From contig BCKL01000004.1 in the NCBI GenBank assembly GCA_001600635.1, positions 124,001 through 188,000 of the forward strand: a DNA stretch of 64,000 nt, in the 5' to 3' direction. Below the pieces are notes generated by a model. That model saw only the letters and a program-made list of their open reading frames with translations, ran no database searches and was not told the DNA's origin. Positions within the stretch are counted from its first letter, which is position 1. Each line of letters starts with the position of its first letter. The position numbers and the translations under genes are program-made. Below are positions 1 to 64,000 of this stretch, in pieces. This DNA comes from Leucosporidium creatinivorum. Its lineage: Eukaryota > Basidiomycota > Microbotryomycetes > Leucosporidiales > Leucosporidiaceae.

Positions 1-714
1 CGACTCATCCTCCTCCAAACGATCGCTCAGCTCCAACACCTGATTGAGCTGGACCTAGGGTTCGAGGAGAAGGATCACATCTCCATTGGACTACTTCCTC
101 ACCTTTTCCCCGCCCCACGCCACCTTCGTAAGCTCAAGCTCAGCGTATCGAGCTTCGACAAATCCCCCGACCTCTTCGTTCGGCCCGACACCAGTATCCT
201 CGACACGCCTCTCCCCAAATGTAGGATCGAGGAGCTGGATATAACCTTCCATTGCCTCCCAAAGGAGGAGATTCGCCTCGTGGTCGACTCTCTCGTCGTG
301 GGCGCCGACCGAGTCTCGGTGCAAATCAGCGACGACTGGGAGACGCCCATCCTCTCCGCCGAGGATCTGGTTCACCTCCTCAGCTTCCCCTCCGGTGCAC
401 CTTCAGTGCTCGAGCTCCTCATCTACAGCTTTGGGAGCTCAGCCCAGAATGGACCCACCGGCATTCTCCCCTTCCCCTCCCCCTCCTCCGGCGCTCATAC
501 CACCGTCTCGCGGTTCCCCACCCACAACCACTATGGATCTCAGAAGACGCGCATCATCCTCGGTGATTGGAGGAGCATGAGGAGTCGCCTGCGGCAAATG
601 CTGAAGGAGAGGAAGAAGCACGATCGCTTTCAAGAAACCGAGGGGAAGGCCGAGGTGACGAGGGGAGGGGATTTGAGAGACGGAGAGGCGGAGGAGTTGC
701 GCGCTGTGTTGTAG
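1..714 (+). CDS. F-box/LRR-like family protein, 3' part
   Basis: The frame is open from the first base to the stop at 714, giving the last 237 residues of a protein whose start lies outside the window. The first 100 residues are leucine-rich with a spacing like the other F-box-like proteins here. The stretch LPKCRIEELDIT followed by a VVDSL/LVHLL helix pattern matches the LPRCSVKHLTLH...LLDAL...LNAIL layout of the gene at 43275-44524. The last 60 residues are charged (lysine, arginine, glutamate) and not shared with the others. The F-box is not visible because the 5' end is missing. Membership is inferred from the leucine-rich layout only; a substrate-binding arm of an SCF ubiquitin ligase is the family expectation. 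Confidence 0.6.
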   Translation, partial: RLILLQTIAQLQHLIELDLGFEEKDHISIGLLPHLFPAPRHLRKLKLSVSSFDKSPDLFVRPDTSILDTPLPKCRIEELDITFHCLPKEEIRLVVDSLVVGADRVSVQISDDWETPILSAEDLVHLLSFPSGAPSVLELLIYSFGSSAQNGPTGILPFPSPSSGAHTTVSRFPTHNHYGSQKTRIILGDWRSMRSRLRQMLKERKKHDRFQETEGKAEVTRGGDLRDGEAEELRAVL

Positions 715-1129
715 AAGCATGGAGTGCATGCTAGGTGGCTCGAGTAGTGAGTCTGGCTCTCCCGCTCTCCTTCTCGCGCTTGGCGGGAGCTGACCCCTTC
801 ATTCTTCGCTCAGGCTCGGACGCGACGCCCCCTCGTAGTCGCGCCCCGTCTTACAGTGCAGAACGCCAGTAACTCGCTCCTTCGCATGCTAATACAATGT
901 TTTCGTCGTCTCGAGCTTCTCGGGAATAGGAACGGCGAGCTGCCGAGACTTCCATCTCGGCCATCGTTCGTTTCGCGCTGCGCTCCTCACCGCATCTCCT
1001 GGCTCGTCTTCTCGCCCGAGCGACAGTGCCTTTCATTTGGGTGATGTAGCATGCTGATTGTATCACTGCAAGCAAGCGTTCTATCCCGACATCCCTCTCC
1101 TCCGTCCCTCAAGCCCGACCCGAGACGCT
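715..1129. other. Intergenic, convergent 3' ends
   Basis: This lies between the stop of the leftmost F-box-like gene (+) and the stop of URA6 (-). I see no coding signal, RNA gene or repeat. It presumably holds the two 3'UTRs. Confidence 0.5.
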
Positions 1130-2925
1130 TCAGACCTCCTTCGCCGCCTCCAACACGGGCTCAATCCCCTTGACGATATCAGCGTAGACCTCGTCGATGG
1201 GCTTGGAGGAGTCGATCTGTGGGTTGTTGGGCGAGCGCGGCGAGCGTGGCAGGTGAGCGTGGCGAGGGGGGAAGGGAGGGAGGGGAGAGGGACGGGTGAG
1301 GGAGGGAGCGGAAAATGGGGTGGTGGTATGAGGCGAGGAGGGTGACAAAAATGCATAAGGTGAGGAGAAGTTGAGGGAGGAAGGCAAGGTCAGCTCAGCT
1401 CGGCTCGGCTCGGCTTGCGCAAGCAAGCAGCCTCGAGGACAGGACCAGCCAGAAAGCAAAAAACGCACCTCGACGACCTTTTGCTGCTTCTTGTAGTACT
1501 CGACGACGGGCATCGAGGTGGTGATGAAGGTTTCTGATGGCGAGGGAAGCGAGGGTAGCGAGCGGCGCGTGGGAGGGGAGCGGGAAGGCGTGTCGGGAAC
1601 GGGGAGCGAAGGGAGGAGGGAGGAGAGGATGGGGGGGCGGCGAATGAGACGAGGAGAGGAGGGAAGATGATGAGGCCGGAGCGAGCGGAGAGAGGGAGGG
1701 TCAGCTTTTTTCCTCCTTCCTCTTCCCAGCAGAGCTCGAAGTTCGTTGAAACTCACGGAACCTCTTCCTGATACTCTGCTCATTATCGTCGTCCCTCCCT
1801 GACGTCTTGCCCCGTTCGAGAAGACGCTCGAGGAGGATGGGTTCGGGGCAGACGAGGAAGAGGATTAGGGAGGAGGGGCAGACCTATCGGCGAGGTGCGA
1901 ATTGCGAGCGCAGGCGGGTTCGAGCGAGGTGGGGAGAGGGAGAGGGGGGAGTTGGGAGCGGAGGGAAGGCCGAGGGGTGAGAAGGGAAGAGGGAGAAGAA
2001 GGCGAGGGTCAGCTCGGCGCCTCGCTCGGCTGCACAGACAGGATAAAAAAAAGCCAAGCACAAACGCACCGACTCGTCAAACTTGATCGCCTGATCCATC
2101 TGCCTCGGGAATCCATCCACCAAGAACCTCTTCCCTTCGCCGTTGCCGATGGCTTCCCGCATAGCATTCTCCAACAATTGGATCGTCACCTCCATAGGCA
2201 CAATCTTGCCCTCGGTAATGTACTCTTTGATCATCTTTCCTACTTGGGAGCCTTCGCGGGTCTGTTCGGCGCGGAGGAGGTCGCCCGCTGGATGAGGGAG
2301 GGGAGCGAGGGAGGGAGGGAGCAGGGAGGGGAGCCAGAGAGTGGTGGTTGAGTGGTAAGGATAAGGTGGGTGGGTGGGAGGTTAGCGATGTAGGTCGATT
2401 GTACGGCGCGCTCGGCAGCTCGACGAGCAGCAGCGCCAGAACAAGCGACTCACCGGAGAGGTGCACGAACCCGTAATCCTTCACCAATCTAGCGCACTGC
2501 GTTCCCTTGCCTACACAAGCGCAGCGAGTGCATCCAAGCAGAAGAGCGGCGAGAGTTATAAAGGGACGCGTGTCAGCTCTCCCCTCCCCTCCCCTCCCCT
2601 CCCGCTAAGAGCTACAGGACTGACCAGCCCCCGGGCCACCAAGCACAAAGACGACGGTAACTTCCTTCCTATCGAACGCGGCTCCTGTTCCCACCGTCTT
2701 TTGATCCAGAGGGGCGATTTCCTCGGCTCCGACGGAGGTGGCAGCTGTCGAATCGAGGGCGGAGGAGTGCGAGGGTGTGGTGGGGGACATGCTGTAGGAG
2801 GGGTTGGGGGTGGGAGGTGTGATGGTCGTTGTGGGGATGGGTTGATGAGGTGCAGAAGTGGAAGAGGAGGAGGAAGAAGAGGAGGAGCTCGAGAAGAGCG
2901 TCTTTAATTTGGCGAGGAGGGGCAT
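1130..2925 (-). CDS. URA6: UMP/CMP (uridylate) kinase
   Basis: Phosphorylates UMP and CMP to diphosphates with ATP in pyrimidine nucleotide synthesis. Six exons (2925-2625, 2510-2454, 2287-2070, 1883-1757, 1533-1469, 1216-1130) join in phase to 284 residues. The P-loop FVLGGPGAGKGTQC is split by intron 1 at about residue 100, followed by DYGFVHLSAGDLLRAEQ, the NMP-binding helix MIKEYITEGKIVP, FLVDGFPRQMDQA, and the lid LLERGKTSGRDDDNEQS; then TSMPVVEYYKKQ and a short C-terminus. The order matches yeast Ura6. A serine-rich extension of about 90 residues precedes the kinase core, longer than the roughly 20 residues of yeast Ura6. The start is the only ATG directly ahead of the extension; the codon before it is GTG. 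A 70-codon ORF ends 29 nt upstream on the same strand. Shares a divergent promoter with VPS2. Confidence 0.92.
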
Positions 2926-2954
2926 CACGCTAATACACTGCTGCTATTACTATG

Positions 2955-3167
2955 TTACTGAGGGTTAGGGAACTCTTTCTTGCCCCTCTGTCTGGGATCT
3001 TTTGCTCTCTTGTTTAACAAGTAGCGGTAAGAGGAGAAGGAGACGCCGAGCACGGCAAGAAGGGATAAAGGCCAGATGAGAGCTGAGCGGGTCAAAGTGT
3101 AATTGGTCGTCGCTGTAGGACGGGCGACGGGGCGACGATGAGGTTGATGGGGTGCAGAAGGAGGCAT
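2955..3167 (-). CDS. Small single-pass membrane protein or upstream ORF
   Basis: An ATG-initiated ORF of 70 codons. It has a basic, proline-rich N-terminus, one hydrophobic segment (ALIWPLSLLAVLGVSF, about residues 28-45), and a basic tail RAKDPRQRGKKEFPNP. It ends 29 nt before the URA6 start on the same strand, and I find no good donor/acceptor pair joining them in frame. It could be a separate mitochondrial-type microprotein, the first cistron of a shared transcript, or a chance ORF in the URA6 leader. No family recognised. Confidence 0.4.
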   Translation of the reverse strand: MPPSAPHQPHRRPVARPTATTNYTLTRSALIWPLSLLAVLGVSFSSYRYLLNKRAKDPRQRGKKEFPNPQ

Positions 3168-3388
3168 AGGCGGGAGACTGAGAGACGGGGGTTGACTTCC
3201 TCCCTTTTACCTTCGTCTGAGATCGAATCGACTACATCTCATTTAACCGCTCAGCAAGCGCACCTTCCAGCAACCTACAGCACTAGAACACGACTCTCGC
3301 CCTTCCCTCCCCTTTCCTAACAGCTTCAGCCCCGCCCGCGTCACTCCCTCCCGCCGCTGTCTTCTCTCGAATCGACTACAGCTCAACC
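3168..3388. promoter_or_regulatory. Divergent promoter, URA6 side and VPS2
   Basis: About 220 bp between the upstream small ORF (-) and the VPS2 start (+), pyrimidine-rich toward VPS2. It must carry promoter elements for at least VPS2. I recognise no specific factor site. Confidence 0.4.
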
Positions 3389-6300
3389 ATGAACATCGTC
3401 AACGCCCTCTTTGGTACTTCCAAGACTCCTGCTGAGCGATTACGGTGCGTCTACTTGCTTGTATTGGTGCAGCTCGGGCTGTTGACGAGCGGAGCGGCCC
3501 CCCGCCCGTCGCTCAAGGGCTGTAGCTGACTCGCTTCTCCTCTACCTGCACCTTGACATCTTCCTATGCCTTTCCCTCACCACCTACTTCTGCTCTTGGC
3601 TCATCTCCCATCCTCCTCCTTACCGCCCGCCGCCTCCCCTCACCCACTACTCGCCCTCGTCGTCTCCGACTCGACTCGCGGGTCTATCGAATCCTCGCTC
3701 CCTCATCCCAGGCAGCACCAACGTTCCCTCCAAAAAGCGCAACGTGAACTCGACCGCGAGCGGACCAAACTGGAAGGACAGGAGAAGAAGCTGGTCATGG
3801 ATATTAAGAATGGGGCGCGCAAGGGGCAGATGGTAAGTCCTGAGCGAGCGTACTGAGGAGAGGGGATGGGAGGGGCTGGGCTGGGAGAGGAGGAGAGAGG
3901 GAGGGGGTGCCTGGGACAGGCTGGGCTGGGCTGGAGGGCAGGTAAGGGAAAGGAAGGGAGACAGAGGGAGCGCCGAGGCTGGTCCGAGTGCAGAGGATGC
4001 TCGTTCGGCTTCACTTCTTCGGAAAGTTCAGATCGAAGAGCTACATCCTACGCCTTTCCGTCCAGTCTCGGCGACGGCAGCTCGTTCTTCGGCGGAAGGG
4101 TCAGTCAGCGCCGACCGAGCTCGATGTCGGGCCAGAGTATCGGAGGGGTGTACCTGTTGCTCCGTTCGCTGCTACCCGCGATGGGAAGCAGCGGTAGAGC
4201 TTCGACTGCAACAGACTCCCTCTCCCTCCTTTCCCTCCCCGGCGCAAGCAGCTTCATGCCTACTCGCCGTCGGCGCACACGGGCGGCGGAGGTCGAGGTT
4301 CAGGCTTTCGCAGATCTCTTTGCTCGCTTGGGCGACGAGCGGATGATGTGGGATACATTGAGCCTTCTGTCGCAGATAGAGCCACCGTCTACAGCTGGCA
4401 CGAAGGCACGCTCGGTTAAGCCGAGTTGGGCATGCTCGGCAATGGAGCGATGGACGAGGTGGCTGGGCGGGACGGAGGGGTGCTTGGTCGCTTTGCTCGT
4501 GGCTCGCGAGTGAAGCAGACGAGCTTCGTTCTCTGACGACCCCAGTCTTCCCATCTTCCTGAGATCCCAGATCGCCATTCTCTGATGCAACGAACGCCGA
4601 GCCGCTTCGGCGGTGAGGACCGAGACGGAGGTAGAGACAGGGTTGCTCGTTCGCTCTCTTCCCTGTGTAGGAACGGCACGAGTGAGCTTGCCTTTCTTTG
4701 TTCTCTTCCTGTCTCATGCTTCGCTCGCTCGCCGAATGAGCCTCGAGGGCCTGCGCCGGCGAGGCGTGCAAGGATCGCTGTAGTTTCTCCCGTCTCCGTA
4801 GAGGGGGAAGGAGTACAATGTCGCTTGGTCGTGCCTCGCTGGCTAGCCTCATTGCTAGTCGACGTATGAAGAAGGGGACGGGCTGTCACGCCGAGCTGAG
4901 GAGCGAGGGCGAGACTGATGAGTAGGAGAGACGGTGCGGCGGGTCTCGTTTTGCTTCCGTAAGGAATGAAAGCGGATCTGCTACGCTTGCCACTGACTAC
5001 TCGCCGATGCCCTTTTGCTGGTCCATCCCATTGTCGACGAGCAGCGCCCAACGACCGAGCGGGCTGGGCGGTCGAGGCTTGCTGCAGCGTCCCTTGCTCG
5101 ATGGAGCCGAGGGAGGTGCAGGATGGTGCCTTTCTTCTGCCCCTCGCTCGATTGGTCTGGGCGGCCTGGTCTGCTGTCCGGCAAAGCCGAGCGAGACTTC
5201 AGTGGGCCGAAGCTGGGAGGAGGGCAGCCGCTGGGAGAGCGATGGGACGGCGCCTGCTCGCCTGACTCTCGCTCTGAGAGTCGAGTTCGCAAGCTCTTGA
5301 TCCCATGTTCCCCCGTCGCGCAGTCTTCCTCCCTCTTCGTCGAGAGCCAGAGCTGCTCGGCGGTGGCAAGGGCGCGCAAAGGACGTCGTTGAAGCTAAGG
5401 GATCGCGGGTGTTACGCTTGCTCTCCATGAGAGTGGGCGATGACCTATTCATTCCTTCTCTCTTCGACGTCTCCGACGTGCATGAGAGTTCGGTCAATCG
5501 TAGCTGGTCAAGCAGGAGCAGCGCCGAGGAAGGACCAGTCTCTTGCTCTCTCGCGTCCAATGGAGCGTGGAGGGGCGAGGAGTTATGCTTGCCTTCCTTG
5601 GGGTGCATTCTCCACTGAGCAATTCGGTGTCGGTGAGGCAGAGCGACGGGGGCAGCAAACATCTCTTGCGCGGCTGCCTTTTCTTTCGCCAAAGCAGGGG
5701 AAGACGACGCGCTGGTAGATATTGTTCACCTCTCCGCCGACTGCAGGCGGCTCGCTGTGCTCAGATCTCGGCGGTCCGGGACGCTCGGGGGTCATGCTCG
5801 CCGCTCTTGTCTCGCTGGTTCTCAGCAGCGAGATGGGGGCGGATAGACGTTGGATGAGCCGCGTCCTTCTCTCTCCCTTCGTGTCCCTTCGACAGATGAG
5901 CCGGACGACAGCGACGCCGAAAGTCAAGCGACGGCGCAGAGCAGGTTCGAGCCAAAGTGTTGACCTCGGTTTTTTCGAGCGACGAGACGGGTCACATGCC
6001 TGGCGGAACTGCCATTTGTCTCGCTCGAGATTCCGCTTCGTCTCTTCGTCTCGTCTGTCTGATCTCGCAACCCTCCGCTCGCGAGGGCGACTCGGCTGAG
6101 GGAGCTGTCTGCTGGATTGCTCAGACGGAGCGGTTCACAGACTGAGCTCGGATCTTGGCTATTCCTGCAGGGTCGCCTCGCCGGCGCTTGATAGTTCGAG
6201 CCAGGGGATAGAATCGGACGCTTAACCGAGCAGCGTGGAGATCGTGTCTGGCGGCCCTCAGCTGAGCTGAGAGGCGCCGGCGAGATCGACGCGTTGGCGC

Positions 6301-7616
6301 AGGTTTAGTCGCCGCATGCCCCGCTCCGTCTGGACGCTGTGAAAAGAGGGATGAGATCAGTCGAACTCGGTGCACTCGCAGGCGAGCGGGTTAGGCGACG
6401 GCTCTCGTGAGCTATCGAGGGTGCGCGTGCGCTCTCATAGTCTGTGGGGATGTACTCGCCCTCTCTCTCTCTCTCCCCCCTGGCATGCCTGTGCAGCTCT
6501 ACCTTCTCAGTTGAGTGGTAGCGGCCGAGCGGACGAGTCGGCTTTCGCTGAGCTTGCGAGGGGCGACAGCTCTTCGTAGTGCAGTGATTGGACCCTCGTC
6601 GTTGCCGCAGCTCAGCACGTCGCAACACGTTCACCTCGGGCACCTTTTCTCCTTGGCTATCCGCCGACTGCTGAGCAGGAGCGAGGTCGGGCCCTCCCTC
6701 TCTCGGGAAGGCTCGACCAGACAGCTAACTGTTGTCTTCAGCTCCACCTCCCTTCGAACAATTCGCTGACTGATCTCACTTTCGCTCTCTCCCGCTCCCA
6801 GAACTCGTGCAAAGTGATGGCCAAGGACCTCGTCCGAACGCGGCGCTACATCTCCAAGTTCTACTCGATGAAGACGCAGCTGCAGGCCGTCTCTCTCCGC
6901 TTGCAGACACTGAGGAGTAACCAGCAGATGGCCGAAGCGATGAAGGGTGCTACCAAGGTGCGTTCCTCCCTCTCCTGCGCCCTGCCCCTCCTCGCTGAGA
7001 AGCTGACCTCCCTCGTTTCCCGGCGTCAACAGGCCATGTCCCTCATGTCCCGCCAGCTCAACCTCCCGCAAATCCAGCGCATCCTACAGGACTTTGAAAA
7101 GGAGAGTTCAATGATGGACATGAAGGAGGAGATGATGGGCGAGTCGATTGACGATGCCATGGAGGAGGATGAGGGCGAGGGGAATGAGGAGGAGGAGAGT
7201 AGTAAGATTTTGGAGGAGGTCTTGGCCGAGATTGGGGTTAGTGTGGGACAGCAGGTGAGTTCTCGGTGCTCTCTTGTCGGCCGAGCTCGAGCTGGCTGCC
7301 CGCTTGCGCGCTCTTCGCTGGCCCTCTCTCACCCTCTCTGCTCTACTTTCACCTTCCATGTCATGCTTCCCTTTCCTCTCTTTGCCGTACTCACCTCACT
7401 CTGCCTCCTTCCATCCTCCCTCGCCTCCCTCCTCTCCCTCAAACGCAACAGCTCGGCGAAGCCCCATCCTCCCTCCCCGCCGCCTCAGTCGCCGAACCCT
7501 CACAACGTCAAGCCGTGGCTATGGGCGAAGGAGCACCTGCATCGAGCGGTGGAGGAGCTGGTGGCGGAGAGGTCGATGACTTGCAGGCGAGGTTGGATCA
7601 GCTGAGGAGGGATTAG
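3389..7616 (+). CDS. VPS2: ESCRT-III subunit Vps2/Did4 (CHMP2 family)
   Basis: Part of the ESCRT-III filament that drives membrane scission in multivesicular-body sorting; its C-terminus recruits the Vps4 ATPase. Exons 3389-3444, 3712-3832, 6802-6957, 7033-7254 and 7452-7616 join in phase. The N-terminus MNIVNALFGTSKTPAERLR is the usual amphipathic start of the family. Then come the basic helix RELDRERTKLEGQEKK, CKVMAKDLVRTRRYISKFY, LQAVSLRLQTL, AMSLMSRQLNLPQI and EFEK-like DFEKESSMMDMKEEMM, an acidic linker, and the C-terminal MIM1-like helix VDDLQARLDQLRRD. All blocks are in family order. The intron between exons 2 and 3 is 2,969 nt against about 50-150 for nearly all others here. A partial second copy lies at 56088-60660. 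Confidence 0.95.
3833..6801 (+). other. Giant intron of VPS2
   Basis: The intron runs from GTAAGT at 3833 to CCCAG ending at 6801, with a CGCTGAC branch-like site about 35 nt before the acceptor. The protein reads straight across it (GQM then NSCKVMAKDL), as in CHMP2 proteins, so no exon is missing inside. It has polypurine tracts and many short ORFs on both strands, none recognisable. The same insert, 2,993 nt and clearly alignable (for example 3968-4200 with 56338-56575), sits at the same position in the second VPS2 copy. It may hold an old inserted element or a non-coding RNA; I cannot tell which. Confidence 0.85.
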
Positions 7617-8327
7617 AGCTGCGTCAGGGTGAAGAGCGGACGGTGCAGAGCGAGGTGTCGAAGGGAGTGGGCAGCAGATTGTAGTATACGAGGTTAGCTG
7701 TACTAATATTTGACCTTGACTATGGAGTTCTCTCTCGCGGTTATACTCGCTAGGCCAGGACAAGGCGAGTCTCAAGCTCGTCGCCCAAGTTCGGCCGTCT
7801 CAAAGCTCGTTGCGATGGCGGTGGATGGCTTCACCCGCGTCAGAAACAACTTCTCGGAAGGTCGCACCAGATCACAGCTCGAAGCTGGCGCGCAGTGATA
7901 TGAGGAGCGAGGCGAAGAGAAGGCAGTTGAGCCGAGGAGGAAGGCTAGGTTCGAGGATGACGAGGTCATGGGGAGTAGCAGCTGTTTGTCGCTAGGTCTT
8001 GATGTACGAGCACAGGAATGAACTCGGAAGTTCTTACACGAGGGCGAGAGGGCGAGAGTGCCGGCGAGGAAAGAAGGAGGCAAGCTCGTTCGGCCGAGCT
8101 TCGCCGAGTGCGCAAGAGCTCGCGAATCTCTCGTATCTCTTGAGGGGACAAGAGCGCGTAGGGAAGGTACAGCTATGTTAATGTATGCTTTAGCGCCTCT
8201 CCGAATGAGCTGCAGCACAGGTTCAGCCGGCCGAAGCCCCGAGCGATCCTGCAAGTTGGGAAGCATCAGCGCCGGTGGGGGCGACGGAGGGCGGTAAAGC
8301 CGGTGAGAGCTTACCTAGCCGTCTTTC
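7617..8327. other. Intergenic, VPS2 and F-box 3' ends
   Basis: About 700 bp between the VPS2 stop (+) and the end of the next F-box-like gene (-). Only short unshared ORFs are present; nothing recognisable. Confidence 0.5.
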
Positions 8328-9566
8328 CTACATCCACACAACCGGCGCGCGCAGCATGCTGGCCAGCTCCTTCAGCTGCGCGACGTCCGAGTCCGACCAA
8401 TCCTGACCTCGCTTCGCCCAGAACTCTTGAGGCGGCGTCTCCGACACACCCTCGAACTGACTCCAGCTGTGCGTCTCCATATCGAGCTCGTTGACGATGG
8501 TCTTCCATGCCCCGGCCTTAAGATGGCTGGTGACGATCGTCGGACATCCTGGGCCCGGGTCCATTTCGTACGTCAAATAAAGTCATCCCATCGGGGCGGG
8601 GACTCGGAGAGAGCGCCAGTCCTTGGGTTCCGACATCGCAATCACTTCGATTGAGCAGTAGCTCATCCTTTTGATATAAGTTGGGAGAACGTTGTTGAGC
8701 TGACTGAATGACGGAGGCGGAGCGAGGGAGGGGAAGTTGAGGCGGAGCTGCTGGGTCGACGAGGCCAAGAGGCCAAGAGCCGACTTGATGAAAGTGATTT
8801 TGTTATCCTTGACCGCCACTCGGAGATGGCGGATGCTGCAGTCGGGCCAGCTCGGCAGTCGACCCCTCGCCCCCGCTTCGAAGACAATGTCGAGCCAGTG
8901 CAACGACTTCAGGGTGGAGTGAAGTGGGCGTAAGGCTTCCGCCGACGTTCCACGCGGATCCAGGTGAAGAACTCGAAGGTTCCTCAGCTGAGGGATGACC
9001 GTCGAGATCTGGGTCTCTGCCGTCGACCTCGGCGTGATTCCGCGGATGGCGAGCGTGACAATATTGACGCACTCAACGAGGAGGATGACCATGGCGCGTC
9101 CAAGTAGCGGCGAGTCCTCACTGGCGAGAGAGTCGGAGGCCTTGCTTGTAGTCCCGCTGAGGCTCACAATTCGAAGAAGCGGGCCGAGTTGAGGTCGGTG
9201 GAGGAGCAGGTCGGCAAAGTCCATGAGGCTGACGAATCCAGAGATGTTCCATGCGAGGAGTCGGCGGGATATGGGGTAGAGTCGCGTTTCGACAAGGGCG
9301 AGGGCTCGGCGGTCGCTTTCAAGGAGGTGATTGGCGATGTCGTCCAGCAGCTCGTCGGGGTTGTCGTTGAAGCTCTTGGGCTTGGGCGGGTTGAGCGAGA
9401 GAGCGGCGAAAGGAGAGGCGAGAGTATCGGTGGAGGAGGGAGCAGCCTGCGAGGACGAGCAACAGAAGGTCAGCTCTCGCCCTCGGCGCTCGTCTCTCAG
9501 CCTCTGACCACTCACCTCCACCATCTCAGTGCTCTCCTGCTCCAGCTTCGAGTCTTGAGAGTCCAT
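8328..9566 (-). pseudogene. F-box/LRR-like gene with one in-frame TGA
   Basis: Exon 1 (9566-9516) gives the family leader MDSQDSKLEQESTEM plus two residues; exon 2 runs from 9446. An F-box-like segment FNDNPDELLDDIANHL is followed by ADLLLHRPQLGPLLR and leucine-rich repeats. At 8585-8583 a TGA occurs where the relatives have tryptophan (GVGW or GPGW), after which the same frame stays open for 83 residues with the family C-terminus, ending at 8328. This is therefore a single nonsense change in an otherwise intact gene, or a protein shortened to 304 residues, or a sequence error. The promoter module upstream looks complete. Confidence 0.8.
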
Positions 9567-9582
9567 AGCGAGCTTCGACGAC

Positions 9583-10145
9583 CTGCGAATCGACCAGCAA
9601 CACATGAGCTCGAGCCCTTTGCGACCGTCCGTCCTCCCTCGTCGAGCTGCTCTCTCGATGCAGGGAGAGCTTGGGTGGAGCTGAGCAGTGGTGCAGAGGA
9701 CTCACTTTGCTCAGTATGATGAAGCGCTCAGAGCTATTGTGGTCCGAGCCTCCAGCAGCGAGCGAGTGAGTCGAGGAGAGGGTGACGAGGAGAGGGAAAG
9801 CGACGAGGAAGCGAGCGAGGGAGCGGCGAGAGAGCTGTAGGAAAGTAGCAGTCGTCCGGTAGAGCTTCCAGTGGCTTCGAGTCCTGTCTGACCAGCGAAA
9901 GCGAGTCGAAAGCGCAGAAGACGAGGTAATGGCGGGAGGGAGCGAGAGCTCGACGGCCAAGTCCTCGCTTCCCCTCAGCCTCGAGCAGAACAAGGGGGCG
10001 CGTTCTGTAACTCAGTGTGGATCGGCTGGGAGCTCGAACGATGAGAAGAGAGCGTACTGTCGACATCTCCGTCCTTTCCCAGCCTGAGCTCGAGCGAGCT
10101 CAGCCAAAGCCGAGCTCGCCAGCCTTGCATCGCCAAAGCCGGCTC
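9583..10145 (-). repeat. F-box 5' module (promoter + 5'UTR intron), copy 1
   Basis: A block of about 560 bp ahead of the F-box-like gene, strongly alike to blocks at 16073-16657, 22770-23319 and 42715-43274, with shortened copies at 62253-62640 and 53470-53790. It includes a stretch rich in TCGTCTTCTGCGCTTTCGAC and ends in an intron (donor GTGAGT at 9705, acceptor at 9583) just before the leader ATG. Confidence 0.8.
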
Positions 10146-11013
10146 TCGCTGGTCTGCTCTTCATTCGCAACCTCTCGGACTCGTCGCATAGCAAGCCTCG
10201 AAAAGACGGTCTATGTTTCCAGCGTGATGTGATGTGTAGCAGAACCAGTACGCCAGTTCCACCCGCGACGCCCCACTTGGGCCTTCGAGCTGGGCGCGCC
10301 GACCGAGTGCCGGCCCCCCTGCCCTGTAAGCGAAACGAGGTTCGCACGCTTCGAGCTCTACGCGGGCGCCGGCTACGCTGACTCGACGGCGTTGCGACTT
10401 CTGTAAGGCGCGAGCCTCATCGCTCTGCTCGGCGAACCCTCCTTGCGAGCTCCTGTCCTCACTCCCCCTGCTCGCGAGCCCTCGCCTAAGCAGCGGAAGA
10501 TACTGAGACACTCACTCGGTGGGGGCGGTAAAGCGCTGCCCGCCGTCAGTGTCTCCAAGACTGGCGCCAGCCCTCCATCTGGCTGCTCGCATCTCCAGCT
10601 TCGGCGAACCTTTCCGAAGAGCTTCCCGGGGACTAGCAAGGTTGCGAGAGCACAGAGATGGTAATGTGATTCACCGCATTACCTCGATAGCACCCGCTAG
10701 TCAAGTCAATGGCCTACAGCGGCTGGGAGACCTCGAGAGAAGGATTCGCGTCGAGTTGGAACGGGGTGGGCGAAGCTGGGAGAAGGCGAGGGTGAAGGGG
10801 GTGTAGTGCAGCAGGTTGGTAATGAGGTCTGTAATGCTCTAGTCTTGACCGAAAGTTGTAGCTCGTTATGGCAGCTCCCTAAGAGGCCCTGGCTGATTTC
10901 AAGACTTGGACTTGGACCGTTTGAGCGCGTCTCTAAGGCTGGTTCTCCTCCTCCGCTCTCGCTCGTCTCGTCTCTGTTCGACCCTAACGTGCTACAGCTT
11001 TGAAAGAGTAGCG
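10146..11013. other. Intergenic, no recognised feature
   Basis: Upstream of the F-box 5' module and the next weak gene. No ORF, repeat or RNA gene that I can support. Confidence 0.4.
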
Positions 11014-11577
11014 ATGCGACCAGCGTGGCAATCTACACCACCTCCTCGTCAACCTCCACCTCACTCTTTATCCTCATCTCATTTCCCTCCTCCTTCCTCT
11101 TCTCTACTTCCCATCAACAACCACAATCATCACCATCATGGCCATTCCAGTCACTCGCATGGCCATAGTAGTACAGCACTCTTTGGTCAACCCGAGGACA
11201 AGCTACAAAGCGCGAGTACCGCCCTCGACAGGGTGATGGGATTGTTAGACGGCTTCGAGGTATGTGTCTTCTCTCTCTTGTTCTCTTTGGCTGGCGAGAG
11301 CGGGAGGGGGGAAGATACTGCTAGACTACAGGAGATTACTGGGGCTAGCCGAGGGTCAGGCTACAGCTAACAGGCAGAAGCGCGTCCAGCTCTCGAGAGG
11401 GACAAGAAGAAAGGGCGTACCGTCTCTCACCTTGGTGGCGAGGAGGCAGCTGGTGGGCTACAGGACTTTGAGTGGGCTCAGAGGGGCTACAAGGCTAGCT
11501 TCTTTGGGTGCTCGTTAAAGCCTCTGGCCCTCGAGCTGCTCCAAGCCGAGAGCAGTCCGCAGACCTGGAGCTGCTAG
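11014..11577 (+). CDS. Hypothetical small protein, weak model
   Basis: ATG at 11014 opens an 82-codon exon to 11259, followed by GTATGT and an acceptor at 11373, then 67 codons to TAG at 11577; the phases match. The N-terminal half is rich in proline, serine and histidine (a run of HNHHHHGHSSHSHGHSS). The end of exon 1 looks helical (ASTALDRVMGLLDGFE). No family recognised. It overlaps the end of a minus-strand model by 91 bp, so one of the two may be wrong. Confidence 0.35.
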
Positions 11578-11928
11578 CTCGACTCGAGGAGACGTGGACG
11601 CGCTCATCTGTTTGCGCTACGGCTACCTCGGGAGGGGTGGTCGGGGTGCAGATACCATGCCAGGAATCAGGTCTACGTCTCGGAGGAGTCTCACGAGCTG
11701 CAGAGGCAGAGATGGCGAGGCGACGACGAGAGCGACGAGGGAGCACGCGACTTGAGAGGGTTTGGGCGAGGCCTGTTGGAGGGCTTCGCTCGCCTCTCTG
11801 ATGCGCTCGTATAAGTCCTCTAGTGCTGTATGGACCAGTTGGATTTGGATCCCGCCGACTAGCCCGAGCTCGACGACCTTCGCGCGCTGCTGAGCGAGCG
11901 GGGGTCGCTGGCTCGTCGTGTTCGTCAT
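11487..11928 (-). CDS. Hypothetical helical protein, weak model
   Basis: ATG at 11928; exons 11928-11752, 11697-11656 and 11570-11487 join in phase to 100 residues. Exon 1 looks like a real helix (VHTALEDLYERIREASEALQQ), while exon 3 has no clear character. It is divergent from NOT4, with 150 bp between starts. It could be a small coiled-coil subunit of a larger complex, but I cannot assign it. The donors are weak (GTCGCG, GTATCT). Confidence 0.35.
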
Positions 11929-12080
11929 GGGATCTCTAGGACAAGGCTAGGGGGCGTGTGCTGGTCTCATCGATATCTCACCACACATTATCTCACGGGC
12001 CCCATCTCTCGAGCTCCCGCTAACCTTCCCTCTCCTCTCCATTCCCCTTCCTCTCGCCGCTTTGCAACCTGCAGGACGAC

Positions 12081-15000
12081 ATGGACTGCCCCCTCTGCCT
12101 CGAAGAGATGGACATCTCGGATCTCAACTTCAAGCCCTGTCCCTGTGGCTACCAGGTGCGTTCTTCTTTCCCCTTGCCTACGGCTCGGCCCCTCCCTCCT
12201 CGTCGACGGCGAGCTAAACTCCTCCTCTCTCCTTCTCCCTCCTCCTTTTCTCTCTCAACCACCGACCTCGAACTCGATCGCATCGCATCGTACCGCAACT
12301 CCGAACGCAACAGATCTGCCGCTTCTGCTACAACCACATCAAGGAGGACCTCAACAACCGTTGTCCGGCCTGTCGGGCGACGTACGATGATACCACTGTC
12401 GAGTTCAAGGCGATCAAGCCGGATGAGTGCGTCTGCCTTTCCTCCTACCTTGTCCCCCTTCCTCCTCGGCCCTCTTTCGCCTCGTCGAGGCTGACCTCGC
12501 TTGTCTCCCCCTTCCTCTCCCTCCCTCCCTCCCCTTCTTCTCCTCTCGCTGCTTTGCGCAGACTCAAGCGCCTCCAAGCGGCCAAAAAACTGCGCGACAA
12601 ACGGCGCAAGGACGAGGCGTTGACGGTCAAGAATATGGCGAATGTGCGCGTGAGGCAGCGGGCGCAGGTGCATATTCAGGGAATGACGACCAAGATCGCT
12701 AATGAGGATGTGAGTTGCCTTCTTTGGGCTTTGTGGGTGGAAGGGAGGAAGGGAGAAGAGGGAGAAGGGCGTGGGGGTGGGCGCCGCGATGAGGAGGAGA
12801 GCTGACCGAGTTTCGTCCTCTTCCTTCCTTCTTCCCCACACGCACCACCGAATCGCGCATTCTACTACTCATCACTCTCTCGTCAATCTGCCGTCCTTCA
12901 TCGCCGCCTCTGCCCTCCCCTCTCGCCCTCGCCGAACCCCTCCCTCCCTCCCTCTCCTCCCTCTCCCACCCCCAACAGACACTCAACCAACTCAAATCCA
13001 CCGACCAATTCGGCCAATACGGCAAAGTCGTCAAACTCTTCATGTCCAAGCGTTCCTCGACCGTCACCCAACCCGCCTCGACCCACCCCTTGTACCAACC
13101 CGTAAACGTCTACGTCAACTACCGCACCCCTTCCGAAGCTAGCGCTTGCATAGCCGCGATCGATGGGAGTACGACGGAGGATGGACATAAGTTGAAGGCG
13201 ATTTGGGGGACCACGAGGTATTGTCCTACTTGGTTGAAGGGGGGCAAATGTGGGAATGAGAATTGTATGCAGGCCCATGAGCCCGGGGAGGAGATTGAGG
13301 GATTGACGGGGCCGGCGACGAGGGATGAGATTTATACGTAGTGAGTTGGGCTGCTTCGCTGTTCTCTCTCTTCTTCTCGTCGTTGGGCTTGAGGAGGGAG
13401 GGGAGGGGCGGGGAAGCCGAGCAGGAGTCGAGGGCGATGGTAGGCGAGGGAGGGACGACGAGGACGATCCGCTGACCTTGTTCTCTCTCTACTCCCACTA
13501 CAGCCAAGCGATCAGCGATACCGACGTCGCGAGGTCCAAGGCTGCAGCCGCTTCCACCGCCGCCAAGAAGCCCGAAGGTGGGTCTTGGTCGTCCTCTCGC
13601 TCGCTCGCTCCTACTCCATCGCTTGCTTCCTCGCTAACCTCCTCCTTCCCCTCCCTCCCCCTCTCATCGCTCGCTCAGCCACCCTCCCCGCCACCGCCTC
13701 CTGGGCGTCCAAGAACGCCCCTCCCCTCCCCACGCCGCACATTCTACCATTCAACGCGTCGCTCCCCCCTCTCTCGGCATCCATCAAACCCCCCGTCGTG
13801 CACCCGCAGAGGGCGCCCACGATTCCGGTTTCGAAGCCCCAGAATTATCCGCTGCCTGCTAGGCCGAGCTCGAGGCAGAATAGGAAGGAGAGGGAGGAGA
13901 GGGAGAGGAGGGAGAAGAGGGAGAGGGAGGAGAAGGAGAGGGAGGGGGAGGAGGGAGAGGGACAGCGGGAGGAGGAGGAGGAGGAGGAGCAGGTCGACGA
14001 GCCAGCCCCGTCGGCGGTCGAGGATTCCGAGCCCATCGCTTCCTCCTCCACTCCTCCTTCGCCTTCCCCCCTCGCCAACGGCCTCACCACCCCCTCGACG
14101 ACCCTCCCCCTCTCAAACGGCCACTACACCCCGCCACCCCCCTCTCAACCCCAATTCCCCGAGCTCGAATTCGGCGAGGGAGCCTTCAGCTTTTCCCTCA
14201 ACCTCGACGTCAAGGGCAAAGGCCGAGCTCACCCCCTCGTCAACGGATCGGGTGCTACGCCCTCTTCCACCGACGAGACTTTCTCTTCCACCGACGAGAC
14301 TTTGGAGGACCCACAGCGGGCGGCGGCGCCAGAGTTCGCTACCGCCAACCTGGGCGAGGGCTTTCGCTCCCAGTCGACCGCAGAAATGCAGGGCGTCACG
14401 GCTGCGGCGCTCTACCCGCCGACATTATTCCCGCCCAACCACTTTCAGCCGACCCCGAGTTATCTCGGCTCGTTTGATCCTTTTGCCGACTCGTCGCTCA
14501 GTAGCGGAGGAGGAGGGTTCGGCTTCGGCGCAGGAGGAGGAGGATTTGGGCTGCCAAGTCCGTTCGCCGAGGATCCTCACTCGAACTCCAACTCGCCGCC
14601 GCCCGGGGGTGGCGTGGGAGAGGATATGTCGAGGAGGAGTTCGAGGTTTGGGTTTGCTAGAAGGGCGAGCTCGGGCGTTGGGCAGGCGCCACAGGGAGGA
14701 GGAACAGCGGGGGTGGCGAGTGGTCAGCAGGCGAAGAATGAGTTTGCGCAGGCGATGAGTCGGTTGGGATTCGGCGTGGCGGGGTTGAATGGCGGGAGGG
14801 AGAGCCCAGCGCCTCCTCCGCCTCCGGGAATTGGGCTCGGCGTTCCAGGAGGAGGAGGAGGAGGAGGATCGCCATTCGCTCCTCCCGGGATCGGCATGCC
14901 CCACCCGCACCAGCAACAACGACCTCCCTCGACCTCTTCGATCGGCTACTCGGCGCTCCCTCCCCTTCCCCTCGCCTCCCCCTCGGCTTCGGCAGACCTC

Positions 15001-15872
15001 ACTCGCACCTCCTCCACTTCGGACCATACCTCCCTTTGGCCAGGCGTCAACCTCTCGCACCCCTCCCCCTCGCCTCACTCGCAGCAAGCCCCTGGTTATC
15101 CCACCAACGGCGCTGGCTCGACCTTCCCTCCCGGCGTGCTGCGATCCCTCGCCTCCCCCTCCGCATCGACCACCTCCTCCCCGCAACTCTCGCCCCGAGC
15201 CATGGCTCGCGGCCCCTACTCTACCGGCGGGCCACCCGGCGTCGGAGGAGCAGCGAGCAGCGCCCTACCCCCCGGCATCTCGCTCTCGAGGACGCCCATC
15301 CCGGCGGCGAGTTTCCCCCTCCCTCCTCCTGCGCCCAGGCCCAGTGGACAGCAGAGTACGATTGTTGGGAAAGAGGATTTGTTGGCGTTGATTGCCAAGG
15401 CGCAGGCAAGCGCGCCGAAGCAGGTGCAGCAGCAGGGTGAGTTTCCTCTCGGCTTCTCTCTTTCTCGCTTGAGCGCTTGAGGGGGAGGATGGGAGCTGAC
15501 GATGTTCGATGATGATGATGATGATGATGATGCACAGAGCCCCACCCCTTCTTCTCGGACCCAGCAATTCTCAACGCCCGTCTCGCCTCTGTTTCCAACT
15601 CGGGCAACTCGGCTCCTTCGCCGACTCAGCAACACATGCCCCAACAGCAGCAGCAGCAGCAGCAGCAGTACTACGCCCAACATCAGCAGCAGCAGTACTC
15701 GCTCGACCCACAACAGCAGTACCGCCCTCCTTTCGACCCTCAGCAGCAGCAGTTCGCTGCAGCGGGATACTCGCTCCCTCCGCCGCCGGGGGTGAGGCCT
15801 CCTTCGGCGCACTATCAGCAACAGCAGCAGCAGCAACAGCAGCAGCTGTATAGGAATGGTGGAAAGGCGTAA
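12081..15872 (+). CDS. NOT4: CCR4-NOT E3 ubiquitin ligase Not4
   Basis: RING ubiquitin ligase of the CCR4-NOT complex, acting in translation quality control and mRNA turnover. Seven exons (12081-12155, 12314-12426, 12562-12709, 12979-13340, 13504-13577, 13679-15436, 15538-15872) join in phase to 954 residues. The C4C4-type RING opens at residue 3 (CPLCLEEMDISD, CPCGYQICRFCYNHI, NRCPACR). A coiled basic helix follows, then an RRM with VHIQGMT and VNVYVNYRT, and a CCCH finger CPTWLKGGKCGNENCMQAHE. The tail of about 700 residues is disordered: a run of arginine/glutamate, many glycine and proline runs, and polyglutamine near the end. The start is the first ATG before the RING; an upstream exon beyond an acceptor at 12074 is possible. 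Confidence 0.93.
15508..15532 (+). repeat. (GAT)n microsatellite in NOT4 last intron
   Basis: Eight tandem GAT units within the last NOT4 intron, a few bases before the acceptor at 15537. Confidence 0.8.
15641..15848 (+). repeat. CAG-rich polyglutamine tract
   Basis: Runs of CAG/CAA in the last NOT4 exon encode five glutamine tracts of three to nine residues; the longest are at both ends of the region. Likely length-variable. Confidence 0.8.
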
Positions 15873-16072
15873 TCCTGTGTAGCTCTCCCCTCCCCCTTCT
15901 CTCGTCTCGGCTCAATCCGACTCCTTCTCATCCCCATCTCCCTCACGAACCCTCTAGCTCCCCCTCTCCTCCCCTCGTCTCTCGAACAGGGTCGTGAAAA
16001 CAACTGGTGCGCAATCGTCTCTCTCGGAACTGTTGGCTCGTTGCGAGAGAGTAGAGAGAATGGCGAAGCGAG

Positions 16073-16657
16073 CTTCGGCCAAGGCCGCTGGCGAGCTCGG
16101 TTGCGGCTCCGCTCGAGCTCAAGCAGGAAAAGGACGGCGATCTCGACTGCACGCTCGATTCTCTGTGTTCGAGCTGCCAGCCGACCCTCCCTGAGCGACA
16201 GAGCAGAACCCCTTGTCCTGCTCGAGGCGGAAGGGCAAAGCGAGGACTTGAAAGTTGGCCGTCGAGCTCACTCTCTCTCCCACCCTCACCTCGTCTTCTG
16301 CGCTTTCGACTCGCTCTCGCTGGCTGAACAGGAATCGAAGCCACTGGAAGCTGTACTGGACTACTGCTACACCTCTACACCCCTACACCTCACCTCGCCG
16401 CTCTCTCGCCCGCCCTCCCGACGCTTTCCCTTCCTCGTCACCCTCTCGCCGACTAGCTCGCTTGCTGCTGGAAGCTCGGACGTCGGTAACTCACAGCACT
16501 GTATCAGACTAGCTAGGTGAGTATCTTGCACCTCTGCTTGGCCCTTCCCAGCTCTTCTTGCCTCGAGGCAGCGGCTCGACTTGGAGGACGGACGTCGAGT
16601 CGAAAGGCCTCGAGCTCATGTTTTGCTGGTCGATTTCGCAGGTCGCCGAAGCTCGCT
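16073..16657 (+). repeat. F-box 5' module, copy 2
   Basis: Same block as ahead of the gene at 8328-9566, in direct orientation before the next F-box-like gene. Its 5'UTR intron runs from GTGAGT at 16517 to the acceptor at 16641, 16 nt before the leader ATG. Confidence 0.8.
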
Positions 16658-17957
16658 ATGGACCCTCAAGCCTCGAAGCTGGAGCAGGCGAACAGTGAGA
16701 TGGTAAATTATCTCAGTGTGCGAGACCAGCGCCGAGCGCTTGAGCTGACCGGTTGGGGGCCTCCCTCGATCCACTCTGCAGGCGACTTCCGCCTTCGCTC
16801 TACCCTCCTCCTTCTCCTTCACCTTCGCCTCCCTCACACTCCAGCTCCCCAAGCCCAAGACCTTCAATCATCTTCCCGACGAGCTGCTGGACGACGTTGC
16901 GGCGTTCGTTCGCGCCGAGGACCTTCTCCACCTCGCCCTCGTCGAGCGCCGACTCGTCACACCTGCTCGCAAGAAGATGGAATGGCGCGCCAAAGGGTTC
17001 CAGTCCCTCACCGACTTCGCTACCGCCCTTTTGGTCAACACCGAGCTCGCCCTAGCAGTCCGAGTCGCGCGACTGGAGGACGGCGATGCCCACCAGCCCC
17101 CGTCGGCAGAAGACGGCCTGTTTTGCACCATCCCCGAGGCGCGTGCGATGGTACTCGTCCTCGCGGGGTGTACCAGGCTTCGCCAGCTGACGATCATTGC
17201 GGCGCCGAACGATTTGCCGGAGCAAAGTAACCTCATGCGAGCACTCGGCCGCCTCACCGCTCTCACCGTCGTACACCTTCAAAACTCACCTATCCATCTT
17301 TCCGCTTTCAAGCTGGCAGCACCCGCTTTCCAATCGCTGCACACATTGGCTTGTTCCGTCCAGCTGGATTCGGCGCCCGGCGCTGTCGCCGACCCCTTGC
17401 CCGCCATGGAGATGGACCGCTGCTCCGTCAAGGAGCTGAATCTCTGCGTGTCCCCGATGCCCATGGAAGCCCTCTCTCCTCTCCTCCACTCCCTCGCTGA
17501 TCAAGCCGAGATTTTCGAGCTCGTCTGGGCCGGGCTGGTCGCGCCACGTCCGCCCACTTATGCCGAGCTTAACACCGTCCTAGCTCCGTACATCGCTACA
17601 GCCGCCCACCGCCACTTCGCCCTCCAGACGCTCATCTCGAAGCCGGACATGGAGGATCGGCGAGCCTTGAACATCCCGCCAGGCGTCGGATGGGTCTACT
17701 TCAGCCTGAGCACGACCACGAGCGTCGACGTCGGCGGGACGGTGCTCGAACTCCACGGTTCGTCGCAGGTGATGAGCACGGGATGTTGGGAGAACTGTAG
17801 CGTCGACCTTGAGGACGTGATTGGGAGCGGATGGGCGACTAAGTCGCGCTTGCGCAACGTTTGGGCACATTACGGTAAGGATTGGACGTTGATGGATCGG
17901 ATGGAGCTTAATATGATGTGCGCTTGTGTGGGAGCGCGTGTTTTGTGGGTGGAGTAG
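16658..17957 (+). CDS. F-box/LRR-like protein, intact
   Basis: Two exons (16658-16702 and 16782-17957) give 406 residues. Exon 1 is the family leader MDPQASKLEQANSEM. The F-box-like region NHLPDELLDDVAAFVRAEDL and LALVERRLVTPARKK follows after about 40 residues, then leucine-rich segments (LRQLTIIAAPNDL, RCSVKELNLCV), the family PPGVGWVYF motif and a C-terminal domain ending ARVLWVE. By family logic it would bind Skp1 through the F-box and a substrate through the repeats. No stop or frameshift. The substrate is unknown. Confidence 0.8.
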
Positions 17958-18092
17958 CTCGAGAAGCTCGGACGATGGGGACCGAGGAACAGAAGCCTTC
18001 CAGCCTAGCTACTGCAGTGGAGTTCATAGCATACCTCAGCCTAACAAGGGCATATCAGTCAGCGAGCAAGCTCCAGTCAGCCCGGTTCAAAG

Positions 18093-18829
18093 CTAACAGC
18101 GAGGCGCATCGCCGAGGAGGACCCTCGCAAAGGGCGGCTGGCAGATTTGATATCGAGCAGCTAATTCACCAGTTCTCTTCCGCTTGCTGTCATACTCTCC
18201 CGCAGGCGCTGTCGAAAAGATAGGTGCACGCTGCACTCTCAAATCCCTACGCCGCAGTCCCTCCCCTCCCACAGGTCCCTCCCCACCCTCCCGCTCCCCC
18301 TCCCCTCCCACCACCACCAGCACCTCCTCCTCTCCCCCGCCTCTCCTCCTCCCACCCTTCCTCTCCCCTCCCCCTCTTCCACCAGGCAGCACTCCCCCTC
18401 CCGCCACAATTGCCGCCGCCAAAGCAGGAGGAAGCGAGAGCTCAATGGTGATGGTTGATTTCTGGCGGGTTTGGAGGTGGATGTCGGCGTCCTGTGCATC
18501 GGTTGATCGAGCGAGATCAAGTATGAGCGGGAGCGAGGCGGGAGTGAAGGGGAGGAAGCATCAGCGCCGAGCTCTCCCCAGTCTCAACTGCCTCAAGCGA
18601 GAAAGAGCTCACCTCATCATCCGGCTCGACCTCATCCGCCACGATCTGCGTCCCCGTCAAGACTCTCATCTCCACTACATTCTCCCCCGCTCCCACATCA
18701 GCAGGGGAAGCCGCTCCTCCGGGAAGGGCATCGCGGATGGCCATAGCGAGGGAGAGCGCGAGTGGGATGGCGGCGCCCATGAAGTGGATGTGGAGGGTGG
18801 TGCAGCTGTTGGGTGTAGTATGGTGGATT
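18093..18829 (-). CDS. RNase P/MRP subunit Pop7/Rpp20-like, 5' end missing
   Basis: An Alba-type core, LHIHFMGAAIPLALSLAMAI, leads to VVEMRVLTGTQIVADEVEP; after an intron (donor at 18612, acceptor at 18492) DADIHLQTRQKSTITIELSL follows. This order (helix, strand, DEVEP/DELEP, basic STITI strand) is that of Pop7/Rpp20. The usual 50-60 residues before the core are not found: there is no ATG or donor in phase within several hundred bases upstream, so the copy looks 5'-truncated or starts at an unusual site. The last 110 residues are glycine/glutamate/arginine-rich and unlike the family. The upstream limit given is the point where the match fades. Confidence 0.5.
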
Positions 18830-19783
18830 GAGTGAGGGGAGAAGGGAGGAGGGAAGGAGAGGCGAACGGATAGAGGAAGATGGTAAGCGCCGACGCTAAG
18901 GAACGTCTTAGAGCACTGTTGTCGAGGTCGATATGAAGTGATAGCGGCTCAGAGAATTCTACGCTGCTACGGCAGCGCCACGTCTCATCGAAAGCGAAGG
19001 CAGCAGCGGCGCAAGTGAGAGGCGAAACATCGCCCGAGCCGAGCTGGCAGAGCTAAGACGCTGACTCCGGGCGATCGCTCCGTCAATCCCCGTCGCGCGC
19101 TAGTTGGACAAGCGACTACAAACCGCTCGGTACCACGCGCGCTCGCTTCCCGTCGAAGAGCGAACGCGCGGGGAAGGGAAGCGAGTCACCGTCTCAGAAG
19201 TAGCGAAATCCCTTCTTTGAAAGATATGAAAGGCGTAGCTGGGATGCCCAAATCTAGTTCATCTCGCGAGGCGTCGAGGCCCTCGCAATTTACGAAGCAG
19301 TACCTCTCCCTGGCTGGATGATCGCCGTCGCTCCTAGTCGTCCAAGAGCGCCAGCTACCATGGCCGAGAAGAGGCTGTTTCACCGCAGGGCACTGAACGG
19401 TCAGCTCTCAGAAGATCCGACCGGCAAAATGCTTCAAGAACAGCTCCACGCAGCTCGACTTGCGCCGAGCAGCGAAAGATCTGAACGCCGGCTCCTCGCT
19501 AGATCCTATCATGCCCTCGATCTGCAAGCGCAGGCTGACCTTAGGAGCGCGTTCGAAAAATCATCCAGCTCGACTTGGTACACTTCGCCCGTCGACCTTG
19601 CCCTTGGTTGGCGAGGCGACGACCGAGGTAACGCAAGGAGCGAAGCTGCTCCGTAAGCGATGGGCACCGCGAGATCATCTCGTTTGTAAAAGAGGATAGT
19701 GAGGACAACGAAAGAGAGTACTCCTGGGCGAACATCGTCGTCCGACTGTACCCTCAGCTCGATCTCATCGGGTTCCCCCCCCC
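18830..19783. other. Unexplained region before assembly gap
   Basis: No ORF with family features, no RNA gene seen. It ends in a run of C directly before the gap. Confidence 0.4.
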
Positions 19784-19938
19784 NNNNNNNNNNNNNNNNN
19801 NNNNNNNNNNNNNNNNNNNNNNNNNNNNNNNNNNNNNNNNNNNNNNNNNNNNNNNNNNNNNNNNNNNNNNNNNNNNNNNNNNNNNNNNNNNNNNNNNNNN
19901 NNNNNNNNNNNNNNNNNNNNNNNNNNNNNNNNNNNNNN
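19784..19938. other. Assembly gap (155 N)
   Basis: Undetermined bases following a C homopolymer. Confidence 0.99.
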
Positions 19939-20689
19939 TCTCCTCCTCAGCGCAGGATCCCTCCGGTCGGAGACAAGCTGGGTTCTTGTGCTGAAGCTAG
20001 GGGACGTCCAGGCTCGTCAACATATCCAAGCCAAATCGCCTCGGGTGCCAAGCCCAAGGATCCTGTCGTTCACGGGCGCGAGTGTGTCGCGGCGCCGAGC
20101 ACCGCTGGACGCTCGAAGCTGGATGTTGGTGGCTCCGAGCCGAAGATGGTCGCAAGATGTTGGCATTCCTGCTGTGAGAGCAGCGTACAAGAGCACTCGC
20201 AAGCAAGCAAGCCAACCCCTGCTCGGCGCCGAACAGAAGCCAAACTCGCTCGTCGAGCTTCCAGCGCCGCTCAAACCTCCAGTAAAGCTCTCCGCACATG
20301 TAGGACGGAAGTAGGGAGGGACAAGGCAAGCGACTCACGAGTTCAGCCCTCCGGTACCCTCCAAAGCCCATCTCCCCCCTTCTCGTCACCGAGATCTCTT
20401 CTACCGTGGCTCCGTCTCTAAGATCCTTGGCTATGCAGGCGATGTCAGCGCCGGAGAGAGCCGAATTGGGCCGAATGAGCTTGGAGGACTCGGAGGAAAG
20501 GGGACGGTCGTGAGAGAGGCGGCGAAGGGTTCCCGGGACGAAGGCGGGGGCGGTGAGATACTAAATCGAGTACAAATCAGCTGCTGCTCAGCCGCCGCCG
20601 CCAGCCCCGAGCCTTGTCCAGCTTCCCAAGCTCGAGCGGGCGATTCTCAGCCCGTGCGTCGCTCTGCAGTCTGTACTCACCTGCAGCCC
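19939..20689. other. Unexplained region after gap
   Basis: Only short unshared ORFs; nothing recognised. Confidence 0.4.
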
Positions 20690-21137
20690 TTTCCCCTAGC
20701 CTATCTTCCTACCAGCTCACTACTACCGAGATCCATCCCTTGCTGTAGCGAAGTCGAGGCTGTGAAACGAGCCGAGGTTTTGGGGAGGAGCGAGAGAGAG
20801 GTGGAGCGCATTCGGCGGAGGGAGAGTAAGCTGGCGAGAGCTGTAGGGAAGTCGTTGGGTAGTCTGATTAGGATTCGGACTGCTCTCATAGTGTCCTCCA
20901 GCTCTCCTTCCGCTCATCAGCGAACTGAGCCCCTCTCGCCCTCCCCTTCAACTCAGCTCAGCTCGCGAGCTCCAGTCGCTCTTCTGCTTCCTGCTACATC
21001 TGTCGCTTCTTCTCGTCGCTCTCATCTCCGACTCGTACTCGACTATAAGTCGACAGGACTGCTCACTCGCTAGCTCGGATCGACTACAGAAGCTACAGAC
21101 TCGCTCGCTCGCTCGAACCGCGCTGAAAGCTGGAGAG
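20690..21137 (+). repeat. F-box 5' module, second type, copy 1
   Basis: About 450 bp ahead of an F-box pseudogene. It aligns with 55426-55870 on the other strand, ahead of the gene at 53993-55425 (for example CCCCTAGCCTATCTTCCTA and CGAGATC...CTGCTGTA in both). It differs from the 560-bp module of the other five genes. A helical reading frame in this copy is broken in the other, so it is not coding. Confidence 0.7.
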
Positions 21138-22540
21138 ATGGACAAGCTCGAAGCTGGAACGCGTGAGGAGGCTGGAGGTGCTAGCGAGGATCAGAGGTGA
21201 GTATTTGATGCTACTGCTGCTCGTCAGTAGCTCGTCGATATGCTCACCTGCAGAAGCGCTGACTGATTCTCTCCTCATCGCTCAACAGTGCTCCGCGTGC
21301 TGCTGTAGAGTTGCTCGGAAGCTCGACGGCGAGTTTGGACCCTGCTGAGGTGGGTATACCGCTCTCCTGTGGTTTCGGCCCCGCAACTAACGCAGCTTCA
21401 CCCGCAGAACCCCTCCGCCGACTCGAGCACTCGCAGTACGTCGCCAACGTGCAGCACTGCATCTCTCAGCTCAGCATCGCTCCCGCTCGAACCCCAACCT
21501 CCATCAACGACCTCCCCGACGAACTCTTTGACGCCATCGCCGCTTTCGTTCCTCCCGCCGACCTTCGCAAGCTCGCTCTCGCATCTCGTCGCTGGCGAGA
21601 GCCTGCGCACCGACAAGCCACCTGGAGAGCATACGGCCTGAGCGATCTCCTCTCCTTTTCTGACCTACTGTTGGAGCACCCGCGACTCCGCCCACTCGTC
21701 CTCGATGTCAAACTCGGCATCACTGAGACCAAACCTCTCGTCGGCCGTGATACCCTTCCGGCCTTCAGCGACATCCTCGCCACTCGAGTGATCAAGCTCA
21801 TCCTACAAGAGATGCCTACCGTCCAGCGCGTCGATCTCGGCACCATCGCATCGGACGTCGAAACTCAGAGGGGCTTGATGAGCACCGTGGGCAAGCTCCA
21901 TTCGCTACGGTCGTTCAGAATCTTCCAGACCGAATATCTCGACCTTGATGCTTTCCTCTGTGGACTGCCAGCCTTCCGCTCCATCACCATGCTTCGCCTC
22001 GGACTTCGAAGCGACTCTTCGCTACCTCTCCCTCGCCTACCAGCGTGCTCCATCGACAACTGGGAGATCTCTATGCAAGGCATCGAGAGATACTGCTCGC
22101 CTCGCTTGCCAGCCACTCTCGTGAAATCATGGTAATCCTCGACAGCAGCGGTACGCAGCCGCCCCTCACCAGCGCCGAGGTCGGGAACATCTGCCTCCCC
22201 TACGTTATCGCGATTGAGCGCTTCACTTGGAGTGATCACAGGTCCCAACATTGACTACCGACCACCGCCAACAGCTCTCCCCCCCGCCGTTGCGTGGGTG
22301 CAAACAGAGTTCAGGCTGCAACTTCTGGAGCGGCCGCATTCGTCTACGCTCTTCTCCGCGGGACGCGCGGCCAACAGGGTCGAGCACCTCAGTAGCCTGA
22401 GAGCCGGCTTTTACGCCGCTGCGGGCTATCTTAACCAGACCGAGATGCTTGCGGGAGGACGAAGCGCGTGGGGCAAGAAATACGTCGCCGAACTCAACAT
22501 GATGGCGGACCATGTGCACTCGGCAATCGAGTGGTACTGA
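21138..22540 (+). pseudogene. F-box/LRR-like pseudogene
   Basis: Exons 1 and 2 (21138-21196, 21289-21349) have exactly the lengths, 59 and 61 nt, of the first two exons of the gene at 53993-55425. Exon 3 (from 21408) has the F-box-like core INDLPDELFDAIAAFVPPADL and SRRWREPAHRQATW, then leucine-rich segments. Compared with the intact relative, the frame shifts about three times: early in exon 3 (a missing G near 21423), near 22090 where ILLASLASHSREI moves to another frame, and near 22235 before PAVAWVQTEF. The C-terminus HSAIEWY is still legible. Inactive or heavily altered copy. Confidence 0.75.
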
Positions 22541-22769
22541 CGGTGATTGATGAGTGTGAGCGTTTGACTGGTCTCGCTGGAGAGTGGTCTGCTGATGTGC
22601 TTTGCCGCGCTCGCAGGATACAGAGCTGCTCGGCGGAGGTCGAAGGGAGTTGTAGAGCGAGGTGCTTGCTCGCTGGGTTTGCTTCAGGGTGCTAGTGCCG
22701 TAAGACGCTGTTTTACTATCAGTGTGATGAAGCGAGACCGAGAGTGCGAGTGTAGAGCAGGGCTAAGAG

Positions 22770-23319
22770 CGATGGCTTCGGCGAAGGCGGCTGGCGAGCT
22801 CGGCCTTGGCTGAGTTCGAGGTCAAGCGGGAAGACATGGATGATTCGGGTGTACAGTCTCTTGTCTCTGCTGGAAGCTCGAAGGAGAGGTCTACAGAGCA
22901 AAGAGACGCACCCCCTTGTTCGGCTCGAGGCCGAAGGGGAGGCGAGGAGTTAGCCTTCGAGCTCTCTCTCCTCCACGCCATCACCTCGTCTTCTGCGCTT
23001 CCGACTCGCTCTCGCTGGAGGAGGACTTCGAAGTTGCTGGAAGCTCTACTGGACGACTGCAACATCCCTCTACCTCCCTTAGTCGCTCCCTCGCCCGCTT
23101 TCTCAACGGTTTCCTCCTCCTCGTCACCCTTTCCTCGACTCGCTCGCTCGCTGCTAGAAGCTTGGACCCCGTGCTCTCAGCGCTTGATTTGAGTAGCCAG
23201 GTGAGTGATCTGCACCACTGCTCTGCCCCTCCCAGCTCTCCCCCCCTCGACAGAGCACCTCGACGCTGGAAAGGACGGACGGGCGAATGGGCTCGAGCTC
23301 ATGTTTTGCTCGCGCAGAC
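22770..23319 (+). repeat. F-box 5' module, copy 3
   Basis: Same family of blocks as at 9583-10145. Its 5'UTR intron lies between GTGAGT at 23201 and the acceptor at 23317, two nt before the ATG. Confidence 0.75.
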
Positions 23320-24629
23320 ATGGAATGGAGTGAGCTTGACCGCCTTCTTGAGAAGGTGGATTTGGACGATCTACAGCGACAGATCGAGGAAATCAACGAT
23401 AAGGAGGTACGTCGCGCGACCCGCCTGCGTGCGCCGAGCGAGAGCTGATTATCTTGAGCACGCAGACCGCTCGCCTAGCCGCCGAGTCCCCAGTGGACAA
23501 CCCTCTGTTGCGGAGGACCTCGACACCCAATCGCGCGCCTCTCAAAACGTTCGACGACCTCCCCGACGAGCTGCTCGATCACATCGCCATCTTCGCCGAG
23601 CAGGAGGATCTCCGAAACCTCGCACTCGTCGAGCATAAATGGTACAAGCCCGCTCGCCGCCAAACGAAGTGGTTCGCCTACGGATTTGAACGTCTTATGG
23701 GGTTCGCCGAGCTTCTCCTCCAACGCCCCCGCCTACCTCCTCTCATTCGTCGCGCCACCCTTCACGGTGGCGACAAAGTCAGGACGATTCCTGTGCCCTG
23801 GCTCAACTCGCAGAAGGACGCTCAAGAGTCTACGGCGATGGCGGCGAGGGCAATTGCCGTTGTCCTCGACGAGTGCCCCAGGTTGCAAGAGTTGGTCTTG
23901 GGAGAGCTCGTTCGCTCCGAGCCAGCGCAGAAGCATCTTATGGCTACGAGCGGACGACTCAAGCAGCTCAAGCGTGCACGCATCTCTACCCCAACCGCTC
24001 CCCTCACTCCCGAAGCCTTCGCCCTCGCCGTTCCCGCCCTCCTCTCGCCCAAGCTTCGTCTCGACGTCGCCCTCAAGCTCCGCCCCTCGTTGTCAACCCC
24101 TTCCTTCCCTCAGCTCAATCCCTGCAACGCCCGTCTCGCCATCATCAACCCGAACGAGCGCAAGCTTAAGCGCCTCCTAGACCAGATCATCCCACAGGCG
24201 AAGGAGCTGGACTTGGTCGTCGTTGACGAAGGCGCGCCTGCTCGACTCACGCCCTCCAAGATTGGTGTCATCCTTTCCCCTCTCATCAAAACCGCCACAT
24301 CGTTCACCCTCCAGCTCAACATGAGCGGCGTCACGATTCAGACTCGCCCTCGCTTCTCCTTCCCGCTCGGCGTTGGATGGGTCATGGTCATCGTATGGAC
24401 GAGCCCCGTCCCCTCAAGCAAGGTCACCGCCTGCATCGGAGTATGGGCTGGAAATGGGATGAAAGCGTCGTGGGGGCTCACCAATAGCCCAGCGATCAAC
24501 GGAGTGTTCGGCGCCGAGGTTAGCTACCACTTTCGAGCGAGGAGGGGAGAGGGATGGACCGAGAGGGATGTCAGCCTGGTCAACACGCAAGCTACTCGCC
24601 GTCAGTGCAAGGTCGTTGGGAATGAGTGA
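23320..24629 (+). CDS. F-box/LRR-like protein with coiled leader
   Basis: Exons 23320-23406 and 23466-24629 join in phase to 416 residues. The first exon differs from the other leaders: MEWSELDRLLEKVDLDDL and what follows form an amphipathic helix. The core has FDDLPDELLDHIAIFAEQEDL, LALVEHKWYKPARRQTKW, LLLQRPRLPPLIRRATLHG, leucine-rich segments and PLGVGWVMV near the C-terminus. A possible extra donor at the stop (GTGAGC at 24628, acceptor at 24686) would replace the last residue by about 30 others; I kept the simple stop. Confidence 0.8.
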
Positions 24630-25173
24630 GCTCTCTTCACATGTCTTTCCTTTCGGCGCTGATCGACGTCCTCCTTCGGAATCGCAGGCGCTCTCTGCTA
24701 CGCTTTTGGGAGACGGCTACGGGACGGTGTCATAGCTCAATCTCAAATACGCAACTTCTACTTCCTCGTACATTTTGTGGAGCAGCATGAGAGGCTGCGA
24801 GCTCGGGCCCACTGCTGGCTGCGAAGCGCGCGCCGAGCAGCGCCGAACTCGATCCAATCTATTTCGACGCGGCGCCGAATATGCAGAGAAAGAAGGATTC
24901 AGTTTGATTTGCTCTCCGAGCTGAAGCGGAGCGATCTTGCCTCGCTACATCCCCCTCCCCTCGAGCCCCTTCGCAAGCGAAATCGCGAGGCGCCTTTCTC
25001 GCTCCTTCAACTCTCTCGTCTTCGCTCCGACTCGCCTACAGCAGCTCCCCGTCGGCTTCATAAGTCCACTTGAGCTCCGCCACAGCACCACATATTCCTC
25101 CATCAGCTACAACCCGCGCCTCTTGTTTTCTTCGCCTCTCGCTCATCAACAACCGCTTCCACCTCTCTACAAG
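24630..25173. other. Intergenic, promoter of FYV7-like gene
   Basis: Pyrimidine-rich stretch just before the downstream ATG; nothing else recognised. Confidence 0.4.
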
Positions 25174-25986
25174 ATGGCCGGCAAGCCTAGGCAGCAGGAT
25201 AAGAAGCGCGGCGGATTCAAGGTCGGACCTAAGCTCGGCAAAGGCGTCTACCAGGGTCATGGTAAGCAAGAGCTCGCCCGCTAATCTCAAGAGTAGAGCT
25301 GACCTCCGTTCGTCTCTACTACAGCCAAGAAGATCAAGGAGACTTTGATTCACAAGGCCAAGGTCAAGAAGAGCTACCACAAGGCGCTCGCTGCCGAGGG
25401 ATACGCTACCGGCGCGAACGGAGGAGGACTGGGACAGCGGAAAGCAGGGAAGCAGCAGGCTGGGCACGGCGGGATGGACAGCGATGAGGAGGAGGAAGGA
25501 GAAGACGACGCCGAGATGGAGGGTGCTTTGGGCGAAGAGGAGAAGGAGGAGCAGCGCAGGAAGCTGAGGCAGGAGTTGGAGGGCGCGCAAGGGATGGAGA
25601 GCGACGAGGATGGAGGAAGCGAGAGCGACGACGATGAAGGAGGTCGAGGAGGAGCTCGTCAGCCCAAGTTCGTCAAGCAGCCGGTCAGGGAACCCCTCCC
25701 CGAGATCGCCTACCCCGGACCGACGAAGGGCAAGGCATCTCGCCGAACAGCCGAAGCAGCACCTGCACCCGCACCAGCACCGACAGCACCATCGAGGAAG
25801 CGGGGGCCTCCCGAGCCAACTCAACAGCCCAAGAAGCCCAAGCTCACGGAGAAGGAGATTGAGACGATTCGCGAGAAGAAGGCCGCCGAGCGGAAGGAGT
25901 GGGGCAAGAAAGGCGCGAGGGGACAGCCGAAGCTGGGCGGGAGGGTGGAGCAGCTGTTGGGCAGGATCCAGAGAAGCATGGCATGA
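25174..25986 (+). CDS. FYV7: rRNA-processing protein Fyv7-like
   Basis: Nucleolar factor for small-subunit rRNA processing. Exons 25174-25261 and 25325-25986 give 249 residues. The N-terminus is basic with GGFKVGPKLGKGVYQGHAKK, then the family helix IKETLIHKAKVKKSYHKAL. The middle is strongly acidic, and the C-terminus has LTEKEIETIREKKAAERKEW, a lysine-rich helix found in such nucleolar proteins. It is longer than yeast Fyv7 (about 150 residues) because of the acidic insert. Confidence 0.7.
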
Positions 25987-26220
25987 GTTGAGGAGGGCTG
26001 TGGTGTAAGACTAGCTTTCGTTTTGTCGTTCGTCCTCTGCGCCGAGCCGGGAGCTTTCGCCGAGACTGCGAACTGATGAGCAAAGGGTATTGCATTACTG
26101 ACTTGGAATAGCGATAGCGACTAAGTGTCTGCGATGTATAAACAAACTCGCCTCGTCTCCCTCGTCCCCCTCCACCACCGAGCTCTTCTCTCCCTTGACT
26201 AACATCGACACTCTTCCCGC

Positions 26221-27715
26221 TCACACCAAGTTGGCTCCCGTCCTCTTCACGTCATGCGAGTCCCTGCTCCCAACCCGTCCGTACGCCGAGGCTCCGCCAG
26301 CAATGCGGCTCGCTCCACCCGCAGGCCGAGCAGCCGTGCCATCCTCCTCCGAGTACTCCTCCTCGTGAGGCCGGAGAGGAACAGCCGGAGTGCGGTACTG
26401 TGCTCCACCCGAGGAGGTCGAGTCGTCCGAGATGTGTCCACCGGCATGATGGGGAAGACTGTTGTCCTCCTCAGTCGCGCGGGGGATGCGAGGAGAGTAG
26501 GGGAGGTGGCATTGAGGAGACACGAGCGAAGGGTAGTCTTTGGACGGAGAGGTCAGCGAGCACTTCTCAAGAAGGTAGAAGACGACTTACAGAGGTGGTA
26601 GGTGAGGATCGAAATGAAGAAGCCAATGAGCGAACCGATGAGCACGTCGGTCGCATGGTGTCGGTAATCCATCGTCCTCGAAATGGCGATCAGAGCGGCG
26701 CCGGTGTAGGGAGTGATGAAGATCCACGCCTTCAACGCGACTCCACGGCGGTCGAAAAGGTGCATCTTGCCGGCGAGGTAGAGGGAGAGGAAGCCGAGGC
26801 CAGCGAACGCGAGCGACGAGTGACCCGAGGGGAACGACTTGAAGCCGTCGTCGATGGCTGAGAAGGTGCAGAGGTCAGCTGCGGTTCGTCGGGTGCTCGG
26901 ATCTCTCGAAAGCTCACTAGAGCCGGTCGAGTTCTGGCAAATGGCGACTGTAGCTAAGCCGTAGACCGCCTTGTTGGCTGCGCCGGCGATAGGCTGGCAG
27001 CGGTCGATCATATCAGGTCGGGGGCGTCCGACAGTGCACTTAATTACTTGAGTTATTATCGTGGTGACACTGCAGCTGAGGAAAAGGCCTGTAGGAGAGG
27101 AAGGGGTCAGCAGGAAGCGCCGAAGGCCCGCCGAACGCCGAAACAGAGAGCTCACCGAGCCATCCATTGTGTACGTCCCAGAAACTCCTCCTCCACAGCA
27201 GCCCGATGAAGAGGATGATGGCCGCTGGGACTCCAGCACAGAGTCCAATGTCGAGTCCGAACGAGATGCGCTCCTTCGTAGCGAAGGTGTGCTGAATCGA
27301 GGTGTCGGTGAGGCTGAATTCACGCTTGTATCCAGCCTTCTCGGTAAGGAAGCCGATGACGCCGAGGAGGACGAGGGTAAAGATCCAATCTGCTCGGTGG
27401 GGAGTGTCAGCTACAGCTTCTGGCGAAGGCTGGTCTGTGCGCCAAGCCGCTTGAAACGCGATGGCAACTCGAGCCCAACTCGCTAATCTTCTGCCGGCCT
27501 GCGTGCGCTACAGCGAAGCAGCAGCCTTTCCATAGCCCACCAAACATCCCGTCGTACCCGAAGGCCTCCCCATACAACCCCGTCGATGGCAAACAGTGAT
27601 GAATCGGCTGACCTGGAGCGTAGCTGATCAACAGCTTGAGACGGCGTTTGTTGTCTACGGGACCGCGCTTGCGGTGGTCAGAGGGACCGTGTACAACCCT
27701 GTTCCATGTATCCAT
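26221..27715 (-). CDS. PAP2 lipid phosphatase (Dpp1/Lpp1-like)
   Basis: Removes phosphate from diacylglycerol pyrophosphate or phosphatidate at membranes. Five exons (27715-27613, 27389-27156, 27088-26918, 26857-26591, 26537-26221) give 363 residues. The three PAP2 motifs are present: KCTVGRPRPD, SFPSGHSS, and SRTMDYRHHATDV, with the catalytic histidines in the last two. Hydrophobic segments such as WIFTLVLLGVIGFL, GVPAAIILFIGLLW and VLIGSLIGFFISIL suggest six membrane spans. The last exon is a charged cytosolic tail. Confidence 0.88.
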
Positions 27716-28058
27716 CTTGGCGCGTGTGCTGAAGTAAACTGAGACGAGCAGGAGACGGGGAGAGCTAAAGAGGCGGTGGTGCTCGCGCCGTCTGCTCAGA
27801 GGCTAAGACGACAATTGGAATTGGGTTATTTTCAGCCGATTCGAGGCCTGTGATGTCGTACAACCTTTTCGCTGGACACCAGAGCACTCTCTGTAGCCGG
27901 GGGCTTGTGTAGATAAGAAAGGGGTCACGGCCTGGCAGCCATCGCCGAGCAGACGGATATTCGCTTCACTCTCGATTGCGAGAAACGGCTGACGGCTGGA
28001 GAACGAGCAAATATTCTTGAGATAACTAACGAGTGATGGGGAACAAAGAGACGTCGCA
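27716..28058. other. Intergenic between KAP123 and lipid phosphatase
   Basis: It holds the KAP123 3' end and the phosphatase promoter, both on the minus strand. Nothing specific seen. Confidence 0.4.
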
Positions 28059-31000
28059 TCAAGCCACGTAGGAAGCGAGACCGGCGGCCGCGAGCTTCTC
28101 GGCGCTGCTTCCGTTGAGGTCCTGAATCAGCTTGAGGATCTCCTGCTTGGTATCCTCCTCGACCTGAGCGCCATCAAACTCGGGGTAGACTCCCTCGGCG
28201 ACTGAGGCGAGAGCTTGCTGGAAGATGGAGAGGATCTGGTCGAGGTGCTGGAGGGCGATGTTGTTTTCGGCGCGAATGAGGGAGATGAGAGCCGCCATCT
28301 GCGAAGCAGAAAAGGTCAGCTACGCTCGTGAGAATAAGGGTGTGCGAGCTCAAGCCGAACGCACGACGGGCTTGCTCTCGGCGAAGTCACGCTTGAGCGG
28401 CAAGGTCTTGAGGAAGACGGGGAGGACCTGTAGGGGCGACGGAAAGTTAGCTTACGGCTCCAGAGACCTCCAGACACAACATACCTGCTCCAAGGGCATA
28501 GCAGCCGCATTCTTGACGATCATCCGGCCGACCGCTCCACAGGCGTTGTCCCTCGCTCCCTGCTCCTCCTCGTCTGCCGTCTCGAAAAGCGGGTGCAGCG
28601 CGCTGAGGACGGTTCCATACTGTCCAGCGAGATCCTGCTCGGTCGCTTCGATGAGCGTGCCGAGCGCGAAAGCGGCATTGGTCTTGACGTCGATGTCGGC
28701 CTCCGAGTCGGTGCAGGCGGCGAGGAGGAGGGCGAAGAGAGGCTCGGTGAAGGGAGTGATAGCGGCCTCGAGACCGAGGCAGACCTCGGCGAGGTATCCA
28801 ATGGCACTCGAGCGTAGATCGTCGGGACCCTCAGCGCTCTGCAGAGTCGAAAGTCAGCCTGCTGCTCGGTCGCGAAGACGATCGCTCAGGTGAGACAGAC
28901 TCACGGCGAGCTGGGACATGAGAGGAAGGAATGTGTTTAAGGAGGGGGCGAACTCGCCTCCAAGGACGGTAGCGAGAGTTCCGACGAGGTCGGCGGCAGA
29001 GGCGAGCAGCTCGGTCTCGGCTTCCGATTGCTCGAAGGCATCCTCTTCATCATCATCCTCGTCTCCATCGTCGACCTGGCAAGGTGCGTGATGACCAAGG
29101 ATCTCCTCGAGACGCTTGCAGAGTTCCTCCAGGTCTGGCGAGAGGAGACGGGATCAGCAAGAAGCTCGTTAACTTCGCCTCGGCCGTCAGCTCACGAGAC
29201 GGGACGACGAGCGAGGGACCGACGACGAGAAGAGCGTCCGAAAGCGAGCTACAGAGCTCATCGACCACCTCCCTGTATGAAGAAGTCGATCAGCTCGGGG
29301 CCGAGAGCTAGAGAGCGGGCTACTCACTTCTCGTCTTCCTCTGACCAAAGGGCGAAGATGGGAGGAAGCACGGCGTTGACGATGGCAGCAACATCCGAGT
29401 TGAGCGGGGTCTAGTGAGAGAGGGTAAGCGGTAGTTCGCTGAAATGGAGGGACCTTGAACTCACAGAAGCTGCTCCCTTCTCCCACTTGGGGCCGCCGAC
29501 AATCGAGTGAGCGGTAGAGATCATGCTGAAGAGTGCGACGACCGACGCCCTCCTGATGCCGGCGTGCCAGTGAGGCTTGAGATTGGCAAGTAGCGCAGCT
29601 CCCGACGCCTCGACGTAGCGCAGGAAGGAGGAAAGGAGCGAGGAGAAGAGCTCGGTCAAGGTGTCGATGGCCACCTCCTTGTGCGAAGCGAGGGCGGCTG
29701 AGGCCTCGAAGAGAGCTTCGTTGAGCTCGTCAAGGTCGGAGCTATCCGAGACCGAGTCGACGTCCTCGAAGTCGGAGTCGTCTTTGTCCTGGAAATCGCC
29801 ATCCTCCTCTTCCTCCTCCTCGACGGCAACGGCGGAGGTGAGGTCGATTGTGTGGGAGCCTGTGAAGTGGAGAGCGTCAGCTATAACACCCGTGCTATGC
29901 GAGCTCAACCCACCGAGCATCGCCGAGTCCTCATCGCGCTGCACGACAGCGAGCAGAGCCGACATGACGGCGGGTAGGTAGGCGGCGAACTCCTCTCCGT
30001 AGACGCGAGCGAGGATGCCAAAGAACGAGTAGCTGCACTCGCGGACTGCGGGAAGTCCTTCGAGCGCGAGGGCATCCACCGCAATCTTCATCGTGGCATC
30101 GTAGAAGGGGCGGAAAGGCTCCTTGCCGACAGCTTGAGCGAAAGTGCCGACCGTGTCCTGAGCGACGACACGGAGCTCGGCGGCGTCTCCGTCCTCCGTG
30201 AGAGCGAGGAAAGGCTCGACGTGCTGCATCGAGGCGGCGAGGTACGGAGCGAAGGCGGTTTTGGCGGCGTGAGCGGCGGAGCCGATGGCGCCGACGACCA
30301 TGCCCTTGGACTCGGCAGGGATGGAGTTGAGGAGCGAGAGGAGGACGTCCATCAACGAGGGGAGGTAGGGCTCGATGTCGTCTTGGTCGAGCGACTCGAG
30401 GAGCGAGTCGAGGGCTACGCAGGCGGGGGCTTGAGTGTCGGAGTCGGAGAGGAGATTGGAGAGGATCTGTGGTAGTATAAAGGTCAGCTTCTGAACACCG
30501 GGAGCTCGGGACGTCAATGATGAAGGATCTACGGGCATGAGCATGACGTGCTGCTTCGAGCAGTCGTCGCCGAGCGAGGTGCACAGGTTGGAAAGTGTCA
30601 AGCAAGCCGCCTTGCGAACCGAAACGTCGCTGTCCTTGAGCATAGCTTCGAGGAAAGGCCAAAGACTCTTCATGTGCGCATGGAGAGCAGCGGCACATCC
30701 ATCGAAGACGACACCGAGCGCGGCAACTCCCGACTTGCGAAGGTTGGGGTCCGCCGAGGTGCTAAGAGTGTGGAGCTGCTCGAAGAGGGCGGGGAGGGTC
30801 TGGGTCGGGGAGAAGGAAGCTGCGAGGGTTTCGAGGATGGCAAACGCGCTGCGACCGACGGTGACCTCCGACTCGCTGACCGGTTCGTGTTCGGCGCCGA
30901 GGGGAAGGAGCGCCGAGACAATGCTGGGTGCGAGGTTGAGGCTTTGCACCTTGCCCTTCTTGCTGTGTAGGGGTGGAGGCGAGGTCAGCGGTCGAACTTG

Positions 31001-32343
31001 GACTGAAGGAGAGGTCTCGGCGCACAACTTGACGATCCAGAGAACCGAGTCGAGGCAGGCGATGCGAAGGCTCGTCTCGTACGTGCGGTTGGCGGCCGAA
31101 GTGAGAAGGAACTCGAGGATCATTCCGAGATGCGGATTTAGAACGGAAAGCTCCTGCTGGTCGAAGAAAGTCAGCTCAAGTCGGGTGTCATCGTGATCGC
31201 TTGAACTCGCCGAGAGCGTGAGGCCTTCGACGACGTCGAAGCAGTAGCGAGCTGACTGCTTGTCGTGCGATTCAAGCGACTGGCCGAGGACCGAGATGAT
31301 GGCGGGAACAAGCGACGAGTATTTGGCCTGCGGCAGCCGCAACGTGAGGGTCAGCTAGGCGATCTGCTCTCCTCTTTCTGAGCCAGCAACTCACCGACTC
31401 GGCGCTGTCCTTAGTCCCGATGAACTCGCTCAGCTTTCCCAACACCCTGATCGACCACACCCTGACCGCCAAACTCTCGGTATCCTGCACCGTCTTCTCG
31501 ATGAGCTCAAGAAGCTGGGGGACGTTGTTGACCGAGCCGTCCTCGGCGTTGGCGGCGGTGACAACGAGGGTGTCGAGGAGATGATAGATGACTTGAAGAG
31601 CTACCTCGCGGTGAGGGACGCTGCACGAGGTCGAGAGGGAGAAGATCCAGGGAAGGAGCGAGGGCCAGGTGGAGGCGGGGAGCTCCGAGTGTGCGATGGA
31701 GGCGATAAGGCGGGAGAAGGAGAGGCGAAGCTTGTCACTGTGATAGCCGAGGGGCAAGGTCAGCTATGCTCAGAGGAGAACATGGCGAGACGACCCACGA
31801 CGCCTCGGCGACGACGACCTCGAGAGCGCGAGCCTTCAAAGCGTTACGAAGCTCCTCGGGCTGAGCTCTCCAAAGCTTGGAGCCCTTGGCGAGCACTTGC
31901 TTGCGGAGGAGGGTGAGAGCGAGGATGCGAGTCTACGAACAGGTGGTGGTCAGCTCTGCTTGTGAATAGCCAGTCGGCATGGCCCGGTTCCGCCGAGCCA
32001 GCAAGAACTCACCTCGTCCTCAACAGCAGCATCGCAAGCGATCTCAAAGAGTGCAGGAACACATTCCAAATCCACGAGAGCTTGTTTCTTGAGGTACGTC
32101 GAAGCCTGCACGTCGTCGACGAGCAGTGGAGGCAGGGGGGAGCAGGGTCAGCCCGCAGTTCTTCCCACCAGTGAAATCAGTAACACCCACCTCCTGCGCT
32201 GCCGTAGTCTCGACGCCGAGAGAAGTAGCTAGAGCTTGACGAAGAGATTGCGTGAAGTCGGGAGACTGCTCGAGCGGGGAGGAAAAAAGGAAGGGGTCAG
32301 CTCGGTTCAGCTTAGAGAAGTGCGAATGTCGACTTACAGCCAT
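28059..32343 (-). CDS. KAP123: Importin-beta family karyopherin (Kap123/importin-4)
   Basis: Nuclear import receptor for ribosomal proteins and histones. The frame joins over about thirteen exons to roughly 1,100 residues of HEAT repeats. Exon 1 is only ATG GCT (32343-32338). Next come SPDFTQSLRQALATSL, TRILALTLLRKQVLAKGSKLW (the importin N-domain, with the usual arginine-rich helix), and HEAT helices such as LRKSGVAALGVVFDGCAAAL and VRKAACLTLSNLC. There is an acidic loop with EEEEEEDGDF and ends with MAALISLIRAENNIALQHL. Four introns (31210-31157, 31028-30963, 30532-30467, 29913-29860) have lengths of 54, 66, 66 and 54 nt with no stop in frame; the first has a GC donor. Confidence 0.92.
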
Positions 32344-32725
32344 CTCTGCTCGAGCTGGGCGAAAGCGAGTGAGTAGCGGGAGTGAAAGAAAGAAGAAGTG
32401 CGTCCTTCCCCTCGTCGAAATCTTACCGTCCGTGCGCTCCAAGCTCGGACCTCGAGTTCGGCTCGTCGACCGTTGACTTCCCGGAACCGACTCGCTGGCT
32501 CTTCACCTCGCTGCTGAGCAGTGTAGCAAATCTAATGATTCCAAGCACAATGTCGGGGAGGTTCGTCACAAATGGCTATAGACAGGTAAGTTCGCCTCTC
32601 ATCTCGGCTCGGCGAGGAAAGAGGGAGGGGAGAAGGAAGACAACGGTGGTGAATGGGTACGAAGGGAGAAAGATACGTCTAATGGTACGAGAAAGCCTGT
32701 AGTGGGTGGTAGAGCGTGAGGGAGA
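32344..32725. other. Intergenic, KAP123 promoter and MET30 3' end
   Basis: About 380 bp between two minus-strand genes; no feature recognised. Confidence 0.4.
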
Positions 32726-35700
32726 CTACGAGTCGGGAGCGTTACGAGCGAAGTTCCAGATTCTGCGAAAGGGAGAGAGGGAGGGTCAGCCTCGGCCGCA
32801 AGAGGGGGAGACAGAGGCAGCACGAACCGGATGTTGCCATCGTCGCCGCCGGTGACGCAGTACTGATCTTGAAGGACAACGGCGGTGACCTGTTAGGCCA
32901 GGCGAAGGGGAGGGAAGGTCAGGGCCGAGCTGAGGAGCACGAGGCGAAAGAGATGAGACGTACAGCGCCAGTATGGCCGACGAGGGTGTGAAGACACTTG
33001 CCGGTATCTCGATCCCAGATCTGCAAAGCGAGCGAGCGAGAGCAATAGTCAGCAATCGATCTCCTCCGACATCCTCCCTCAACGCCGAGCCGAGAAAGAA
33101 ACTCACCTTCAACGTCCGATCATGACTAGCACTGACGATTCTCAGCTTATCGACATCCACATCCCACACGCCCTCAATATGCCCAAACATGGTCCTCTGA
33201 CACGCCCCTCCCTCCACATCCCACACCTTGATCGTGTTATCCAAACTCGCACTAACGACCCAAGGCTTCTTATCGCCTGCGAAATCGAGGTCTGCGAGTC
33301 CAGTAGATTCGGGAGGGACGACGCGAGCGGCTGTGGTCCACATGGAGGAGCCAGCGAGAGGTGCATTGGCGGCGGAGGCGGAGGTAGAGGCGGCGGAGAG
33401 GGATGTGGTGCCGCAGGAGGTGGAGGAGGTGGCGGTGGGTTGGTCGAAGAAGCCTTCGTAGGCGTTGCCGTCGACTACTTGGGAACGGTTCTCGGCTGCG
33501 ACCGAGTCGTCGTCGGCGGTCGGGGTGGAAGCTGAACGACCGTTGGCGGCGGCGGGAGTGATGGCGAGGGGTCCGCGAGAGGTCGAGGAAGAGGTAGTGG
33601 GGTGTAGAGCGGAGGGAGGGAAGGCCGCGAGGATCTCGTCCGAGGTGGTGACCTTGAGGCTCTGGACCTGCGCGACATGGCCGCTCAGAACCCTGACGCA
33701 CTGCCTCGTGTAAAGATCCCACACGCGAATAGTCGTATCGTCCGACGCCGAGAAGAGGAACTTGCCCTTGGAGCTAGCCTTAGCAGCCTCAGGGTTGGTC
33801 GTCGGCGCTCCCAAATCCCCCGCATCAACGTCCTTGGGCCCTCCCGTCCCGCACTCGGCATTCGAATCCCACAGCGCAACACTGTTGACCCACTCGGTAT
33901 GTCCCCTCAGCGTCTGCACCTCTCCCGTCCCGAAGTCCCACACTCGGATCGTCGAATCTCCCGAGCCCGAGATGAGGAGCTGCTTGTCGTAAGTGAGGCA
34001 GATGACGGCGTCTCGATGTCCTCGGAGGGTCCTCATGCACTCGCCGGTCCTCCAGTTCCAGATCTTGAGCGTCGAGTCCATCGAGCCGGTGACGAGCTTG
34101 AGCGCGTCGAATTGGAGCGCTCGGACTCCCCTCGTATGACCTCGGAGGACTCCCACCTCCTTGCCCGTCTCCAGGTTCCAGATCCTAACCGAGCGATCCC
34201 ATGATCCCGTCATGAGGACAGGGAACGAGGGATGAGGCAGATCCTCAGCGACTTGAAGGCAGGTGATTGAGTCGGTGTGGCCCGAGAGGACGGTAGCGAC
34301 GCAGGTTCCTCGTCGCCAGTTGCGCTCGATGGCGAGTCGCTCGCAGTAGACGAGCTTCCATGGTCGGGTAGTCGGGACGACGGCTGCCGAGGCGGCGGAG
34401 GCGATAGAGGCGCGGGAGGAGGAGCGAGGGGACATGGGATGAGGAGAGGTTGAGCGAGATGGGGCGGGAGAGTTGGTGCGTGCTCGCTTGGCGCGGTGGA
34501 GATCCGTCGAGTCGACTGACATGTCTTGGAACTGGGTCGAAGCGGTCGTTGCTGGTGAGTTGGGCTGCGAGCCCGAGAGCTCGGTTGCGATGATGGTGGA
34601 GAGGTCGAGCGGAGCAGCTGCTGCGGCGTGGATGGGGTGTTGTGGTGGGGTAAAGTTGTCGGGAGTAGCTGTCCGCCTCGAGTCGTGCTGATGACTTCCA
34701 GCCTTCTCCGCCGCCTTCCCTGGCAGAGCGTTGATCGCTCCCCTCGCCTTCCTCCTCCTCTCGCCTAGTAGCGGCAACCCCCATCCGCACTTCTCGCACT
34801 TGCGCTCAATGTGCTGCTCGCACATTGTCCTCCACAGCAGGTCGTCGTCGGCCATGCCCTTCCATGTCTTGGAGACCTGCGCCGCTCGGCCGAGCGAGAT
34901 GGCGTCGAGGTAGCCAAAGACCTTGAGACCGATCTCGCGCGGGAGGAGTTCGACGGGGTCTAGGCGCATCTCGAGAGTAAGGGCGTCTTGAAGGAAGGAG
35001 AGTTGGGAGGGACATGCGATGGTGAGGAGGCCTTGAAGGATGAGGAGGCGGCGACGGGAGGGCGAGGAGGAGAAGAGGGACCAGACGGTGTTGACGGCGG
35101 CTTGGTCGTGAGGTGAGAGGGTTTCGATGGACTGTAGAGGTTCAGAGAGAGGTTAGTGAGCGCCTCTGATGAGCCGAGAGCGCCTAAGCCTGAGCTGCGA
35201 AGGACGCACCTTTTGCAGCATGAGGTTGGTTCCGCCGTTGGCCATGCGCTGATGCCGCAAGCATAGACTCTTGCAATCTCCTCCCGGCGTATCCGAGGTA
35301 GGCGGGCCCCTCCTCAGCTCGTCCTCTTCGGCGGGCCGTTTGGTCGGACTTGCAGCAGCTCCCTCGTCCTCGTCCATAGGCGACTCTGCTCTTGGAGGGC
35401 CGAGCGAATGGGCGATAGACTGAGAGATGCTAGCGGTGGAAGCGGCGGAATGGGGCGAGAAGAGAGCGGGCGAGACGGTCGAAGTGGTGGTGTTGCCCGA
35501 GGGGTCGAAGATTGGGAAGGAAGGCTGTACGCCGTAAGCGAGGTGGGAGGGCGCGAGGGGGGGCGATGAGGGCGAGAAGGAGAAGTTGAGGTGGTCTCCT
35601 GGTAGCAGGACGGTGCCCGTGGGAGGGGAGACCATCCCTGGCCCGTGGTGTTGGTGAGACGAAGGCACGGTGGGCGCTGTTGTAGGCCGGCAGAGGTGAG

Positions 35701-35787
35701 CTTTCGGATTTGTAGTCTAAGCAGTAACATGATTGACTTACAGAGTCGAGGTGGTGAAAAGGCTGCAGAGGGCAAGAAGGAGGACAT
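32726..35787 (-). CDS. MET30: F-box/WD40 protein Met30
   Basis: Substrate receptor of an SCF ubiquitin ligase that in yeast controls sulphur amino acid genes through Met4. Six exons (35787-35742, 35676-35210, 35131-33107, 33020-32964, 32889-32828, 32762-32726) give 897 residues. The F-box is LLPREIGLKVFGYLDAISL...VSKTWK, followed by DDDLLWRTMCEQHIERKC and CGWGLPLL, the cysteine pair and tryptophan block typical of Met30. TRPWKLVYCER and RNWRRG come next, then WD40 repeats (GSWDRSVRIWN, GSMDSTLKIWN, GSGDSTIRVWD, GHTEWVN, SASDDTTIRVWD, SASLDNTIKVWD, SASHDRTLKIWD, GGDDGNIRIWN). Two serine/threonine-rich insertions interrupt the core. It is unlike the LRR-type F-box proteins elsewhere here. Confidence 0.93.
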
Positions 35788-37700
35788 TAGCGGCTGCTCA
35801 ACCTTGTTGTCGAGTCGAAGCGCTGGCGTCAGGGTCAGGCGACAGTGCTGCAGAAGCTGCAGCTCTGGGAGCAGATCCGAACTCAGTACGATCCAGTACA
35901 GAGCTTGAAAGCTGCTCCTACTCGACTGCAGCTCGCCAGATGCCTCCCTTCCCTCTTGCCCTCAGCTGACCCGCTCTCCCCGCTCCCCCCCGTCGCCCCC
36001 TCGCGTGCTTGGAGCTCGAGCAGCTCAGCCGTCCAGCCAGCTGTACAGCAGCTTTGCCAGCTCCTGTAGGGCTCTACTGTCCAGCTGTACCTTCCCACTG
36101 CTGCTCTGTACCATCTCCTCGCTCTGCTATCTCACTACAACCCGCTTCGTCCGCCTCGAGGAGGACGCCACCGACTCACCTTTGGAGTCGACTCTGTAAC
36201 TCTTGCTCAGTCGTGTGTGAGCAGCAGCTGCTGTACCTCTAGTCGTGCGAAGCTGTCGAGGCGAGAAAGGTGCAGAACACGAGATGAGAAGCGAGTGGGA
36301 GGAGCGAGAGATGTCGAGCACGAGCTTCGAGGGGGGTCCGATCTTCTCAGCACACCTTCTCTGGACGAGATTTGCTCAAACTCCGCTGCATTTCGAGCTT
36401 CCATCGGGTCCCCTCACCTTTCCTCGCACACAATCACCTCTCATCCCCCTCGTCATTGCATCCCCCCTCTCGAGCTTCCTCCTTCTCGGCGCTCGTCTGC
36501 ACGCTCAACGTGCTGTCCTACAGCTCGAAAAACTCTGCCAGCACGTCTACACTAGTCAGATGGTCTACTGCACTGCCTCGGGTACGGACATGGCGTGACT
36601 GCCTACGCGAAAGAGCGACTGGGAACCCTGCTCGGCGCTCGGTCTCCCAAGTCATCCGCTGGCGCCATCCGCTCGGCCTTTGCTGAGATGTCGAGGTGAC
36701 TCGAGATGTAGACTCCGGATAGGGTGCTCAAAGCTTCAGCATGCAGCTGAAAAGCAAGGTCGCTAGCACACCCCTCGAACAGAACAAGTTCGGCGCCAGA
36801 CTGCAAGCGAGAGCCTCGACCGAAGTGCTTTAGTGCGCTCGTCATCTTGGTGAAGGCTTTGCTCAGACGAAGCAGTCAGTACGACTAGAGCAGCTGCTCG
36901 CCCCGATGTCGGTCGTGGAGGCCTCTCCCTAGCCCGGCTTGCGAAACGAAGTTCGGCGGTGATAGTGGCGAGTCCGAGCGGGCTTATCAATCTTTGACGG
37001 CGAGCTTGGAGGTCGAGTCGGTTCCCGCTGAGACTATAAGTGTGCTGTCCTGTCGGTGAAAGACTGCAAGCTGCTCGCATACCACAGCTTCAAGTCAAAG
37101 TGTCTCAGCAGCAGTTCGGCGAAGAGGAGCAACTTGGGATCGTTCTGCCTGCGCTACAGCGGCGTCGGTGGTGGTCGCTCAGGTGTTCAGCTACCACCCA
37201 ACGATATTCTATACATCTGTGATGCACGACTATGAAGCTAAGCCCCTCCTACAACCTGCGGACCCCTCCTTTGCCCTCGCCGCGCCCGCGCCGAGCTGCT
37301 TCACCTTCTCTGTCCTCTCGCAGACCTCGTCGCACACTCTCCCTCTCGCCGATACGCGCCATGTAGTACAGCTCACCCTCAATCGTTGATAGAGCTCCAT
37401 CTCGCACTAGCTCTCCCGATACGAGTTGCGAAAGCGGGGTAAGTTCGGCGAGGGGTTCGAAGTGCTGTAGGTCGGTACAGAGCTTGTGTCTCGAGTTCGG
37501 TGGCTTCGGTCCTGCAGCAGAGCAACAAGAGGCATGCCAGGGAAGTCGAACGGAGATGATCGAGCTACAGCGAGCATTTCCAGGCATGCACGTGTGAGCG
37601 AGTCGCTGGCCTGCCGAAGGGTGGACGGCAGCTTTTGGCAAGCAACGAAGAGTGAATTCGCTGCTCTTGCTCCTGCGCACACGACCCAAGACTGTACAAG
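35788..37700. other. Long unexplained stretch between MET30 and MFS gene
   Basis: About 1.9 kb between the divergent MET30 and MFS starts. Several 60-110-codon ORFs on both strands have no family features and overlap one another. No RNA gene or repeat unit recognised. It should hold both promoters, but its length is unusual for this dense region. Confidence 0.4.
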
Positions 37701-40681
37701 ATGACCACTAGTGAGCAGCTTCACAGCCCTCTGCTCTGGTACATCGCTGATCTTCCTCCTTGCTCTCCATCTCCGCCGCCCCTTCCGAACCTCACGCGTC
37801 GCGCCCAACGTGCTCCCTCTCCCAACCTCTCAGCTCACTCCCCTCCCTCCTCAGACCTGGAGAAGCACACCTCCTCATCATCCTCATCGTCTCCCACCCC
37901 CAAAGACTCAGCAGCAGCGCAGGACGATCGCGCAAAGGAGGAAGTCTACTCCATCCACTCTGCCGAGAGTTTGGCCAGCGAGAATGGGGTCAACCCGATT
38001 TTTGTGGCCAAGTGCAGGGTGCTAAATGAGGCGATCATGGAGTTGGGGATGGGGAGGTATCAGGTGAGTTTCTTGGAGGAGGCAGGGGAGAGAACGGCGA
38101 AAAGGAAGGTCGCCGAGCTGACCGATGGGTTCTGCGAGGTTGTAGTGGCAGTTGTTCTTCAGTGCAGGATTCGGATGGGTGAGTAGACGTACTTCTCTGA
38201 CATGCAGGACTCCCGCTGACTCGATACGTCCACGCAGTTCGCCGACAGTAAGTACCGGAGCTGCTCGGCGACCTCTCATCTTCCCCATCTCCCTGTTCTA
38301 ACACCCTCTGACTCACTCAACAGACATCTGGCTCCAAGGAATCGCCATCATCATGCCCGCCGTCGCCAACGAAACCGGCTGGCGCCCCTACCCACACGTC
38401 CGAATGGCGACTTTCGCTCTCTACTGCGGTCTAATCGTCGGGTCGACTTTCTGGGGAGTCTCGGCTGATTTGATTGGAAGGCGACCGGCTTGGAACGCGA
38501 CCCTTGTACTCGGGGCGGTGTTTGGTATCGCGTGAGCTGGAGTTTGAAGGGAGCGCCTAGGGTCGAGCTGACGGTTGTGAGTTTGGCAGTGCTGGTGCGG
38601 CCCCCAACTTCATCGTCTTCTGCACTATGATCGCTCTTTGTGGCTTCGGAGTTGGCGGTAATATGGTGAGCTCAGATGTCTCGGCCGTGATCTCTCGACC
38701 AGCGCCGAAGGTGACCCTTTCCCCCTCAGCCGGTCGACGGTGCCCTCTTCCTCGAGTTCCTCCCCAGCTCGCACCAGTACATCCTCACCCTCCTCTCCGT
38801 CTGGTGGGCCATCGGCCAAGTACGCACATTTCACTGCTAGCTTGACACTCGGCTCACCCGTCTGCTCGGAACAGGTCGTCGCCTCCCTCATCTCCTGGGT
38901 CTTCTTGGCCAAGTACAGCTGTGACCCCGACCTCGTTGGCACCGTTGGCTACATCTGCGACAGTTCCAACAACTCGGGATGGCGGTACAGCTACTACACC
39001 CTCGGCGCTTTGATGCTCTTCCTCTCGGCCGTCCGATTCTTCGTACTTCCTGTGAGTCGCCCTTCAGCGTGCTCTTCACCTACAACCTACTTATCTCTCT
39101 GCCTGAACAGATGGACGAATCCGCCAAATTCCTCGTCTCCATCGGCCGCGACGCCGACGCCGTGGCCGTCGTTCATCGCATCGCCCGCACAAACGGCAAG
39201 ACCTCCGCTCTCTCGGTCTCAGACTTGCACAACGCAGCGATCCCCTACTTCCGCAACGAGGGCGATGGAGCGCAGATGACGACCAAGTTCTCGACGTGGG
39301 AGTTGGTCAAGTTGAGCTTCAAGGATGTGAGCGGCGAGCATGTGAGGGGGTTGTTCAAGACGCCGAGGTTGGCGTATTCGACTTCTCTTATCATCTTCAT
39401 CTGTGAGTGGGCTAGTTGCCTTGCTTAGGGAGCGCAGAGCTGACCTTTTGGTCCTCGCAGACGGTGCTCTCGGCGTAAGCGGCTCGCAGCTCGTGCTCGC
39501 CTTCAGAGCTGGCCGACTAACACTTTTGCTCACTTACAGCTCGCGTACCCTCTATTCAATGGCTTCCTCGGCGTGAGTCCTCGCTTCAGTCTGCCCCGGT
39601 CCTCGGCGCTTCCTCTCGACTCGGCTCGGCTGACCGCGGTTTTCCTCACCCACAGGGCTTCCTCTCGGCCAAGAACGCGTCTTTTGGCGATACCAGCATT
39701 GATGCGACCTACTGTGAGTTTTCAGCTGCCACAAAGGACCCGTCGTGGCCCCTCGGCGATCGGGCCCGTTCTTCGGCGCGGGCTTCCTCTGGTCGGCAGG
39801 TGCTAATCTCACTCTCTGGACAGCCGCCTACACCTACCAAGCCGCCTGTGGAGTCATCGGTTCCATCCTAGCTGCTGGTCTCGTGCAATGGGGCCGCGGC
39901 GGCCGCAAGTTCGCCATGGCCTTCTTCACCATCGGCGCTGGGGTGAGTCGCTTTAGTGCATCTGAGGTTCTCGGGTCCGAGGCTGACATACTTCTTATCA
40001 TCATCTACGCTTCCGACACCATCCTCGTCATCTTCACGCTCCCCTGCGCCGTTTCCGAGCAGGCTTTCCTCTTCGGCTTGACCGCTGCTCGTACTTCTCG
40101 GCAGATTAACAGCCTGACATGCATGGCCAGCCTTTTCGAGAATGCCTTCTACGGGGTGCTCTACGCATAGTAGGTCCCCAAGCCTTGGGAGCGACCAGGA
40201 GAGAGCTCAGGCTCGATCCAGCGCCGAGAAAGCCATCGCCGAGCACCGAGAGCTGACCTTGGCTTCCTTCCACTGTCCACAGTGCTCCGGAGGTGTTTCC
40301 TGTACGTTGATATACTCATCGAGCGTCGTTGAAACTCCTCGAGCTGACCTCAAACTCGCTACGGACCCCTCACCGCGGCACTGGAGATGCCTTTGCCTCC
40401 ACCGCCTCTCGCGTTACTGGTCTCTTTGCTCCCAGTGAGCTCACCCTCCGCCTCTTGGGACCATACCACACTAATCCTGTGCGATCTCACAGTCATTGCC
40501 GTCTACTCGGGAGCCGCCAAGTCGCCCAACGGTCCCGTCTACGCCTCGGCGGCCATCTTCGTTGCGACGGGCATCACCATGCTCCTGCTTCCCGTTGAGA
40601 CCAGAGGACGAACTACGTGCGCACTTGATATCTCTTTCTCGAGCTTCCAGAAGCTGACCGGTTCCTTGTTGCAGCCTCTGA
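37701..40681 (+). CDS. MFS transporter (SV2/SVOP-like sugar-porter group)
   Basis: Twelve-span membrane transporter; substrate unknown. The frame joins over about eighteen exons. The first is ten nt (37701-37710), then 37855-38063, 38146-38178, a ten-nt exon 38238-38247, and so on. The segment GMGRYQWQLFFSAGFGWFAD then NIWLQGIAIIMP is the conserved first-span region of this group. GVSADLIGRRPAWN is the loop 2-3 signature, and GWRYSYYTLGALMLFL, FENAFYGVLYAYAPEVFP and ETRGRTTL follow. Hydrophobic spans are spread throughout. One internal acceptor looks damaged (around 40364). The last four exons and 3'UTR are tandemly repeated just downstream. Confidence 0.82.
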
Positions 40682-41475
40682 GCTCGTCCCTACCCATGCC
40701 TCGGAGTGGCCCTCCTGCCTTCTCTCGGTTTCTCAGGTGTACCATTCCTTCAAGAAAGCTCTCTTACGTTACATCCGCCACACTACTAGATCGACGCTCA
40801 ACCGTGATGTATTCTCATAGTCCTGCATCTATCGCTATTCAACAGCACTTTCAGCCGCTGGCGAGCTTCGAGTCTGCGCAGCGAAATTCGCAGGCTCAGC
40901 TGCCCGACTTCCTCAGCAGCCTTTTCGAGAATGCCTTCTCGTGGGTGCTCTACGCATAGTAGGTCCCCAAGCCTTGGGAGCGACCAGGAGAGAGCTCAGG
41001 CTCGATCCAGCGCCGAGAAAGCCATCGCCGAGCACCGAGAGCTGACCTTGGCTTCCTTCCACTGTCCACAGTGCTCCGGAGGTGTTTCCTGTACGTTGAT
41101 ATACTCATCGAGCGTCGTTGAAACTCCTCGAGCTGACCTCAAACTCGCTACGGACCCCTCACCGCGGCACTGGAGATGCCTTTGCCTCCACCGCCTCTCG
41201 CGTTACTGGTCTCTTTGCTCCCAGTGAGCTCACCCTCCGCCTCTTGGGACCATACCACACTAATCCTGTGCGATCTCACAGTCATTGCCGTCTACTCGGG
41301 AGCCGCCAAGTCGCCCAACGGTCCCGTCTATGCCTCTGCGGCCATCTTCGTCGCCACGGGCTGTCTGATGATGCTCCTTCCGTTCGAGACCAGGGGACGC
41401 ACAACGTGCGTGGCTGTCAGCATATACCTTCGATATCTTCTACAGACTGACCTGGTGTTCTCTCGCAGGCTCTGA
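40129..41475 (+). repeat. Direct tandem repeat of MFS 3' end
   Basis: Two copies, 40129-40681 and 40918-41475, start 789 bp apart. From GGGTGCTCTACGCATAG through GGTCCCGTCTA (about 390 bp, exons and introns alike) they look identical base for base. After that point they fall to roughly 80% identity. The sharp change suggests gene conversion within an older duplication. Confidence 0.9.
40918..41475 (+). pseudogene. Duplicated 3' exons of MFS transporter
   Basis: A second copy of the last exons, from a segment equal to SLFENAF...VLYAYAPEVFP to ETRGRTTL and TGA at 41475. It has no N-terminal part, so it cannot work alone. It could be used as an alternative 3' end of the transporter, giving changes such as ITMLLLPVE to CLMMLLPFE near the C-terminus, or it may be a relic of a second transporter gene. 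Confidence 0.65.
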
Positions 41476-42714
41476 TCCGCCTCGGCGGTCCTCGGCTCAA
41501 TTCCCAGACTCTCCCTCAGGTGTACAAGACGGCCCTCACTTACACAAATGCACTATAGAAACACGCTCAACCGTTTCCCATCCTTATAATCCTGCAATTG
41601 CTGCTGCTCAACCGCAATTCGACGGGGTGGCCAGCTCGGCGAAGCCTGACAGCGTTGGAAAGGTGGCCTCTGGAGAGCGGTTTCGAGCTATCGATATATC
41701 TGCTGCAAATTTGGCGAATCGCCCCACGTCACCCGCACCCACCTGGACTTCACCAACATCATTTTGTGGGAACTTTCCTCGACCTCGGCGATGGCCCCTT
41801 TGGTCGAGCTCGAATCTTGAAGCGCGTTGCCAGCTCTCCCTCTTCGCTTCCTCCACCACTCGCCTCTTCTCTTCGCAACGTCGTTCAGCACCACTTTCCG
41901 AGTCGGCAGCAGCCATCAGTACCGCACTACACGCCCCGCCCTCTGCGGCGGCAGTCGTAAAACTTTCCCCCTTCCGCTCTCCACCCAGCCGCTCTTTCGC
42001 CTCTTCTGACTCGGGACGGATACTGGCGATTAATAGGGAAGGTCACGGGATATGTAGGGTGGTGTTACTGCTTGGGCGGAGCGCCACGCGGGTTCTGAAG
42101 GAGTGAGGGAACGGCGCCGAGGCCGCCAAGGTCGACCTAACGCTTCTGCACCCTCTCAACCCACCTTCCTACAATTATTTCCTCATCCCTCCTACCACTC
42201 CAAACCACTGGTCTCTTACACTCTGGAACTAGCCGTCGGAAACATGCGCTTCGGCGTGTGACTCGACCTCGCTACGCCCTATTTCTTGATGACCAAGAAC
42301 AACCTCACCTCCTTAGACACCGACAAGCTGGCTTTACTCAGCGGAAGGCGTGCCCCGACTTGACCGCGCTTTGTAATGAGGCTGTGGGATGGGAGGCGTG
42401 CGTCGGAGACTGGGCGAGGAATCGGATTGTCGGTCATTAGGGAGGCGACATCTCTGTAGCCGTAGTTTAGAATTGAACTCGAACTTGAACTTCTGCCTCC
42501 ATCGCCCCCGCCCGACGCAAAGCGAGAATATCAGCAAGAACCGAGAGCAGACGCGCAGAAGCGAACGCCGAAGAAGGCCAGGGGAAGTGCAAGGCCGGGC
42601 GATTGAGGTGCAGTCCTGCAGGCATGCGATGGCGAAAGTGAGCAGAGCACTCTCGTCATAGCATGGTACACTTATCGCCCTTCACGGGCCCCCGTCTCCC
42701 ACAGACAAGCGCCC
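41476..42714. other. Intergenic, no recognised gene
   Basis: It begins with a diverged copy of the MFS 3'UTR (CGCTCAACCGT occurs after both ends). Later parts carry short ORFs without family features. Confidence 0.4.
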
Positions 42715-43274
42715 ATCGCCGGCCGAGCTCGGCTTTGGCTCAGCTCGAGAGCAAATGAGGACAGCGTGGAGAGCTCGACTGTACGATCTTCCCACCTGCC
42801 GACGCTTGCCTTCGACCGGCACGGATGAGAGAACTGCACCCTTTGTTTGCTCGAGACGAAGGGGAAGCGGGAACTTGGCCGTCGAGCTCTCTCTCCCTCC
42901 CGCCATCATATCGTCTTCTGCGCTTTCGACTCGCTTGAGCTGACTGGACAGGACTCGAAGCCGCCGGAAGCTGTACAAGACGACTGCTACTACCCTGCAC
43001 CTCACCTCGCCGCTCTCCCGCCCCACCCTAGTCGCTGTCAACCCTCTTCCTCCTCGTCACCCTCTCGTCACCTCGCTCGCTCGCTCGCTGCTGGGAGCTC
43101 GGATCTCGAAAGCTCTCAGTGCTTGAGTCCAGTAGCTAGGTGAGTATTTTGCACCTCTGCTTGGCCCTTCCCAGCTCTCCTTGCCTCGAGACAGCGGCTC
43201 GACTTGGAGGACGGACGTCGAAAAGGCTCGAGCTGATGTTTTGCTGGTCGACTCGCAGGCCATCGAAGCTCGCT
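42715..43274 (+). repeat. F-box 5' module, copy 4
   Basis: Same block as at 16073-16657. Its 5'UTR intron runs from GTGAGT at 43140 to the acceptor at 43258, 16 nt before the leader ATG. Confidence 0.8.
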
Positions 43275-44524
43275 ATGGACTCTGGAAGCTCGAATCTGGA
43301 GCAGGAGAGTAGTGAGATGGTGCAGGGGAGTTGTTCGAAGGCGAGAAACGAGCGCCAAGCTCGAATGCTGACCTGTCGCTGCTCTCGCAGGTTGATGCTG
43401 CTTCCGCCGACGCTCTCCCTTCTACCCTCTCCTCCATCTCGCTTGACCCTCACAAGCCCAAAAGCTTCAACGACCTCTCCGAGCAGCTCCTCGACCGTAT
43501 CCTCAGTCTCGTCGACCGAAAGGAAGCCAAATCGTTCGCCCTCGTCGAGCAACGCTGGTACGCTCCCGCTCGCAAGAGGACCCTCTTCTTCGCTCGAGGC
43601 TTCGACAAGCTCCTCCGCTTCGCCGACCTCGTCCTCGAAAGCCCTCAATTCGCCGCGACAATCCACCACGCCTGCCTTCACGGCCTCACTCGCCAGGAGG
43701 AGGCGAGCCAGGCCTGGCCCTTTGGCTTCTGTCCTCCTCTCGCCTCGCGCGCCATGGCCATGATCTTCGAAGAGTGCCCCTTGATCCAAAGCGTGAACAT
43801 GGGACCGCCTCCCGAGGACAGCGAGGCGCAGAAGGAGTTGATGGCGCCCCTCGGAAAGCTTCACTTTCGTCAAGTCACGCTTGCTACTCCCGTTCACCAC
43901 ATCAACGTCGAAGCCTTCGCCCTCGCTCTTCCCGCTTTCCACAGCACCGAGCTCCTGGAAGTGACAGTCGACGTGAATGACTTCGACCGAGTCCCCGCGC
44001 CGCTTCCCCGTTGCTCCGTCAAGCATCTCACGCTCCACCTCAACGATGCGGCCGCTCCCTCTCTCAAAGTGTTGCTCGATGCTTTGGCTCCCGACACGCT
44101 TGACTTCAGCCTCACCCTCCGCACCACCTTCGTCCACCAAGACCTCACGGAGCCCTCGGCGCTCACCCCCGCCCGACTCAATGCGATTCTCAAGCCTTAC
44201 GTCGCCTCTCTCCCCAGTTTCTACCTTCACCTCAACTTTGCCGATCGCCCCTTCTCCCACTGGGAACTCCTCGACCTTCGGAGCAACCGTACCTTCCTCT
44301 TCCTCCTCCACGAGCCAACCGATGTGCAGCACTTCTCGGCGATCTGGGCGGTCGGAGAGATTCAGTATGCCTTCAAGCACATGAGGGACACCTTGAGAGG
44401 GGTCAGGCAGGTCGGCGGTCGCGTGCAAGTGTGGGCGAGGAGGGGAGGAGAGTGGAGTCGTGAGGGCAGCGCCGAGTTTGAGCGCTTCATCTCGACGTTT
44501 GGCTCGAGGGTGCAGTGGGTGTAG
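43275..44524 (+). CDS. F-box/LRR-like protein, intact
   Basis: Exons 43275-43319 and 43391-44524 give 392 residues. Leader MDSGSSNLEQESSEM, then the F-box-like region FNDLSEQLLDRILSLVDRKEA (one residue of the LPDELLD core is changed to LSEQLLD), LVEQRWYAPARKRTLFF, VLESPQFAATIHHACLHG, leucine-rich segments and LPRCSVKHLTLHL. It ends FGSRVQWV. The family GVGW motif is not obvious here (LRSNRTFLFLL instead). Intact frame; substrate unknown. Confidence 0.8.
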
Positions 44525-44985
44525 TCGGGTGGTACGGGTGAGTCGATCGATAATGCATTTTTTCTGACATCGATGACGCCGTGCTGACCGGATCTCATCC
44601 CGCCTTTGTTTCCCTCGCTCAGGCTTCGAAGTTCCAGCTCGGCGAGGAGCTCGACTAGCTTGGAGCCTCTTCTGATGCCGGGTCCGACCAGTAGCTTGCT
44701 GTACAGCTTTCGCGATACTTGAGTAATCATATGCCTTGTTTCTCGGCCTCAGGCGAGCTGAGACGGCGAGCGAAGTCAACGCCGAAGCGAGACCGAAAGA
44801 GGAGCTGTTCGGTGACAAGCCTAGGAAAAAGCGGAGGATAGCTCGAAAGAGTCTCTACTGCTGTCGGAAGTGGTCTGAAGCGCCCGTGCTGTCTCCCAGC
44901 GATCTCAACTTCCCCGCTCAGCTCGCTGGAAAGCTCAAGATCCTCCTTCGCTTCCCACACTTCACTCGCCTCGTCTCTCAGCACG
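44525..44985. other. Intergenic, promoter of M13 peptidase
   Basis: About 460 bp with no recognised feature other than a pyrimidine-rich stretch before the ATG. Confidence 0.4.
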
Positions 44986-47900
44986 ATGGCGTCTACAGCA
45001 GACGAAGAAACTGCACCTCTACTCGCCCCAGAGGGATCAGGCAACGCTCCCACTTCCCCTTCCCTCTCATCTCGACTCTCCAGCGCCCTCGCTTCTCCCA
45101 AGTCGCTCAACGGCCTAGAGAAGCTGCTAGCAGCCCTCGCCGTCTTCCTCCTACTGCTCACCGCTACTTTCGCCGGACTCTTGGCTGGAGAAGCCGTCAA
45201 GCTCGGCAAGGAGGAGAAGCACCACAGAGGCAAGCATGGAGGAGCAACCGTCACAGCTACGAGCACCGTCAGCGGCCCTACAGCTACTGTCACCGCTTCA
45301 CCACTTCCTCATCTACCGGGCAAGAATGTACGTTCCCCCTCGCTGTAGCTCAGCAGGCTTAGAGTGCGCGCTGACGGCCAGATGATGCGCTCGCTCGTAG
45401 GGAGAGACCTGCTTGACGTCCAGCTGCGTTACAGTATCGGCGACGGTATTGAACGCTCTGGATACTACCGTAGACCCCTGCGACAACTTCTACGACTTTG
45501 CCAGTGCGTTACGATACGCCTCAGCTGCCCCACTTGCGCTGACGCTCCCTTTCGCTCGCAGACGGCGGATGGCTCAAGAGCCACCCCATTCCCGACGGAG
45601 CAGGCATGTTCGGTAGCGCACAGGATATCGGCGTGCGCAACAAGCGCATCATCCTCGAGGTCCTAGATCGTCCCGTCGACCATTCGCTCCCCGAAGCCGA
45701 CCAGACCAACCTCGCCCACCTTCGTACCTTCTGGTCGTCCTGCCTCGATGAGGATCGGATCGACCGTCAAGGGCTCTCTCCACTTCTCGACGTCGTCCAG
45801 GAGGTCGTCGGAGCTTGGCGCGGAGAGGCGAAGAAGTACGAGCAGGAGACCGCCGAGCAGCAAGGCCAGCTCGCTTGGACCGCCGAAACGCTCAAGAGCA
45901 AGAAGAAGGGCAAGAAGTGGGATCCCAAAACCAAGAAGGAGCGCCTCACCAACGCTCTGATGTACCTTCACTCGCGAGGTGAGTTGGTCTTCGACGTTTT
46001 CATTTCGGCGTTGGCTACCTCGATCTCGGCGCGGGCTGACCCTTGCCATCCGGATAGCCATCCCGGCCCTCTTCGACATCTTCGTCGACGGCGACGTCAA
46101 GCAGAACCCAAAAGACCTTGTGGCCTGGTTGACCCAGAGCGGACTCGGACTCCCCTCGAAGGACTACTACGACGACAAGGAGACGCTCAAGGTCTACGAA
46201 GAGATCATTCGCGCTTCTCTCAAGAGCGTCTACGCTGCTCGCGAGGAGAAGCACGTTGATGCGAAGGAGCTCGCTAAGGAGGTGCTCAAGTTCGAGGTTA
46301 AGCTCGCCAAGATCTCGATTGACCCGTCAGTACCTCTTCATCGAAGTCAACGTAGCTCTTGCTGATCCCCTCTTCCCCTCAGCGAGACCATCGAGGACCC
46401 TCAGTATAGCTACAACCCTCAGAACGCCTCGGCTCTCCAGCACCTCTTCCCCGCCATCTCCTTCCCCAACTACTTCGCTTCCTACACCCCTCGTCCTTCG
46501 TACCCCGACCCCGTCATCGTCACTGCTCCCAAGTACCTCAAGAGTCTGAACAAGTTGCTCCAGGACGTCGAGCCCGAGACGCTCGAGGCCTACTTTGTCT
46601 TCCGAACTGCTCAAGCTGTGGGTCACTCGCTTTCTGCGCTCGAGGTGGCTGAACGCTGACCTCCCTTCTCCGCTTCCACAGTACGGTCCCCTCCTCGGCT
46701 CGAAGCAAACCGTCCGCAAGGAGATCTCATGGCTCAACAACTTCCTCGGCGGCGTTCCCGAGGGCACCAAGGAGCCTCGCAGCGACGTTTGCCTCGCTTC
46801 GCTGCAGGAGAACTTTGGCTTCCTCATCGGTCGCTACTACGTCCAGAAGGCCTTTGCTGGTGACTCCAAGGCGTATGCCGAGGAGATCATCGAGGCTACG
46901 ATTCAGGCGTTCAAGGATAGGCTGCCCGAGCTCGATTGGCTTGACGCCGAGACGAGGAAGTTGGCGGAGGAGAAGGTGCGATCCCGCGCTCGTCTTCCTA
47001 GCGGTACATAGCTGACCTCGCTCCTCACCGCAGGCCGACGCCATCACCCACAAGATTGGCTACCCCACCGTGCCGAACACCGAAGACCCTCTCTCCCTCC
47101 AGCGCTACTACTCCCTCAACCTCCCCGTCTCGGAGAACGACTACTTTGGCAACGTCCTTCGCTCCCGCCTCGCCGACCAGCGGCGCATGTGGGTCCAAGT
47201 TGGCCGTCAGATGGACAAGGGCATGTGGGATATGATCCCGAGCGAGGTCAATGCTTACTACTCGCGTGAGTTGCTGGGCGACAATTCGAATCGAGCTACA
47301 CGAGGGTTGTGGCTGACAATTGCTCACTTTACACAGCCTCCGCCAACGAGATTGCCTTCCCCGCCGGCATCCTCCAATCGCCGTACTTCTCGAAAGATTG
47401 GCCCGACTACCTCGCGTTTGGAGCATTCGGCGCCGTCGCTGGACACGAGCTCTCGCATGCTTTTGACCAAGCTGGAAGGCAGTACGACAAGAACGGCAAG
47501 CTCGTCGATTGGTGGACCAATGTGCGTGTGCTCGCCTCCCGCCTGTTTCACTAGACGCTGATGCCGTCTCTTCGCTCGCAGAACACCACTCGCAACTTCG
47601 AGTCCCTCCAAAAGTGCATCATCGACCAATACGCCAACTACACTGTCGCCGATGCCAACGGCAAGGAGTACCATGTGCAGAGCCGGGTCACCAACGGCGA
47701 GGACATGGCCGATGCTGGAGGACTGGCTCAGTCGTTCCGCGCGTGGACTGATCGTTTGGACAGCGATAAGAAGGGGGAGAAGTACGATAACTACCTCTTG
47801 CCGGGACTTGGGTACAGCAGGGAGCAGCTGTTCTTCATCGGTGAGTCCTCTCGCTGGAGCTCGAGAGGCCGAGATGAGCTAACCGAGTCGTGGTCGCTCT

Positions 47901-48251
47901 ACAGCTTACGCTCAAGGATGGGCTCGCAACATCAAGCCCGCCGAGGCCGTCAAGCGCATCCGTACCGATCCTCACTCACCTACCAACTACCGAGGTTCGT
48001 CTCTCCTTTTCGTGTCGTCGCTTCTCGGCGCCGAGCTGAGCCTCTTCCTCGCTCAACCTCGCTTCCCTCGACCACTTCATAGTCATCGGACCCCTCTCCA
48101 ACATGCCCGAGTTTGCCAAGGCGTTCAACTGCCCCGCTGGAAGCCCCATGAACAACGTCGAGAAGTGCAAGGTGAGTTGTCGAACGGCTCGGCGATGAGC
48201 TGGACTGCCGTGGAGCAAGTCGCTAACCTTCATGCTTCGCAGGTGTGGTAG
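44986..48251 (+). CDS. M13 metallopeptidase (neprilysin/ECE-like)
   Basis: Zinc peptidase expected to cleave peptides on the outer or lumenal face of a membrane. About twelve exons from 44986-45327 to a nine-nt last exon at 48243-48251 that gives VW and stop. A short cytosolic tail is followed by one span (AALAVFLLLLTATFAGLLAG, about residues 48-67), so a type II membrane protein. The ectodomain has VDPCDNFYDFANGGWLKSH, the substrate motif NAYYS with PSANEIAFPAGILQ, the zinc motif HELSH (47444-47458; family HEXXH), GEDMADAGGL (the GENIAD position, with the zinc-ligand glutamate kept), and the C-terminus CPAGSPMNNVEKCKVW. All catalytic residues I can check are present. Confidence 0.93.
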
Positions 48252-48677
48252 AGATGTGTACAGACGACAGCCGCCACCCCATGAAGGCGAGGCGGCTTGT
48301 GCAAAGAATCAATGCTATCGACTCTCAACCGAGCGCCGAGAATGGCTCTCCAGCTCGACTCCTAAGAGCCCTCGGCCTCGCCTTAGGACTCAGCTAATTC
48401 CCCACTACGGCGCTCTGACGCGAGCGCTTGCACTCACCCTACTTAGCTACACGTTTGCTGATCGAACTGACCGAGGCGGACGGTCGCAGGGTCAAGGCGA
48501 CGCTCGCTCCTCTCCCTCTTGCCCTATTTTGCTTTCGTTCAACATCTCTCGCTCACGGTCGTTTTAGGTCGCTTCAGCTCACTACAGCAACAGCAGCAGG
48601 CTCTGCTACATCAGTACATCGCTCCTCTGTTCCCCTCCGCTCCCCTCGACGAGCAGCAGCGCTCGAGGAGCAGGAGC
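48252..48677. other. Intergenic before Tyr-Pro-repeat gene
   Basis: About 430 bp; glutamine-rich frame continues a little upstream of the chosen ATG without a start codon. Nothing else recognised. Confidence 0.4.
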
Positions 48678-51600
48678 ATGACGCGCTTCAGGCCGACAAT
48701 GCAAGACTCGCCGCCTCGGCCAACGAGCACTACACCAACTACCACGCCTCCTCGTCACCTACAAGTCTACAGCTCCCCTTCACCGACTCGCATCCCTCGC
48801 CCTCTCGCGGCGACCAGCTCGACTTCACCCCGACCGCGTCCTAGCCACCCGCTCTCGCCTTCTCAGCTACTCGACTTCACTACACCAGCTATCACTCACC
48901 CGCCCAGTCCACCTGATACCATTCGCTCGCCTTCGCCGCCAACTCGCGGAAGCGCAGCCTCGCCTTCACGAGGAAGAGAGAACGAGCTGGGAGGGGAGGG
49001 AGCGAGGGAGAGGTTGAGCTTCCCAGCTGCAGCTATGAGAGCGTTGGCGATGGAGAGGGAGACGCGAGGTGTGAAGAATGGCGCTGGAGGGATGGGGTAC
49101 AGCTTCGGCGGAGGGAGGAGGAGTGAGTCGTTCGGCGGCGGGGTCAGTGGAGATGCAGCTGTGATGGGAGGAAGGGCACCGATTCAGGCTAAGTCGAAGA
49201 TGAGGTGGCTAGTGCATGTGGTGCCGCCGGATGTGCTGCCTCACGCCGCCACCGGTTCAGGTGAGTTCGGCGGTTCGGCGTTCGCTGGGGGCTGCGCTGA
49301 TCTTGAGTTCGCCGAGTGCAGATCTCTGGGTTCGCCAACGGATACGGCGCTTCAGGTCGCTACTCAGGAGGGATCCTTTTGCCTCTGCAGCCTACAGCGA
49401 GTTCCGGTTCGCTCCCTTGCCGAGCAGCGGAAGCTGATCTGGCCTCTTCTCCTCCCAGCTCGGCGCCCAGATCGCCCTCATCGCTCGCGAGTTCTCGCTT
49501 CCCTCGGTCGGCGGCGTTTCGCTCTACCTCTGCCTCCCTTCGCCCACGTCGACCGTCGCCCCTCCTTCCTCGACGAACTACCCCTTCCCTTCGACCTCGG
49601 CTGGACCGCACGGAGGGTTCGCTCACGCCTTCAAGCCTCGACTGCTGGAGGAGACGTGGAGCATACTGTGGGCTTCGCACTTTGACGACGGAGATGGAGT
49701 GACGGAGGGAATGGCCGGAGCGATGGGACTTCGTAAGCCGCTCTCGATCCTCTCGATCTTTTCGACGCCGGCTCCCTGAGCTGACCCTCCTCGTTCACAG
49801 CCCTCGCCGCTCGTATCGAGTTCGACATCGACCCTCGCAAAGCTCGCTGGCTGCCCGCTTGGTCAGGTCAGGCTTCAGCCATCCCCCTCCCCATCGCGAG
49901 CGCTGGACGACCCGCCGTGTCTCGCCCTCGTCCTTCCAGTTCCATCTCCTACACCCACTCCTACTCGCCCACCCAATCGCGCCATCGCTCGTCGTCGACC
50001 GTCACGGAGGAGTCGAGTGCGCCGACTCATTCGAGGGAGCAGAGCGGCGGGTCGAAGGGCGAGTCGACCACTGAGACTCAGCCCCTCGACGAGCAGGCCA
50101 CAGGCGAGGTTGTTCACCGACCGACTCAGTACCCCGTCTCCCGAGCCTCGAGCTCGCCCATTCTCACAAGCCCGCCTTTGTGCCTTCCCCGTGGACCCCG
50201 CCCTCTCTCCCTCCTCGTCAATCGCTCCATCTCGCAGACTGTGACTCGCGCTAGTCGCCACGTCGCCTCGCCAATCCTCAACGGAGCATTTGGAACCGTC
50301 GCCACCTCGCCCACCCATCTCACGCACGGCCAGCGTCAGCACGAGATCGCAGCGACGGCGCGGAAGCTCGAGGACAGCGGCTTCGGCGGATCACCAGAGC
50401 AGCACGAGCACTCTTGGCCATCTACACCGAGCTCGCCGTACCGCCTTCCTACGCCCGACATCGCACATCGCTCGTTCTCCTCGCCCTCGGGCGACGTCGA
50501 GTTCCGCCTTCAGGCTCCTCCCCCTCGCCGCTCTCCTGTCTCGGCGCCGGCTCGGGTTCCTTCTCCTCCCAAGTCGACACCGAAGCTCATCGAGTGCGAC
50601 TGGTCCATCAAGATGCACCCTCTCTGGGAGATCTCGGGCACGCCGACTCCGTCGACTGTGGGAGTTCCGGCGACGAAGGAGGAGCGATCGTTCGAAGCGG
50701 CGCAGGGGGAGGTTGTTCACGCTGCTAGCTTTGCAAGCCCGGTCACCTACCCCTACATGGACGTCTATCCTCCCGCCTACCCGCACTTCGACCTCTACCG
50801 CCCTCGTCAACTTCAGCCCGTCATCGTTGAGCCTGCGCAGAAGCTCGCTCGAGCTACTTCGCCTCGAGGCGCCTACCCCTTCAATCTCGCCCAAATCTGT
50901 CCTTCTGTTTACCCTACCCTCAAGCCATACCCCTTCCTCCCACCGACGATGACACCTCGACTCGCTTTTAACCTTTCACCGAAGCTCCCTCTCCCGACCT
51001 ACCCCTCCTTCGCTTCACTCTACCCCTCCGTCTACCCTCATCTCACCTTCTACCCTGCCACTCTGACTCTCGACGCAGTCTCCCCGCCTCGCACCACCTA
51101 CCCTATTCCTCCCAAGCGCAAGCCTCCTCCCATCCCCATCACGCCTCTTGTCCTCCTCCACCGCTCCAACTCGGACAGTTCGAGCAGCTCGGCGACGTCG
51201 CCTTCTTGGCCTGACACTCCTCCCTCGCCCGAGCGGCTCGAGTCGGCAACGCTGGAGGATCGGTTGATCGCCTCGGGTCGAGCGGAGGAGGAGGGTGAAT
51301 GGATGGGCGCGCAGAGTCAGAAGGTCTTTTGCGATGAGGGGGATTCGAGTGCAGATGAGGATCAGGGAGAGATGAGCTACGAGCGGACGAAGGAGCTGGT
51401 CGGGAGGGATTGGGATGTCAAGGTCGTGAGCTTGAGGGAGGCGAGCGAGATGAGCCCGACGGGGATGATGATGGAGGACTATGTTGAGGAAGGTAGTGTG
51501 ACGGAGGAGATGCAGGGGATGTTTGGAGAGTTGGTGTTGGAGGAGCATAGGAGGCAGGATGGATTCTTGAGCGTTGATGCGAGCGAGGCAAGTCGGTTCT

Positions 51601-52218
51601 CTGCGTCCGAGTCTACGCCGAACGGTGGAAGCTTACCCTCTCCTTAACCAGTTCGAGTCGCTCTCACCCCCGAGGCCTCACCGAGACATCTCCGGACATC
51701 TCACTCCTCCTCACTCGCCCAGCCTCCCCGCCGTCGCCTCTCCTACCCTCAACGCCGCCGCTCTCAATCGTTCTCGCTCCTCCCCGCCCCCCTCGATCTC
51801 CTCCACCGTCGGCTCTTCCCAGCTGAGCACTCCCTCCCATCCCGGCGACGTCCCATTTATCCTCTCTCCTGGGCTCGGCGAAGCTTTCGGTCTGCTCGAT
51901 TCGGAGGGCAGACCCTCTGGCGAGTTCCCATACGTCGATGAGGGCTCAAGTGAGAGGGCGGAAACTCGGTCGGAGTTGGAGGAGACTTCGTTCCCGGATG
52001 GCGAGGACAGCGGCGACGAATATGATGGGAGCGTGTTTGAGGGCAGGCCGGAGGGCGGAGGATTCCGTTTCGAGGACGAGGATGGTGAGACGGAGGGATG
52101 GGCGACAGAGCAGTACCTCGTGATGGAGTCAAATGGTCAAGGCGAGGATCAGAGTTGTATGACTTTCGACCATCTGGTGAGCTTTACGATCCCCATCCTC
52201 GGCCTTGACTGGCGCTGA
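48678..52218 (+). CDS. Large disordered protein with Tyr-Pro repeats
   Basis: Exons 48678-49260, 49317-49396, 49459-49732, 49801-51587 and 51652 onward join in phase. A folded N-terminal domain runs from MRWLVHVVPPDVLPH, GRYSGGILLPLQPT, LGAQIALIAREFSLPS to LAARIEFDIDPRKARWLPAW; similar domains occur in fungal proteins of unknown role. The long middle is serine/proline-rich, with CDWSIKMHPLWE and a repeated Tyr-Pro unit (YPYMDVYPPAYPHFDLY; YPFNLAQICPSVYPTL; YPSFASLYPSVYPHLTFYP). An acidic tail follows. Two introns have GC donors (49397 and 51588). The frame ends at TGA 52218 only if the last intron is kept; if spliced, it runs into 6-phosphogluconolactonase, giving 1,364 residues in total. Confidence 0.7.
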
Positions 52219-53265
52219 TCTCATTTCCCGTCGCAGTCGCCCATCGACCCTCAACCTCCCATCGAGCTCCCGCCAGCACCAATCTTCTTCACCTTCCCTC
52301 CCATCTCTGGGTCCGACGACCTGGCCGCTGCCGTCGGACAGTATGTCGTTGAGGCGCAGACGCAGTCGATCCTTCGCCGGGGTCGATTCACCATCGCTCT
52401 GACGGGAGGAGACATGCCGCAGATCCTCGCCGAGGCGCTGTTGGGAGATGATCGAGTAGACTGGAGGAGATGGTGAGGTTGAGCGTCGCTTCGTATTCTG
52501 CCGAGCATCGCTGACCCTTCGCCGTCTGTAGGGAGGTCTTCTTCGCCGACGAGCATCTCGTGCCACTCGACGACCCCAACTCGACCTTCGCCATCTACGA
52601 CAAGCTCATCTTCTCCCGAGTCCCGATCCCGGCGTGGCAAATCCACACCATCAAGCCGCTACCCGAGCTGTCGGAGGGGCAGAACGTCGAGAAGGCGGCG
52701 CACAAGCTCGCCGAGGACTACGAAGAGCAACTTAACAAGGCCTTCCCGGAGTGCAACAGTGATGGTGAGTAGTCCACGCACTCACAGCGCTTCTGCAAGC
52801 CCCGAAGCTCACCTTCGCGCTTCGCAGATGGCATCGCCGAACCGCCTCGCTTCGACTTGGTCCTTCTCGGCATGGGATCGGATGGTGAGGAACTTAGACG
52901 AGCGTGAACTCGAGTCCCTGAGCTGACGCTCTAAGCCTCCTGTAGGTCACTGCGCCTCGCTCTTCCCATCCCACCCTCTCCTGGCCGAGCGCGACTACCG
53001 GGTCTCTCCCATCCTCGACGCTCCCTCTCCTCCCTCCTCTCGCATCACTTTCACTCTTCCCGTCCTCTTCGCGGCTCGTCGACTCGCTTTCGTCTGCACA
53101 GGCGCCGACAAGTCGCTCGCCCTCGGCCACGCTCTCGATTTGGGTTCGGAGGAGAAGGTGCCTGCTGGTCGAGTCGTGCTGAGGGGACATCCCGTCGTGT
53201 GGTTTGTGGATGAAGAGGCGGCAAGTGGGGTGGAGTACCCGAGGAGCGAGTTTTGGGAGGAGTAA
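52159..53265 (+). CDS. 6-phosphogluconolactonase (SOL-type)
   Basis: Hydrolyses 6-phosphogluconolactone in the oxidative pentose phosphate pathway, a source of NADPH. Exons (52159)-52176, 52237-52472, 52532-52764, 52828-52884 and 52946-53265 join in phase. Seen are FTIALTGGDMPQIL (family SGGSLP), FFADEHLVPLDDPNST (family ADERxVP, arginine replaced by histidine), LVLLGMGSDGHCASLFP with the active-site histidine, and PPSSRITFTLPVL. The only nearby starts are ATG 52159 and ATG 52123, both inside the last exon of the upstream gene and in the same frame. So it is either an independent gene with an overlapping promoter or the C-terminal half of a fusion. Confidence 0.88.
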
Positions 53266-53469
53266 CTTTGCTTTTGGGTTCGAGCTACTTTAAGGGTTGG
53301 CGAGTCAATGCAGTCTATTCGCTCCTTCATGAGATACGCGAGGTGAAGAGGACAGAGACCTCGTCTATCGGTACATGAACGCGAAAGGGGAGACCTCGCC
53401 TCGGGGTCAGCCAGCGCGGCGATGGACTTCGGCGCCATCTGTCGACGTTATCTCTCAAACTTTTCCGCG

Positions 53470-53790
53470 CGATGAAGAGGTACAGCACTCTTCGAGTAAA
53501 CCTTCCAGAGGCTTTTATCCTTGCAGAGAGCAGAAACAAGTCGAAAGCGAAGAAGACGAGGTGATGGCGAGTGGGAAAGAGCGCTCGACCGCCAAGTCCT
53601 CGCTTTCCCTTCAGCCTCGAGCAGAACAGGGGGAGCTGCCGTTTCGCTCCGTGAGAGTATCCTGCGAGCGTTCATGGCTAGCAGGAACTGTACAGCCGAG
53701 CTCAGTATGCTGTTGTCGCTCACAGCTGGAGCTCAGCCACAGCCAAGCTCGCAAACCTCATCGCCGAAGTCGTCTCTCGTCGTTCTGCTC
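53470..53790 (-). repeat. Solo F-box 5' module
   Basis: On the minus strand this matches the central part of the 560-bp module (CTGCTCGAGGC...GCGAGGACTTGG, then the CTTCGCTTTCGAC stretch). No F-box gene follows it; the 6-phosphogluconolactonase 3' end does. It is probably the remnant of a lost family member. The surrounding 53266-53992 holds no gene. Confidence 0.65.
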
Positions 53791-53992
53791 TTCCTTCGCC
53801 GTCTCTCGGTCTCACTACTCGACATCAGCGTTCACAAAGCGTAGTGCGTTCATAGCACTCTGCGGCAGAGCCAGCAAGCAACGGTCTCCCCCAGCATCTT
53901 CGGCGACCGCTGCCAAGCAGCTCCGATCCAGCTGAGACGATAGAAGAGGTTCAGTGGTGACCCTTCTGGCAAAAGGTCAAACTATACGCACC

Positions 53993-55425
53993 TCAGCACC
54001 ACTCGACAGTCGCGCCCACTACTCTCACGATCTCGTCGAGCTTCGTAACGTTCGCTTCGCCCCAGGCAGGCCTGCCTCCCGCCTTTATAACCCATTGCGT
54101 GTCTTCGGCGGCAGGGGAGAAGCACCAGATGGTACCGTCAAGATGTCGCAAGCACTCCTTGCGTTGCACGCCCTCGCCGGTCCAGAAGCGCCGGAAGACA
54201 GTGTCGCGGCCCAAGCCACTAGCACTGAGAATGAACTGCTTCAGCAGCACCCATGCGGCCTCGCTTGACATCCGTGGGTAATAAGGGCGGGGATTCCACG
54301 TCCTGGTGAAGTGGCTCCAGCAGAGGAAGTTTGTCTGAGCCATGTAGGGGAAGCAGGCGGCCTGAATCTCGGCGGGGTTGGTGAACGCGACATCGCCATC
54401 GTCTTCGACACAGACTTCAATGAAACGAGAGTCCTGAGCAAGAGAGTTCAGTAGCGCGCTGAGAGATTGGTTGGTGACTCCAACGACGTAGAGGTCGCAG
54501 CGAGCGGCTGAGCATCGTTGGAGGCGAGGAAGTGGGCGAGTCGGGTCGACACGAAGAGGGCAGCGTAGGTATTGAGTCGAGGAGAAGGCGGGCATGGCGA
54601 GAGGGAGATGTTCGACGTCGAGGAAGCTGGTCTGCCCTCCAAGGTCGGCGTACTGGAGACACTCGAGCTGGCCGATCGTCTCCATCAACTGCTTCTGCAC
54701 CGAGCGATGAGGGATGTGGGAGCTGAAGCGTAAATCATGGATGTGTGGAAGCTCTTGCAGGGCGATGTGTAGAGCTCGGCTGGTGAGGAGAGGTAGGTAC
54801 GGCGTGTCTGCCTCTTCGTTCAGGCTCTCGTCAGGGCTTCCCTCAAGGCGCGTCTGGCGGATGAGCTGGGCCAGCTGAGGACGCTCGAGTAGCAGGTCGG
54901 TGAGCTCCATCAGCTCCTCGAATCCAGTAGCTCTCCAGATGGCGTGTCGATGAGCGGGCTCGCGCCAGCGACGGGAGACGAGGGCGAGAGAGGGCAGGTT
55001 GGCGGGCGGAACGAAGGCGGCGATGGCGTCGAACAGCTCGTCGGGGAGGTCGTCGATGGTGGTGGGGATTTGTTGAGGGGTGAGGGAAAGCTTCGACATG
55101 TCGTGCTGCAGATCGGCGACGCTGCGCGGCTGCTCGAGCTCGGCGGAGGGGGTCTGCGCGCCGAAGTAGTTAGCGCGGCTTTCGGTGAGGGGAGCAGCGG
55201 CACGGATGCACACCTTATCAGCTTCCAGTCTCGCGCTTAAGCTTCCAAGCACCTCGCGAGCAGCAGTTGGAGCACTGTTGAGCGACGGGAGGGAGAAGTC
55301 AGCTTTCTGTAGACAAGCAGCTTAATGTGCTACAGGCGAGCAAGGTAGGCAGCATACGAGACTCACCTTCTCCCTCCTCTGCCTGCCTTAGCTTTCTGCC
55401 CCTGCTTAGCTTTGCGCTTGGCCAT
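53993..55425 (-). CDS. F-box/LRR-like protein, second subtype, intact
   Basis: Exons 55425-55367 (59 nt), 55274-55214 (61 nt) and 55153-53993 give 426 residues. The first exon is lysine/arginine-rich (MAKRKAKQGQKAKAGRGGR) and could be a nuclear or nucleolar signal. The core has IDDLPDELFDAIAAFVPPANL, SRRWREPAHRHAIW, LLLERPQLAQLIRQTRL, leucine-rich segments, LPRLQRCSAARCDL, SSEAAWVLL and the end GATVEWC. It is the intact relative of the pseudogene at 21138-22540. Confidence 0.82.
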
Positions 55426-55870
55426 CTCTCCAGCGCGGTTCGAGCGAGCGAGCGAGTCCTGTAGCTTCTGTAGCCGATTCAAGCCGTCGAGTGAGCAGTC
55501 TTGTAGGCTTCTCCTCGAGTACGAGTCGGAGCTGAGGTGACGAGAAGAAGCGATGGTTGTAGTAGGAAGCAGAGGAGCTGCGAGTTGAAGGAGAGAGGGA
55601 GAGGGGTTCAGTCGGCTGATGAGCTGCAGAGGAGCTATGGGGGACTGGGAGAGCAGCTCTCAAACTCTTCAGACTACCCAACTGCTCCCCTATAGCTCTT
55701 GCCAGCTTCCCCTTGCCTCAGCCTGATGCCCTCCACCTCCCTCTCTAGAGCTCTCCTCCCAAATTCTCGGCTCGTTCAACAGCTTCGACTTCGGTACAGC
55801 AGGGGATAGATCTCGGTGATGATGCGCTAGGAAGATAGGCTAGGGGATCGGGCTACAGGTGAGCACAGGC
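55426..55870 (-). repeat. F-box 5' module, second type, copy 2
   Basis: Counterpart of 20690-21137, directly upstream of the intact second-subtype gene. It ends close to the point where the VPS2-copy region begins on the other strand, so this may be a duplication boundary. Confidence 0.7.
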
Positions 55871-56204
55871 TACAGACCGGCGTGCACGCTCGAGCACGCG
55901 CAGGCTGATGGTCCCGTCTCGGCGACAGCTTCTCTCGACCCCCGGCAGCAGCGTATCAGCCTACAACACAACAGCATACCCCTCTTTCCTCCCCTCCCTC
56001 CCCCGCAGCTCTTTCTCAGCAGCGCAACTCCCCACCTCGCGTCACTTTACATTCGCTCGCTCTCGGCTCTCAACGACTCAGCTACAGCACCAACGTTCCC
56101 CTCACAAAGCGCAACGGGAGCGCGACTGCGAGCGGACCAAACAAGAAGGGCAGGAGAAGAAGCTGGTGATGGACATTGAGAATGGGGCGCGGAAGGGGCA
56201 GATG

Positions 56205-59197
56205 GTGAGTTCTGTGGTGCGAAGCGTTCGCGAGGCCGAGGGAGTATGGCGAGGCTGGGTGGGAAGGGAGAAGAGGAGAGGGAGGGTTGGGCTGGGCTGG
56301 AAGAAGCTGGGAGGGAGAAGGAGGGGGGAGGAGCGGAAGGAGGGAGCGCCGAGGCTGGTCCGAGTGCAGAGGATGCTCGTTCGGCTTCACTTCTTCAGAG
56401 AGATGAGGTCGAAGAGCTACATCTACGCCATTCTGTCCAGTCTCGGCGAATGCAGCACGTTCTTCGGGCAGAAGGGTTTAACGCCGACCGAGGTCGGGCC
56501 AGAGTCGGGAGGGATGTACCTGTTGCTCCGTTCGCTTCTACCCGCGATGGGATGCAGCGGACGAGCTACGACTTTGACAACTCCCTCTCCCTCCATCTCC
56601 TCTTCGGTGCAAGAAGCCGCAAGGCTCTTCGACGTCGGCGCAGACGAGCGGGCGCGGGGCAGGTCAGGCCTTCGCAGATCCCGTTGCTCGCTTGAGCGAG
56701 CGGAGGATGTGTGATGCAGTGGCATTTTTTCATCGCCACCAAGGCCACCGTGTACAGCTGACAAAGAAGGCAGGCCGAGTTGAGCCGGGTTTGGGCTGCT
56801 TGGCGCTGGAACGATGGAGGTGGCTGGGCGGGACGGAGGGGTGCTTGGTCGCTTTGCTTGTGGGTCACGGGCGAGGCAGACGAGCTATCACTTCCGACCA
56901 GTCCAACGTCCCCGTCTTCCTCAGATCAGATCTCAGTTCCCCGTTCCGTGCCAAAGAACGAACACCGAGCCGCTTTTACCGGTCGCAGCCGGGATGGAGG
57001 TAGAGCCAGGTTACTTGCTCGATCCTCTCTCTTTGTGGTGACGGCGCGAGCGAGCTGCCCACTCCATCCTCGTCCTGTCTCGTTCTTCGCTCGCTCGCCG
57101 AATGAGCATCGCGGGCCTGAGCCAGTGAGGCGCGCCAGGGTCGCTGTAGCTTCTCCCACTTTGGCTGGAGGTGGGAAGGAGTACATTGTCACTTCGTCGC
57201 ACTTCGATGGCCAGCCTCTCTGCCATCCGGTTGGCGAGGAAGCAATGAGTTGTCCCGCCAAGCTGAGGAGCGGGCGCAAGACTGCTGATGAGGAGACCTG
57301 TTGCGGGCTGCGCTTTGCTCTCGCGGAGGGAGTCGAGTGTATCCGCTTGACTTGGCCTCTCGATCTTCAGTCGGTGCCCTCTCGCTAGCACATCTCGTCG
57401 ACGAGTAGTTGTCGAACGAACGAGCCGGTTGAGCAGGAGCGAGGCTTGCTGCACCGTCTCTCGCCTTGTTGAGGTGGGAGAGCTGCAGGATGTCTGCATC
57501 CTCCACTTCCCGCTCCGTCGATCGAAGCGTCGGGGTCTGCTGCTTGCCGAGGACGGAGCAGCACCTTCGCGAGCTGGACGCAAGAGAACGCTGAGCTGGC
57601 GATGAAGTGGCGCTTGCTCGCTCGACTCTCATGGCGAGAGCTTGGTAGCACGCTCACACGCTTTCTTGCCCGCGCCGCGCCGTGTTCCCTCCTTCGACGA
57701 GCGCCAGAACTCTTCGGCGGTGGCGATGGTGGCAATGGCTCGCAGAGGGCGTCGTCGAAGCGGAGGGATACGGGCGATACGTCTGCTCCCCATGAGCGTG
57801 GACGTGTTTCTGCTGTTTCTCTTTCCTCCCTGCGTCTCCAGTATTCGTGAGACTTCGGTCGATCGTAGCAGCTGGAGCAGGAGCAGCGCCAAGGAAGACG
57901 GGTCTCTTGCACTCTCGCGTGGAATTGAGCGTGGAGGAGTGAGGAGTCCACCTCGTCGTTCTCAAGCTACATTGTCCACAGTGGCCAGGTCTGCTGAGCA
58001 ACTCGGTGTCGGTGAAGCAGTCCGACGGGGGAGCGGGCATCTCCTGCGCGGCTGCCTCTCCTCTCGTTAGAGCAGGAGAGGCGACGCCCTGGTAAAGCCT
58101 GAGCTCTCCTCTCCGTGGCCCTCACTTCTCCCGCTGACTGCAGGCCGCTCGCTGCGCTCAATTCTCGGCGCCTGAGGACGCTCAAAGGTCACGCTCGCTG
58201 TTTCCGTCTCATTGCTTCTCAGCAGCGGATTGGGGGCGGATGCACAGTGCTTGAGCGGCGTCCCTTTCCTTCGCTTCGTGTCCCTTCGACAGATGAGGCG
58301 GATGCCATCAACGCCGAAGGGGGGGGGAGCGACGGGGCAGGGCACGCTTGAGCTGGCTTGTTGAGCTCGTCTCTTCGAGTGAAAAGACGGACCACATGCT
58401 TTGCCGGAAGTGTTGCTCCCCTCGCTCGAGATGTCGCCTCACCCGTCGCCTTGGCGGTCTGATCTCGCAACCTCGACCGCTCGCAAGGGGGGCTCGGCGG
58501 AGGCAAGTGCCTGCTGGACTGCGCAGATTTGTTCTGCGCACTTTGCGGACTGCACCTTTGCTCCGTGGATTCCCGCCGGGCGACATCGCTGGGGCTTGAC
58601 AGCTTGAAGCGAGAGGATCAACTTGGAGGCTGAGCCGAGCAGCGTTGAGACCGCGACCGGTGGCCCTCCACAGCGTTGGGAGGCGCCAGTGAGATCATCC
58701 TGAAGGCAAAGGTCCAGTCTGGCCACACATCTCTCCACCTCGAATCTGTGGGAGGAGGAGGAGGAGCTCGGCTGGACTCGGCTCACTCGCAGGCGAGCGG
58801 CACAAGCGACGGCTCTCATAGGCTACTGAGGGTGCTCGAGCCCTTTCGTGGTGTACGTGCTTCTCGGCTCTCGGCTTGCTCGTGCAGTATGGCAGGCTCT
58901 CGAGCTCGGCTTTCGGCTCAGAGAGTTGACGAGGACGAGCAGACCAGTCGGCTTTCGCTAAGCCTGCTAGGGAGCAGAAGCTCTTGGCGGATCAGTGATA
59001 CGAGCTGCGCCGTGGTCGACTTCGCGTGTACGAGCACGAGGTGCCTTTCGCCCTTGAGTAGCCGCTGACGGCTGGACTGGGAGCGAGCTCAGCGGTCTGA
59101 GCAAGCCTTATCAACCGAATTTGGCGCTGCCACTGTCACCTCCTCCTCCCTTCGAGCAAGTCGCTGACCATTCTCCTCCCATCTTCCCCTACCTCAG
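56205..59197 (+). other. Giant intron of the VPS2 copy
   Basis: 2,993 nt from GTGAGT to CCTCAG, homologous along its length to the 2,969-nt VPS2 intron but visibly more diverged than the flanking exons. No conserved long frame: helical-looking frames in one copy break in the other. Confidence 0.8.
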
Positions 59198-59714
59198 AAC
59201 TTGTGCAAAGTGATGGCCAAGGACCTCGTCCGAACGCGGCGCTACATCTCCAAGTTCTACTCGATGAAGACGCAGCTGCAGGCTGTCAGTCTCCGTCTAC
59301 AGACGCTGAAGAGTAACCAACAGATGGCCGAAGCAATGAAGGGTGCTACCAAGGTGCGTCGTCCCCCTCGCGTCTCACTCCTCCCTCGCCGAGCCGAGCT
59401 GACCTCCCCCTACTCGACGCAACAGGCCATGTCCCTCATGTCGCGCCAGCTCAACCTCCCGCAAATCCAGCGCATCCTACAGGACTTTGAAAAGGAGAGC
59501 TCGATGATGGACATGAAGGAAGAGATGATGGGTGAGTTGATTGACGATGCAACAGAGGAGAATGAGGGCGAGGGGAATGAGGAGGAGGAGAGTAGTAAAA
59601 TTCTGGAAGAGGTGTTGGCCGAGATTGGGGTTAGTGTGGGACAGCAGGTGAGTTGCCGATGGTCGGAGCTAGTTACTCGAGTGAGATGGCTCCCCGCCTT
59701 CGCGCCGCTCGCTG

Positions 59715-59760
59715 ACTCTCCCTCTCCCTCTCCCTCTCCCTCTCCCTCTCCCTCTCCCTC
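59715..59760 (+). repeat. (CTCTCC)n simple repeat at gap edge
   Basis: Perfect six-base repeat running into the assembly gap, the probable cause of the gap. Confidence 0.9.
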
Positions 59761-60502
59761 NNNNNNNNNNNNNNNNNNNNNNNNNNNNNNNNNNNNNNNN
59801 NNNNNNNNNNNNNNNNNNNNNNNNNNNNNNNNNNNNNNNNNNNNNNNNNNNNNNNNNNNNNNNNNNNNNNNNNNNNNNNNNNNNNNNNNNNNNNNNNNNN
59901 NNNNNNNNNNNNNNNNNNNNNNNNNNNNNNNNNNNNNNNNNNNNNNNNNNNNNNNNNNNNNNNNNNNNNNNNNNNNNNNNNNNNNNNNNNNNNNNNNNNN
60001 NNNNNNNNNNNNNNNNNNNNNNNNNNNNNNNNNNNNNNNNNNNNNNNNNNNNNNNNNNNNNNNNNNNNNNNNNNNNNNNNNNNNNNNNNNNNNNNNNNNN
60101 NNNNNNNNNNNNNNNNNNNNNNNNNNNNNNNNNNNNNNNNNNNNNNNNNNNNNNNNNNNNNNNNNNNNNNNNNNNNNNNNNNNNNNNNNNNNNNNNNNNN
60201 NNNNNNNNNNNNNNNNNNNNNNNNNNNNNNNNNNNNNNNNNNNNNNNNNNNNNNNNNNNNNNNNNNNNNNNNNNNNNNNNNNNNNNNNNNNNNNNNNNNN
60301 NNNNNNNNNNNNNNNNNNNNNNNNNNNNNNNNNNNNNNNNNNNNNNNNNNNNNNNNNNNNNNNNNNNNNNNNNNNNNNNNNNNNNNNNNNNNNNNNNNNN
60401 NNNNNNNNNNNNNNNNNNNNNNNNNNNNNNNNNNNNNNNNNNNNNNNNNNNNNNNNNNNNNNNNNNNNNNNNNNNNNNNNNNNNNNNNNNNNNNNNNNNN
60501 NN
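59761..60502. other. Assembly gap (742 N)
   Basis: Undetermined bases inside the last intron of the VPS2 copy; the matching VPS2 intron is only 197 nt. Confidence 0.99.
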
Positions 60503-60983
60503 CTCTCCCTCCCTTCCCTCAACGTCTCTTCGTCTTGCATCCTCGCCTTACTCTCACATTCTGCCCATCAGTCTTGCCTCCCTCGCCCCAACAGCTCGAC
60601 GAAGCCCCCTCCTCCCTCCCCGCCACCTCAGTCGCCGAACCCTCAAAATGTCAATCCGTCAATGCGGATAACTTTGCTGGTAATTGCCTGTTTGCGCAAC
60701 GGCTGGGGCACTGTATGCATCCTCTGCGTAGCTGCTCGCTTGGTCACTGCAACTCCAACCCTCTCCAATTCACACGTCCGCGACGAGACGATTCGCGGCG
60801 GCGCGAAAAGAGGCCGAAGTTGCTGCATTACATCTCCAACGTTCAATGCAGGAGCAAAGGGCAAGCTATCACGCAATTCCAGCCTCCGCCGAACGAGGGT
60901 GGTCGTCATCTGAACGAAAGCATGGCAGGTCAGCGAGCCGCTCCTATGGGAGACTTAGCGGCTTACATCAATGCTCGGATCCC

Positions 60984-62236
60984 TCAAACCCACTTCAGCG
61001 GCACGCGAAACTTCAGCGCAATCCTTTCGATCTGGCTGACCGCCTCGTCGCTCCAACCGGTCCCCCTCCTCACGGTCGCCAATCTCCTCTCCAGCTGCAG
61101 CTTGAACCTCAGTCCGCCGGCGAACCTCAAAAAGCTCTCCACAACATCCCCAATCCAGATGTTGTTGACCTCGAAGGAAGTTGAGGTAGCGCCGTTGACA
61201 GGGTTGAACTCGCTGGGGTCGAATCCCCAGAAGTGGAGCCAGCCGGGTCCTCGAGGGATGTTGTACTGGAGTTGAGTGGGGATGACCTCGCCTTCCATGC
61301 ATACGGAGATGCAGACGGTCTCGGTGTGGGCAAAGACGGGCGTGACGAGCTCGATGAAGTCGGCGCAGGAAAGTGGGTAGTCGTTCATGCCGAGGTAGAG
61401 GTAGCCGGTCACGTTGGTGCCAAAGCAGGAAAGGACAGATTGGACGCCGAGCTTGGTGAAGCCGTTGAGTTTGAGGGTGAGCTGCTTGAGAGGCATGGGA
61501 AGCTCGGGCAGGTCTACCTCAGCACCAGCAAGAATAGGGCGCAGCGCCGCTCGAAGAACGCTGCGAGGCCGCAGAGCCCGGGCAGCGAGGATTAGACAGT
61601 GGTAGTGGATGGGACTGGTGGCCTCGAGCAAGTGGAGCTCGTGAAGTTGCAACCGTGCAACTCGTCTCATCAGTCTCTCCTGCTCCCTCGCAGCGGCCGC
61701 GACGTGGATGATGCTGAGCCAACGGACGTGGGGACAATCCTTGACGATAATCGCCATGAGCCTTGTCTGAATAATGAGGTTGATGGCGGGATCCAAGTCG
61801 CGCACCTCGGCGCTCGCCGTTCCCTTTAGAGCCAAATCGCGAATGACGAGCCCAAACGGCGGATGCTCGAGCACCCGGTCCGCGAAGCCCAGCAGAGCTT
61901 CCAAACCTCGAGCAAAGAAGGGCGTTCGACGTCGAGCTGGAGCGTAGTACCTCTTCTCGACAAGTGCAAAGCGAGGGAGGTCATCGACGGCGACCAAAGC
62001 GGCGACGTTGTCCAGCAGCTTGTCGGGGATGTCGTTGAAGCTTTTCGGCGTGGGAGGGGCGATTGAGAGGGAAGCGAGGGAGGAGGGAAGAGGGTCGACG
62101 GAGGCGGGAGGAGCCTGCGAGGAAGCGAGAGCACCAGCGGGTCAGCTCTAAGCTCGGTGGTCGTCTTTCACACCGAACAACTCACCTGCACCATCCCACC
62201 ACCCTCTTGCTCCGGATTCAAGCTTTGAGAGTCCAT
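60984..62236 (-). CDS. F-box/LRR-like protein, intact
   Basis: Exons 62236-62186 and 62114-60984 give 393 residues. Leader MDSQSLNPEQEGGGMVQ, then FNDIPDKLLDNVAALVAVDDL (LPDELLD changed to IPDKLLD), FALVEKRYYAPARRRTPFF, VLEHPPFGLVIRDLALKG, leucine-rich segments, LPMPLKQLTLKL, PRGPGWLHFWG and the end FRVPLKWV. It is tail-to-tail with the VPS2 copy, the same arrangement as VPS2 with the gene at 8328-9566. Confidence 0.8.
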
Positions 62237-62252
62237 AGCGAGCTTCGAAGAT

Positions 62253-62640
62253 CTGCGAAAGCGACCAGCAAAACATGAGCTCGAGCCCTTTATCGTCCGT
62301 CCTCGCCTCGTCGAGCTGCTCTCTGATGGCCAAGGGAGCCAAGGAGAGGCCAAGCAGGGGTGCAGAGTACTCACCTAGCTACTGAGATCAAACTCTGAGA
62401 GCTGGGGACGTCCAAGTTTGCAGCAGCGAGCGAGTCGACGAGCGGGTGACGAGGAGGGGAAGGGTTGAGAGCGACGAGAAGCAGGGGCGGCGGGGTGAGG
62501 TGCAGGTGTGTAGCAGTCGTCGAGTACAGCTTCCAGCAGCTTTGATTCCGGTCTAACCAGCGAAAGCCAGTCGAAAGCGCAGAAGACGAGGTGATGGCGG
62601 GACGGAGAGAGCATGCGACGAGAGGCTCGGGCTCGACTTA
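62253..62640 (-). repeat. F-box 5' module, copy 5 (shortened)
   Basis: It carries the 5'UTR intron (donor GTGAGT at 62374, acceptor at 62253) and the CTTCTGCGCTTTCGACT stretch. The match to the other modules stops near 62640, so the distal 200 bp are missing. Confidence 0.75.
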
Positions 62641-62843
62641 GGTGAAAGCCTCCTATTTCTCCAGATGGCTCAGGGTGTTGTCTCAAAAAGCTTGTAGTAA
62701 GTCTGTGAGGCTTCAAACAGATTTGTCTCCTTGTACCGCAGTTCTGCTCTTCTGTCCCAGCTCCGCCGAGCGCTCGGCCGAGAGTCGAATCCCGCTTCCC
62801 TTCCTACCTCAGCTTGCCTTCTGAAACCACGCCACAGCAACAC

Positions 62844-63875
62844 ATGATGGCCACATCATTACTCCTCACCATTAGCGGCCGCCCCCTCTTCGTCGAGTCC
62901 ACCGGCAGCAACCCTTCGCTCCCTCTCCTCATAGCGCTGCACGGGCTGGGCGGGTCGACCAACCTCTTCCCTATCGCTGCTGGGCTGGCGACCAAGTTCA
63001 CTGTCATTCGATTTGATTTTGAAGGAGCTGGGAAGAGTCCTTACCGCGATGGGGCAACGTGGGAGATTAGCGATTTGGTGGAGGATGTCAAAGCGGTCGC
63101 TGAGGCGCTGGGAAGGGGTGGTGAGGCGATCCACCTTTTCGGGCACAGTCTAGGATCTGCTGTGAGTCCTCTGCTGCGCTGCCGACGAGCAACGAGCTCA
63201 TCGCCTTACTATCACAGGTAGCGCTCCACTTCGCGGCGACCAACCCCGAGCTCACTGCTTCAGTCACCCTCTCCTGCCCTGGAGTAGCTCGAGCGGGAAA
63301 TCCCGAAGGCGTAGCAGCTTCCCTCGGTCTCGCCAAGCTCGCCAGGGAGAAAGGACCGTTCCAAATGGCCGACTTCACGGTGAGCTGCTCGATGCACATC
63401 CCTGCAGATTTCACCCTGCGTCGCCGATACGCTTGTAGTATCGTAGCCTCCATCGAGACGACCGCTGACTCCTCGTTTGCCTTCCTTCGCTCCCCCTCTG
63501 CACCCTCGGCGATCCTCCCTCGGCGCTCTCTCCCCACCGCAACAGGCCATGAAGAACACCCGCCCCACCTCGACTCTCCTCCAACGCACCCTCATCCGCA
63601 CAGCAATGCAAGAATCTTCCCCCGAAGGCTACGCTCAAGCCTGCGAGATGATCTCTCGAACCGGCTCGGCCGACTGGTCGAAGATCGTTGCTCCCGTTCT
63701 CATTATCGCGGGGAGGGAGGATCAGATCTCCAGTATGAAGGCGGCAGAGGAGGTAGCGGCGTGCTTGGAGAAGGCGAGGAGTGTCAAGGTGGTGGAGGTC
63801 GAGGCGGGACATCAGCCGGCGGTGGAGTGTCCTGAGGTCGTGCTCTCGTTGCTGGAGGAGTACATAAGTATTTAG
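62844..63875 (+). CDS. Alpha/beta hydrolase (enol-lactonase-like)
   Basis: Exons 62844-63161, 63218-63379 and 63546-63875 join in phase to 269 residues. The fold is clear: LLIALHGLGGSTNLFP with the oxyanion HG motif, VIRFDFEGAGKSPY, the nucleophile elbow LFGHSLGSAVALHFA (serine in GHSLG), VLIIAGREDQIS with the acid residue, and the histidine in EAGHQPAVECP. This is the layout of 3-oxoadipate enol-lactonase-type hydrolases; the true substrate cannot be read from the sequence. The start is the first of two adjacent ATGs. Confidence 0.85.
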
Positions 63876-63935
63876 TAGACGATGGTGATGGCGTAGACGA
63901 AGTACTGCTATTCACACTGCTAGATCAGACGAACC

Positions 63936-64000
63936 CTACTTGGCCGTCTTGCTCTTGACAAACTCGGCGAACTCCTTCTCGTGCTCGGGGTGCCAGCGCG
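63936..64000 (-). CDS. C-terminal tail of an unidentified protein
   Basis: The minus strand is open from the window edge to TAG at 63938-63936, giving the last 20 or so residues (WHPEHEKEFAEFVKSKTAK), charged and helical. The rest lies outside the window; no assignment. Confidence 0.55.
   Translation of the reverse strand, partial: RWHPEHEKEFAEFVKSKTAK

Follow-up and report, generated by a model that had tools for sequence, protein, structure and literature searches.

A clustered F-box/LRR gene family in Leucosporidium creatinivorum with far-diverged bodies and 5' blocks that may be homogenised by gene conversion

Plants and nematodes are known to carry large families of F-box genes. The leucine-rich-repeat (LRR) receptors of SCF ubiquitin ligases with solved structures (COI1, TIR1, MAX2/D3, FBXL17, FBXL2 and Skp2) share an N-terminal F-box followed by an alpha/beta LRR arc, an architecture that is predicted here for a gene family of the yeast Leucosporidium creatinivorum. 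Sequence identity to these receptors in structural alignments is about 5–14%, and the present family differs from them in having no Pfam LRR match. According to the available passages of PMC8665587, the F-box families of Caenorhabditis form local clusters, arise by species-specific duplication and conserve the F-box better than the substrate-binding part; recognition of foreign proteins has been proposed for them, and in C. elegans dN/dS peaks above 1.5 at the C terminus in 73 of 95 pairs. Our family resembles these in its local clustering, species-specific duplication and better conserved F-box but differs in that the one testable trio shows purifying selection only. Homogenised 5' blocks are not mentioned in those passages.

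A described parallel for such blocks is found in mouse V1R genes. These are paralogues that lie in clusters and have promoter blocks conserved over more than 500 bp, and for two subfamilies gene conversion has been raised as a cause of promoter homogenisation (PMC1955453, in part). V1R coding regions diverge less than, or about as much as, their promoters, the reverse of the order that we describe below. Polarity of meiotic recombination in Saccharomyces cerevisiae concerns alleles (PMC6215864, in part), whereas the process considered here would act between paralogues and is read from sequence only. Searches of open-licence literature by title and abstract opening yielded no paper that deals with homogenisation of 5' blocks in F-box genes or with an F-box expansion in Leucosporidium.

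Yeasts of the same fungal class have been surveyed with the same Pfam models. Six-frame searches of this genome gave at least 128 matches to PF12937 and 32 to PF00646, against counts of annotated proteins of 20 and 14, respectively, in R. sphaerocarpa ETNP2018 and Rhodotorula strain means of 34.6 (SD 13.1) and 22.2 (PMC10662464, in part); for PF00646, 7 are reported in M. lychnidis-dioicae, 18 in S. roseus and 12 in R. glutinis (PMC4469406, in part). The PF12937 number is unusual for a Microbotryomycete yeast, at nearly four times the Rhodotorula mean in the parts of that survey available, with the difference in counting method noted above.

Members and chromosomal setting of the family

Contig C4 begins with telomere-like repeats, and the family is confined to its first 214 kb, with 20 gene copies and three body-less 5' blocks lying between C4:4 kb and C4:214 kb (a span of ~210 kb). 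The window, by which we mean the whole 64,000-nucleotide stretch analysed (C4:124001-188000), holds eight loci that a first-pass annotation had described as a local gene-family expansion. The expansion stands, but eight falls short of its size. Their kinship is borne out: a search with the member 3 protein found members 2 and 4–8 (E 6e-33 to 2e-17), and member 1, which members 7 and 5 matched weakly in single-protein searches (E 4e-4 and 2e-5), was recovered at E 8.5e-24 over family positions 33-260 by a family profile built without it. The starts proposed for members 2–8 are ATG in all seven cases. By the family profile, the reading frame is interrupted, split or short in 10 of the 20 copies, and 10 keep a single open frame from the F-box through the profile end.

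Six of the window loci belong to class A. Member 1 (1–711, forward strand) is present as a 3' part; its frame opens at C4:123446, so that the F-box falls outside the window on the left, and just upstream, at C4:122914-123444, stands a 5' block of the family. Also on the forward strand are member 3 (16658–17957; F-box at 16863; 5' block 16263–16862), whose last exon is open to the stop, and member 5 (23320–24629; F-box at 23550), whose first coding exon differs from those of the other class A members and whose 5' block (22950–23310) has clear homology only to about 23310. Member 6 (43275–44524, forward; F-box at 43466) has a first coding exon from 43275, an intron and a second exon at 43391–44521, with boundaries assigned from splice signals and frame; its 5' block (42866–43465), the reference for our conservation profile, contains a putative leader intron at about 43140–43259. 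On the reverse strand, member 2 (8328–9566; F-box at 9371) starts with a short coding exon from the ATG at 9566 and is interrupted by an in-frame TGA at 8583–8585; its 5' block (9372–9971) comprises promoter, leader exon, leader intron, 17-codon exon and intron 2. Member 8 (60984–62236, reverse; F-box at 62039; 5' block 62040–62639) has an open last exon.

Class B is represented by member 4 (21138–22540, forward; F-box at 21503; 5' block 20657–21502) and member 7 (53993–55425, reverse; F-box at 55057; 5' block 55058–55882). The last exon of member 7 is open; member 4 has a TAA at 22133–22135 with a change of frame around it, so that this copy is either broken or has an intron that escaped recognition. 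Self-comparison revealed, directly downstream of member 7, a class A 5' block on the reverse strand with no recognisable gene body (53484–53932), and reading frames starting at window positions 52001–54099 gave no profile match at E≤10 other than member 7.

F-box genes in the window are not limited to the eight loci: it also contains a Met30-like F-box/WD40 gene outside the family (32789–34969, reverse strand; 86% identical to Leucosporidium creatinivorum). Neither tRNAs nor Rfam families (at gathering score) occur in the window. Protein-database searches with member 3 and alignment A3 showed no homologue outside this genome at E≤1e-3 among the matches listed; this absence is weak evidence, because the query itself is missing from the matches. 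The database does contain a L. creatinivorum protein.

Predicted fold and the proposed link to Skp1

The F-box assignment is supported by sequence, through profile and alignment. PF12937 scores above cut-off in members 4 (33.9 bits) and 7 (35.5 bits) and below it in members 3 (15.6 bits) and 5 (20.9 bits; 24.8 bits in the genome search); the other four of the eight proteins have no Pfam match, among them member 1, whose part within the window lacks the F-box. The family alignment places the box at the same position in members 2, 6 and 8, with LSEQLLD replacing LPDELLD in member 6. Because Pfam LRR models match none of the eight proteins, the leucine-rich repeats of the first-pass annotation rest on predicted folds, which bear them out for members 6 and 7: single-chain AlphaFold2 models of member 6, exon 2 (mb666576c3957) and of member 7 (m0e0dc1e8911f) show an LRR arc after the F-box. 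In both models the F-box helices are of low confidence (block pLDDT 45–68), and structural alignments pair the member 7 model with the LRRs of COI1 and TIR1, not with their F-boxes. Foldseek returned no match at E≤0.001 (best 3.4e-3, to FBXL17), and a sequence search of solved structures with member 5, the sole member tried, found none. The GVGW motif, said to occur often before the C terminus, is exact in two of eight members (3 and 5) and reads GPGW in member 8, so 'often' was too strong.

Matches to the Skp1 model PF01466 occur in this genome only at C30:225470-225695, as two pieces 94 bp apart that are probably one Skp1 gene with an intron. Conservation is higher in the F-box part of the family than in the body (pN 0.37 versus 0.57). 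From fold and family knowledge, we infer that these proteins are most likely substrate receptors of SCF ubiquitin ligases, which would bind Skp1 through the F-box and the substrate through the LRR body.

Divergence of 5' blocks and coding bodies

Among 12 of the 13 class A copies (member 1 was left out of the alignment), the ~600 bp comprising promoter, leader, two introns and the 17-codon exon differ by 24–37% on average, while silent sites in the coding bodies are saturated at 60–75% different. In all 66 pairs the order is the same, with the largest promoter distance (0.33) below the smallest body pS (0.60), although the body alignments are deep and the body pS and tree are therefore rough. 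The F-box part is intermediate. The outer edge of the block is sharp, near −600. Pairs with far-diverged bodies share local stretches that are 95–98% identical. The block tree is star-like and conflicts with the body tree, and the tree tests were repeated without member 5. Two features of gene families under 5'-biased gene conversion are seen here: non-coding 5' sequence has diverged less than the silent sites of the genes that carry it, and the two parts give conflicting trees. As a control, the one ordinary duplicate pair in the window, with a 69-bp intron, shows the normal order.

Sites within the block do not evolve alike. In the promoter, 163 of 229 columns vary at fairly even rates, a gamma distribution improving the log likelihood by 6.2; both introns show stronger rate variation (alpha 1.4), and there is hardly any variation in the splice signals, the start codon and parts of the leader intron. 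The rate variation in promoter and introns indicates that some constraint on the block is present, and the fairly even promoter rates make a fully frozen regulatory element less likely. A run test for conversion tracts is only modestly significant without member 5 (global p 0.013–0.029); we do not rely on the p of 0.001 obtained with it, because its first exon is unlike the rest and it violates the test null.

Selection on the bodies can be read in the class B trio M7/B109/B212, whose silent sites are unsaturated (pS 0.47, only moderately above its 5' divergence of 0.28–0.35). For the 109k member, upstream distances are 0.30–0.41 over −480 to −75, and unrelated sequence lies beyond the block. 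The dN/dS values of the trio are 0.21, 0.24 and 0.26, and pN exceeds pS in none of the 60-codon windows; M7/B121 has a dN/dS of 0.47. Purifying selection acts in this trio, and the earlier suggestion of diversifying selection is not supported by the only members with readable silent change. For the trio we accordingly reject the view that positive selection drove the bodies apart. In class A, selection on the body is unreadable because silent sites are saturated.

Comparison by blastn gave 15 pairs among 34 F-box loci across the genome, of which we tested nine, eight of them outside C4. In four of the nine, divergence over the upstream 600 bp is below that of the silent sites of the body (L007/L012, L018/L026, L021/L022 and, more weakly, L027/L028), a count to be read with the choice of pairs by DNA similarity in mind, which favours conserved DNA near the F-box. 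Three pairs show the opposite order (L009/L015, L009/L027 and L014/L024), and we therefore reject a 5' pattern common to all F-box clusters of this genome; in L029/L030 and the C4 pair L017/L019 the reading frame is too short to judge.

Explanations for the two speeds of divergence

Our preferred explanation is 5'-anchored ectopic gene conversion combined with birth and death of the bodies, and we consider it somewhat probable that this is a lineage-specific family of likely SCF receptors shaped in this way. Local duplication would have multiplied the family at a single chromosome end, over about 210 kb, with copies turning over by birth and death, so that old, far-diverged LRR bodies would now stand behind 5' blocks repeatedly made alike. 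Conversion would begin near the promoter, homogenise promoter, leader, introns and first coding exon, and die out within the F-box, since bodies so unlike each other could not pair. The main rival is that purifying selection, without conversion, keeps the blocks alike for their function (co-regulation, translation control or the leader intron) while the bodies simply age. The nearly invariant splice signals, start codon and leader-intron parts fit this, as does the rate variation, marked in the introns and milder in the promoter, and constraint with saturation would also produce a star-like tree. Set against it are the fairly even promoter rates, the involvement of the entire 600 bp including introns up to a sharp edge, the conflict of block and body trees and the 95–98% local identity between members with far-diverged bodies, and we regard it as possible but unlikely. 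A negative correlation between promoter distance and F-box pN (rho −0.34, p 0.005) is in turn unexplained by conversion.

Genomic drift, in which copies multiply and die with little consequence, leaving many pseudogenes, and 5' likeness is a passive by-product of chromosome-end repeats, would account for the 10 impaired copies and the three body-less blocks, and, judging by the title of PMC3030570, has been put forward in print for the F-box families of plants; with 10 copies keeping one open frame and purifying selection in the trio, we think it rather unlikely. It is very improbable that strong positive selection or local hypermutation diversified the bodies while the blocks record the true, young age of duplication. 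The class A promoter and body distances have the order that this would produce, as do another three pairs of F-box genes (on C17, C30 and C8), but positive selection does not raise silent divergence, the trio combines low dN/dS with a pS only moderately above its 5' divergence, and the intermediate F-box part is expected from a conversion gradient, not from a body-wide mutator. The proteins might also be LRR proteins in which the F-box-like head has lost its role in SCF, to which the four window proteins without a Pfam F-box match, the altered box of member 6 and the poorly resolved F-box region of both models could point; the better conservation of the box than the body makes this improbable.

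Within the favoured reading of 5'-anchored conversion, a further and doubtful extension is that the blocks serve as recombination anchors in several F-box clusters, through which promoters and F-box heads are exchanged while recognition bodies drift. If so, the repertoire would consist of a common switch and docking head joined to private recognition bodies and maintained by conversion, at work in classes A and B on C4 and in the pairs on C17, C30 and C8. Because divergence is inverted here, the coding body having changed far more than introns and promoters, the family lends itself to testing in nature whether conversion anchored at promoters can homogenise gene families; crosses and gene deletions may be feasible in this group of yeasts. 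That the non-coding 5' block has diverged so little is the most striking feature of the locus and had escaped the first-pass annotation.

Extent and membership of the F-box/LRR family

Six-frame searches of the 27.7-Mb genome (63 contigs), using members 3, 5 and 7 of the eight loci in the first-pass annotation and two 5′ blocks (promoter, leader, introns and short first coding exon upstream of the F-box) as queries, place the family between 4.2 kb and 213.9 kb on the contig under study (C4), with matches elsewhere only at C53:7355 and three weaker places. C4 itself starts with telomere-like repeats, with three CCCTAA units in the first 60 bases and degenerate sequence in between; the window spans C4:124001–188000. 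A search with member 3 retrieved members 2, 4, 5, 6, 7 and 8 at E values of 6e-33 to 2e-17, confirming the proposed kinship, and member 1 is a distant member, as indicated by a profile match, weak pairwise matches and an adjoining family 5′ block. Identity to the first sequence of three protein alignments is 23–31%; members 4 and 7 reach 41%, and the piece of member 1 has 14–18%. An ATG stands at every annotated start of members 2–8, but the GVGW motif, described as frequent, occurs in exact form in only two of the eight.

The reported expansion is genuine and ordinary in kind, yet the count of eight was too low: a profile scan of the C4 pieces examined yields 20 gene copies, of which 13 belong to class A and 7 to class B; two different 5′ blocks define the classes, and every copy carries one or the other. 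What is unusual is that parts of these genes evolve at two speeds. Six of the seven class B copies are followed on the same strand by class A sequence, either a gene copy or just a 5′ block (109/107, 22/20, 121/124, 145/147, 178/177.5 and 212/211 kb on C4). The frame is open from the F-box to the profile end in ten copies and interrupted, split or short in the other ten, perhaps in some through unrecognized introns. For three 5′ blocks (window positions 53484–53932, C4:197801–198359 and C4:211030–211582), the adjoining sequence examined contains no recognizable body, the coding part after the F-box. A role of family members in SCF complexes is likely.

Genome-wide, we found at least 128 matches to PF12937 (F-box-like; 150 of 330 candidates scored) and 32 to PF00646. 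F-box matches are clustered, 69% having a neighbor within 50 kb compared with 37% under random placement (maximum 55% in 2,000 trials of a crude null that treats the genome as one line). Published figures for the same class are lower, although counting methods differ: a mean of 34.6 (SD 13.1) for PF12937 across Rhodotorula strains (PMC10662464) and, for PF00646, 7 in M. lychnidis-dioicae, 18 in S. roseus and 12 in R. glutinis (PMC4469406). A further source gives 11–17 F-box proteins in S. cerevisiae, S. pombe, U. maydis and P. graminis (PMC7991009). Two F-box gene pairs are young, L027/L028 on C16 (zero silent differences in the F-box) and L014/L024 on C40 (DNA 95% identical across 1.75 kb).

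Divergence of 5′ blocks and coding bodies

In an alignment of 12 of the 13 class A copies around the F-box, mean pairwise identity is 0.30–0.49 beyond −600 (counted from the F-box start), rises abruptly to 0.71–0.79 at −600 to −181 and falls to 0.60–0.69 over the last 180 bp before the F-box. Within the F-box, the first 60-bp window has 0.67 and the second 0.56, and the body is at ~0.4. The block contains the promoter and, as predicted from splice signals and reading frame, a leader exon followed by two introns, the first ~120 bp long, on either side of a 17-codon exon that encodes approximately MDSQxSKLEQESSEMVQ (missing in member 5). Over 66 pairs, the mean difference is 0.24 in the promoter, 0.25 in the leader part and 0.37 in intron 2, versus 0.68 (range of 0.60–0.75, and hence saturated) at silent sites of the body. 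Promoter distances do not follow body distances (ρ = −0.04 with replacement differences, pN; ρ = 0.23, P = 0.06 with silent differences, pS) and correlate negatively with F-box pN (ρ = −0.34, P = 0.005), for which we offer no explanation. Bodies and blocks each reject the other's tree (AU P = 2.3e-4 and 4.1e-6), also without member 5 (P = 2.8e-3 and 3.7e-41). The same pattern recurs in class B, where member 4 and the copy at 121 kb differ by 0.15–0.18 upstream, with one stretch 98% identical, and have a body pS of 0.63.

As a control, a duplicate Snf7-family (Pfam) gene in the same window (6817–7254 and 59213–59647), which we take to be Vps2-like, shows the normal order, with differences of 0.28 upstream and 0.43 across 69 intron sites, a pS of 0.24 and a pN of 0.02, albeit as one pair only. 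Among nine F-box pairs, eight from contigs other than C4, the order is clearly inverted in three (C17, C30 and C8), weakly so in one and normal in three, and two could not be judged. The inverted pattern is thus not common to all duplicates or to all F-box genes of this genome. The Snf7-family gene lies at the 3′ end of a 3.7-kb block (3713–7338 and 56085–59732, plus strand; two genomic matches at 71–73% identity) with no clear gene in the preceding 2.9 kb, and a minus-strand class A member follows each copy. N runs, presumably assembly gaps, occur at 19784–19938 and 59761–60502, the latter inside the second copy of this duplicated region.

Conversion, constraint and selection

We favor gene conversion as the cause of 5′ block similarity, judging it about twice as likely as constraint. 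Conversion beginning near transcription starts, for which PMC6215864 provides a yeast precedent, would have a homogenizing effect that fades from promoter into gene. A run test detects a modestly significant excess of identical runs between 5′ blocks (global P = 0.013–0.029 without member 5). Conversion has been suggested to homogenize promoters of mouse V1R genes, although there coding parts are no more diverged than promoters, unlike in this family (PMC1955453). A block frozen by function, the less probable account, predicts a majority of invariant sites with the remainder saturated. Across 11 members (tree length 1.7), 66 of 229 promoter columns are invariant, where our own one-rate arithmetic, exp(−1.7), gives ~43, and a gamma shape of 2.7 indicates promoter site rates that are fairly even, though unequal; both introns are less even (1.4). 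This unevenness in promoter and introns shows that the block is under some constraint.

Copies in which silent change is readable show no sign of the diversifying selection proposed in the first-pass annotation: dN/dS is 0.21–0.26 (dS ~0.75) among member 7 and the class B copies at 109 and 212 kb, and pN exceeds pS in no 60-codon window, the nearest being a tie (0.31/0.31) in the first window of member 7 and the 109-kb copy. Member 7 and the 121-kb copy give a dN/dS of 0.47. Weak or site-limited selection may still act.

Other features of the window

A conserved F-box/WD40 gene of Met30 type (32789–34969, minus strand), outside both the family and the first-pass list, shares 86% identity, across 91% of its length, with a Leucosporidium creatinivorum protein; the remaining organism-named matches among its best 46 belong to genera that we take to be Microbotryomycetes. 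The source of the window is therefore placed among the Microbotryomycete yeasts, probably in Leucosporidium or a close relative. A tandem direct duplication of ~494 bp (40128–40621 and 40917–41410) has 95.5% identity. Pfam identifies an importin-beta-like protein (HEAT/TPR) at 29414–31342 (minus strand) and, marginally, a peptidase family M13 N-terminal domain at 45606–46256 (plus strand; 33.3 bits, cut-off 32).
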